Shown here one piece after another: positions 1-64,000 of a DNA stretch of 64,000 nucleotides. Each line of letters starts with the position of its first letter. Position 1 is the first letter of the stretch. The position numbers were made by a program, and so were the translations under genes. Under the pieces are notes generated by a model. That model searched no databases. It saw only the letters and a program-made list of their open reading frames with translations, and was not told where the DNA came from. The DNA is from Neckera pumila. Its lineage: Eukaryota > Streptophyta > Bryopsida > Hypnales > Neckeraceae. The stretch spans positions 4,094,501 through 4,158,500 of the forward strand of contig OZ018412.1 of NCBI GenBank assembly GCA_963969595.1, given 5' to 3'.

Positions 1-139
1 CCTCGCCGCTGTTTGTAGTTTGGAGGAGAATCCAATGCCCCTGTTCGAGCTCCGACTTGACTAGACGCTCCCTGCTGATGACTGAACGTTCCCTTGATCT
101 GCATGTCCCTGATGACACTGTTGCTCCTCGTCGCTACTA

Positions 140-420
140 AGGTAACTGCACCTTAAATTGCACAATTGAGCAATTCATTATGGTTTTTATTATTATATTG
201 AATTTTTTTGTAGGGTCCCATTGGTAGTCAAAACAGGATTCTAGATTCTCTTAGAATGCATTTTTTGGACACCCTGTGAATAGACTACAAATTTCCAAAT
301 TGCTAAAAATAGGTGCACCTAAAAGCGATCATAGAGTCACATGAATAGTGGGAGTACATTTTAGGCAAGAATATCTAGTGTGCAATTTTAGGAACCGTGC
401 AATTTTAGGTGTAGTTACCT
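140..420. mobile_element. MITE with TA target duplication
   Basis: The two ends are inverted copies of each other. The left end is AGGTAACTGCACCTTAAATT, and the right end in reverse complement is AGGTAACTACACCTAAAATT. Each end is flanked by TA (138-139 and 421-422). The 281-bp interior has no reading frame and repeats the terminal motif 'aggtgcacct' internally. A TA duplication fits a Tc1/mariner (Stowaway-type) non-autonomous element. The family assignment is inference; the inverted ends and TA flanks are seen directly. Confidence 0.6.
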
Positions 421-422
421 TA

Positions 423-1537
423 TAGTAGAACCTCCCTCCCTAAGTTGTTCCTCTAAAAGTCGATAAAACCTCTGTAAACAAATAGGCTCGGGGGGTGCAC
501 TCTATACTATTCTTAGACATCACGTGTGTTCAAGCCCCTATTGGACAAGGGCTATGTAGGTAAATTTTGTGAATTTACCTAGGGCTATCTTTACCTAAAT
601 TTCTAAAATTGTCTTATTTTATGTACCGTAACTTTCATTTGGATTTTTTTTTTGTCTTAGTTTCGGCTATCCTATATTCATTATAACTAAAGGAGAGCTA
701 TATGTTTTGCACCAACACTTACGGGATCCAAAAAAAATTATCAGTAAGAAATTATCAGTAAAAAAAGTGTAAGCATTTCTGGGATCTAAGAAACTATATC
801 ATACAATTTGAAGTCCTCGAAAGCAGTGTGACAAAACCAAATCTGCATTCAAACACATTCAATGTGCGGAAAAGCACAAGACACAGTAATACTCACAGCA
901 AAATCCATGAACGTATACAAACCACACACAAAGTATCCCATAGCTGGTGCGAATAGCAAAAGAGAATGCCATGTGCAAAAATGCTAGGGATGTGTTCACA
1001 AACACAACATAGCCTAATATTGTAGTCCAAAAATTGAAGGTTGTGCAAAGAATAGGGTAGCGATATGGTTTCAATGTGCAACAGGGAAACGTGCTGCCTA
1101 AAAGGACGCAAAGATCCTAAAAATAAAATACACAAACAACAGGTGGCTGTTGGTGGAGTTCATTGCTGAAATCTTTAAACGCAAACTGTAGAACCTGCAC
1201 ATTCCACAACACCACCACGATCAAGGATAATCAGAATACTTACAACTTACATGGAAAATTAAAGAACTAAGCATTGGCTGGAGAGTTTATCACAATTAAC
1301 CTCAACGCATTGCAAGTGTTACCCGAATTTTTGGACAGAGAATTTGCCCATCTGCCTTCTGTACCGTAACTTCATGGTGACAACCGCTCTGAAGAATCTA
1401 ACGGAGTTTGTGAAGTTGTGCATCACTCAGTGCTTGAAGAGGACTGATCCGGAAGTGCTTGGGGACTTCACTGTCCAATTTCCAGGACTTTGTGAAAACT
1501 TGCATGTTCTTGTCAAATTGCCGTAGTATCACAGTAT
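423..1537. other. No gene seen; possible tRNA-like SINE fragment
   Basis: No convincing gene is present. Near 485-545 a sequence resembling a Pol III A box (aggctcggggggtg) is followed about 35 bases later by a B-box-like gtgttcaagcccc, which hints at a tRNA-derived SINE head, but no clear tail or target duplication was found. Minus-strand frames around 859-1135 read as hydrophobic peptides without a recognisable family. 1344-1526 has an open plus-strand frame of 60 codons in GC-richer sequence and may be a relic exon. Confidence 0.3.
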
Positions 1538-1772
1538 CACCATAAGAAACCCATGTTTTTTGGGATGTTTTTACTATTTTTTGGAACGCATTTTTGTGGA
1601 CATTGAATGAAACAACCCATGTTTTTATGTCAACAATGATCAATAAAACATCTTGATGTTTTATTGAACATCATTGTTGATATAAAAACATGGGTTGTTT
1701 TATTCAATGTCTACAAAAATGCGTTCCAAAAAATAATGAAAACATCCCAAGAAACAAGGATTTCTTATAGTG
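1538..1772. mobile_element. CACTA-like foldback MITE, TSD TAT
   Basis: This 235-bp element is almost wholly palindromic. It starts CACCATAAGAAACCC and ends in TTTCTTATAGTG, so its termini are CACTA-like. It is flanked by the 3-bp duplication TAT (1535-1537 and 1773-1775). The arms of about 110 bases pair around a short centre near 1655. A homologous element with the same termini lies at 47329-47545, which confirms a family. Three-base duplications with CACTA ends are the known signature of the CACTA (En/Spm) superfamily. There is no coding capacity. Confidence 0.75.
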
Positions 1773-1775
1773 TAT

Positions 1776-2760
1776 GTACTTTGCCTTCTTCAGTTTCGAA
1801 CACTTCACACCAGCAATCTGCACGTCCAGAGCGGCAAGTTGCAGCGCTGCATACTGTGGTGTAGAACTTGCACACATATGAGCAAGTCTAGAAACACTTG
1901 CCAAAGCAGGCAGCAAGCGCAACAATGCGCTCCGATTCACATGGTGACACTCAAAAGAGAGCCACCCACAGCAAGACTCACAAGAAAAGTCCAGCACAAA
2001 TTTTAAAAAGCGCGTGATTAAGTACCACTTCTCCGATTGATCCCATGATGTGGGTGCCACTCAAACCCTTTGAAAAATTCAGTGGACAAATTTGGCAAAC
2101 TCCCAACGGAAGTAATAAGACTAGTGAATAGAATGCACCCCACACGGTCTGCAGTGGAGACAAATCAAGGGTTTAGCAGTTTAACAAGAGAGCAAGAATC
2201 CCGAAACACACATGCATACCAAAATGGACTTGCGAAGCTTCAAGAGGACGGGAGTTACGATCGGGGTATCTCAGTGGAAGTGATTTGCATGCAACTTATC
2301 TGTCCTCGTCATCTGCAGGTTCAGAGAAGCCAAAATTGAGCAAGTCTCATTCTTGGGAGATGAACTATGCATTAAACTATGGAGCGATTCATCTACGACT
2401 TCTAGATTTGCTAACAAGGCACATACAACAAGCAACTAGGAAAGTAGAACAAGAAGAAAAAACGCACATTCAACTTGGCAAATATATTCGCACCAAAATT
2501 GCCGCAGCTACAAATGGGAGCGCACGTCTCCAAACAGAATTGGAAATTAGCATTTTGGGAAGGAGATGGTTGTCTTGAGGAGCTGCAGCAATTGAAACTG
2601 TCCCAAAATCCATCTATCAAATTCATGTGGCTGCCAAATGTGATTCAGAATTGGCATGACTGAAGGGATCTTCTCCAAAAAATGCTACTTTCGATTTTGC
2701 ACAATATCTTGGAAAATCTCCTTAACTTGTCAAGCAATCAGAAATCTCACTAAAGTAGGT
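1776..2760. other. Unique GC-richer stretch without identifiable gene
   Basis: The composition is closer to the coding regions of this window than to the AT-rich spacer, and open frames of 60-118 codons occur on both strands (for example plus 2070-2578 and minus 1704-2060). No frame matches a family I recognise, and splice-linked exons could not be built. It may be a relic of a gene or transposon. The next TTAA element begins directly after it. Confidence 0.3.
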
Positions 2761-2764
2761 TTAA

Positions 2765-3342
2765 CCCCTAAAGTCCCATTGTCCCTACGGGGGACAAAAT
2801 GGATTTTGGGCAGGTTCCTATGAGCTCAATTTTTAATGAAACTTTTTGAAACTTTCCCATAAGATAGAAAAACTTGTTAGCTTTTGGGGAATGTAATTTT
2901 TATTTCAATTGGTGCCCGGGAGCAAAAGTTATGCCCAAATAAGCTCAAAACAAGGGAGAAAGGGCAGCAAAAAAATTTTGCAAAAAATTTAATTTAATTT
3001 TTTTAATTTTTTTTCCTTGTAGATTATATTTTTGCCTATTTGGGAAGCTTTGATTCATTTCATTTGGATTTTTTATGAGAAAGTTATGGACAATCTTGTT
3101 TTTTGGGCAGTTAGAGTATCTTCTTGAAAAAAACTTTTTCTTTCACTTTGAATGCTGATATCTTTCAATCCATACCGTCAAACATCATAAAATTTTTACT
3201 ACATGATTTGTAAAAAGTGTACTACAATATCCTATGGTTAATTTCTAAAAAAAAATATTTTTTCTGATCTTTTAGATGAACGCAACAAAAGTAGCAGTTT
3301 TGAGTGATTTTTGACAGAAAAATGGCCTTGGGACTTTAGGGG
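2765..3342 (+). mobile_element. TTAA-flanked element, internally deleted copy (A)
   Basis: TTAA at 2761-2764 is followed by CCCCTAAAGTCCCA, and the right end in reverse complement begins with the same 14 bases before TTAA at 3343-3346. Just inside the left end is a subterminal palindrome, TTGTCCC-tacg-GGGGACAA. The internal text (a block with aagctttgattcatttcatttgg, then aaagttatggacaatc) matches the copies at 42778 and 61557, but this one is only 578 bp against about 920 bp, so it is an internal deletion derivative. It is non-coding. TTAA duplications with CCC-starting inverted repeats are the known hallmark of piggyBac elements; the assignment is inference. Confidence 0.75.
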
Positions 3343-3469
3343 TTAAGGTGATGTTAAGGACTCAAATCATATGGGCCCCCTTCTTTTGTTATATTATTTT
3401 AGTAAAAAAATGGGATGCTTCTTGTGAATTTGCAATGCTAAAAAACTATTCTGAAGTAAATGAAAGAAA

Positions 3470-4080
3470 AAAAATGGGTCCGCCCCATATGAAAAAAACC
3501 CAACACTCCCTCCTATGAAAAAAAATGGGATCATTTATGAATATACCCCCTACCCAAATTAAAAAAAAAATTGGGGTGAAGTATGAATGACCCCCTACCC
3601 AATTGTGGAAAAAAAATGAGGTGAGGTGTGACCAAAAATCCTACCTAAGTATGAAAAACAAAGGGGGTGAGGTGTAAATAAATCCACCCAAGTATGGGAA
3701 AAAAACAGGGTAGTGTGAATAAATCCCTATCCAATTAGGGAAAAGAAAATGGAGTGAGTCGTGGAAAAAAAATAATATCCAAGTATTAAAAAAAATAGGG
3801 TGAGGTGTAAGTACCCAAGTAGGGAAAGAAATAAAGTGGGGTGAATAAATCCCATATCCAACTTTGGAAAAAAAATGGAGGTCAGTTGTGAAAAAGAAAA
3901 CTAATATCCAAGTATTAAAAAAAATGGGGTGAGGTGTGAGTAACCCCTATCCAAGTACTGAAGAAAATAATGGCATGATTGTGATAAAAATTTGTAACTG
4001 TATATGAGGGAAAATTGGGAAATGGTGTGAATAAACCCACTCCCGAGTCAGTCACCAAAATTGGGTGAGGTATTCCAAAA
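3470..4080. repeat. Degenerate minisatellite, unit about 50-55 bp
   Basis: About ten imperfect repeats of a unit of the form 'aataaatccctacccaagtatggaaaaaaaatggggtgaggtgtg' (wording varies from unit to unit) run head to tail. Each unit has a pyrimidine-rich 'ctatccaagta', a poly-A run and 'ggggtgaggtgtg'. The units are too diverged for a recent expansion. No reading frame persists through the array. 4081-4715 after it holds nothing recognisable. Confidence 0.6.
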
Positions 4081-4715
4081 CATAGCCCCCTGCAAATTCA
4101 CAAGAAAATCACCCAAATTACAAAGAAAGTGGAAGAGTGACAAAACCTGCATCCACAGGTGCTAGAAGATTCTGAAGGAGCCTATACTAGAGGAGTAGTG
4201 GTTTTGGACTGCAAAATGTAGATCTTGATCACCAACAGCAAAACTCAGATGCCATATTCATTGCAGTTTTCCAAAATGGGTCTTCCTGGGTGCGATCTAC
4301 GATTGCATTACTGCAAAGAACACTTTAAGACTGGAATTAGAGCACAGTTGATTCAATGATAAAATACGGCAATGGATCCATACAAAAACAACAACGTCCT
4401 TAAATTGAAAGCAAAGTAGGCTAGATGCACTGATAAGTACCTGATGTGTGAATGCTCCAAAACTCATATGCACACCAGCTAACACATGTAGGAACCAATT
4501 CCCACAAAGACACCGGCGGGACCAAGAAAGCTAGTTCAAGGGATTGTTAGAAACATACTCATTTAAGTTCTCTGCGTCATCCCTATCCAAGCAATAAACT
4601 TGGCTCTCCAAATTATATGTCAAAGTCGCATTTGTGTTACTGCCTCAAGATTGATCCAATTGGAATCTGTTAAATTACACTTGAATTTATATTGGCCAGA
4701 TGCAAGATTGTAGTA

Positions 4716-7700
4716 CTACAATATGACTTGCACAGTAGACACTGAAATCTCCTTCTTCCCTTGAGTTACCTCACGTTTTGCCAGATCAACAAGTTGCTTC
4801 AGTGATCCCCTTAAATTGCCAACACCTCGCCTGCGCATCTTCTGGATGCGGCCAATCCACCAAATACCCTTGTCCACAGTTTGCATAGTTGATGTCGCAG
4901 CGCCAGACTTTCCTAATCGACTTTGTCTCCTTCTCTTTGCTATACTCACCGTAGATGCCTGTGTAATTGTGGAACGCTGCACAAAGTACACTCCCACATC
5001 CAAACCAATTCCCACAAAGCAATTGTTTGAGCATTGAGCTGCACTTAGATAATCCTTGCTATTATTGAAGTATAAGGATTTTTTAACACGAGTCAAGCAA
5101 CCCTTAAATAAGAAAGGGTTATCATTGAGTTGACCGACCAAAGTTGACTTGAAAATTCTGTTACCATTGAACTCCACAAAAGCTTCTACCTTGGCTGGGA
5201 CTAGGATGGTACTGACGTACTCTTCGTGGGTGCTCAACATTTCGGAAATTATGTCACGTGTTTCACTCTCTACAACTATCATAGTTGGGATACCGTCATC
5301 AATGACATCCTCTTCCACATCATCATCCAGAACCGGTTGAAGTTCAAGTAATTCAACCCTTCTCTGCACCTCGCGCTCCTTCTCACGTATGTCTTCTTGC
5401 AAGACCTCCATGTCACCATCCTCTCCATAAATTGGCTTAGCACCTGCAGCAAACGCAAAAGATTGTGCATCTGCAAGTTCCACAACCCACAGTCTATCGA
5501 ACCAGACCTTGTGGATTTGGGGCCATGTTCAAGGAATTTAACATCTTTTGCGCCTCCTTGAGAACTTCCTTCAAAGCTGTCACAACTTCCTTGTTAGTTG
5601 GAATGGCAGTATAGTCTCAAAGATCTGGCTGTACCTTGTCAACCGCAAGTTTGTGCAACTTGGCCCAAATGTTTGTCATTTTGTTGTATGCCCTATTAAA
5701 TTTGATGCCATTTGTTCCGTATTCAATCTGCAACAAACAATTCACAGTATTTGCTGTACCTAGCAATTCTTGAAAATTGTATGCCCTCTCCATTCCTACC
5801 AAGCCTCCTACTTTTTAAAAAAAAAACTCACAAGAATCACTCCCAGTCAGGTGGAAAGGCAGACTCAAGTGAGGATACGTATCACAAAAATGGCAAATTA
5901 GCAATACAATAAAATGACAAGATAGTTGTATGTCCAGGAAACATTGCTGACTAACAAAGTGTAGTTTTGGATTTACAGCTTCATTATTTCCTAGTACCCC
6001 ATGATTCCTGTGCCTCATCTATAGTTTCCACAATCTGAAAAAAAAGGAAACCTTAGCTACTTTTACAATTCGGGATCGCAAATCATCAAGTGGAGAAAGA
6101 AAAATGTCTATATAGTCGGCACAGATTTCCAAATACATCTCTGTTCCAAGAATTTGCTCACGGTGCAAATCAATCAACAAACGGAGTGATCGCAAGCAAT
6201 TTCGGACTTTTTTGGAACACAATCTTTGTGCACTAGCCTAGTTTTGGCGGTCCTTTCTATCGTAATCCTCCTGCAATAACCTATGTTGATCTATAGTGAA
6301 ATGATTAAAAACTTGGCAAATATATTGGTGCATTGCCATATCAGCCCCTAACCTCAAAGTGCGCACATTGCTATCAAGGAGGTTAAGCAGTTTTTTACTG
6401 TTGTAGATATAATCCTAGTCATACAAGCTAGTTGCTTCTCCGCTGGCATTCATAGAGGACGTGAAAACCCAACCCTCCCAACCTACACCTAACCTCATCC
6501 CATCTACACCACAGTAGTCTGAAAGCATTAGTTGCCGCCTCCTAGAGTCACCGTCACTCGCATGTCCAATAATTGGACCCATCGCAGCATAGCAATGCTC
6601 CAACCACAACTCATCAATTTTGTCCATTGCGCTCTAACCCAGTTAGAATCAAAGCATTCATAAGTACAGCAACCAACCAAGACTAATCATGGTATTTTTT
6701 CATGCAACGGATTGACAACAATGACTCTAGCAAAACCTCCTTTCTTATCAAGCCTAAACGAGTCTACCATTTTTGTGTATCCATCTTCCCCGACTCCAAC
6801 AATTGGCTTATAGTCAGTTACACACTTGTGATTTTTTGCTGGTCCATAGAACCCCACCAATGTGTCCGATCTTGCCTCCCAAGACACCCGACTCCTCACC
6901 TTGGTTTCATCTTCAGCAAGGATGACTGGGATGGGTCTAGAGATCCCATGCAGAACTTTGGCATCTATATAAATTTGGGCCACGCACTTGAAGATTTCAG
7001 CATGCTCTCCCGATACGAATGTGACTCCTTTCCTACTCTCCCTACAAATACTGTCAAAACTAGGTCCTGCAAAATTGAGCACAAATAAATCACACAGACG
7101 GCGTCCCCCATAGATCCTCATTGCTTATGAAAAACTTTTAGTATTTTCACTATACCGATTCCCTGAATCCTTCTTGTTCAAGTTTGCTGCTACGTCCTTC
7201 ATGAAGTCCCAGAGTCCGTCCTTCCCTCCAAATGCTCCAATCCTATGCACACTAATAATGTTATTACAAAACTTCATTAGATTATTATCTGAGGAGGCAT
7301 TCTTTGCACTTTCACGCATTGTTGGCCTTCTGGCTTTCAATTGAACAATCTTAGTTTTAGCATGCTAGTGCTGAAGTTTTTGTAACCGGAATTTCTTAGT
7401 CAAAACCCTAGTATGTTTAGACACTTCAAACACAGACAAATACCCTAATCGTATGCCCCCTGTTGTGCTGCGGTGCCCTCTTTTCAGCAATGCGGGGTCC
7501 TCCCACCTAACTCGCATTCTAAAATCATCTTGAAGCGGGATCAGAACCCACACAGGACAAGTTAAATTTGGGAAGGGCTCCGCAGACACAGATACACAAT
7601 GACAAAGTTTATGGCAAAATGCACCAGCGACCTGAACTATGTACCCTCTAACGTCAATTGCAGCAGTCAAATGGGGTTCAGGATACCACTGATCACCAGA

Positions 7701-9075
7701 ATGGGTGTCCTGAAGCATTGCCCTAATATGATAGGAATTCCTAGCGTATTGAACAATTGGACCCCTAAATCCATAGCACCCTAATCTCGCAAGAGCAATT
7801 CAATCAATGCTTTTAGGTCGGCTCTCAGATGTACCTTCCCGCCCAATTGATGAAGTTTGCCTGAACCATGAGTGAAGGTTGCCTTGGTTGGAGAGAATAC
7901 TTGCTGCAAAAGACCGACTGGGGTGCCCTGGCCGACCTGTCCTTGCTGGTTCCTTGGAGACCTGTTCTGCATCCTCTACAGCTTTCTAGTGTTTGAAGCC
8001 CGCCAAATGATTCTTCAAATTCACCTCCATTGTCTTCCTTGGTGGGCAAAGAACCATGAGCTCCCGGCAATATGGGCATTTCACTTTGAACCAGTAGCAT
8101 CTGGTGTTCTCAATTGTCAAATTCTCCAAAATTGTGAATTTCTTGTACCCATCTGTAAGGGTAGCATTCACCCCTTCCACGATCTGAACCCCTTCAGCAA
8201 TTAGTTTTGTGTGATCTTCGGGAGTAATGGTAATTGGCCTCCTGTTCTTGGCAACCGCCTGTGGGTGATCGTCGAAGTTGACGTTTTTGGAAGCACAGTA
8301 GTTTCTGACGTGCACCGTACTCACAATGTGAGACCGCCTGAAATTGTTGAACAAATTGTCAATTTGTGCTTTGTTGTGGTCCTTGCTGCTCCTCCCGCAA
8401 TCCTTCTTGCACTCAGCACACCATAGTTTGACAACTCCACTACCATTCAAATCAAAAGTCTTCAATCATGTACCAATCATGATTGTCCATGGCTACTCGC
8501 TTCAGCTCCACCCTCAATTTCTTTGCCCGTTCCAAGTAGCGATCTATTACAACATTCGGTAGAAGTAGAGATTTGAGAGGACTACTGTCTACCTCTGCGG
8601 ACTCTGTGTCACCGCCAATCCTAGATGATCCAACTACCGAAACACCTGGCTCGTCTTCTTCAACTTTGTGGAATTCCGCTTCTTCATGGAATTGCGCTTC
8701 TTGTTCCCCATCGGCGGCAACCTCGACAGTAGTAACCGTGAAAGATCCATCTACAAATCATTGACGTTTGTTTCCGTCATTGTCGCCTTCTCCCAGCCGA
8801 ATCACATGAACTTCTTTCAAGAATCTGTTCAATCTTTCCAACTTCTTCTTAACGTGTCAGCTGTCTTTGGCGTCCCAGAATTCAAAAGGCCAATCCAAGA
8901 TGTCATTTGATTCCATCATGGTCCTCAGTGCCTCCAACGTAGTTGCACTTGCAACATCCACCTTGCCAAAGTATTCAGGGTCTGCGCTTTCAGACTCCAG
9001 ATCCACAATGTGATCTTGTCGGGATGACTTGCAGCCATATTGACCGCCCTCACTCAACACTACAAAGTACCGCAT
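4716..9075 (-). pseudogene. Decayed long transposase-like gene with zinc finger
   Basis: Minus-strand frames from 9075 to 4716 chain into one ancestral protein of roughly 1,300 codons, broken by stops and frameshifts. The N-terminal start is at 9075; in-frame TGA codons interrupt it at about 8857 and 8760, and a frameshift lies near 8465. A C-x2-C / H-x5-H finger (CPYC ... HLAGFKH) is encoded near 7990-8070, followed by a TAG and an RTGRPG stretch like an AT-hook. Three acidic motifs could be a DDE triad: AEDET near 6910, GHASDGDSRRR near 6550 and GSDSCEFFF near 5830. The last frame (4716-5483) is acidic, then very basic. I do not recognise a named family. The order zinc finger, D, D, E with 'CEFFFS' recalls P-element/THAP9-like transposases, but that is inference. 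It is clearly non-functional. Confidence 0.6.
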
Positions 9076-10024
9076 ACACGAACCCTTCTGCTGTCTCTGA
9101 ACGCAACAAACTATAATCCTAAAACCGCAAGACCCTAAATCCTGAAGGTCAAAAATTTGAAATCAAATTCTCTTTTAACCCCAGTAGTCACAATATTCCC
9201 TGCAGGAACTGCACAAACCGCAGGCACCTTCCATCCACAATTGCATGCCACATTGTAAACTATTCCTACCTCAAAGCAAACATCCTACTAACATTCGCGA
9301 AACAAAATAAGAATCAATTTTGCAAAGCGCTAAACACAGAGATGGAAGTCCGCAACCCTAATGTGACGGAAACGTGGGATTTGAGGAAGTAAACTGAGCG
9401 ACGACGAAAAGTAGTTCATCTACGACTTCTCATCCCCTGTCATTGAAAGCCGTTGCTTGTAGAGCACATAGGATCCAGCACATGGGATACCTACTCTATG
9501 CGTAATTTATACGTAGTACATCTTAAAGTTAAGATTTTCTGGAAGTCTTTATGGTGGGGCTACTGTAGAATAAAAAAAAAGGTAAATTTTAGTATTATAT
9601 CCTACCCTTCATTACTTATAATATACAATATCCATTTTAGTGACGCTACTTTATTTTTTTTTAAATTCAAAAATTTAGGACCAAGTAATTAAAACCACCC
9701 TTCATTTGATTGCAAGTTAACAATAAAAAAAATGGAAGTGCCCCCCCTCCCTCCCCCAGGCAAATAAGATCGGGCAATCCCGGCTTTAGGAATAAAATAA
9801 GTTCTAGCACTAAATGAGAGCCTGCCAAGGAATTGTAGTGGACCTAAATCCTCTCAAAAATAGATAAGATATTCTTTTAAATAAGCTTCTTGGTCATGAT
9901 GCGGAGATCCTTTTCCTAAAAATGTGGCACTAGTCCCCCTGCAACAGCTTCTTGTGTAGTGTAAACCCTCTCTAAAGCAATCAACCTCTCTATAGTAATC
10001 TTGTCAGGCGGTTTGGGCCCTATC

Positions 10025-10260
10025 AGTTTAGAGAGGTTCTACTATAAGCCATTTTGACGCTCCTGATAATACTGACACATTCCAACCTCTCCAATACAGT
10101 AGAACCTCCCTAATCCAATACTCTCTAAACCAATAAAGTGTTGTCAAAAAGTATTGATTGTCGATCCCAACTTAACTATATGAACCACCGACAAACATCA
10201 TTCCCTAATATAATAACCTCTCTAATGCAATGTGTCAGACTAGTCTCAACTCTATTCCTT
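10025..10260. repeat. Clustered pogo/Tigger-like end motifs
   Basis: 'gagaggttctactata' (10027-10042) and 'tacagtagaacctccctaa' (10094-10112) are inverted copies of one motif, TA-CAGTAGAACCTC. The sequence between and after them repeats 'caatactctctaaaccaataa'-like blocks. The same 11-mer recurs near 425, 19980, 32450 and 33175. CAG-starting ends next to TA are typical of pogo/Tigger elements. I could not delimit a complete element. Confidence 0.35.
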
Positions 10261-12744
10261 TAGAAAGTTTCTATTGTACCGCTTTTCAAACCACTAGTTG
10301 TTGCATTTTCAACCAATCACTTCTTCTAGCGTCCACTAGTCGCCCCTCCAAGAGTTCCCTCCCTTTTTGCATTTGGCTAGCCCCCTTTTGCTCCTTTCCT
10401 TGCCCATTTTAGTAGCCCAACTAAAACTCAATGAGATTCAAAATGCCCTACTGTCCCTTCTCCCCTATTTTCCAAAGAAATGGCCGTAATTTGTCAATTG
10501 TGAGTTGGTTTTTAATATAAATTATATACATGTGACGCTCTTGAGACATCTAATCTCCAAAATAATTTTCAAAAAATCACACCAAAAACTTGCCCAAACC
10601 TTCAAGAGTCACTGAATGGATTCTTGGAACTTTGCAGGCTAACCTCTAAAGATTCAAGGATAAGGGACAAAACACAAATAATAAATCAAAAACACAATTT
10701 TTATCTTTAGCATTTGAAAACTTCTTTGATTAGTCAAAATTGTGGTTTCATTTGATTTGTGGAAAAAGGCATAAAGGGTTAGTAATGAGAGCATCAATAC
10801 TTTTTCCAAATATTAAATGCTTTGTGCTATTTTCTTTATAATATTTGTTTGACAGTAACACTTTTAGTTTTGAATATAAAAATGAATTAAAAATCCCTAA
10901 CGAGTTAGCACACAAAATATAAATTTTCAAAAAAAATGTTTTTTTCCCTCAAGATGTTGCTCGAAGTCGGGCAACAACCATAAAATGTTTAATTGAGTCT
11001 TCAAGGGTAAAAAGCATACAATTTGCTCACATTGAGCATCGAGGCATACAATGATGGAACTTGCAAAACAAGTTATTTTTTGAAAGATTTTTTTTAAGTG
11101 GTGGTATTTGTAGAAAGGAAATCATTTAGAGTTCAACATATTTTGGAGCATTTTTGGAAGAATTTGGTTGCAGACATCTGTATTGCATTGTATACTATTT
11201 GAAAATTTTAGAGTTTTTTTGTTGATATTGCTACAAAAAACACGAGAAGTAAAGGGTCTTAGAACCTACATATAGTACATATTCCACTTAATGTAACAAA
11301 AAAATGGGTGCAATCTTGTGCTTGCCCCTCTTCATCAAAATCTATGGTCATCGATCTAAAGGGGAAATTTGAACCCTCCATCAAAAAAAAACATTCACAA
11401 AATTGTTTTGGAAAACCTTTGCAGCTTAGAACCTTAGCCGTCAATTTGCAAGGGAAGACTTTGAACACCCTCCCTTGTTGTCAATCTTCAAAAACCAAAA
11501 AAGCATTGATATGAATACTTATATTGATACGATTATCTATATTGGTGCAGAATATTGTATACGGAATACATATGAATATTATATATGGAACATTAATATG
11601 GTACAAATGTATGATGTACAAACACAGGTATTGATATGAGATATGGAATACATGTACAATATCGGAATATACATACGGAATATTCATGACATACAAATAT
11701 GTGTACTATGTTGATATCCCATATCATTTGCAGTCATAACAACCTCTCAAAAAATATAATATGCAGAGGGAGTGGATTATCAATTATTACACAAGCGATT
11801 TTATTTGACGAGTGAACAAGTTTGTCATAATTTGACAATGTGACACAATGTGACAAAAAGATGAATTCACCTCATATTCCTCCAATTCCTTCCTCCCTTC
11901 TCTTGGTGAAAAAACCACAGCCGTTGATCTTCTAACAAAAAAAAATGCCCCCCCTCCATTGTCGTCTATTTTATGATGATATTCAAGGATATTGTACATT
12001 TATCATAGTATGGCATTGATAGAAGCATACTTGTAACATATTCAAAATATGGCATAGAAAAAAAATAAAGTTCCCAATTGGTCAAATTTAAGGGTTTTGT
12101 GTAAATTATGTATTAGTTTAACATAATTACTTTTAAACAATTTTGAATCTATAAGGTCTTATATTTTGGTTTTGCATAAATAGTTGCACCTAAGATTAGA
12201 TGAATTTCAAGAATGACATTTGAATATTATATAAAAAAGTTATAAGAGAATAAAGTTCAATTAGCAATTTTTTTTTTTAAATTTACAAATCTCAATATTC
12301 TTGTATTGAGCACTTTTTACAATGAACATCTATCTATTATCTAAATTTATTTGGATACACTTTAGAAAACACAAAGATATTATGTATGACCTATTTTGTA
12401 GAGTTTCAATGTTGGAAAAATATATTGAAATATTTTATAGAATACTCTTCAATTTTGACGTAGTAAAATTGCCAAAACTCACTCAATCCTTTTCAAATAA
12501 GATGATGTCGTTCTATCTAGTTGCTTTCACATTTGGATTCATGAATTACGTATATTTCATCCATAAATTAAGTATTTATGAATGTAAAGAGCTTCATCTT
12601 TCTAACCAAAATTGCAAATTTCACTTGTTGACTAATGGTATGTTTAGACTATTATATGAATTTGGGGTTTTTAATCCTATATTTAGCTAAATTTTATATT
12701 AGAAGTAATTGTTTATATAGATGTAAATTTAAGTTTTAAGTTTC

Positions 12745-12768
12745 ACACTCTCACTCTCACATACACAC

Positions 12769-12860
<92 letters not shown>

Positions 12861-12895
12861 ATGTGTGTATGTATGTATGTATGTATGTATGTATA
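12745..12895. repeat. Compound microsatellite (TA)n-(GT)n-(GTAT)n
   Basis: A CT/CA-rich lead-in is followed by an uninterrupted TA run from about 12772 to 12848, then a short GT run and a (GTAT) run to about 12893. The length is probably assembly- or allele-dependent. Confidence 0.95.
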
Positions 12896-15316
12896 TGTAC
12901 ACGTCATTTAGATTTAAGAAAGAACAATTAGGTTGAACCTCTAAAGTCAATCAACAATTTTATGGTTATTGACTAACTTTGGGTAGCATTATTGGACAGG
13001 AAAAAAAAATCTTTTAAGAAAAATTATATTTGTATGCAAACTAGATTGGATTGCCTATCTATTTCTATATTCAAAACTAAAATTGCTACCTTCAAACAAA
13101 AATCATAAGGAAATTAGTACAAAGTGGTATATACTTGCCTAGTGTTGGAAAATTTACTATTTGGAAAAAGTGTTGATGCTCTCATTATTAAATCTTATGC
13201 GTTTTCCACAAATCAATTGAAATTGCAATTTTGACCAACTAAAGCAAAGAAAATTTCAAATGGTAAAAATAGAAACTATTGAATTCTTAAAATTAAATCT
13301 TCAAAATCATTTGAAGCAAATTTGTAAATAGTTTTGAAATGTTGATCTTTTGGATTGATGCATTCTAGTTTTCATGCTTCACATTGTTTTCTTTGATGCA
13401 AACTTGAATAAAGTTATGGATCTTATATTTTGTAATACATTTGTGTTATGTCCAAAATCTTTTGAGTCTTTTAGGTGGAATAAAAGGTTCTATTCCAATA
13501 GCATAGACTTGCTTTTTTTTTTTAAAGGTTCTAATCAAACTTTCTTACACATACTCACTAACAAAATGGAGTCCACATTTGATACTTTCCCATTCAAACA
13601 ACCATACCATTAACATCAAAGGAAAAATTCCAAAAATTGATACACAAAAATTGTAGTGTGCAATATGTAACACATTAAATCATTAATATGGAAGTTTCAA
13701 GAAAAAATTAGTTGTCATGTAAAAGAAAATTAGTTTTAATTAAAGTTAGCCATATTGAAACTTGATTTTGTACACTATAATATGGAACTACTTTATATTT
13801 TGTGAATTTTTTTTTAGAACTCCAAAAAAACTTCTTGTGCCTTAGCATATTGGTATACATCATTTCAAATTGTTGTACACAAAATTGAAAGAAATTGATA
13901 TTTATAAAATTTAAATATCAACAATTTGACAAATATGCAAATGATGTTGGAACTCACAATATTTGAATTTTTTTTGGAATTGAGAATATGAGACTGCATT
14001 AGGTACTGTAGAGAGAGTATAGGTTGTAATATGAACTATTGTTATATCTTAATGCCCTTGCATTTGAAATATTTGTGAAACGGACAATGCATTCAATTTA
14101 TATTTCATAGCCGTATAAGGTGTTTTTAGGTTTGATTTTTTGATCCAGAGACTAGAATTCAAGATGCACATAAGGTGGAACTACCCCAAACCATCAATAT
14201 TAAGCAATTCAACGTAGTTAGAGGCAAATTTTCCTAAAATTAATATTTTTGTAGTATTATTGAGTGAAAATCATGAATATTAAAAAAAAAAAAAAAGAAT
14301 TCGGATGTTTTATGTAATTTCTATGATTTCCAAAGAGACGGCTCCCTAGACCACTGAAACTGTCACATAGATGGATCCAAAACTGAAATCAACAAAAATC
14401 AGTAGTTAGCAAATGAGAGTTAGATATGTGTCCTTCAAATGCGTCAGCAAATTATAGCCAAGCATTTTAAGGACACATTAATGAGAAGTCTAAGGACAGA
14501 TTTAATGAAAATCTAAGGTACAAAAATGGGAGCAAGGACGCTAATGGGTGTTTCTACCTTAATTGATCCAACAAATCCAACAAATTAAAAAATTATTATC
14601 AATGTCATTAAAGAACTACCAATTTCATAAAGACTACTGTAATTTTTGGCAATTTTCAGTTCTTTGATGATATTGACAATGATATTTTTAATTTTGTTGG
14701 ATTTGTTAAATCAATTATGTACATCATGAACTCTAGTATTTTGACCAAAAAATTGAACCTAAAAACATAGCTATATAATCTTAAGAACTTTCATTTCATT
14801 TTTTTTATTTTAAAAATCCAAAAAAATCCAACATTTTATTGCATTTGCAAGCTTTATGTATTAAAATCCAAATTGCAATGTTGTATTTTTGTTATTTCTA
14901 TTTCTAATATGATATGTAGTGTTAAATTAGAAAATATTCATTTTTATTTTAACCTTCATCGTACTGAGAAATCTTAGATAATTACAATAAATATTCTATT
15001 TGATATGATTTTATTTAAACATTATACTTTAAAAAGTCTCATTAATTTATTTTTGTCAATATGAATTTTGAAACAATTGTTTTTCTACGTATAAAAATTA
15101 GTAATCGCCAATTAAATAAAGGTTGCATTTTAGTATTGATGTGACTTGTATATAATTGCCAAGGGTGTTTTAGGTGTAACAAATAATATATTTTTTCACA
15201 ATCTTTTTCATTGCTACTTGTACCTTGAGAATTTTTTATGAATTAATTGTAATTTTTTGGTTACTTTTCTATTTTTTTCCATTTTTCCATTTTAAAATAA
15301 AAATAACAATTTTTAA

Positions 15317-16244
15317 CCCCTAAAGGACCAAAAATCATTTTTTGGCAACATAGCAATTTTGGGCAGTTCACTACAAATGAAAATTTTGTTTTTTTTCTTT
15401 GAAATTTTCAAATAAGATGTTCCCAAGGAGTAGCTTTAAGGCCCAATAACTTTCATAACTTTTGACTACATGGATAAAAAGTTATCGCATGATATGTAAT
15501 TTTCAGTCCTTGGCGAGTAGCCCGGGCAGCTCAAAAAAATTCTTTAAAAATCACTTTTTTGAAAAATTAAAATTTGAAATTGGTTTCATAGGTTTATATA
15601 TACTTGGAAAGCTTTGAATCATTCCATTTGGATTGATGAGTCACAAGTTATGAGGACTTTTAGTTTGAGGGTAGTTATGGAATCTCTACTCTAAAATAAA
15701 CTTTGAAGTCCTTTATCTAACTCAATTTTCAATACTTTTGAAAAAAATAAAAACAGCAGGTGTAGATTGTTTATTACAACATTACAACCGTTGGGATTGG
15801 TATTTTTCAATTCCATCACAAAATTGTTGACAATTTAGTATTTTGAGTCATTCTCTACCTCTTCCTACTTCCTATTTTTTTCCCATATGTTGTACAATGA
15901 TTTGAATTTTTTCGAGCATATATCCAACTTGTCTAGGAAATGAATCCAAAGAGTAACCACCATTTTGGACATTTTTTCATACAAATGTGACCTTGTGAAG
16001 TGCGGCTGCCCAGATTTTTGCAGGACCAAAAAATGGATTTTTTTTTCAATTCAAATGTTAATATCTTGCAATCCACATGGTAGAAAATTCTGATTTTTTT
16101 TCCACATCTTCTTAAACTAGTGTACTATAAGATCTTACAATTACACGTGTTCAAAAATGCTTTTTTTCTAAAACTTGGTACTTGTAATAGAAATGACAGT
16201 TTTGGAGCGATTTTGGTGAAAACATAGTCAAAAACATTTAGGGG
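15317..16244 (+). mobile_element. TTAA-flanked element copy B
   Basis: TTAA (15313-15316) precedes CCCCTAAAGGACC, and the right end reads CATTTAGGGG before TTAA (16245-16248). The length is 928 bp. Internally it shares 'gaaagctttgaatcattccatttgg' and, near its right end, 'atcttgcaatcca', 'gtactataagatcttac' with copies A, D and E. It is more diverged at the left than those copies, and only about eight terminal bases are still inverted. No coding frame is present. Confidence 0.7.
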
Positions 16245-16820
16245 TTAACAGAATTACTAGGGATTTTCAAAGTGATAAGCAAAACCGAGTTGCATATAAT
16301 AAAGAATAAAGATTGAAAGTTTAAAATAATTTAAATGGCTAAACTAAGTTCAACAGTAATACATGTGGCAAATTAATGAAGTCAATCTTTTAGGGATAAT
16401 AAAAGTCCTTTTGCATCTTTTTTTGAAATAATCTATTGAGTGTCGACTTACAAGGAGGTGGTGAATACGAGCATTGCAAGTCCTCCAATAAAGGGGAGTG
16501 CTAACATGTGAGCGTAAAATCTAGGAGTCTAGGAGTTTATAATATGGAAAAGAGTCTATAATTTAGGTACCTATAGCATGGACACCTATAACCATAGAAA
16601 ATGTCTATAATATAGTGTACCTATGCTATAGGTACATATGTTATAAATACCTTCAACTTGTTGCAAGTACATAGCCTAAAACTAGATTCAAGGCTTGTAG
16701 ACTTACGTCTTTGCACTCATGTGCTAGCATCATTGGTTCAACAAGAGTTCATTTCATTGAAATTCAAGGTCATTGTTTTGGAGAATGGATTACCTCTTTG
16801 TTCTACCCGTGCAACTTTAA

Positions 16821-17753
16821 TTTCTAAAATTCTTTCATATTTAGAGGCCAAAAACTACATCAAAATATCTGTCCCAAAAGCAAAGCTAAAACCTTCAGCT
16901 AAATTTATTTTTTACCAAATCCAACTACAGGATCCATTAGTGAAGTTGCTCAAATACATTGTTCCATTTTTAAGAGTGAATATCTCCATTGATTGCAAGT
17001 TCAATGTGCCTAAACTTCCAATTGTAGGTTTTTATAGGCCCTTCCAAAAGGTGAAGTTTTGTCTTTCAACACTTTTAGAAAAAAAACATGTATATCCTAT
17101 AACTTGTGCATTTTAGTCAAGAAATTGAAAAATAGGTAGAAAATAGGTAGAAAAAAAATTTAACCAAAAAACTTTCATATTCATCTTTAATGAAATTATT
17201 AAATAGACGATGGTACTGAATGAAAGAAAAATCTAAACCTCTTACAACTTTTTCAATGACAATGAATTGAGAATTGGCTATTCCAATGGTAAAAATGTTG
17301 TAGTAAACAATACATATTTTTGTTTTTGTTTTGAAAATTTTCAAAAATGAATATAGAAGATGACTTTATATGTTTTTTTCTAACTTCACTGCCCTCCAAA
17401 TTAAAATAATACTCGTCACAACTTTCACCTCATTATTTGGAAATGAATGGTTAAAATGTTTGTTAATTAGTACATATCAATCTGTATAATCCCAAAAAAT
17501 AAATTAATCTTTCTTTGGAATATATTTTTTGTTGGCTGATTTGACACTGAAATTGAAAAAGTCCTATATCCTTCTAACTTTTGCAATATTAATTTGAATG
17601 ACATGAAACAAAGCTTTGTACATAGATTAGAATGATTAGCATCCATTTAAAAAATTTATGCAAAAAATTACAAATTTGAAGTCGATAGAGCGTGCCCAAG
17701 TTCTCAGGAAATCCAAAGTAGGTTTTTTAGTCCTCTTGTTAGTCTTCTAGGGG
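16821..17753 (-). mobile_element. TTAA-flanked element copy C1 (reverse orientation)
   Basis: TTAA at 16817-16820 and at 17754-17757 bracket 933 bp. The right end is CTTCTAGGGG, and the left end (TTTCTAAAATTC) is decayed. Read on the minus strand it contains the family core 'caaagctttgtttcatgtcatt'. It is about 80 percent identical by eye to the neighbouring copy C2 across most of its length. A 152-codon plus-strand frame overlapping its left half is not a gene, because the equivalent frame is not kept in C2. Confidence 0.6.
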
Positions 17754-17959
17754 TTAAATTACAAGTCTTCTAGTGTGCAAATGTAAAAAGAATCTCCATC
17801 ATTACTAATCCAATGAACTATTGTAATAGAGAAAATAGCATTTGACAAAATTACTAATCCTAAATGGGATTCTTGCCATTCCAAAGAGAATTTGTTGGTG
17901 GATTCAAGCATTACTTTTGAACTTTTCATCTACAACTTCTAAAGTACGTCCCAAGTAGG

Positions 17960-18846
17960 CCCTAAAGGATCAACATGTTTAGAGGCCCAAAACTGCTTCA
18001 AAATACTTGTCTCTAAAGCAAGGTCAAAATCTTAATCAATATTTATATTTCAACAAATCCAACGATAGGATCTTTTCTTCAACTTATTCAAGTACATTGT
18101 CCCAAAATTTTAGAGTGAATATCCCCAACAATTGCAAGTGTGCCTAAACTTCAAAATGTAGGCTTTTCTAGCCCTTCCAAAAGGTGAAGTTTGTATTTCA
18201 ACAATTTTAGGAAAAAACACATATGTCCTTAAACTTGTGCATTTTAGTCAATATGTTGGAAATTGGGTTGAAAATGTATGTAAAATTTCTAACCAAAAAT
18301 GCTTTTATGTTCTTCTTTTAAAAAATTGTAAGATGGAAGGTAGTATTGAATGAAAGAAAAAACTAATATGCAAATAACTTTTACAAGAAATTGAAATTCT
18401 TAATCCCAATAGTGAGAATGTTCTAGTAAACAATTAGTATCCTTCATTTGTATTTTTATGTAAAAATTTTCAAAATTGAGAGCAAAAGATGACCGTATCT
18501 TTTTTCTACCTTCTTTGTCCACAAAATAAAACTCCTCAAAACTTTTTCCTTCTTATTTGGAATTGAATGGTTCAAATGTTTTAGAGTAGGTACAGTGTAT
18601 ACAATTTCCAAAAAGTAGTTTATTTTTTTTAGAATATCTTTTTTGTTGCCCAGTTTGACATTGAATCAAAATAAACTTCTAACTTTTGCAATATTTATCA
18701 AAATGACATGAAACAAAGCTTTACATGTAGATTATGATGAGTAGCATTCATCCAAAAAAATTATCCAAAAATTCCAACTTATGAAGTTAATAGAAGATGC
18801 CGAAGTTCTCAAAAAGCCCAAAGTGCGCTCTTTAGTCCTTTAGGGG
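17960..18846 (-). mobile_element. TTAA-type element copy C2 (reverse orientation)
   Basis: The right end is CCTTTAGGGG followed by TTAA (18847-18850), and the left end CCCTAAAGGATC at 17960 is its inverted partner. The left TTAA is no longer recognisable (TAGG). The length of 887 bp matches the other near-full copies. Together with C1 it forms a tandem-like pair in the same orientation, which could be two insertions or a duplication of the element. Confidence 0.6.
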
Positions 18847-18850
18847 TTAA

Positions 18851-20782
18851 CCTTCAAATGTAGGGTTGGTGTCTATGAAAATCAATTGTTTTGGTAATGT
18901 GTGAATCATTTGCTTAAAAAAATCCAAGAGCACTCATTGGAGATCACACTACTATGTAAGACTTCCCTTTCCACACAAAATTCCAAGGATGAATATGTGC
19001 GTTTTTGTCTTACATAGAAGGATTCTTTGTCATCCATCAGACACTTTTAGACTATTGCATCATTACAAGGTTGATAGGATCATCCTAAACTAAGAAAATT
19101 TCTATGAAGAATATGAGCATTATTGAGTGTGGGGAAGTTTTTATATTTTGATTAGACAAAAAAAAATTGCAATTAAAGTTGGATGAAATCCAAGAACGAT
19201 GTTTAATTGTATAATGCAAAAATTACAAGAGGTCAAAGTTGAATTGATAGATTTTCAGAAATTGTGCCCCTATTTTGAATGTTCACACCTCGAAGAGCGT
19301 GCAACAAGCATCTACTTTTTCTCTGATTGTTCTACTATAGGCCTCATTTTTCAATAACATGCTTGGAATTGGGTGATACTACCAGATTTAGTCATAGTAC
19401 TGCTACTAGTTACTTAGGCTCTAATTGCTTATGACTTTTAAGTCTCTTATTGTACTCTACACTTTATTTTTTATTTTTTTATTTTTTATTTTTTATTTTT
19501 ATTTTTGACACAAATGAAACGGAATTTCATTGCAAGGGTTAAAGATACAAACTGGCCAGCCACAAGTGGCCTGGCAGGAGACCAGACACAAGACCAAACA
19601 ACAAAGAAACTGGAAGCCGACGGAGAGAAAGTCACAGATGCAGCTCGGACGTGAGGCCCAGGCTCAATTATTTTATTTTATTTTATTTTATTTTTTTTCC
19701 AAATTGGTGCAAACGTACCTCCCTTGGCCCTTTTTTTTTGTGTTGAAACAGTAGTGGAATAGCCTTTCATTACATGCTTCAGTTGGGGAAAAAAGAAGAG
19801 AACCGAACAGACTATTAAGTGCAAGGTGGGTACACCCCAAAACTACATGCCATCATCACTTTGGGTACGACTCAAAAATTAATACTCCTTTGAGTATGTA
19901 GGTACATTGAAAAAACCTCTACCACAAAAACTTTCATAACTTTTGCACACAATATCCAAATGTCAAGTTCTTTGGTGTAGTAGAACCTCCTTTCACATGC
20001 CAAGAAAACATGATGATTTGACCATTCTAATAATTAATAATAAATCGACGCAGTAGTGGCCCACCTTAACCCTTCGCTGTTACAGATTTTCAAGTTTCTG
20101 ACACTTTCATAACCGTGATCTTCTTCAGTGACTTCCCTGAGAGGTGGAGGGTTCCAGAAATGTGCCTTAGGCTACCCGGAATGACAAAACTTCGCAAAAA
20201 CATTTTCATTTTGGGGGTGACAACCATCCAAGTTCCTTCGGCCAGTTTACAGCAAATAATTAAGTTTACAAGTATAGAAATTCTGGCGATATTTAGCCGA
20301 AAAAGAATGGCTGTCCCTGGGAGTCCTGGGAGTTCGAGAGAGCTAGAAAGGTCGCACCTACCAGTGTACGTCATCTGGCTGTTGACGCATGACTTTCATC
20401 ATCCCCGCGTGTCTGTATGTACAACTTTGGATTGAAATGAGCGCCTACTAGTGCCAGGCGACTCAGTCTCACTGCACTGGCTCAGAACTGTACAACGGCG
20501 AATCCGAACTTTCGCAGAGATTCTGAGCTATCTATTCGTCTCGGGAAGATATTTTCCCTTCCTTCGTTCCACCATGCGTAGAAGGAAATGTGAACACCCA
20601 CCCATGTGGCTGCTGCACCAGGGACCCAGGCCTCAGGGAGCAAGTCCAGACGGGGTATGGAGTCCAATTTAATGCGGGGCCCTGCCTGAGATTGATGCCC
20701 ATTGGACTGACTCTTCCTGTAGGTAAGGGACTGATTAAATTACAGTATAGTAGACTATCTGCAAGGGTTGATTTTGCGACAC
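18851..20782. other. Spacer with low-complexity T/A runs; no gene
   Basis: 18930-19060 is a dispersed repeat also present at about 58890-58995 (shared 'aaggattct-tgtcat-catc' block). Runs of (T4-6 A)n at 19466-19506 and 19670-19700, each followed by sequence ending in tgaaattcc-like or taatgaaagg text on the minus strand, look like retroposon A-tails, but no LINE frame is visible. From about 20060 the sequence becomes GC-richer on approach to GAD. No recognisable exon was found there. Confidence 0.4.
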
Positions 20783-21125
20783 AGGTTGGAAGGTTGAATT
20801 GGCCGCCATGGCATGGCCCAGAGGTGGGCTTTTCCGAAAGTTGAATCGAGAATCGACGGACGAACCCAACAAACTTGGAATTCGAAGGCAGTGACTACTG
20901 CAAGGTTTGAAGGTTTGAATTGTCCCCCATGGCCCAGACTCCAGAGGCTTTTCCAAAAGTTGAATCGTGAACCGACGGACGGACCCAACAAACTTGGAAT
21001 TCGAAGGCAGTGACTACTGCAAGGTTTGAAGGTTTGAATTGTCCGCCATGGCCCAGACTCCAGAGGCTTTTCCAAAAGTTGAATCGTGAACCGACGGACG
21101 GACCCAACAAACTTGGAAGGCAGTG
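20783..21125. repeat. 119-bp tandem repeat, three units
   Basis: Units begin around 'aaaaggtt(t)gaa' and contain 'ccatggcccaga', 'cttttccaaaagttgaatcg', 'ccgacggacggaccc' and 'aaacttggaattcgaaggc'. The anchor 'aaacttgga' occurs at 20871, 20990 and 21109, giving an exact 119-bp period. The two downstream units are nearly identical and the first is diverged. The array lies about 1.4 kb upstream of the GAD start codon, so it may affect that promoter (inference). Confidence 0.85.
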
Positions 21126-21850
21126 ACGGATTCAGTCGAACTAGAAGTCTAGAACGTGACTGAGATCAACTATTGATCAACCATCGAGGAGCTTGTGAAA
21201 TGAGTCCTGCTCTCCTGGACCTCCTTATGGATTCCCGATTCCCGAAGCCCAACACCCCTTGCTGAACAAACGCAATTTACAACTCGCTTACTGCACCCAT
21301 TGAAGCCTTGGGAATATTAGTTTTTGTTATACCGTAAGTGCACGAGGCTCCAAATTCTCTTGTTGACAAAACTTTGAAGTTAAATAAAAACCTCACCAAG
21401 TTACTGTTTTAGCATCAAAAACCTGATTTTGAAAATGAATGAATATGGTTTTTCTATTGAAGGTTTTGTGCAAGGGTGTCTATTGCAAATCTTGATTTTT
21501 TAGTGTAAGTTTGGGCTCTTGAAAATGAGCCTCCAATACACTAACTAAAGCTCGAGACAAATTCACATTAAAAATTCATTAAAAAAAATTCTAGAATAAA
21601 TTTCAGAAGCTGTAAATTGATTTGAGGTTATGCATGAGATATTTTAACCTCATATTTTTTTGGTGACCTCAATTTCAGATTCGACATGTGAAAAAAGAGA
21701 AAAGAGGATTGAAAGACTTCAAATCACTTTCACACTTTTACCACCCTCATGCATGGAAATATCCACTGCTGAGTCAATTATGAACTTCAAAACCAGAGAG
21801 AGACAAATGGATGGTTTTGCAGACTCCGCAGCAGAATTGAAGGCTATCTA

Positions 21851-21953
21851 CACAAAATAGTGAAATTAGGTTGCCCCAGACTATAGTTGACCATGTCTGA
21901 AAGTGTTAGATACGAGAAATTAGTGTGGGGCAATCTAATTTCACTATTTTGTG
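21851..21953. mobile_element. 103-bp hairpin MITE with TA duplication
   Basis: The left arm of 33 bases starting CACAAAATAGTGAAATTAG pairs with the right arm at 21921-21953 in 31 of 33 positions. TA flanks both sides (21849-21850, 21954-21955). The structure fits a Stowaway/mariner-type MITE. It lies about 600 bp upstream of the GAD start codon. Confidence 0.7.
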
Positions 21954-22557
21954 TAAGTTACTGAAAGAGTTGATTCTGTAACTTAATCCCAATTCAATCT
22001 GCAGCTTCAACCAAGAGCCCTGACTCAATACCTTCAGCATTAAATTAGGTGCAGTGTCGGCATTGGGTGCTGCTTCTCGTGCGTCCGCATGTGCTTTGAC
22101 CGAAGGTCTTTGAGAAGTTAATGCTAGACTTGGGAAGTTGGGAGAAACGCGCAGGCGCAGCTGCTGTATCCTCGATTACAGTACAGCAAGTGTCAACATG
22201 CCAATTAACTTATGCGAAGCCCTCACCGAGTTGCTGCTGACTCCATGTCTCGCTCGCAGAAACAGCGCGCAAGATTTACGAAACGAATGATCGACGCTGA
22301 GCAGTGACCTACGCTGTCAGCTTGCCAGGCTCAGGTCCTTTAAGTAGTCCACATCTGACCTCACTGCTTTCATCAAGCTATTCTCCACCACACCGCCTCT
22401 CAGCAAGCTTTAGAGTACTGTACAACTCTTGGGATAGAATTTTCTGCACAAGAGATTAGATGGTTGTAGCGAAGTGAGCTAGTTGCGTTGATAGAGAGTG
22501 CAATTTTGGAAAGGAGAAATTAGACTGCCAGGGAGAAGCTTGCTTGAGGGGAGCAAG

Positions 22558-24770
22558 ATGGCGCTCACGACGGTTACGCCCATGAACGAGACGCGGGGTC
22601 ATCACACCATCGACTCCATGTTTGCCTCCAGATATGTGCAGTGCGAGCTTCCCAAGTGAGTTAGCGGAGACGACTGTCTCATCTTCTGAGACAAATCTTA
22701 GCATATAGGCAGTGACCATCTCGTGCTTTCAAAACAAGAAGAAGGGGAAGAATAATGTCGCCGGTTCTAACAATTTGTTTCTTTTGCAGGTTCACTATCC
22801 CGGAGCAAGAAACACCCAAGGATGCTGCATACCAGATCATCAGCGACGAGCTCATGCTAGACGGCAACCCTCGCTTGAACTTGGCCTCGTTCGTGACGAC
22901 ATGGATGGAGCCCGAGTGTGACAAGCTCATCATGTCCGCCCTCAATAAGAACTATATTGACATGGACGAATACCCTATCACCACCGAGCTTCAGGTAATT
23001 TCAATCTCTTGAGAAATGTAATGCCGGTGCTTTGAAAGATAGCGTTGCTCGCATGATGGGGATCTGCACCCTACGGTAGACGCTAATGAGGACCCGTGAT
23101 TTGTGCAGGACCGCTGCGTGAACATGATCGCCCGCCTGTTCAATGCACCAATTGACGCTGGTGAACAAGCCGTCGGAGCTGGCACAGTGGGATCATCCGA
23201 GGCCATCATGCTCGCTGGTCTTGCCTTCAAGAGGAAATGGCAGAATGAGCGGAAAGCGGCGGGGAAGCCTTGGGACAAGCCCAACCTGGTCACAGGCGCA
23301 AATGTCCAGGTACGTCAACGAGGCTCTAGAGAAGTGCATGGACCAATAACCTAGGTGAACTAAGAACGCTCCAAATCTGAGACAGATCCGGTCCTTGTAG
23401 GTCTGCTGGGAAAAATTCGGACGATATTTCGAAGTAGAGCTCCGGGAGGTGAAGCTCACAGAAGACTACTACGTCATAAATCCGGAAAAAGCAGTCGAGC
23501 TCTGTGACGAGAACACCATTTGCGTGTGTGCGATCCTCGGGTCGACATACAATGGCGAATTCGAAGATGTGCAGGCGCTGAACGATCTGCTGGAGAAAAA
23601 GAACGCAGAGAAAGGGTACTTTAGTCTCTCCACTCAATCTCCTCCGCAGACCTCCATTTCCTGCAGACACACTCTGTCCTTACTACTTCCCCAAAAATCA
23701 GGGTTACGAGGAATCGGAATCCTCTGTTTTACTTGATTTCATAATTGCGTTTCTGATTTCGTTTGTTAAAGTCTGTTTTCATAGACTCTATTCTTCAGCT
23801 GTAAGCACACAAAAAGATTGCAAAACGTTAAAACACGGTCAAACTATGACAGAATTAGAGATCACAATAAGGAATACTGCTTCTGCAACTTCAGAATTGA
23901 GTGAATCCGTGCACTGACCAACTGAAGTGAAAATCAACAATCAGGTGGACCATTCCGATTCATGTGGACGCCGCCAGCGGCGGCTTCATAGCGCCGTTCA
24001 TCTACCCCGACCTCGTCTGGGACTTCCGCCTGCCCCTCGTGAAGAGCATCAACGTTTCCGGCCACAAGTACGGCCTGGTGTACGCCGGCATCGGCTGGGT
24101 CGTGTGGCGCAACAAGGAGGATCTCCCTGAGGAGCTCATCTTCCACGTGAACTACCTCGGCGCCGACCAGCCAACTTTCACTCTCAACTTCTCCAAAGGC
24201 GCGAGCCAAGTGATCGCGCAGTACTACCAGCTCATCCGTCTAGGGTTCGTCGGATACAAGAACATCATGGCCAACTGCGCCATGAACGCCAAGATCCTCA
24301 CGCAAGCCATCGAGAGCCTCGGCCGCTTCAAAATTTTGTCGAAGGAAATCGGCGTCCCCGTGGTGGCGTTCTCTCTGTTGGACAACCGCGACCATGACGA
24401 GTACGAGATCAGCGACGGACTGCGAAGGTATGGATGGACGGTGCCTGCTTACACTATGGCGCCCGATGCGCAGCACGTCACGCTCCTGCGAGTGGTGGTG
24501 CGCGAGGATTTCAGCAGATCCCTTGCTGATCGCCTGGTGACGGACATCAAGCGCGTGCTGGCGTACATGGACGCCAGGCCGAGCAAGCTCATTCAGGTCG
24601 TGACGGATGCAGTGCAACAGGAGAATCAAGAGCTGCACTCGCCGCGCCCGAAATCGGCTGCTGAAGTGAAGAAAATGAAAGCGTTCAACCTCACCTTGAA
24701 CCCCAAGAAGATAGACTCGTTCGGACCTCGATCCAGCCCGCTTGGCAGCCCTCGGGCTGGCATTTGTTAA
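22558..24770 (+). CDS. GAD: Glutamate decarboxylase, five exons, 514 aa
   Basis: This is a PLP-dependent cytosolic enzyme that converts L-glutamate and H+ to GABA and CO2. Exons: 22558-22655, 22790-22994, 23109-23309, 23401-23615 and 23945-24770. All introns are GT-AG and every junction keeps frame. The product starts [22 protein letters not shown]-fold motifs are in place: HVDAASGG at residues 246-253 and the Schiff-base lysine K281 in [11 protein letters not shown]. The length fits plant GADs (about 500 aa). The C-terminal tail, where angiosperm GADs bind Ca2+/calmodulin through a Trp and a lysine cluster, is Trp-free here (basic KKMKAF and NPKK segments, ending AGIC), so calmodulin control may be weak or different. 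The fifth exon holds over half the protein. It converges with AUG5 and the U2 gene downstream. Confidence 0.96.
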
Positions 24771-25570
24771 AAGATGACCTAGAAACCCTCTTGAAGAGAA
24801 AATACTCCCAATCTTTCTTGCAGGGAAAGCTTCAAACTTTTTTTGTAGAGAGTGCTTGGAGAGAGCTTTGATTTCTGTTTGAGACCGGCATGAATTGACA
24901 TTATGCGCACTTGAGGTCCCACATTGCAGTCTCCATGGTGCTGGGGAGGGATATGGGAGTGCGTTAGCCTCTTATGGAGTTTTGAGAGTAGTTTCTTCTT
25001 TTATTAGGGAATTTGGTTCCATACGTAGGAAGTTCCAATCATCATGCGGAGAATATTTTTCAATCTTTTGTGGCTGGAACTGTTGGCATTTGGCAACAGA
25101 GAAATTTATTCAGGAGACTTTTTTTGGATCTTGAGATGCCTCCATGAATATGGAGTTTATTCCTTTAAACTCTTCATCCAAATTTGCTAACAAACATTGA
25201 CGGAAAGTTGGACAAACATAAGTAGGGTGAATGTTGTATTTCTTTGATAACTCAAACTAGTGTCCATAAAGAAGAAAACCCTAAAATATATTCATTTTGA
25301 TGCCACTGGGGAAAACTAGGTTGAAATCTCGAATCATGAGACTAAAAAAATATCTTTCAGTTCGAGATTGCAGTCAGCCAATTGACTAGACAAAGCAATA
25401 ACTTATTTCACGTCGCAAGTTCGCAGCGTTTCAAGTTCTCTGAGTCATCGCCAAGAATGCTACTGTAGGGAGAAGGCAGAGAATTACAGTTACGAAAGGC
25501 ATTTTACTAGTGCCAAGATTCTGTAAACTGTCATGCAATTTAGGGTTTGATTTGGGTTCCTCTGGAGAGG
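24771..25570. other. GAD 3' flank; no further gene
   Basis: Presumably the GAD 3' untranslated region and spacer. 'catgacagtttaca' on the minus strand at 25521-25535 resembles the plant snRNA 3' box (CA-N3-10-AGTNNAA) and lies about 35 bases past the U2 3' end. No other feature was seen. Confidence 0.4.
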
Positions 25571-25571
25571 A

Positions 25572-25767
25572 TTAGGGCTGCGCCAGCCAAGGAAATAGTG
25601 CAATACCAAGGCGACGCGCGCGGGTCCGGGTAGCAAGCTACCTGATGGACCCGCACCCGCTGAAAAATTAGATTAATATCATGGGGATCGATGACCCCCG
25701 TATCAGATATTAAACTGATAAGAACAGATACTACACTTGATCTTAGCCAAAAGGCCGAGAAAGGTAT
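25572..25767 (-). ncRNA. U2: U2 spliceosomal snRNA
   Basis: The transcript starts ATACCTTTCTCGGCCTTTTG at 25767 on the minus strand, the canonical U2 5' end. The branch-point recognition sequence GTAGTA lies within the conserved 'caagtgtagtatctg', followed by the stem-loop IIa region (gggggtcatcgatcccc), an Sm-like site (aatttttcag) and 3' stem-loops (ggtccatcaggtagcttgctacccggacc). A length near 196 nt fits plant U2; the 3' end is placed by length and could shift by a few bases. It pairs with the intron branch site in the major spliceosome. Confidence 0.95.
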
Positions 25768-25792
25768 GCTTCTTCGTCCTCACCCCAGCCTG

Positions 25793-25837
25793 TATATATC
25801 CCAAGTTGGGCGGTAAGCGCCACAAACGATATGGGAT
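25793..25837 (-). promoter_or_regulatory. U2 promoter: plant USE and TATA box
   Basis: On the minus strand, ATCCCATATCG (25827-25837) matches the plant upstream sequence element RTCCCACATCG at all but one base. GATATATAC (25793-25800) is the TATA box, at about -26 to -33. The USE lies at about -60 to -70. The spacing is the longer, four-helical-turn type known for Pol II-transcribed plant snRNA genes, as expected for U2. Confidence 0.85.
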
Positions 25838-26447
25838 AATTTTGCAAATCACTAACAATGTATGCATTGACTCTGGTTGGTTTGTAAAAGTAAAATGACA
25901 TAAATCTGTTTCACAGAAATTAAGAAAGAAAAAGCCACTACTAATGTAAACACGGTCCACAACATAATGTCGAAAACCTCAATTAGCAGGGACTGCTGCG
26001 ACATAGCCAACAGTGTACTGAACTGGCCCATACTTAAATTTTGATGATTTAACAAATCGTTCACCACAATAATAACTTTCGCTTCTGAAACCATTCATGG
26101 CATGAATCCAGATACATTCAAGTATAATGACTTGCTCCAAAGCTCCGAAACATGTATCACTACGCTTCGTTAGAATGACATGCCTGGAGATGAGACATAG
26201 CTTTTGATAAGCACTCTGACAATTACCCACGATCAAGTGGAAATCAGTATTCATCAGCACTTTTGGCTTCCACAGGAGGACCTAAGACGATAACACAGTA
26301 CCGGTATACTATTCACAAGCGCAGCGAAGTGCATTTAACGACGGTGTTCGGTGTTCGCAGTCTACCACTCCAGCATGAGGCAGGAGATTCTTTGGAGCCG
26401 ATTTTGCTGTTCTTCGGGCATTATAAAATAATCCCGATTTAAACATC

Positions 26448-29400
26448 TTACAATAGTTGTTTCTCGTAGAAGGTTGTCTGGAGTTGTTTCACCAGAGCCA
26501 GCCATGCACCAACGTTTTGGCTATCAACAGTCACCCAATCAACCACACTGGCTGCAGGCTGTTCCCACCACTCATCAACCTGCGTAAGTGCAAGGAGCAC
26601 TTTATAGATTAGTTCCAAGACAGGAATGAACACTACCCCGGGCGCTAGTGATTGATTAAAATATGTACTGTGTCGCAAAATTTGCAGTAAAATGTGCTTG
26701 TTAATATATCCGGAATCTAAATCCGAAACTTAGCATCAAATACAAGATCCATCTGTTGAGGTGCTCCAGCGTGACTTTAGCATGCCGTGCAAGAAAAGGA
26801 ATATTCCAGATATGATGGGAAACCTGATGAAATTTCAGTGCATCAAATACTCAGATCTTCCCCAGATATGTACACCCTAAAGTCAAAAGAAGAAATTTGG
26901 ATACTCACCAGACCACGTACACGCTTGCAGTCTTCCAAGCATCGTTGAGCCTCTTGAACTGCACTCTTGAGCTCTGGCAGCCACATCTCTAGGGCAGTTT
27001 TATCTTCCTCAGCTGACTTCTCAGTGCAGAATGCCACGGTCCTGTTAAGTGCACAAACAAATACAGAAGTTAAATGGATTGGATAGGCCTTCTTGTGTTA
27101 TCTGCAAGCCACCAAAACATGAAAGACATAATTACCTCTCATACTCAGGTATCGATGAACTAGCAGCAGCTAACAGGCCACGACCACTTTTGAGGAGATC
27201 CTTCAGGGTCTGCACTTGATTCACTGCTTTAGCAAGATCCTCTACTAGGTTCGCAGAAGTCCCACCAGGTCGGAGAAAGAACCGCAAAGAGTCCACAATC
27301 TGAGCTAACCCAAAGTCCCCACTTTCTCCTGCAGCAAACACATAGATCTAAGAATGTGAAAAGAACCTCATACATGCATTGACATCTCCTCAGCCCGTAA
27401 AAAGTGAATCAGCTTAAGGAGAAAACTAGAAAAATCTAGTTATCAATGCAGAGTAGAACTAACGATGACAATCATACGAGATAAAATATCATGATTCAGT
27501 AAATTCAAGGTCTTCAAGGCACGTAGTTCCTATTGCCAGACAACTTACTAATATAAAGATGAAGATACTGAGCGTTCTACACATCGAAACGAAGAAATGA
27601 ATTTGAAAGGTGCAATGAATGAAGTATAAAAAATACCAGAAGAATAATGTGTCGCTGCTGAAATGCGGCAAATCGAAGGAATGGCGGATGGATCTCCACT
27701 TGCTGCCCTTGCGGTGAGCAAGTCAGCGCTCCTCTCAGCGGCGGCAATAGCTTCAGCCCCGCTCGCAGTATTCGTCATCATTCCCTCTAAAAGGCCCTGA
27801 TCATATTCAAAACAAGTGAGTCTTCAGCTCTAATTCAGAGGAATATCTTCCACCTCACAAGCAAATTTCTAAAGACACCTCGTTACTCTGATCTCCTTGG
27901 CTGATTTTCAGGATAAAATGCATTACCTGAGAGGAAGCTGCCATCATATACAAGCGGTTATCGGGACCCCTTTGAAACGCAGAAAGTTCCCTCTCTATGA
28001 TATCACGGGCGGCGTTGGACTTGTTTTGCAGAGACTCGCATATGGGAACAATTGTGCTTGCCGATTGCTCCCTAGATGCCCTCGAGTGATGCTCCCATGC
28101 AGCCGCTGCTGCCTGAAACAGTAGACCACCTTATTCATCAATTCCAGCAGTCGCATTCACTACTTGACAGGTTTAAAAACAGAATAAATGCACGAGAAAA
28201 TAGACCCAACGCATTTCTCAGCAACATTTGTCTGCCCCGGCTGTATTCATCATTCCCATATTTACACAATTACATTATATTTAACTGCTTAATATCGATA
28301 TGCTGAATCTCCTTTCAAGCGCGACAAATCACAAAACAGGAATATATATACGTACCATGTTAGCACGAAGAAGGGCTGTATAAATAGCTTCCAATCCCAA
28401 ACGCCTAGAGTCAAATTCTTCTATTCTTTTCCACTTCTGACGGAGGGCCTCTTCTGCTTTTCTGCGCTCTTCACATAACTTATGGAGGCGCTGAACCTCT
28501 GCTGTAAGAGTATTTACACTTGCTCGAACTCCTGCCAGCTCTCTTTCCTTTGCCCACACCTCTAACTGCGAAGCACAGAAGTAGAAGGATTCTTCGTGTC
28601 AGTGCTACAGATCAAAATTACGAAACCAGGTAATGCGCGTGCAAAGACAAGGGTGACCATAATCGAAAGTCGAATAAGCGTCTTACTTCATGTTGGCGAA
28701 GAGGACCAGTGGTTGACGCGCTGGAATCTCCACCAACATCATGGATCCTTAATATAAGCTCGTCGCTTCGTCTCTTGGCATCAGAAGCCTGGTTCACTGC
28801 ATCCTCTGTGGCCATGAACTGATGCGCGTGCGCCCTCTGTCAATGACAAACTTGGTTAGCAAAAGAGGTCGATGAGTTATGAGCACCTACCAGATGAGTA
28901 AGTCTTGCCCATGCAATCCACTGAGGCATTCAAAGAAAACCCGTGAAAACACAAGCAGTACAGGCTGACACAATCTGTGCAAGGTATTGATGCCCAAACT
29001 GAAAGGTCTGGAGCTTCCAAAGGAAATCAAATATTAACCTGTCTTTCTCGAAGTTGTTTGAAGGTATTTTTAGCTTCTTTAGTGCTCCCCCTGGGATTAC
29101 GGCGGTGCACATTCAACAGATCATCGACTTCGGCTGAAATATCCTCGAGAACCCTATTGTTCTCATACCTGTACCTGCACTCCTGACGGAACAAATTAAT
29201 GTAAAGGACAAGGTAGTCACAATGCATAAGACCTAGGAACTTATCCTATTTGAAAATTACACCGAGAGCGTTCAATGAGTAGCTCCAAATCCCTGCCTTC
29301 TAAAGTCCAAGCTGGTGATGTGATTTGAAAAATCTGGATCAATTCATATTGAACTGAATAAAGGCTGAACGCCAGCCAGTCACAGCGTAACAAGAACTCT

Positions 29401-30716
29401 GCAGCGATTCTATATGTAGAGTACAAATCAGACGCACCTAAGCCGTTCAGCATCAGCTCGAACGTCAATCTTCTCAGTTTCAGAGTCGACCGTGGCCACA
29501 ACACGCTTGGTGTAGTCAGCCATGGCTAGTAATAATAGAGGTGGATTTTTCAACAGATTCACTGCAATATCTTTCACTTCTTCCGGAATGCCGTCCCCGT
29601 CCACTTCAAAGCTCAACTTGGAAGCTTCCAGCTGCCCGTCGGACTGGCTGCTTGAACCATCGTATGCTGGAAAAGAGGTCCTAATTCTATCCAGTAAAGC
29701 AGACGAGAGAACTTCACACGCTTGACGAATGTTTCGGTCTTGAGGAGTCTCCCGTAACACTTGTTTTTCATCAGACACAGTGGCTGATGTTGAGGAATGT
29801 GCATCCGCATTGCCTTGCAAACGTTCTTGGACGAGGTCGGAGGAAACCGACTTCCCTCTCTGTGCATCTCTCGCATGCTCAACATGAACATGAAGTCGCT
29901 TCCAGTATTCCATAAATATGCGAGTAGACTGTTCTGACCGTTGGTCATACGATTCGAGCAATACCTGCTTGTGTCTACAACCCTTTGCAGTAAGAATCAC
30001 CCACTAGAGAGCCCGACATCAAGCTAGCAAAATCATCAAAAAATCCCAGACAATCAAGTTTTTCACATTTCAATAATTCAGAAGGTATGTTCATATGAAT
30101 GCGAATCATCGTCTCACCTCGAATTATTTCTCTCTTCAGAAACGCGCTGGCGTTCAATTTCTTCCTTCGAAGCATCGAGCATGCGACTTTTCAAGTCTTT
30201 CCCCATGCGCTGCACAGACAGTCTCAATTTCTCCACCTCCTGCTCCGCTGCGTCCCTCTCACGCAACGCTTTCTCAATGGAGTCTTCACTATCTGCCACC
30301 TTCTCTCGTTCTCTCTCCACACCTTCCCTGGACTTCGGCCTGTCCCCCGTGCCAGGCCTCGATCGGCTCTTATTATACCTCCTCACACTCTTTCCCACAT
30401 TCGATCGCTCACTCTTGCCCGCCTCCACCTCCTTCTCCTTCTCCTTCTCCTCCCCGGCGTCCTCCCTCAATTCACGTTTCCCACCGCGCGACGGACTCCC
30501 ATGCACATGAATATTACGCCGAATCTTTTCCACCGTCTGGTCCGACTTCACCCTGTCCAACAAAAACTTCCACACCAACATCATATTCCCCCTGCAAATC
30601 CTCCGCAACGCCTCCGCCGACGGGGACGCCCTGTATCCCATCTCCTGCTGCAGCCATTCGATAATCGCTTCAGCAGTTGGCGCACCGCCACTTCCACCAC
30701 CGCTGCCGCCCTGCAT
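26448..30716 (-). CDS. AUG5: Augmin subunit 5 (HAUS-like), ten exons, 811 aa
   Basis: This is a subunit of the augmin complex, which recruits gamma-tubulin to existing microtubules for branching nucleation in spindle and phragmoplast. Exons (5' to 3'): 30716-30118, 29974-29438, 29174-29039, 28836-28687, 28565-28356, 28112-27927, 27796-27637, 27328-27136, 27041-26909 and 26579-26448. All are in frame with GT-AG introns. The N-terminal domain ([15 protein letters not shown], then [21 protein letters not shown]) matches plant AUG5, followed by a charged segment and long coiled coils. The C-terminus carries the conserved [20 protein letters not shown] (from residue 770). Arabidopsis AUG5 is of similar length. 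The start at 30716 (MQGGSGG) is preferred by family N-termini; an in-frame ATG at 30824 would add 36 residues. Confidence 0.93.
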
Positions 30717-33700
30717 CGCTTCGAAACCTCCCCCCTCAAATCCCTTCAATCCATCTCCAAATCTCCATCGCCGCTTCCACACCACCAACGCCGCCCAAAC
30801 GCCAAGAACCGGATCCCGGGCCACGCCCTAACCGGCAACACAATGCTGTCAATCCCATCGACCTGAAATGTTTTGAACGACGTTCTCGAATCATTCAAAC
30901 GCATTTCAGTGGCAACGATAACTACGTTGGGCTCGCCCATAGCCCGACCACGACGTCGAGCGCCATGCGCTTGGGCACCCGCCCTGGCGAACGAAGCTGG
31001 AGGCGGGAAAGAAGGCGTTTGTAACTTTTGGATGGAATACTGAAGGACGAACGACGGACGGACGGAGCTTCACATCCGTCCGTCTGTGGTTCCTGCCTGG
31101 CTCCCTTCAGTCGTTTTCGCTTGGACAGTTCGGTGGAAGTGTTTGTACTAAGGAGTATGATATCTGTGAGGAATCTGTAGGTGGGACGAAAGTGTACCAA
31201 CCGACGTACCAAGGGAGGAAAAGATTGTCCCTGGGTTGAAATATGAAAACAAGGTACCCTACGCCAGGGGTCAGACTCTTTAAAATAATAATTCAAAAAT
31301 AATTAAATATGGCATCTAATGGAATTTTCAGATATTATAATGTGGCATAATTGAATATTGTAGAAAGTAATTTTAATCCGCAAAACCAACCACAAAGTCG
31401 AAGCCGTGAGTACCTATAAAGCCGCGAGTATAAGTAATGCCTTCAGTATTGGTAAAGCTATGAGTACTACTAAAGGTCATGAAATATTTTGAACCTTGTA
31501 AAACAGACTTCTGGAAATTCTAAATCAAATTGACAAATGGAAACATAAACCAAAAAAGAAATGATTTCGTATGGGCCCTAACGAAATTTGACCCCAATAT
31601 ACAGGTATCTGCTCTAAAAGCAATTATGCTCTAAAAGATCACTAATACAAAGGTGCATGTTGTTTCTTCCAATGTACCAATAGTGTACATTTTAGGAGGG
31701 GGAGCTTTCAATTTCAAAAACTTGTAACAAATTTCACAAAGGTCCAAAAATATGAAACAACTTAGATTAGATGCCAATTCCATTTTTCTTCATACAAAAA
31801 TTTATTGAAAACTGTTTCAAGGAATTTAGCTTCTCCCCAAATTCAATCAGCTCTTAAAAGGTTACTTTGAAATAAACTACTATGTACCTTGATTTATTAT
31901 TGTGAACAAGGGCATGAAGAAGTTCTCAAGATTTGCACCATTTAAGTGTCAATTAACTAGAACATGAATAATGGGTAACTAGAATGAAGGAGAAGTGCAC
32001 CTTGGGGGCTCAATAAATACACTCAAATATTTTGATCATCTAAAAACTAAATTTTAGAGTGATGGGGGTGAATGATATTGAATGATATTGACCATTCTCT
32101 GCAAGAAGAAGTAATATTATTCATTTTGGTTCAAGAAATTTTTATAGCCAAACAATAGAACAATTCATATTGAAATTTCAAAAGGAAAAAATAATCATGC
32201 AATATTTTTTCATGAAAAACACTTTTAAAATAAAAATAAGTGCCTAAATATAAAGGGATTCTTTTCATAGCACAAGAAGAGAGAAACCTACCTAGATTTT
32301 CATTAAATCTTTTAATCTAATATGAAGAAAGACTATGATCCAACTTCCCTTGTTGAACAAATTCAAGGAGGGTAGGAGCAATGTTTGTATTTCTTGGTAA
32401 ACATATCTATTGAAGGGATATTTGAAGGAGGAGAATTGTACCAATTACAGTAAAACCTCTTTTATGTATCGGGACTATGCACATTAGAAGGAAATGAGGG
32501 GTTTTGCAACTAAACAATGCAAATGGTTTTGAGACTACACTATGCAACTGGTTTTGAGTTGCATAAGACATTTGTACTTGGTTTGCGACTGGTGATAATT
32601 TGGAGACTTTGTGAGAGTAGTCACTTTTCTATTGATTTCTACCCAAATCAACAAATTCCTCTCCAAATCAACAGAAAAGTGAATCAAATCTATGCAATCA
32701 AATCAACAGAAAAGCTGAATTTTGTAGTTATGTAGGAAATCATTAAGAAACAACTAGTGTATGACTAGAATGCGACTAGAAAGCGACTAGTAAACAACTT
32801 TGGTCATTTTATAGTTGCAATCTTTTTCTAGTTGTTTTCTAGTTGTTTTTTGCAACTACAGACTGACTTCTTTGCAACTAAAACAATATATCAATGCTGT
32901 AAAACAATAACATAAAACAATTAAGTTAGATTTGGTACTAATAGAGAGGATTGTAGTCGCAGGATAGTTGTATAGGACACTAGTTGCATAGTAGCCGGTT
33001 GTGCCGGACATGTTTTTCTTCTAGTGGCACGGAGAGAGGTGCAATAATGACCAATGGCTAACGTGGCTTCTAACTACGAGGTCTCCAACTACTTTTCAGA
33101 AATAAATGTTTCAAAGTATGAACTCTCCTACTGCATATTATGCACTAAAAGAGTATACAATAAGAGAGGTTCTATCGTAGCATGGTTGGAATATAAATAT
33201 TCCAAAATATATATAAATCTATACCTTCTGTACCTTAAGTTAGGGTGTTTATTTGTTTTCTTTGTTATAGTGAGATCTCCTAGATCATGTACCCCGTGGT
33301 CAGATTCTTAGTAGCATCGGAAAGCTCTTTGTGAGGAGGGATGGACAGGCTTTGTTTTGTGGCATTCCAACTCACAATTTTCAAGAGTTTATTATGAATT
33401 TAAAATTTAGAAAATTACTTTTACTTTTATTTTGAATGTGGAAACAAAATAAGGCACACTAGTATATACTTTATATGAAATATTCTTTTACATAATTTTG
33501 AAGCCCTTCTTTTATTTGAAATTGCCAAGGAAAATTAGCTTTTATATTTGAGTTCATCTAAGTTTCTAAGATCCATCTAAATGAATTTCACTAAATCTCA
33601 TGAGTCTTTAATGCTCATTCTTTTAATATCTAAGCATTATAAGCCCCACTTGCAAATGAGCTCAACAATAAGTCAAAAGTTAATCGTGTAGTAGTAATTG

Positions 33701-35297
33701 ACAATGTTCTATACTATCTTGTGGCAATATTTTGCAACCAGTGTTCTACGATAGATCTAGAATCTGATCCATTATGTTTTGAGGCAATATTTTGAACTGT
33801 GTGATTTGCAACCTATATAATTTAAGACCATTTTGGCTTATAATACCATATCCATTATAAAAAAAAAGGTATATAGGAGAAATAATTAGGGTTAGTCTAT
33901 AGGCAAAAAAATATCACATAACTTTGCCATCCAAAGATTTTGTAAGATATAAAAATCTAAATTTTTCTATATATTTAATAATGTCAACCAACTTACGTAT
34001 ACATTCAAAACATAGTAAAACTAAAAATATCTCATGTATTATTGAATTTAGGTTCCTACTATTGCTAAAAAACTTACCTATGCAGTTGAAATATTATTAA
34101 ATTAAAGAAATCTACTATATCATTGAACTTTTATTCCAACAAACTCACTTAGGTGGTCAAAATACTATAACATTTGAAACAAAGCAAGACAAATTCAAAA
34201 TACTTTTTTGAGTCTAACCATATAGAGTTGCATTGATGACACGTAGCATGTCTTCTTTTGATGAAAACCTCAAAAAAATTGAGATATTTATGTTTTATAG
34301 CATATGTACATTTTGTCTAAGACATTTAGGGTCATTAGGAACAAGTTGATAATTGAAACAATTGCCTTGAAAGTCTTGATAAATGATTCTTTTCCATTAC
34401 ATTATGTAAAGAATAGAGGTATATTAACAGTATTGGTGAAATAAAAGTGGCCTAATTGTAATTAGGTATTGTCATTGTAGTTGGGTTATTTTAAGAATTC
34501 TATAATCTTATTAATTTTGACTATAATTAGTATACTTGAATTTATTTTGTAGCCCATACATCAATATGAGTGTATGTATATGGAAATATATATTACTCTT
34601 CAAAATACATATAAAAAACAACAACCAATAAGGATACATAATAGTATAAATAAAATTCATAAAAAATCATGTTAGGCTTAAATTTTCATAGACATCATAA
34701 TTAAAAATTAAAAATTTGACAGAAACAAATTATTGGGGATTTTATTTCATATAAATCACTTATTTTACACTAACATTGTGGGGGTATTAGCAATTCAAAT
34801 TCCTTTGAGTAATAGAAAATTCTACCAATTTTTTTCCACTACAACATTTACATATATTGTATCTACATGGATTCAATAAGTTGAAAACATTGTTTTTTTA
34901 AAAGGTATTTTGGTCTCATATAATGTGCGCCATTGAAAAAATGTATCAAAATTTAGCATTGCATGCCAAATGTAAGCATATAATTTAACAATCCACAACT
35001 TCAAAGATTCAAAAATCTAGTTGATGAATATAATTGATGAATATAGTTGACAAAATACTTAAAATATATTGATTAGTAGTTTACATGTTTCAAATTTTAT
35101 AGTGTTTCAACCACCTAAGTGAATTTGCTCTAGAAAAAAAGCTCAATGAGATAGTGGATGTTTTTAATTTACAATGTTTTAACTCCATACTTACATATGT
35201 GAGGTGTTTGGTAATTGCTTTGATATACAATGCTTCAATTGTGTATGGATTTTGGTTGCCAAATGTTTTTAATATTGTAGTGTTTCAACTAACTAAC

Positions 35298-35299
<2 letters not shown>

Positions 35300-35367
<68 letters not shown>
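35300..35367. repeat. (AT)n microsatellite
   Basis: An uninterrupted AT dinucleotide run of about 67 bases. Confidence 0.97.
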
Positions 35368-35369
<2 letters not shown>

Positions 35370-35823
35370 AGTTGGCAATATTAGCTCAACTATAGTGTTT
35401 ATTTGTCTAATTTTATAGATTTCCAAAAATTTGTAGATTTAAAAAGACTACAAATTTTGAATATATGAGAATTAAAGAACAATATGAGATTTAGTAAAAT
35501 CTCATCCCAATAACTCTTTCAAGTTAAGGAATGGATTCTACACTACCTCCAATCATAATTGTATTTGATGTAAAGTTCTTTTATATGGAGTACATTGGTT
35601 CTTTGTAGCATTGGTTTGTTTACATTGTTTGAAGTTTTAAAAATGATTTCATGTTATAATCAATAATCTCAATTCTTAGTTTTTTGGTGTTGGTTTGTAA
35701 AGTGAAAAATGAATATTTTTATAAGACTATTAATTCTTCTAATTGATATAGTATTTTCACACACAAGCATCAAACTTGAGGAACAAACAATATCATTTGG
35801 GCTTTTTTTTTGTGGGTGGGTGC

Positions 35824-35843
35824 GGGGGGGGGGGGGGGGGGGG
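35824..35843. repeat. Poly-G tract of 20 bases
   Basis: Twenty consecutive G residues, preceded by 'gtgggtgggtgc'. Such a run in AT-rich spacer is unusual, can form a G-quadruplex and may also be a sequencing-length artefact. Confidence 0.9.
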
Positions 35844-36655
35844 AAGTACCAAATTGCACCAAGAAAACAAAAAAATTGGATTAAAAAATGGTGACAAATT
35901 GTAAAGTTTTTTGCTAGAAAACTTCAAATTAAAAAAATTCTTAGATGAAATCACCAAACTGTGGATGAAAATATAACTATAGATACATGATATATACTAA
36001 TGTGATATTTTCAATATGTGGATGATGTTGAAATTTGGAGCCCTTCTACAACATTTTATCGCCACTTTGGCATTTCATAAAGAATTAAAATAATGCCCGG
36101 AACATCATATGAAACAAATAGCACTTTTTGAGTTATAATATTCAAGTACTTAGTACTTCAATGCATAAAAAGAATAAATGGCACTTTACTGAGCAACAAA
36201 CATACAAGCCCTCCTAATGTATAGCTATCTTTTCATTAATTTAAAATTAAAATTTGAAATCAATATCATTGAAATTACATCCAAAAATATCTTTAATATA
36301 TGGAAGAAAACTTATATTTTGACATTGGTTAAGCAAAATGCACCCGAGGTTCAAAAACAAGCTAAAAGACAAAATGTAGAGGCCTCATCAAATCAAGCAA
36401 ATTTTTGCCAATAATATTGCAAATTGACATATTATTGGCATGATTTCTAGATTTTTCAAGGCCTCTATTTATTTTTTTCATTGAAGGATTTTATCTTAGT
36501 CATCAACACCTAAATTCACATATTGTGTAAATTTATTGAAAGTACTTTTTGATGCACTTCCAATGATAATAATTTCAAGTTCAAATAATAAACTAGTAAA
36601 AAGATAATATTGAATTTGGAAGGGCAATATAGTAGTTGCATAGTCTGCCTTCAAA

Positions 36656-36855
36656 NNNNNNNNNNNNNNNNNNNNNNNNNNNNNNNNNNNNNNNNNNNNN
36701 NNNNNNNNNNNNNNNNNNNNNNNNNNNNNNNNNNNNNNNNNNNNNNNNNNNNNNNNNNNNNNNNNNNNNNNNNNNNNNNNNNNNNNNNNNNNNNNNNNNN
36801 NNNNNNNNNNNNNNNNNNNNNNNNNNNNNNNNNNNNNNNNNNNNNNNNNNNNNNN
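36656..36855. other. Assembly gap, 200 N
   Basis: Exactly 200 N characters, suggesting a gap of unknown true size. The bases on both sides are AT-rich spacer. Confidence 1.
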
Positions 36856-37277
36856 CTACGTGTTTTTCAAGCTTACCCATCTATCAAGATTAAAAATATA
36901 TAATCAATTAGAGAGTTATGTTCTAAAGACATCTCAAACCTAGAATGATGCAAAAATTTATAGTTTCCTACAAGATTACATTGATACAAGGTTTTGTATT
37001 ATTTCTACGTGAAAAATACATTGTTATAGTATAGTTATTAAATGCAATAAGTACAAAATATGGAAAACAAGCATTACATGGAAGAAAAAGGATATATGTA
37101 GCGCCTCAAAGGTGTGTCTTTTGTATATTTTGATACATTACATAATTATAAGTGAAAATTACATAATTTCACTGCATTTTTAAAATATGTAGAAATTAAA
37201 TAGATTATTTTTCATTTCTTGTAGAGTCTGAGATGTAGCCTTCAATTCCAGAATTGATATTAAATATAGATAATTAC

Positions 37278-38468
37278 CTCAATGAAGTCAAGCTTGTTGG
37301 TTGTATAATTTATATTATGGGTGAAAACTTTGTGTACATTTTCTTCTAAATTTAGACTATCGTTTTCTGAAATGGATGGAAAATTTTCAATCTCATTTTT
37401 TTCTATTTGAATCCAATCTGCATCATTATAATTATATGGTCTTATTTCTTCTATTGATGTTGCTAGGACCTTTGCACGTTTTCCTGCAATTTACGGCCTC
37501 AAAATTCATTATGCAACCAATTGAATTTGTGTAAAACAAAAACAATTATTGTAGAGTGAATTTGGTATATTTTACCTTGACCAACTTTCCAAGACAACCT
37601 TTGGGGAGCCATTCTGTTTTTGTCATCTAAAAATTCTCTTTCTTTGCCAAATGCTTGTAACATAATTGGATCTAAATAATCATCTTCTTCAATAAAACTA
37701 TTCAACATACCAAAATAGTCTACATTGATAGGAGGTTCATTAAGGGCTTCAACACTTAATAATTTTCTTGAATTATTATGGTTGCTTTCTAATGTCTTTT
37801 CACCAAGCAACCTTTGTGCAAATAGATGAAAAATTGGAAAAAGTGATAAGAAAAGAAAAATTCTTTCTATATTAAAAATTGGTAAACCTATTTTTTCACT
37901 TATATTGCCAATAACACCACCAAATGCTATAACAAACCAAGAAATTGGTTGCAAAACATCTGTAGGATCAATCCTGATAATCCAAACTTATAAATTTTAA
38001 AGATAGCCTAGTCATAATACATAGTGAATTAAACTAGAAAGACTTGTGGTGCAAATAAAAGAATTATATATTGATATTATTAATTCTAGTAGAAAAAATG
38101 TCCTAGACGACTATTCACAATGACTCATTTCTAGTCATTTAGGATAGTCATTGTAAAGTGTTTTCTACTAGTATAAAAGAATTATAGAATAGTACTTTAA
38201 CCATAGAATTGAAAGGGAAATATTATATAGAGCCAAAAGAAACCTATTTTGCCTGGTTACTTCTCCAATTATAGCACCAATTATTCCATCCACCATGATG
38301 ACACCAATGCTTTTAGTAGTGAGAAGCACTACTAAATAAATAAAAGAGGCTCCTAAAGGTGTCATATATGCAAGTGCAAAATATGGAAGAAAAGACATAA
38401 TATTTGAGGCAACCAAGTAAGAGAGGCTTATTTTGTCTCTACTTGAAATACAATCTAATGCAAATACT
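37278..38468 (-). CDS. Partial membrane transporter gene, BT1/FBT-like, three exons
   Basis: Three minus-strand exons join in frame through GT-AG introns: 38468-38244, 37973-37576 and 37483-37278. The first encodes transmembrane helices with LSYLVASNIMSFLPYFALAY and a segment VDGIIGAIIGEVTRQNR. The second begins IDPTDVLQPISWFVIAFGG and has another helix pair (IFLFLSLFPIFHLFAQRLLGEK), then an acidic cytoplasmic-looking linker. The third is hydrophilic (ends NKLDFIE). The pattern 'VDG-(I/M)-E--R' followed by a Gly-rich helix resembles BT1 family (folate-biopterin transporter) proteins; this is inference. Upstream and downstream exons were not found, and the N gap at 36656 lies 420 bases beyond the last exon. 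Codon use is AT-rich. It could be a young pseudogene, but no stop interrupts the three exons. Confidence 0.5.
38086..38171. mobile_element. Small foldback element inside BT1-like intron
   Basis: CTAGTAGAAAA at the left and TTTTCTACTAG at the right bound 86 bp. Inner blocks also pair (acaatgac / gtcattgt). Its ends match the MITE at 46068-46257 (CTAGTAGAAAACG). No clear target duplication was found. It lies between the first two exons of the BT1-like gene. Confidence 0.5.
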
Positions 38469-41400
38469 CTGCAAAATACACAACAAATATAAGCTATCAT
38501 ACTACTATAGTCGAAGTGGGAATATGAAATTTGTAGACAAGTAGAAGATTAAAAAAAATTGATATCTTATTTTAAAAAAAAATCATTACTGGATATAGCT
38601 ATTTATAAAGATTAATAAACTTTTGCTAAATTTTCAATTTGAAGGATAAAACATACTTTAACACTAGAAAAAACTCTCTTTATAAGGTGAATTTTATTAT
38701 AATTTTAAATATATTTTTATAAAATTTTATTTAATATTCAATAAAATTCAATAAAATTCATGGTAAATATCTTTAGTAAGAATTTTTCTTCTTCTAGTAA
38801 AACGTAGATAGTTCAATTGTTGATTGCATATATAAACAAAAATCTTAATGATTATAAGAAATGAGCATAGTTCTCAAAAATAGGCTTCACTCAAAGAAAA
38901 AAAGTAAAAGTTTGAGATGAGACTTTGAGTTGTAATATATCTTTCAATCCGTTAGACATCCCGAGCCATTTAAAAGAGTACAAATTATATATGAATTGCA
39001 AGAATGAGATTAGAATCTTTCAACAATGCTTTTTCTTAATAAATAAAGATTTATAAAAAGATTGTATTATTCTTGTTTAGCTCACTAATCCTTTAATTGA
39101 AGATGAATAAGAAACTCTATATAATATTTCACAAAAAGCTTGTAAATAAACAATTAGAACATTGAAGCCATTTTTTTTCAGCAATTAAATTTAACTATCA
39201 ATTTTGACAACTTAATTAAATAAAAACTTTGCATTTGCAAATGTTGTTGATAACTTAATATATGAATTAGAGGAGTGACTTATCATTGTATTTAAAGGAG
39301 ATTTACAAGAATTGATTTTAAAGATTTAGTGACATTAGAATTCAAACAAGATGCAATATATCTACAATATAAAAATTTCTATAGATTATTTACAATGACT
39401 TTAATTCAAGAGTAAGCAAAAAAATTGATGGATTCAAATTTGTAGCTACCATGAAAATGAAAAAGCACTATTGTCTACTGTGAAATAAATCATGTAAATT
39501 ATAATATATAGGTCCTACAGGCAAAGAAAAGTCATTTCACCCCTTGGTCAAATAAATCAACATTATTCAAGTATTAGAGAAAAGAAATGTATTTTTGTAG
39601 GTTTTTGGAATTACTTGATTCTCCTTCATTGTACACCATTACCAACAAATAAGTTGATGATAATTCTAATAAGAGCTTCGATGATATTAAAAAGGAAGTT
39701 GATGATGTTGGAGAAGAAATGGATAAGAGAGGTGACTAGGAAGACAAAAAAATGAACCAAAAAACCTAGCACTTGAATAATGATCTCTAGAATTTTTAAA
39801 ATATTAAGTGATAAAATAAAAGCAATCTACTATATATCATTTGTGATAATGCCTATTAAGGATCAAATACATGTGCTTGACTATGTATCCTAGTCCCTTG
39901 CTGTCACATACATTTATCTAGACTTACAATATCTCATAAAAAAATTAGTCACTAAGTTATTCCACTCCAATTTATTTTCATGTAGTTTATTAAGGCCAAC
40001 ATTTAGATAATTGCGTAAGAGATTTTAAGAAATGCTATAGTCATTGATAAAAATTCAACCAATCAAATACCAAATGGAGAAGGTTCTATAAAAGCTTTGA
40101 CTTATGTCTAATGCACAAATTTCTAAGACTAAAAGATTGAGCTTGAACAGAATAAAAAATTTAGCAACATAGAAAAATTGTATTTTATTGGAAATAATCC
40201 AATGCTAGAATGGTATTAAAAGCTTGATATATATTCAAAGATATTTTTAAGGAAAAGAAAAGTTAATAAACATCCCATAGATTTTTTAATTTCAAAAGAA
40301 TGTTTTAGGCTTTGTCTTAAGCCGCATCAAACATCTTCTAACTTGTTCCACTTGAAGTCAATAGTTAAAAATATAGAAGATATCAAGAGAAGAAACAAGA
40401 GTAAGTCTAGTTTGAAAAACACACCAAAAATACATTCTCTTGGTAATATTGGTTTTGAAAAGAAAGAATGCAATAAGATACGACGGTCGGATTTGAAGAG
40501 GAACGTTGCATATAAGGCAAGTTATTCCAGGTGGATCACATCATATGCTTTCAAACCATTGTTATCTACCTTCTCTTCCTTTCATATTGTACCTCAATAT
40601 TCTCTACATATAGTCAATCACAACGTCATAAAATTTCAATTCACCATATGTTACTAACTTAGGTCACACTATGCAATTACTAACTAAGTAGTCGACATCA
40701 ATATAGCCTACATCAATATCTACATATTGCTCATTATTTTCTTACTCCTAGCACAAAAAATGCTCCTAATTGTGACATGTTTGCAAAAAATTTCCGTCTA
40801 GATTTTTGCATAAAATGTAAGTCTAGGCTCTAAATATGAGAATCAATAGATAATTGTGATTACATTTATTTTAAGCACTTAAAAAATTCATAATCAATTC
40901 ATATATTGTCCAAAAGATGCATATTAAAGAAATCTCCATTCCATGTTTTTACTCACAACAAGATCCAACAAAAATTTAGACAATTTAATAAAAGAATCTA
41001 TGCCAAGATCTATGCCTAGATGCTTATACTAACAATTCAAGGTGAGTTACATTAAAATAAGTATACCTAAAGTTTTGCCCCCTACCTAATTACATCATGT
41101 TCCTAATTGATGGTAATGGATATTCCATCTTCATTTCTGAATCTAAATCTATGTTTGTCATTATTCTCTTATTCATGCGACAAAAATCTCATATAAGATA
41201 AGCATGACCATTTTTTATTTAGATTCTAAAATAAAGAGGAGGTATTCATTGTGATGCAATTAGGTAGAGACCACTATTAGGTGTAATCTCTCTATCCCTT
41301 CACAAAACTTACCTATCTATCTATGTTTTACCTGAAATATAAGCCTTATAAAATGAGAATCTAGGATCAATTTTTGATATGCCTATTTTTGGCACATTGA

Positions 41401-42480
41401 AAATTTCATAGTATCATCAAAAATTCAACAATAATTCATACAATTTAGTCTAGAGTTTAGTAGTAAAAACCATACTCAAATGTAGACAGTTGTAGGTGCA
41501 AATAGTGTAGACAATTTTAGGTGCCATTATGTTAAATAAAACTACTAGCAAATGAGAGTGATTGCAAGAAATAACTGTCCTTATTCTGTGTCCCCTTAGC
41601 CTCGAACGAGCAGTTTTTTGCCTATAACTTTTGTGTTGCATGTCTATTTGATATAAAATTTTAATTGAAGGGAGTATATGTGGTAGTTGTAGACAATTAT
41701 ACATTGAGTAATTATTTTCATTTTCTTAAAATTAGTTATTATTTTTAAACATTTACCTATTGGATGCCTATTTTTGCTCTTCAGTTTAGTGTTTTTTGGT
41801 CCTATTTTTGATCAAAAATTGCAATTTGGAAGGTCAAATTGGGATACAAGGTCTTCCACTAATAAAAATTACGCAAGAAAATAAAGAAATGTTCTAGAAA
41901 TAATGAAATGTCCAACTTCCATTCACGCTCAACGTATTTGTGCACAAGTGCAAAGAATACAAATTTTTTCTCAAAGATGCAAATAGTTTGAGAAGGAGCA
42001 CTTTCAAGTTAGGAAAAAGGCCAAATTTTTTGTTTGTTTTGTTTATTTTTTTAAAAAAGTTTAAAAATTTAAATATCTGCAGTCTAATTTTCAAGACACT
42101 TTTGAAGACACTGTGGTTATTATCCCGCATGGTCTAGGATTGCCTAGTAGTTTGTAGTACTATATAGTATTGCTCAACAGAGTTCAATTCTATAGTTGGG
42201 ATCCAAACTTGTTCAAATGTTTACATTTAAGGTCTAATTAAAGTCAGAAATTGGGCTTACAGAAATTGGGTTTATAGAAATTGGGCTTTTCGAGACAAAA
42301 AACGTGAAGTGTTTCTTGCAATGACCCATGAGAATTATTTATGAGCAATCTTTTGCTCTTAGTCATTACAATAATTGTAAAAAACAAACTGAAGCAATAG
42401 CAGTGATGTTATTGCAGATTAACAATAAAGGTCTTAAGCCTTGATATATCAACATTTGAGCTAAAAGTTCAGCCTACATT
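38469..42480. other. AT-rich spacer; no gene supported
   Basis: 38655-38805 holds another imperfect foldback with 'actagaaaaaa' and 'ttttcttcttctagta' ends. 40343-40657 has a 104-codon plus-strand frame rich in Lys, Ile and Asn without recognisable domain. Upstream exons of the BT1-like gene should lie here if it is intact, but none could be identified. The remainder shows nothing distinctive. Confidence 0.45.
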
Positions 42481-43858
42481 TTAAGGTAAAAAAAAGTCAA
42501 AAGCCGGAGCTACATAGAGCGTTAGACAACACAAATATTCATTATTAGAATATGAAGTAGATGGACATTGCGTAATGCAATCATCAAGACTTTTCAGCAA
42601 AAAACCTAGTGATTGATATATATGTAGGACATGTTTTGATACCATTGTAGGCAAAAATATAATACAAGGCAATAGACCCCAAGATTTTGCATGCCATTTG
42701 GCTTTGTCATATTTTGTCTCTAATTCTTTAAGCATTGGCTGAGGGCCTTCTACATATCGCTCAAGTTCTGCCATTAACCCCTAAAGGACCATTGTTTTTT
42801 CAGGGGACAAATGGGATTTCGGGCAGGTACCTACGGGTTGAATTTTTGTCGTGATTTTTTGAAACTTTTTTTGAAGATAGAAAAACTGATAAGCTTCGTG
42901 AGAGTATAATTATTTTTCAATTGGTGCCCGGGAACAAAAGTTATGCCCAAATAAGCTCAAAACAGGGGAGAGAGGGCACCAAAAAATTTTGCAAAATATT
43001 TAATTTAATTTTTTTCCTTTTTTTTCCTTTTAGATTATATTTTTTCCTATTTGGGAAGCTTTGATTCATTTCATTTGGATTTTTTATGAGAAAGTTATGG
43101 ACAATCTTGTTTTTCGGGCAATTAGAGCATCTTCTTGAAAAAAATAACTTGTAGGATTCATTTTGGAATGCAATTTTTGCAATTTTTCAAAAAAAAAGTT
43201 CCACATGGTTTATTTTTCTTGCTAGAACAATCTCACCATTAAAGTTAGTGCATTATAATTCCATCTAAAAGATATTAATATTTAAGATTTTCCTTCTATC
43301 TTGTACTATCTTCTACTTAACAATTTTTTCAAGAATGAAAATTAAGTTTTTTTGGAATTTCTTTTTTTTCCTAGACTCTCAACTCAATTCTCCACTATAA
43401 AGATTTAAAGCTCAAAACTCTGTAGTGCAAAAAATTTAAGTTAAAAATGTTCAAAGTCAAAAAATCTAGTCCCACAATGTATTGAAAATCTTGTTTTTTT
43501 CACTTTAAACGTAGATATCTTGCAATCTATGCGGTCAAAAATTTTGAAATTTTTTCCGCACATTTTCATACTAGTTAGGTATAAGATCTTACGGTTGGAT
43601 GTGCAAAAAAAACATTTTTCATATTTTTTTACTCTTTGCTCTAAAAATGGCACTTTTGAGATTTTTTTGGCAGAAAAAAGGCCTTCGTCCTTTAAGGGTT
43701 AAAGTCAATGGTCTGCTATTGTTGTTGTCATCACTTGTACCTCCGTAGGAATATAAATTAGGTATTGGTGAGTCCACAAAGTCACTCATGTTTGACATCC
43801 AAGACGATTTGGTATTAGTGCTCAATAATCCAAATTCTTTGGAAGAAAGGGCATTCAT
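42481..43858 (-). pseudogene. Unknown ORF split by TTAA element D
   Basis: Minus-strand frames on either side of the element are one ORF. From 43858 it reads through '...SRPLTL', where TTAA (43699-43702) marks the insertion, and it resumes at 42777 with 'MAELERYVEGPQPMLKELE' to a stop at 42481. Deleting one TTAA plus the 921-bp element gives an uninterrupted frame across the junction (codons cca ttg act tta atg gca gaa). The frame is also open for at least 23 codons upstream of 43858. The protein is not recognised. It has a hydrophobic C-terminal third (LPCIIFLPTMV, LCCLTLYVAPAF). With the element present the gene is disrupted. Confidence 0.6.
42778..43698 (+). mobile_element. TTAA-flanked element copy D, inserted in an ORF
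   Basis: TTAA (42774-42777), CCCCTAAAGGACC at the left, GGTCC-like 'cgtcctttaaggg' at the right and TTAA (43699-43702) define 921 bp. The inverted ends agree at 11 of 12 positions. It shares nearly all internal blocks with copy E (61557) in the same order, including 'gggcaggtacctacgg', 'tttgattcatttcatttggat', 'cttgtaggattcattt' and 'gtataag-tc-tacggtt'. It has no coding frame. The restored ORF on removal is the best evidence in the window that TTAA is the target duplication. Confidence 0.85.
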
Positions 43859-45577
43859 TGAGGCAATACTGTTGTCATGTGCATTGAAGTTAATGTTGAT
43901 GTTAGTGCAATCTTTGGCGAAGATCTCCTAGATGCCAAATGAAGTCCAAAATCCACTACCATTCTTGAGAGATCAAGGTCGGGTGTGGGCAATAAATGTA
44001 TGAAATTGGCAAGTATTCCCTCCTCCAAGCAATACAAATCAGTGAGATTTATATTTTTCCAAATTGTAGCACACTTGAGTATGGAATTCGGTGTATCAAG
44101 TCATCTATAGTATTGACTGATACATCCGTGATGTCATCATTTGGATGAACTCCAAACTCACAAAGTTCATATGTAAGCATTGTCCTTGTCGGTCCGTCGG
44201 ATGAGGGTGTCTCACCTATTGCTACAGCATTGCACGAAGGCAATATTGGACTTGGATGTGTTGTTGATGCATGTATTGGCTCTAGATGATACACTTTAGT
44301 CGCGACAACATTATGGAGCACGTCATCTCTAAACATTTGTTGTTGAATATATAAGGCAAATTATAGGAAATTTTGAAGTCATCTCTAAGTTTTTAAGAGG
44401 GTGAAGAATGCATTTTGTATGACCAATGGGAGGGGGGGATGACAAATTTGGAGATAGAATGGTAGTTTGACTTCCTTATGCAAATCGCACTCATATCCTC
44501 TACCATGTCCTCTAGCTTGTGCTAGGGAGGCACAATATTTGTTGCCAACATTGCCTTCCCTACTGTATGCACTTAAAATGTAAAAAAAATATTGTGATCT
44601 TATAACATGATCTTACTATTAAGATGAATGAGAAAGAAGTTAAGCCTCTATTTATATACAAGGTTCTAAACATAATTAGTCCATGGATAGTGATAATCAT
44701 TCAGGATAGAATGAAACCATAATGCCGTCAACACCTCCCTTCCATCAGAAGATTTGTTGTTTCCTAGTCTATTCACAAATGTGTGTTGGTTGCAGAATAA
44801 AATGGCACGAGCATGGATTTAGAGTTGGCGCTAGGTGCAAGAATGCATCGGAAATTTCTAGTTTGATGGTCTTGTAAGTTTCATATTGGGGTTGGAGTGC
44901 ATCATCATAGCTATGGTGATTGAGTGGTGCAGCAACTTGATTGATGCAGTCGTTGAAAAAGAGTTGGAGCCGGTTGAGACAAATTGTTGTGCAGTGTGTG
45001 AGGAAAGTAGGTCGCAGAGGTTTGTGGTGACTAGCGCAGTGGTTGTTTTGGAGGTGAAAAAATTGTTGTGATCACGGAGTGGCTTGCATGGAGGCGTAGC
45101 ATCAGAGAACAAATTCTACGCTGTAAGGCAGGGACATACGTTGGATTTGTACTTTTCTTGGCCCGATTGTGCAAGAAAGGTGACCAATTATATAGGTGCT
45201 GAGTATAAGAGTCTCTAATAGAAGCCGAGGAGTACCTATTCAAAGCTTTGGTTTGCTAAAGAAGTTCTAGGCTAAGTGGTGAGTGGAAACAAGACTTGTT
45301 AGCCTTGTCTCACGTGAATTAGGCGGTGTAATCCTAGTGAAGTTCTGTGTTGGGTGAATTTTACTTTGCTTAGTAGTTTTGTAAGGGCATTCATTGGTTG
45401 GATGTTTGTATGATTATATTGCAACAAAATTCTCCCTCTAAGATTCTCTCTTTGATAAAGAAGTTGTGTATTTCTATATGTTTTGATCTTGCATGAAATA
45501 CAAGATTGTAAGATAGTTTTAGGGCACCTTGGTTATCATAATGTAGCATGATGCTAGATTGAGTTGGTAAAGAATAG
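43859..45577. other. Spacer with uncertain minus-strand frames
   Basis: Frames at 44336-44049 and 44037-43855 on the minus strand could be exons or relics upstream of the split ORF (the first reads 95 codons with balanced composition), but no splice-consistent join was found. 45100-45577 has T-rich text ('ctcacgtgaattaggcggtgtaatcctagtgaag', continuing for about 100 bases) that looks like retrotransposon LTR-type sequence; no paired LTR was seen. Confidence 0.3.
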
Positions 45578-46508
45578 TTGGCCGTACTAGCACTAGGTGA
45601 ATGTTGTGATTGTGAAGTGGGTGGCTATAATTTTTGGAGGAGACAATGGAGCTGGACAACTTTTTGTGCATTGTTGTTCAGTGCTCTATATTTGGATTCT
45701 GTCAAGATTGAGAATTATGAGTTGGCATTTATTTTGCCAAGTAATGGGAATGCCATTATCACCGCAATCCCATTGTTTGTTCAAGAATTGCGTCCTACAG
45801 GTGGTGGCAGAAATATTTTATGTCAAAAAGCTTGTGATCGCCAAAACTACAAATGCAATTGTGGATGTATCCACGTTGGTAGCTTCTATAGAACCTCTTC
45901 TTGTCAACCTTCAAGGGGTTTGAGGTGTCCAAAGCAGAAGACGGAACTACAATATGAGGTTTCTGAAAGTGGTCTCTTCTTTTCCATCGGTTTCAAAGTG
46001 ATTTGTCCACTATACAACAAGGATGGTGACCTACTAGCGCCAAGAGGCATCAAGTTGGACATCAATACTAGTAGAAAACGTAGGAATTTTGATAGAATTC
46101 TATTGATTTGGTCGCGTTGTTCCGGTCACTGTTTTGTTGATTTCAACAGAAATTTGTTAATTTTAACAAATTTCTATTGAAATCAATAAAACAGTGACCG
46201 GGACAACGTGACCAAATCAATAGAATTCTGTCAAAATTCCTGCGTTTTCTACTAGTGATAGGAATCACCGGTCAAAGATGCGATGTGACATCAATGAATG
46301 GCTAGATCCAAACAAGGATCCCGATTACTATATGAAGGACCTCTTCAAGCAAAAGCCTGGGGATCAAGTACTGGAGGCCTTGCCAATGTTCAATACATCT
46401 CAAAAGAAGCAGAAGAAGCCTTGGGCCATCAACCTCCAAAGATTGATTAGCACAACAAGTTATTTAGCCACCAGCCTTGAATTACACTTAGAATGGATCA
46501 TAAATTGA
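45578..46508 (+). pseudogene. Unknown ORF interrupted by CACTA-like MITE
   Basis: The plus-strand frame from 45578 runs to the MITE at 46068. The frame after it (from 46261, reading RNHRSKMRCDINEWLDPNKD) connects exactly when the element and one ATA copy are removed (aac/aat-agg junction giving LDINRNHRS). The combined frame is about 246 codons, Cys-rich in the middle (CQKACDRQNYKCNCGCIHVG). No family is recognised. Another frame also looks partly coding, so the true frame upstream of 45900 is uncertain. Confidence 0.4.
46068..46257. mobile_element. CACTA-like foldback MITE, TSD ATA
   Basis: This 190-bp palindrome has arms of about 92 bases meeting at 'aatttgttaattttaacaaatt'. The right end in reverse complement is CACTAGTAGAAAACG and the left end is CTAGTAGAAAACG, which lacks the first CA. 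The 3-bp duplication ATA flanks it (46065-46067, 46258-46260). The ends relate it to the 86-bp element at 38086. Confidence 0.75.
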
Positions 46509-46669
46509 TCATTGGTGTATATATACGACCATCAAGCATCAACATCACATCACGTCTAGATGTCCATCAAACCGATGAACTGTCAAGATCCAACCCCAAC
46601 GTCCATTGGGATCAAATATTCTTTGTCATGTTCGTCCAATGGGATAAATTAGTTACCACATTTGATTGA

Positions 46670-46990
46670 AGGAATGAAGGCAGTTGCGATCCGGATGGAT
46701 GGAATTCATCCACGGACTCTAAAGACAAACTCTATGGATGGACTTTGCGGACAGACTATGTAGATGGATGTGTGGATAGACTTTGTGGACAACCTCTGTA
46801 GACAGTTTAGGTATATGGACAATGTATGTACAGTCTATGCAAACAGACTATGTGGATGGTCTATGTAGACCAACTATGTAGACGGACCTCAAAGGGACAC
46901 TCTAAATGGGCATGAGGATGGAGCGTCTATGTAGATGGACTCTTTGGACAGTCCCGATTGCTTCAAATATACTCATGGTTTTGATGGGCC
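46670..46990. repeat. Degenerate minisatellite of 'gactatgtagac' units
   Basis: Repeated words of the form (g)actatgtagatgg, actttgtggac and acagactatg run for about 320 bases with variable 12-20 bp spacing. Every unit has a GAC/GGA core. No reading frame is preserved through the array. Confidence 0.6.
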
Positions 46991-47328
46991 CTTTAGGACA
47001 AACGGTCTATGCAGTCTAGATGATCCAGATGGACACCATTTCGTTGCCTGCATTGTCTTCTCTATTGCATGCTCTTAAAAGAGATTAGGGGCACATGAAG
47101 AAGTACATTGCCGTCTTGGTCGCCGCAGGCTACGGCTACAAGATTCATCCATCTCTATTGTAGTGTTCCTTTGTGATTTGGGTCTTCATTGCTTTTTGTG
47201 TTATACTTCCGCTTACTCTATCGCGGAGTATATGAAGAGCACTATTTGGAAGGGAAGACTATTGAGTTTTGCTCACTCGGACATACCATTGCGAATAGTA
47301 TCTTTGGCACCATAAGGCACGTTTGGTA

Positions 47329-47545
47329 CACTATAAGAAACCCGTGTTTTTAGTGACGAGGCCTGATTTTTCAAGACGGATTTTAGTGGACATCCAATGC
47401 AACAAAACCATGTTTTTTGTCAACAAAAACGTCCAATATAACATCAATGTTGACATAAAAACATAGGTTTGTTGCATTGGACGTCCACTAAAATTTGTCA
47501 AGAAAAATCAAGGCTCGTCATCTAAAACGCAGGTTTCTTATAGTG
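47329..47545. mobile_element. CACTA-like foldback MITE, TSD GTA
   Basis: This 217-bp element starts CACTATAAGAAACC and ends GGTTTCTTATAGTG, with a 3-bp duplication GTA on each side (47326-47328, 47546-47548). The arms pair over most of their length around 'aacgtccaatataacatcaatgtt'. It belongs to the same family as 1538-1772. It is non-coding; its foldback transcript could feed small-RNA pathways (inference). Confidence 0.85.
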
Positions 47546-47924
47546 GTATATTACTTCTTGGGACCATAGCAAGTTCAACGTAAATTAATTAATTGAAGAC
47601 AGTTTATTTGCTAAATCTAAGGTCCGGTAGCTAAATTTAGGGTCCGTTAGCCAAATCTACAAATAAATGTAAAGATGGTTGGTCAAAAATCCAAAGAACC
47701 CAATAACAATCCATTCAATCAAATTCCAATCTATCATTTGACCATCTACTATAAAAAAAATTTGATGGCAATTGAAAAAATTACTTCATAATTGGCATTT
47801 AGTGAGTGGAGAGTGGAGAGGTCGTTTTTATATTGTTTGTCATGAATCCTCATAGGATATGGGACAATTTGAAGATGAGAACTTTGATCACTCATTGTCA
47901 AAAATGTAAGAATTGTTTAAAGTA

Positions 47925-48270
47925 GAATTTTATACCTCATTTAGGTATAGTGGAATAGTTTTTTTTCAAAAAACTTCAAACTAGATTAATGTGGAAAATC
48001 AAGCTAACTTTCATCTCCAAAAATCCGTTTGTGATTTTGAGCCTCTAAAAAAGAGTAATGGACAAAATTCATAGAGGATGTTTGAAAATGTCAAAGAACA
48101 TGTCTCTTTTAATCCCTCTTTGATTTTAAGTTTGTCCATAACTTTTTCTTGGAGGCTCAAAATCACAAACGGATTTTTGGAGATGAAAGTCATCACAATT
48201 TTTTATATTTAATTAGTTAAAAGTTTCTTGAAAAGAGTTACTTTACTATGCCAAAATGAAGTTTGAAATT
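47925..48270. repeat. Large inverted repeat (foldback), about 345 bp
   Basis: The inner arms are nearly perfect: 'actttcatctccaaaaatccgtttgtgattttgag' at about 48008-48042 pairs with 48155-48189. The outer arms (47925-48000 and 48195-48270) pair imperfectly. The whole stretch would fold into one long hairpin centred near 48097. Terminal duplications were not resolved. It may be a MITE or a small-RNA precursor. Confidence 0.6.
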
Positions 48271-48868
48271 CTATATTGAACATAGTTTCTGCTTTTCACT
48301 TAAGTATGAGTGGTTGAGCTTCTACTAATCCTAATTTATATATCCCACATGGGTTGCTTTACCTTCTATCACCCACTTGTATATAGAGCGTGCCTTATCA
48401 TCCCTTACCACTCACAATTATTGGCTTTTGAAGATACGTGGGGCAATTACCAGATACCTTTGATTTTTTTTGAATTGAATGATGGCTATATCCTTGGACT
48501 ATTCATCTAGGAACTCGTGGAAGTTTGTCATAACATTCAGTAGCTTCAGAGAGCTTGCCTTTGCCCCTCTGAAGTCTCCATCCACGAAATGCATCTAGTG
48601 TGCATGGTGGGTATAAGAAGAGATTAGGATATTTGTCAGAAGTCAGTGGAGGTATGCGGTGGATTCTGGAGTCGGATCTAAATTTCCAAATGGTGAATTA
48701 GGTTGACTTGATGACAAGTGGTCAGTTAGGAGCCCAATTTAAGTTATCATTAATGCAATCATTAAGTTAACTAATTAAGTCAAGTTGGTGAGCAGTTCAA
48801 TTGGTCAGCTCAGATCAATTCTTTTTAATATTTGATGGGTGGTGGGAATATTCTGACAAAGAACAACA

Positions 48869-48994
48869 CGTGGCTTCTTAGTTATTGATGGTGTGGAACA
48901 CTCTACACCATTTCATCTTGAGGATGGAATGATGTGGCTTATTAGTTACTGATGGTGTGGAACATTCTACACCATTTCATCTTGAGGATGGAAA
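48869..48994. repeat. Two tandem 64-bp repeats
   Basis: 'gtggctt-ttagtta-tgatggtgtggaaca-tctacaccatttcatcttgaggatggaa' occurs twice in direct tandem with four or five differences. Each unit also contains a small palindrome, tggtgt...acacca. Confidence 0.85.
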
Positions 48995-50342
48995 GCAGCC
49001 ACTACTATTGCTACTGAATGTTATGGTATGGGACAATTAAAATCCGCTTATTTTTTATGGAGAAAGGATGAAAAAACGTCATTTTTTTTTCATAAGCGGT
49101 TCATTTCTTGTACTCCTAGTTTTCCATTCGGTTATACGACCTAAAATTCTGCTGATTTCACTCGGCTGATTTTCTATTAGCTGCCGCATCTTCCCGTTCA
49201 TTGAACTCCGGTCCCCGTGCCTTGACGTTGCCCTGAGAGGCTCCTCGTTCTGACAGAGCTACGACTGCAACGTTCTTCATCTGTTCTCTTGCTGAAAATC
49301 TGGTCTGGACAAGCCCCTCTTAACGTATAATTTAGTGTTGACAGCGCATACGTTCTACTAGTACAAATCCCCTGAAATTGGACCCAAATAAACCGCATGC
49401 TCAGTCCGCACATCCGTCTTGAAGAATAATTTCCCAGAAATTACAACCGCCGCTCTCCATTCACATTTACATCCACCTAGCGACCACTTTCTAGTTCGGT
49501 GGTCACTGGAGGGTTAAGAAATCCCACATTGACGCAGAAATTCGTCACCAGATATGCAAAGCAGACGGACACTGTATTATCGTCGTCCTCAATTTCCAGC
49601 AAGAAACCCAGTAATTAGAAAAATTGCAACAGTCGCACTAACTTGACAGGGCGACGGAAACAACAGCATCAAAATACGACAAGCAAACGAGATGCACGCA
49701 GGAGCTTCACGAAGCAACAGGTAACGCAGATATTCATCCCTAGAAATTCACTGCAGGACATTTGTGCATTGCCATCGTCATAAACTCCAGCAAGAAACTA
49801 CTACTAATTAGAAAAATTGCAACGTTCGTACTGACCAGACAACAAGATACGACACACATAGGAAATAACAGCATCAAAATACGACACACAATGAGCACAG
49901 TTTGCAAAAAAAGGAGGAATCTGTAGGAACAAAGGCCTTTGTAATCACTAGTGCCTAAAAATGCATCACAGCTCTCATTGATTTCATCATAGACCAATAT
50001 ATACTTGCAAGGTAATAGAAACACTAGCAGAAATTACAACTCCGTATCAACACTAGTACTTCGATCTTGAAGCCAATCTTCTGACAACTAGGAATTTGTT
50101 CAAAGAATATTTAGATATTTGTATTCAAATAACTACTACACACAATTTTGAAGCCCTGCAGCGGAACAAAAACGAATGTTGTCGTTGAAGCCAGTTGCGG
50201 GAACGCAATCATCGAGTCGCCATCTGCACGCTGCAAGGGTTCAAAAAGCAAATTTATATCAGAACAAGTAGCTTCACAGTGTCACAAATGCTTCCAAAGC
50301 CAGAGTCACCTTTTTCGGATTGAGAGCGCACATAATTAGGGC
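48995..50342. other. Spacer 3' of ABCA2; one direct repeat
   Basis: A direct repeat of about 95 bases ('ccagcaagaaac', 'taattagaaaaattgcaac', 'aacagcatcaaaatacgacaa') occurs at about 49598-49690 and 49789-49890. No gene is recognised. 50150-50342 is likely the ABCA2 3' untranslated region. Confidence 0.45.
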
Positions 50343-53300
50343 TCACACTTTCTCAGATTGATGTGACGACACTACTAACCTTCCTGGGACATTTGTGGAC
50401 GGTTCCCGAAAGCTCCTCGCGTTGCGCAACGATGTTGAGCGCCAAGCTTGACCAGGATCCGAGTCCAACATTTCGGCGGCAGGCTTGGGCTCGCTGTGAC
50501 GAGCGATCTTCAACGCCCCGACGTCGTCTTGTTGCCAAAACACTTCCACCATCATGCCATGAGGAGCAACGCCGGACACCGAATCTGGAATTCTCACTTC
50601 CTGAGCTCCAACGGGCACCTGTGCAAGCAGCAACAAACCGTTTAGACATATATTCTTGTGAAAGAAAGATGTACAGAACAAGGTCTCAAGGTCTGAAGTC
50701 GACAAAAGCTTGATACCTTCAAGGATTTCCCGTTGACAGTTAAAGTCTCAAATCGGCCTTCCGCAGCAGCATTTTCCAAATCGGCCTGCCTGGATATGGT
50801 CAGAAAGACTTCCTCCAAGGTCGTCAGACCTAATTGCAGGTCGGATATCCCGAGCTCGGCCTTTCTAGCTTCCAACAGTTTGAAAAAACCCTGCGAAAAA
50901 TAGTCTCGAGATAATCAGAAACTCCTCAACAAACTCAAAGCACAGGTAAGGAACGATTCCTCGTTACTCAAATACTCAGAACAATTGAGCAATTTGTCAA
51001 ACGAGAGAAAAGAATGAAATTACCGGCAGTTGCGGTTCCTTCTCTCGCGGTACGATGAATGTGATATACGCCTTGTTCTCATCACTCGGAACGAGGCCAA
51101 GTTGCTGCACAGATAACAAATCGCTCAGCCTCAAAAGCAACAAATACAATCAACAGCAATGATATGTCACTCTACAACGGACGTAATCCTGCACTATTAT
51201 TTAAGAAAGCACATCATACCAATATCACAACTCGTGTTGGTTTTAGGTCATCTGCCAATCAAACTTTAAAACCTAGTGACTTTTGCATATGGTATCCAAA
51301 TAAAGCATTCTTGCAGGCGTTCAAATCCTGTCGGAATTGCTAACAAGAACATTACAAAATTCATCCATTTTTGTTACAGTAAAATGCCCTTACAACATCA
51401 CAACTCGTGTTGGTTTTAGATCATCTGCCAATCAACATTTAAACCCTCGTAACTTCTGCATATGGTCTCTTCTTGGAGGCGTCGAAATCCTCTCGAAAAT
51501 GCATATTTCATAATCGAACCATTCTCACAATAGTAAAATGCTCAAACTTCCAAATGAACTTCCACATGCACGAAGCGTATTCACATACCTCTTGGAAGAA
51601 ATCCTTCACTCCAGCTCTTCGGACCTCTTCCCGAGCGGCTTCGCCAGGTTGCTGCAAGCCATCTTCGCGGCGCACACTCACGTTCACAAGGTACCCAGCC
51701 CCGAACTTGGTCTTCAAGTGGATGGGCGTGCCAATGCAACGCAGCTTCCCCCTGGCCATGATCGCCACACGGTCACCTAAGATGTCCGCTTCTTCCATGG
51801 AATGCGTCGTCAACACAATGGCACGTCCCTTCTTGGACGCCTCAATGATGTCCCACACATGTCGCCGCGTCACGGGATCCATGCCCGTTGTCTGATAAGC
51901 CAGAACGCACACATTAGTCCTCTGCTATTGAGTAGCCAACGTTTTGCATCACTGCGGGCAACTGGAAAACAGGAAAACTGGAAAACTGCAACTGCAAAAC
52001 TTCTACAACTCGAAGCTCAACTTTGACTGGCCATAACTTTCTCATCAGTGGTCCAAATCCATTGATTCAAATACAATAAGTCTTGATTCTTCCCCACTTT
52101 ATAAATCCAATTTCTTGTGGAATTCAGTGACTTATTGCAACTTCAGGAATAAACATGTCGAAATCACAAGTGCTCAAGGCGAGGTCTGACTGAAATATTA
52201 TAGCCAAGGGTGGTTTAGGTGTTTAGGTGCTTTTATTGCTCATTGCACTTGATGCAAAGGTTCGAGGTTTCGTTATTTTATCGAATCATCTGAAGATATG
52301 TATACCCATAGACATGTGGCCTCATGTAGTAAGGAATATGAAATGTATAAAGGCCAAGCGACTAAAACTACAAATAAACACTTACAGGCTCGTCCAGGTA
52401 GACAATCTTGGGGTCGCCAATGAGAGCAATGGCAACACTGAGTCGCCTCTTCATGCCACCGCTGTAGCTTCCTGCCCTCACATTTGCAGCTTCTGTCAAC
52501 TTCACCTGATCCAGGAGCTGATTGCTTCCCTGTTGCCACAAAAACAAGACATTTAGCAATTTCCAAGGTTATGTTCCATACAAGTAAGAGCAGCAGCTCC
52601 GCTATTCAATTGCATCTCCTGCAGGCATTGTAAATATCAATCAGGAAGATGACGAGGTTTTTCGTATGCTTCACACTTACTTCTTTGATTTCTGAAGATG
52701 GCAAGCCTTTGATGGACCCAAATAGGTACAGATGTTCGCGGGCTGTTAATGCTTCCCACAGCACATCAAACTGTTTGGAACAGAGCCGTTGTCAGTCAGT
52801 GCAGGCTGTGATTAAAATAGCCATGGGGGAAAACAGGCTTCAAGTATTTACAACGTGATTTTCAGTCAAATTTGACTGTTTCAAGAATTATTAGACAACA
52901 TCACAGGGAGATTGATCATGAGAAGACCTCACCATGATCACCTACTTGGAAGGAGCTTATGTCACTATCTGAACAATTTGGTTCAAAACGTTCACAAAAA
53001 TATTTAAATAATAAATAGGGAAGTATCTCCAATGATACTTATTGTCGTACTTATTTGTCATTGGTCAATGCACATCTCTCTATGATTGACATCCAAAAAT
53101 TACCAAAAAGAGTTGTTTTTACCAAAGACCCTGATTGATAAACTCAAAAAGAGGGTTTCCAAATGGGTTTATGTACCTGAGGGCAAACTCCCATGTTCTT
53201 GCGTATGTTGGCTATACCAGAAGTGCTTCTGATAGACTCGCTATACACCATAGCTGCCACACGTAAAAAGAATGGCAATGAAAGACCGATTGAAAGTTGA

Positions 53301-56300
53301 TAGCAATTCATGAAGATGTTCATCACTAGATCTGACACATGAAAGATTTCTACCTGAGAAGCTCAGTGGGGTCAGCGTATTCAGGAGTTTTAGAGTTAGT
53401 AAGACTCTTACCATTACCAGCCGATGTGGGAATGGTACCAGTAAGACAATTGATAGTGGTTGTCTTGCCTGTACAGGTGACACACTGAATTAGATCTCAA
53501 GAACTATGAACTCCGAAGTACACCAAATTGAATAAATGTACAGAGGGAAACAGAAGTAAGGTCAAGCTGGACAGCAACGAGAGGTGGAATTTTATTACCT
53601 GCACCATTTGGGCCCAACAAACAAAACAGCTTATCTTTCTCAATGTTAAACCAAGACCCCTGCGGAAAAGGAAAAGGCAAACGAATCAATCGCAAGAATC
53701 AAACCATTGCTCACAATACGAATTTTATGACATTTGGCCATTATCCACCTTAAAGAAAATAAGAGGGCGTTTCAGTAAGAAATGTTGTAGACTGTTGCAA
53801 GAGCTTTTAGACAACCTCATGAAGGAACCCTTCTCTATGATTAATGGGAGGTGACCATTTGCTGCAGTAGGCAACCTCCCGATCTATAATAAGGACGATT
53901 CTCGTTATGATTCTGCCTAAAAACTCCTCAAAACTGTATAAATTTACTGAAATTAAACCTTTTCTAATGACATAACCCAGTCTTGTACAAATGAGAATTT
54001 GCCGATAGTAACGGAAAAGAGCAAAACCTTGACGGCATGATATGGCTTCGTCGCCTTAAGCCGGCATCCAACACATTTATGGGACCCGGGATAGGTCTTC
54101 ACCAGTCCTTGCACATGCACTGCGACATTTGGGTCCTGCAACTCAAAAACCAAATCAACACCTGAATACTCTAGACTTTATACATTAGGTGATCGTCAGA
54201 AAATCTTCCATGGCTCGTAGTACTGAGATCCTCGATTATGATTGATTATGAGATGTGTCCCGAAGGGAAAAACTAAATGCAGTACCTTAAATCCATTCTC
54301 CTTCTGCTGTTTGACTAGAGCAGATTCGGTTGCAACGTCTGGGTCATCAAATTCTTCAGCAGGAGGAGGAGGAAGAGACCCACCGCAGCTGCAGAAACGG
54401 CCACCTGTGGTACAGATACACAACTTTAGGATATAAGACGTATTACCAGTCCACCAAAAATTTAATTAACAAAGACTTTTTGTATCAAGCACACTAAAAT
54501 AAGCACTGAATTGTAAATTACCTTCGAAGAGTTTCACCCCTTTTCCACGCCAATAGCTTGGGGATAGGAAATAGAAGCAGGGCTTACGCACCCCGTTGAC
54601 ATCTGGAAATACGTTGTCAAAGTAGATTGCCAGAACGAACCACAGAAAGAAGGTGCCCAGTAACCAGCCATAGATATCGTTCTAATTTGTCAAATAACAA
54701 AAAGTATTATCAGTCACTTGGAAAAATTAAAATTAAAATGATAGAAAATAAGTAAAAGATTTACACTGCGTAAGGAAAACTCAATTAATGAAGCATAGAT
54801 ACTGAACTTGCATAGGGGAGGGGAGGAGAAAACGTACCATGGTCAAAACACAGTCCTCACTTCGGTAAGAACATTTAGATCGATCTTTCCATTTGATTCC
54901 AGGGTCTTGTGGAGTAGATGTGGCCTGTCCTAGATAATACAGAGCAATTGCGAACACGTTGGGTGGAAATAAAGACCAAATGGCCCGGAGTCCAGTCGAG
55001 AATTTCTTATCGTAAGGGAAGCCAAAAATAGTGACAAGCTGCAATAGCAAAATCTCCCTTTCAGAAAACTTATAGGCTCAAAAGCATCGACGCCCTAATT
55101 CTACTTCACCACTTTGTGAAGGAAGAACTGAAAAGGAAATTACATTTATGGCGTACATGCAAACGTCGCAGATTTCAATGCAGAAGCTTGATGTTCGTAA
55201 ATGAACCTGAGTGAGGAAACCGATAATGAAAACGAAGAAACCAACGTTTGTGGCCGAGGTAGACTTGCTTACGAAAGTGGAGACCATGAAAGCCAGACCA
55301 ATCTGCAGTCAACAAACCACATATGAGAAATATTCCATATTGAAAACATGTCCCCAGAACATGGTTTTCAATCAAATTTGAACGATTCCAAAAAATTATA
55401 CAATATCAGTGGGAGACTGAGCTTGGGAAGCAAGATAAACAAGATGCACTTCATGGTGAGACCTCATAATTCATAAGGAAGCCTCCCAATGATCACTAAG
55501 TCTTACTACTTGCAATGCCACTAAGAAAATTTATTACTTCACAATCTTCCAACAATTTCAACGAAGTAAATGGTCTCCCAATGAGTGACCTACGTACATA
55601 TCATCTTCCCATTGAACATTGGCCTATCTTTGTCCAAAAGTCTAATCTCATTCCAAATCCAGTTCCAGGCAATTCCTAATATCAAGAACAGTGAAAACAA
55701 TAGGTGAAAAGCTCAATGCTCGGAATGGAAACTTAAAATAAAGTGCAGTTTTGGATAGATTTGTTTACCATATTCAGCTGGAACAAGAAAAACAAGAAGA
55801 AGAGAACGCCGAAATTGTTGTTGAGAAAAAAGTCGAACTGGAACACCATGCCAAACAGGACAAGCAGGAGGGACGACACCAGCACCAACACGATCTCCCA
55901 AAACAGCCAAGTTATCCAGTACGCAGAATCTATAAGCCCCATGGTGGACATCATCTGCATCACCACAAATTCAATGCCATTCCTCTCAGCCTTCGCCTCA
56001 CACAGCCTTCTCAAAGCAAAGTTTCATCACCCAAAACATCATGCAGAATTCAACCAAATAGGACCAGCAAAGATTACATTAAATTCATAGAATGTTTCCC
56101 TCCCAAAGAGAGTCCAGAATTCCTAGCCGCATTAAACCCTACCAATTGTAACATGGCTAGGCTTTCTAAACACCCTTTAGAGGGTTGGATTCTCTACTCG
56201 TGATGCTCTTCACTGTGATAAGCAACACACCTGTCTCAACCGCAGTTCTTTCTCAGTCACCAAATTGCTGAGCTGAATGACAAAACCAAACATAGTTGCT

Positions 56301-58211
56301 GCCAGCAGAAACGCCGGTCCAACTCTTCCAACTATAGAAATTGCGTTAATGGCTGGATGGGCAAACTGCGTGAAACCAACCTTCCAACCAAGATTGGGAT
56401 CTGGCACCCCCACAACACAAGACAATCAGACACAGATCCTCAAACAACAACTTGTAACACCATGTGCATTTTCTTCCACCTTATTATCTCATTCCACCAA
56501 TACAACTTTCAATATTGCAGTCATTGTGATTCTAAAATGGTAATTAAAGCTGGTCACAACTTTCCGCCCCCTTTTCCCACCACTTTTTATAACAATATTT
56601 GTGCAAAAACTGCATAGAATTTATGCATAACGCGCACTTTTCAAAGGTACTCCAAATTGATTTACGGTGCCACTAATTCAAATAACGTTACCTCCAGACA
56701 CAAGCCGGGCAATCTCCCGCTCGGCAGCTACTTGCAATGGAATCTGATACGTGAAATTGGGGTCTTCGAATCGCCCATGATCGCCTGTTGCAGTAGAGTT
56801 CGTCTGGATACCATACGCGATGGTTGCCCCTCTTTCTTCAAAGTACAAAGCTCCAGTGGTGGTCATGGGATTCTCCAGGAGCCATTTATCCGAATCCTGG
56901 GTCGTGGCAAAGTATTTAACCTGACACCACAGCACCAAGTCGAATAATAAACATGTGAGCTTCTTCGTTCCTTTTAACTCCTGAAGGACCAAAATTTCAT
57001 GATTTACAAATGACCAATTTGACTTATCATGTTGTGGAAAAAAGGTCCAAATTTCATATCAAAGGGAGAAGTGAACAAGCAGTGCATCTGTTGTTCAAAA
57101 AGTCAACAAAATTCGACATAGGAATGTCCCACTCAAAAGTGCTGTAAAAAAACATGAGGCCCATTCAAGGGTTCACTTCGAATAGGATCTCCCAGGTTCG
57201 GTTCTCTGACCTTTTCGGGTGGAATTTGGCGGTTGGGGTTTCTCTCCCGGATGTTTTGCACCAGTTGTTGAAGCCGCGTGCTTGAAGCTCCAATCCAGAT
57301 GAAGTCGAAGCAACTCGGCTTGATGTAGAAGCCATTCTCGCAAGCGGGAATGGCAGGCACAATGGATGGCGTCGGGTTAAACAGGTTCTTGTAGTTCGTC
57401 GTGCTTCTTTGCAGCGCTTTGCTTGATAAGTCCACACAGAAGATGAGGAAGATGAAAAACAGGGAGGATCCTAGCTGAAGCACTGCAACGGGACACAAAG
57501 ACTATACTCAGTGAAAGACTTTTCCCAGGGAACGTTTCCTCCAGTCAATGTTTCACTCACAACTGGAGAATGTCTTGGTAACAGGAATATTTCAAACTGT
57601 ATTAATACCAAAATGCTGAATAAGAGAGGCCACAAAACGGGGAGATAGAGCCACATCCTTTAAATCACCAACCAATTTCTTGCCCCCTGAGATGGATGTT
57701 AGCGTTCACTGGTTTCTATTGTTGAGAAGTGAGGTTTTCTAGGTTCGAAGAGGAATCGATATTCATTAACCAGTTATCTCAATCAAAAATCTTGACACGC
57801 ACTGTGTAACAGAATCGGTTGCAACCCGAGATTTCAGAATCAGCGATCATCGGCGCGGATTGAATTCAAGCGCACGTTTAAGTAAATTCAAGGGAAAAGA
57901 TTCAAGTTACCACCAATATAAAGCTCGCTCTTCTACAAACCTCGATATTATGGAAAAGCATTGCGTTTCCATGTAGTATTGCGTTTCCATAAAAGGAATT
58001 AGGGCAAAGTTCTGGTTCACAGTGACGAGATTGTTCGACGAGAACGTGAGACCTCGCGGTTGAGTTTACCTGTGGCACGCAAATTGCGTCGCGACAAGAG
58101 GAAATTCTTGTAGAACAGGGCCTTGCATTGCTGAATAAAGTTCGGCCACCCGGTCTTCGTATGCGACCGGTTCGCCTTCCCCGCCAGCGCCGAAGACTCC
58201 TCCTCCGCCAT
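50343..58211 (-). CDS. ABCA2: Half-size ABCA transporter, ABCA2-like, 19 exons, 981 aa
   Basis: This is a membrane ABC transporter of the plant ABCA (ATH) class, probably moving lipid-like substrates; the substrate is unknown. Exons (5' to 3'): 58211-58070, 57482-57211, 56920-56692, 56400-56231, 55954-55769, 55302-55207, 55038-54838, 54681-54522, 54404-54286, 54135-54028, 53659-53599, 53468-53412, 53253-53177, 52770-52681, 52529-52386, 51891-51589, 51104-51024, 50890-50717 and 50618-50343. All GT-AG, all in frame. TM1 is near residues 49-66, and a helix bundle spans about 235-460. There is one nucleotide-binding domain: Walker A GPNGAGKTT (577-585, split by an intron), signature YSGGMKRR (678-685), Walker B IVYLDEP (698-704) and H-loop H734. 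The length matches Arabidopsis ABCA2. The first intron is long. Confidence 0.95.
51218..51500. repeat. Direct duplication inside ABCA2 intron 16
   Basis: 'atcacaactcgtgttggttttag-tcatctgccaatcaa' and about 80 following bases occur at about 51224-51335 and 51398-51500. Both copies lie between exons 16 and 17. Differences are scattered, so the duplication is not recent. Confidence 0.75.
56978..57060 (+). mobile_element. Possible relic end of a TTAA element in ABCA2 intron 2
   Basis: TTAA (56974-56977) followed by CTCCTGAAGGACCAAAATTTCA resembles the left end of copy B (CCCCTAAAGGACCAAAAATCA) with two differences in the first twelve bases. No matching right end is present in the intron, so it is at best a fragment. 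Confidence 0.35.
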
Positions 58212-61200
58212 TACGACTCACTTCCTCTTCCACTAAACAAATTCAATCCTCACGACAGAAAATCCACTTCCCAAAATAACAAAAAATACAAGCAAATCCC
58301 CAACAGCAAAAAAATCCCAACCCACAATCGCCACTCCCCCACTTCCCAAATCTGCTTCGAATTCAAATCCGGGAGTTCAAATCCACGCCACACTAAACTC
58401 ACAATCCGAGGCTGCCAAGTCCGAAACCAGAGACTGAAAAACCTCTACCGACTTCACTTGAAAGTTAACCACCCCTCTTACGAGTCCCATCCCAGGTGAC
58501 AAAATGAAAACGACCAGTAAAATTGAATAGCGCAGAGTGACGTAACAAGTCTGCTCACCACACCGTGCGCCGCAAGGTGGGAGCTTTGGCGCTGTGCTCT
58601 GCTCTAATAGGGAGGGAGGCAGGGATCATGGATATTAGGACTGACTGACTCCCGGGGAACAGTGTTCGCCGTGCCAGTCGGAGATCTGCATGGAAGGGGC
58701 GGGGAATTTGAGGTACGGAATTGCGACGCGCAAGAATTTGGCTTTGCTTGAGGGATTTGTTTGTTTTAGTGTTTGGGATTTGTTTTGTTTTGTTTTTTTC
58801 TTACACAGGAATAGAATTTTTTCTTGAGGTTAACCTGCAAAGACGCTGGTCACCAAGTCATCCTTTTTAATACAGTGTCAGCACTTAAGAAAAATCGTTG
58901 GAAGTCAAACTACTGTGCAAGACCTCTCTTTTTGCACAAAATTGCACTTCTCTATCTTACATGAAAGGATTCTCTGTCATGCATCCGACTCTTTTCGTGT
59001 CGGCAGCAGCGTTTCATTTGCTTGACAGGAGGGGCGGGGCACTGGCAGGGTGCAAGTAGGGGCGAGCACCTTCGAGCCGGTGTCGGGAGAAGGTGTTCGG
59101 AGGAAGCCGGTCGTTTTCTGCGGAGCTTCCGTCCGGCAACGCGAGGTCCGTCTTCGGATGGAACCGTTGTCGCCGTTCGTTCGAGGGAAAGGTTTCATCG
59201 GGTTTCGACAGAGATTCCACGACTGAAAGGGAAAACCTTATTCATTCGTCGGTCTCGTGCTCGGCTGCAAGTCCCTGCGAGTCCCTAGACTGACTTCAGT
59301 GCTCACTGAACACTCTTGGAAATAGCTTACGGTAGATCAGTCCAATTTCATTCACTGCCCAATTCTGTCACTCTATTTTTGGCCCCAATTTCGATCAGAA
59401 AAACATCCAAATTTGTTCCATTTTTTAACAAAATCATTGCATTAATTGTCAAAAAGGGATAACATGTCAATCCTTTATTGGTGAGAACATAAATGTCATT
59501 AAATGTACAAAAAAGGTGGTTATGGGTTTTTATGGGACGTTTACAACTCCACTCTTTGGGTGGTTTCAATTTGTAATTTCAAGGCAGATCACTTCTTATA
59601 AATTCATAAAAAATTCAATTTTAATCAAAAAATTATAATTCCACTTGAGTTTGATTTGTGAAACAAGCGCACACCTTTGAAAAAATATGTGGCCTACTTG
59701 GAATTGGCTCCAAAATATTCAAATTGCAAATCAGGGTGGTAATAGTTTTTTCTACTTTAGATATATCCATTGTTGGTTTATCATTCTTTTCTTCACTACT
59801 ATAGCCTAAAGTCACTTTTGGCCCAAAAAATTTAGTAATTTGATATTTTGAAACAAGAATGGTTCTAAAAATTAGCAAGCTAGTTTGCCAAATTGAAGGA
59901 AAATTAAATAGAAGAAAGTCAAAATGCTGGAAAAGATACCGAAATAGCTTGATTCCAAGGATGTGTCTATCAACTAATGCAAAATCTAAATTCATTTCTT
60001 TCATTTTATAGCAAAACATGAACATTATGAAAAGTGATGAATTCATTGAAAGCTATAACTATTGCTTTCCTATACAATGAAAAAAACTATTTAACTTTCA
60101 AGATTATTTGAGGGATTGCCAAAAGTTAAAAAAACTAATTTTGCCAAATTTGAGGGATTGCCAAATAGCTTATTCTTCGATGCATGTTTTCAAAATTCAA
60201 AGACATAGTAATAGTCATGAATAAGCATTTCATCAAAAGTTGATTTTCATAGTTCCAGAAAAGACCAAAAAATTTGATTTGAATGAATCAAATCAAAAAT
60301 CAATGCATTTTGTTTTCACATTTCAAAAAAAAGTCGCATTTGTTTTTTTACACATTTAAAATCCACACAAAAAAAAATTATAAATTATGAAAAAGCCGTG
60401 TAAGAAATCATTCCAATATATTTCAATTAAAATCGTATTTTTACAAAAAAATCTTACTGTAAACTGTGGTCTTCAGAATTTTCACATTAAATACGGAGTA
60501 TTATTCTAGATTCCAAGGTGCATCACAGTTTCCGAGATCCTGTTAAGAGATTACCGGAATGCCTCTGCATGCCTCGGGAGTAGGTCATCCCAAGTTCAAT
60601 TCGAATCTTCGATTGTAGAAACTGTGTCCCACAGCAAGTTCTGGGAGGCAGTCACAAGCAAGGTTGACGGAGGCACAACGTTGCATTCGTGGAATTTGAT
60701 TTCCACGAAATTTCGCAAATACCAACCTCCAAGACGACTGAGTGAGAGCAGAAGAATATTTCAACGAACTTCTGAGGGTGGAATAGTATAGGGCAATGCC
60801 CGCAGAGGAGGGCATTGCCCGACGTAAATCACGATTGAAAGAGGAGATAAAATTGGATGAAACGATGAGTCGGATGAAAAATCCGTAATCCCCAATTACA
60901 CGGTTTTGTCCGCGTAATCGGGGATTACGGCATAGAAGCTTCCCGCCGATTGAATGGGACTTGAACCAGGAGTGGTTTACGTGGCCAAGGAGAACTGACC
61001 CTTGTATTGCCCCAAGTTTTATCCTTGCAGAAAACACTGAAATTTTTTGTTTGTCAAATTTGATCAAATTTGCAATTTCTGAATTCATATTTGCAATCAG
61101 AGGCCCCGAATTAGTCAGGATACGTGAAGAAATACAAAATTAGAGCGGCACAAAATAAGGGCCAGTTTTTACATTTACCTTTTGACGGGACAATAGAGGG

Positions 61201-61556
61201 ATCAGTCCTCCCTAGGAGTTCTCCAAATTACTGGATCCTGAAATGCTAGGACTGATGTATTCGCCCAATCTTTCTTATGCAGGACATTAGATTTGTCTCA
61301 GGAAGTGGGACTAGCAGGGTAAATTGGGGGTTCTTAGGGATAAAAGTATGAAGAAGGCCCCTATTTTTGAGTTGTGGTTTAGGGATACTTTCTAGCACCC
61401 AAGTTAATTTGGGACCTCTTATTGCAAATATGAATTCAAAAATTGCAAATTTTTTAATGTGCAAAAAATAAAAAATTCTTGGATTTTCCCTAGGATAAAT
61501 CCAGCTTGTTGGTTCCAATTTGTAGGATGGATTTAACATCCCCCTTTTCTTATTAA
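58212..61556. other. ABCA2 upstream region and spacer; no gene supported
   Basis: 58212-58700 is presumably the ABCA2 leader and promoter; TGACGTAA at 58538-58545 is a bZIP-type (TGACG) core. 58890-58995 is the second copy of a dispersed repeat found at 18930-19060. A GC-rich block at 59000-59290 and a 167-codon minus-strand frame at 60585-61088 have no recognisable product. Within the latter are two perfect short hairpins: gggcaatgcc/ggcattgccc (60791-60820) and ccgtaatcccc/ggggattacgg (about 60884-60931). Confidence 0.4.
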
Positions 61557-62468
61557 CCCCTAAAAGCCCGTTGTCCCTTTGGGGGACAAATGCGTTTTCG
61601 GGCAGGTACCTACGGGCTGAAATTTTCTCTGATTTTTTGAAACTATTTTGGAAGGTAGAAAAACTGATTAGCTTTATGGGAATATAATCTTTTTCACAAT
61701 CAGTGCCCGGGAACAAAAGTTATGACCAAATAAGTTCAAAATAGGGGACAGCGGGCAACAAAAAAAATTTGGACTTTTTCTCTTTTTTTTTTGGTATTTT
61801 TTTCTTATAGATTATATTTTTGTCTATCTAAAAAGCTTTGATTCATTTCATTTGGATTTGTTATGAGAAAGTTATGGACATTCTTGTTTTTCGGGTAGTT
61901 AGAGCATCTTTTTTTTTTAAAATAACTTGTAGGATTCATTTCGGAATGCAATTTTTCAAATTTTTCAAGTTTTTTTTGCATGGTTAAGTTTACTTGCTAG
62001 AAAAATCTGACCATTGGAACTAGTGCATTTTAATTCCATCTAAAATATATGAATATTTTAGATTTTCCTTCTATCTTGTACCTACTTCTACTTAATAATT
62101 TTTTCAATAATGAAAATTAAGTTTTTTTGACTTTTTTTTTGGGTAGATTGTCAACTCAATTCTCCACTATAATCATTTAAAGCTCAAAAATTTGTGGTGT
62201 AAAAATATTAAGTTAAAAATGTTCAAAGTCAAAAAAACCAGTTCCACAATGTGCTGAAAAATTTGTTTTTTTTACTTTAAACGTAGATATCTTGCAATCT
62301 GTGCGTCAAAAATTCTGAAATTTTTTCCACGAATTCTCATACTAGTTAGGTATAAGGTCCTACGGTTAGATGTGCAAGAAAAACGTTTTTAATTTTTTTT
62401 CACTCTTTGCTAAAAAAATGGCAATTTTGGGTGTTTTTTGGCAAAAAAAGGCCTTGGGCCTTTTGGGG
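61557..62468 (+). mobile_element. TTAA-flanked element copy E
   Basis: TTAA (61553-61556), CCCCTAAAAGCCCG at the left, 'gggccttttgggg' at the right and TTAA (62469-62472) bound 912 bp. The subterminal palindrome TTGTCCC-tttg-GGGGACAA is as in copy A. The internal order of conserved blocks is the same as in copy D, including the right-end 'gatatcttgcaatctgtgcg' and 'actagttaggtataag'. It is non-coding. Confidence 0.8.
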
Positions 62469-62472
62469 TTAA

Positions 62473-63549
62473 AGTAACCTATGGATACAAGTTAAAATTA
62501 TATAATTGAGTCTTAATTGTTGTAATTGATCCTTTTCTTTTCTTTGGGAACATACTTCAAAGATCGCAGCTGGACTAATACGACATAACCGAGGCAACCT
62601 GGTCCAAAGTCCGATAATTACACACCTTGGATATCCCTATCAAGAACAAATGGAGGGACAAACAACAACCCCTCTTGCGCCAGCACAAGGAGCCCCCATG
62701 CAATCAATGTGAGCATGGGGAGTTGAATCAAGAACTTCATGGATTCTATCAAAAGTTCCTATCACTTAGCCATTAGCTAAGGTAGTTTAAGGTAATTTTT
62801 GGACCGACTTGATCCTCTTTTGAATGCCCTTGTTGCATCAATGTTTCTTTGGAGGGCAATTTATTGTTCAAAAGCTACACAATTTTTTTGAGAAAATATT
62901 TGACAATAGATTCTCCTATTTCCAAAGGATGATATCCTTCACATTGCTAAAAAATCTAAAGACAATATTACTCCATAATGAATGAATTTACATATGTTAA
63001 ATGAATATGTATGTTTTCATCCATTTTGATGGATGTAAATAGCTTCACCACTCAACTCGACAACACTCTATGCGTTGCCCAGATTTTTCTTCTATTAACC
63101 CCACAGCGACCCAATGACGAGATCCTGTCTCTTGAAATATAAAGATTTCCTTGTTTGAGTACTATAATCTTTTCAATGATACGGTCAAAGGACATGTCCC
63201 TTTTTGTTGAGCTTTGGGCTTGTCTCCACTACCAATTGCTACGGTTTGTTTATGTGGATCTCTTCTTAGATGATAGTTTGATTGGAAGTTTACAAGGGTC
63301 TAGATTTTAGTAAACACGCACTGGGTAAGGAAAGTCACACCATTATACCTCTAGTTCCCCAATTTTTTGAAGTCCACTCTCACTGGATAACTTGTCTAGT
63401 TCCCCCAATTTGCTGAAGATCTCCCAGCCTGCTCATCCTCATCATCCTCGAGGAGCGTAAGCCTTCTCCGAGTTCTCGGGACAAGCAGGTTGACTGTTGT
63501 GACTCCCCCTTATGGAAGAAAAAACATTGTCCAGTCGATTCATGACTAG
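62473..63549. other. Spacer; no gene seen
   Basis: No coding frame or repeat structure could be supported. The sequence around 63096 (ttaaccccacagcgaccc) vaguely resembles a TTAA-element end, but no partner was found. Confidence 0.5.
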
Positions 63550-63706
63550 CACAGGAAGAACGGGGAAGCGTTACCCTCCCCGGTGTTTATTTCCACAGTG
63601 CAGCTTCACCCCCCTTGACTTTCTTTAAACGGAAAGTCAAGGGGAGGTGAAGCTGCACTGCGGAAATAAATACCGGGGAGGGTAACGCCTCCCCGTTCTC
63701 CTTGTG
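63550..63706. mobile_element. GC-rich snapback MITE, TSD TAG
   Basis: This 157-bp palindrome has arms of about 73 bases separated by 'tttaaac'. The left end is CACAGGAAGAACGGGG and the right end in reverse complement is CACAAGGAGAACGGGG. It is flanked by TAG (63547-63549, 63707-63709). CAC-starting ends with a 3-bp duplication suggest another CACTA-type MITE. Its GC content is far above that of the other elements here. 63710-64000 holds no recognisable gene; a minus-strand frame 63964-63587 runs into the element. Confidence 0.7.
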
Positions 63707-64000
63707 TAGGCACCAAACGGACATGGCGCTACCTTCTATTTCTGGTATAAAAGGTAATAACAAAACCCCACAACGTGAACGGCGAATGTACGGAACCGTG
63801 TGTCGATAAGGAACGTGCAACGAAGTCTCCACTGCAGCTGCGAAGTAGCTTCCTTCTAGACTCCGGCAGACTGAATGGAACAAATGGTCGCAACTCGCTA
63901 CTAAGAACGGTCCCTCAGGAAGCCACGTACTCCAATTTCTGTAACTGTAGTGAGTGCGTATCAAGAATTTGGAGACGGATCACTTTTACAGTATTTTTAT

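Follow-up and report, generated by a model that had tools for sequence, protein, structure and literature searches.

The piggyBac transposons are well studied in animals and little described in land plants. Their hallmarks are TTAA and inverted ends of 12–19 bp with CC[C/T]T, as set out in the relevant part of one study (PMC2872659), and the sections of animal surveys that deal with termini give ends that read CCC or CCCT, together with some piggyBac copies that have other duplications (PMC10813416, PMC12732532). For plants, one source states in passing that piggyBac occurs in ‘plants’, with no detail in the passage concerned (PMC10140906), and the repeat table of the fern Ceratopteris has a ‘PiggyBac’ line with 1,230 copies and 122,417 bp (PMC6890710). 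A moss genome paper that has the word applies it to the ‘piggybacking’ of expression (PMC10619864), and among the literature titles listed, from a collection with few subscription journals, there was none on piggyBac or TTAA MITEs in mosses. The locus presented here is a window of 64 kb of moss DNA (the whole stretch analysed, 64,000 nucleotides) that holds six related elements of 578–933 bp. These are read, with a probability of about three in four, as old non-autonomous copies of a cut-and-paste DNA transposon, moved by an enzyme most likely of the piggyBac type.

Six related elements, their ends and their flanks

The elements, called E1 to E6 in the order of the window, have inverted ends of one pattern, close to CCCCTAAAGGAC, and a combined length of 5,159 bp, or 8.1% of the window. 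E1 (2765..3342, + strand, 578 bp) has TTAA at 2761-2764 and 3343-3346, and TTAA also stands on both sides of E2 (15317..16244, +, 928 bp), E3 (16821..17753, −, i.e. inverted, 933 bp), E5 (42778..43698, +, 921 bp) and E6 (61557..62468, +, 912 bp). E4 (17959..18846, −, inverted, 888 bp), the neighbour of E3 and in the same orientation, has TTAA at 18847-18850 and GTAG on its other side, at 17955-17958. An earlier note on this DNA had listed six such copies, and these were found again on re-reading the window, with the coordinates and ends that it gave; only the start of the fourth copy, put there at 17960, is more likely 17959, since positions 17955-17959 read GTAGG where the other copies have TTAAC, a difference of three substitutions. 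TTAA on both sides in five copies and on one side in the sixth, as the same note described, amounts to 11 of the 12 element ends, E4 being the copy with one; the background is 374 window positions out of 64,000 at which TTAA begins. A profile built from the six copies and run over the window with default settings returned the same six places, E1 as two pieces, and no seventh place up to E = 10. The GC content of the elements is 0.28–0.31 and that of their 500-bp flanks 0.27–0.38, and the GC-richer block at 20-32 kb holds none of the six.

With the termini set as CCCC/GGGG, duplication lengths from 1 to 12 bp were compared, and only 4 bp fits, in five of the six copies; with the termini moved by one base, to ACCCC/GGGGT, those five copies accommodate a duplication of 2 bp (TA). 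CCC starts 11 of the 12 ends (E4 being tabulated from 17960) and the fourth base is C in 10 of the 12, which makes the start CCCCT rather than CCCT. Positions 5-8 are mostly TAAA; the E4 end, counted from 17959, begins GCCCT. Left and right ends, compared by hand over 14 bases, match at 14 positions in E1, 12 in E5, 11 in E6 and 11 in E4 (from 17959), the poorest being E2 with 9 and E3 with 7. E3 has one degraded end (TTTCTAAAATTC), and its opposite end shows an insertion of 12 bp when aligned. Long diverged terminal repeats were considered as well: a single nhmmer match (E 0.0069) suggested that E2 has at its left end a mirror image of the subfamily-A right end, and the candidate was dropped on a summed score of 830 for all 36 left–right pairs, versus a shuffle mean of 821 (sd 23). 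Between copies, the 400-bp flanks show no relationship beyond the physical overlap of neighbours, so that these are separate insertions. Within the window no empty sites were found, joined flanks matching their own loci only.

Interiors, subfamilies and age

E3 and E4 have interiors that match the remaining copies when read from the opposite strand, and all six copies align end to end once these two are turned round. It was such an alignment that the earlier note had proposed as a check; its description of internal blocks in the same order holds after inversion of the copies at 16821 and 17960 but not for the copies as they lie. The interior homology was measured in 7 of the 11 cross-subfamily pairs after trimming 40 bases per side, TTAA included. 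In the same orientation, scores are 106–188, with a shuffle maximum of 54 (100 shuffles each); in the reverse orientation, they are 32–42, a level that between 3 and 82 of 100 shuffles attain.

Three subfamilies can be distinguished, namely A (E1, E5 and E6), B (E2, its sole member in the window) and C (E3 and E4, 76% identity). Judged by divergence, the family is old and layered rather than the product of a single recent burst, because identity is 71–85% within subfamily A and 48–56% between subfamilies (aligned columns of the six-way alignment). Pairwise alignments of half-elements, with free gap placement and without a shuffled control, give 63–70% between subfamilies. The major amplification that had been suggested previously is not retained, as there are three old subfamilies, the best pair in the whole set is 84.6% identical and the search was confined to 64 kb. 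The similar length of five of the six copies, also remarked on before, is now 888–933 bp with alignment throughout, and because of this shared layout the compact form of ~0.9 kb probably predates the subfamily split.

The best-conserved interior block, at 43047..43112 (+) in E5 (AAGCTTTGATTCATTTCATTTGGAT...GAAAGTTATGG), is present in all six copies; one guess is that it is a putative transposase binding site. Because E3 and E4 each carry a weaker second copy of this block (17575-17624, −, 17.2 bits, and 18680-18729, −, 12.0 bits, respectively), the element interior may contain repeated motifs. Internal inverted similarity was looked for in single copies, where the score is reached by none of 60 shuffles for E6 and by 2 of 60 for E5; as a general trait it was rejected, being equalled by 7, 19, 35 and 59 of 60 shuffles in E1, E3, E2 and E4, respectively. 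Folding of the single strand covered two of the six elements, and with E5 beating 20 of 20 shuffles (z −2.9) and E2 18 of 20 (z −1.2), the signal is too weak for a foldback structure to be kept.

E1 differs from E5 by an internal gap of ~340 bp. In the left part, E1 shares 87% identity with E5 and 79% with E6 (E5 versus E6 there, 83%); in the right part, the values are 70% for E5 and 77% for E6 (E5 versus E6 there, 87%). Since the two parts differ in their identity to E5 and E6, E1 may be a mosaic, as far as one copy can indicate, and interrupted gap repair would fit the gap. Directly to the right of E1, at 3440-3980, lie A-rich loose repeats with units of the AAAAAA-TGGGGTGAGGTGT type.

Coding capacity and other features of the window

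None of the copies encodes a protein, in agreement with the earlier note: the longest stop-free stretch per element is 63–97 aa, and a coding relic inside the elements was looked for and rejected. Over the window, the six-frame search with a profile of 120 piggyBac-domain proteins had a best E of 1.5, tblastn gave no piggyBac-like transposase at 0.01, and a Pfam scan of 30 ORFs, taken from 166 stop-free stretches that are 75 aa or longer, gave no transposase domain. When the moth piggyBac protein was used as query, the organisms named among the best 120 of 872 matches were insects; closer relatives fill these best 120, and for this reason the search is silent on mosses.

Element-derived sequence was also sought with filters off, at E < 0.01. 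The six-copy profile then gave a single extra match, a 48-bp fragment at 52025-52072. The separate search for the best-conserved interior block met that block again at 52025-52071 (−), in none of the elements, with 25.5 bits and E 6e-7 (10 shuffled element sets reached at most 7.7 bits), and no TTAA/CCCC ends were noted around it. With the subfamily-A profile, the matches outside the six elements were this fragment and 10450-10590 (−) only, the latter corresponding to profile positions 68-208 (E 0.0029) and being perhaps an older element fragment. In the vicinity of the 52025 fragment, 50346-50747 (−) has a weak ABC-transporter-A match of 25.3 bits, below the cut-off of 27.

The window further contains an intact glutamate decarboxylase gene with five exons (22558-24770, +), of which four splice variants are open, the 514-aa one being used for comparison. 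A search scored 8,000 candidates and the best 120 were compared; among these, identity is 88% for Ceratodon purpureus, 88% for Physcomitrium patens, 81% for Sphagnum jensenii and 75% for Selaginella, a JGI protein is 95% identical, and longer records from Ambrosia (62%) and Brassica (74%) stand high by score with low identity. Ranked by identity, the best named relatives are the three mosses; the host is accordingly a moss, probably of a genus other than Ceratodon, Physcomitrium and Sphagnum. The C-terminal tail (24642-24770, +) is without tryptophan, a residue that is part of the calmodulin-binding tail of the flowering-plant enzyme. Other features are a full-length gene for U2 spliceosomal RNA (U2 snRNA; 25573-25767, −, 176 bits), an exon of augmin subunit 5 (30114-30827, −), a near-perfect inverted repeat at 46067-46256 (94-nt arms, 94% complementary, 2 nt apart), more inverted repeats at 1538-1772, 47329-47545 and 47963-48234, and an assembly gap of 200 N at 36656-36855.

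Candidate transposases and known systems

In the proposed mechanism, the transposase would come from another place in the genome, recognise the CCCCTAAAGG(A)CC ends, excise the element and insert it at TTAA, leaving TTAA on either side. The elements would thus have moved in trans, the enzyme would have been of piggyBac type, and the TTAA duplication itself is deduced from the flanks. Repeated mobilisation across a long time is suggested by ends that stayed alike while interiors of different subfamilies came to share only about half of their bases. What stands of the earlier piggyBac reading is a TTAA-flanked, non-coding transposon family with inverted repeats, the superfamily being assigned on TTAA and the CCC termini only. 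Membership of the piggyBac superfamily is therefore called probable, because neither a transposase nor an empty site was found in the 64 kb searched. Against it also stand the start in CCCCT, where animal elements more commonly have CCCT/CCCTT, a left–right end match that covers few bases and is weak in E3 (7 of 14) and E2 (9 of 14), and the TA duplication that shifted termini allow in the same five copies.

Another TTAA-targeting transposase, such as Sola3 or one undescribed in plants, could have moved the elements, their piggyBac-like ends being convergent. Sola3 makes TTAA duplications, Sola elements occur in plants and the search of the window gave no piggyBac transposase, but Sola3 ends start with G. 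Since C-rich ends together with TTAA are a mark published for piggyBac in the part of the study concerned (PMC2872659), this origin is considered unlikely. The fit of TA in five of the six copies, once the termini move by one base, would suit Tc1/mariner-like (Stowaway-like) MITEs with a TA duplication, ends of the form ACCCC..GGGGT and a T-TA-A target preference. MITEs of this kind are common in plants; however, the base outside TA is T on five of six left sides and A on all six right sides, for which there is no mechanistic reason, and this makes them a quite improbable source.

The options that we consider hardly credible are a PIF/Harbinger-type element with a 3-bp duplication, a local duplication of a larger segment and a Kolobok-type element. 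Harbinger-type MITEs are likewise common in plants and their 3-bp duplication is TAA/TTA, but none of the six copies agrees with such a duplication, whichever way the termini are set. Local duplication would agree with the adjacent, equally oriented E3 and E4, but not with flanks that are unrelated between copies over 400 bp, overlap aside. As for Kolobok, it also duplicates TTAA but has termini that are 5′-RR according to the passage available (PMC9587614), whereas 5′-CC is found at 11 of the 12 ends here, so that this superfamily does not fit.

The preferred assignment thus remains a non-autonomous family of piggyBac type, and pending the enzyme it can be regarded as a well-documented MITE-like family of probable superfamily: a new, probable piggyBac-type family in an unusual host. 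If piggyBac is correct, the host range described so far would come to include a moss with six copies within 64 kb, and it would have to be asked whether the family came by vertical descent or by horizontal transfer. A native transposase of this type from moss could also find use in plants as a scarless tool. A broader idea, offered tentatively, is that mosses carry or have long carried a TTAA-specific lineage of their own with an ancient compact non-coding form of 0.9 kb, which would have split into subfamilies with interiors now about half identical, its ends and TTAA targeting being kept throughout. This might be a true piggyBac lineage that thrived in early-diverging land plants or the work of an unrecognised plant transposase that converged on these ends and this target.

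Compared with known systems, the moss elements resemble the piggyBac superfamily (DDE_Tnp_1_7, PF13843) and its TTAA MITEs in having TTAA on both sides, inverted ends that start with CCC and short non-coding copies; they differ in the moss host, in their ends (CCCCTAAAGG), in that the window yielded no transposase, and in an old conserved interior within ~0.9 kb. The ‘PiggyBac’ repeats of Ceratopteris are likewise an assignment in a land plant, in the form of an automated table line whose accompanying passage is without ends, target sites or a transposase (PMC6890710). The coral CMITEs, as far as the relevant part of their description goes, share with the moss elements TTAA duplications, CCC ends (CCCCT in one family) and an interior conserved between families, but they are ~100 bp long, versus ~900 bp in the moss, and live in an animal host with piggyBac-like transposons in the same genomes (PMC2872659).
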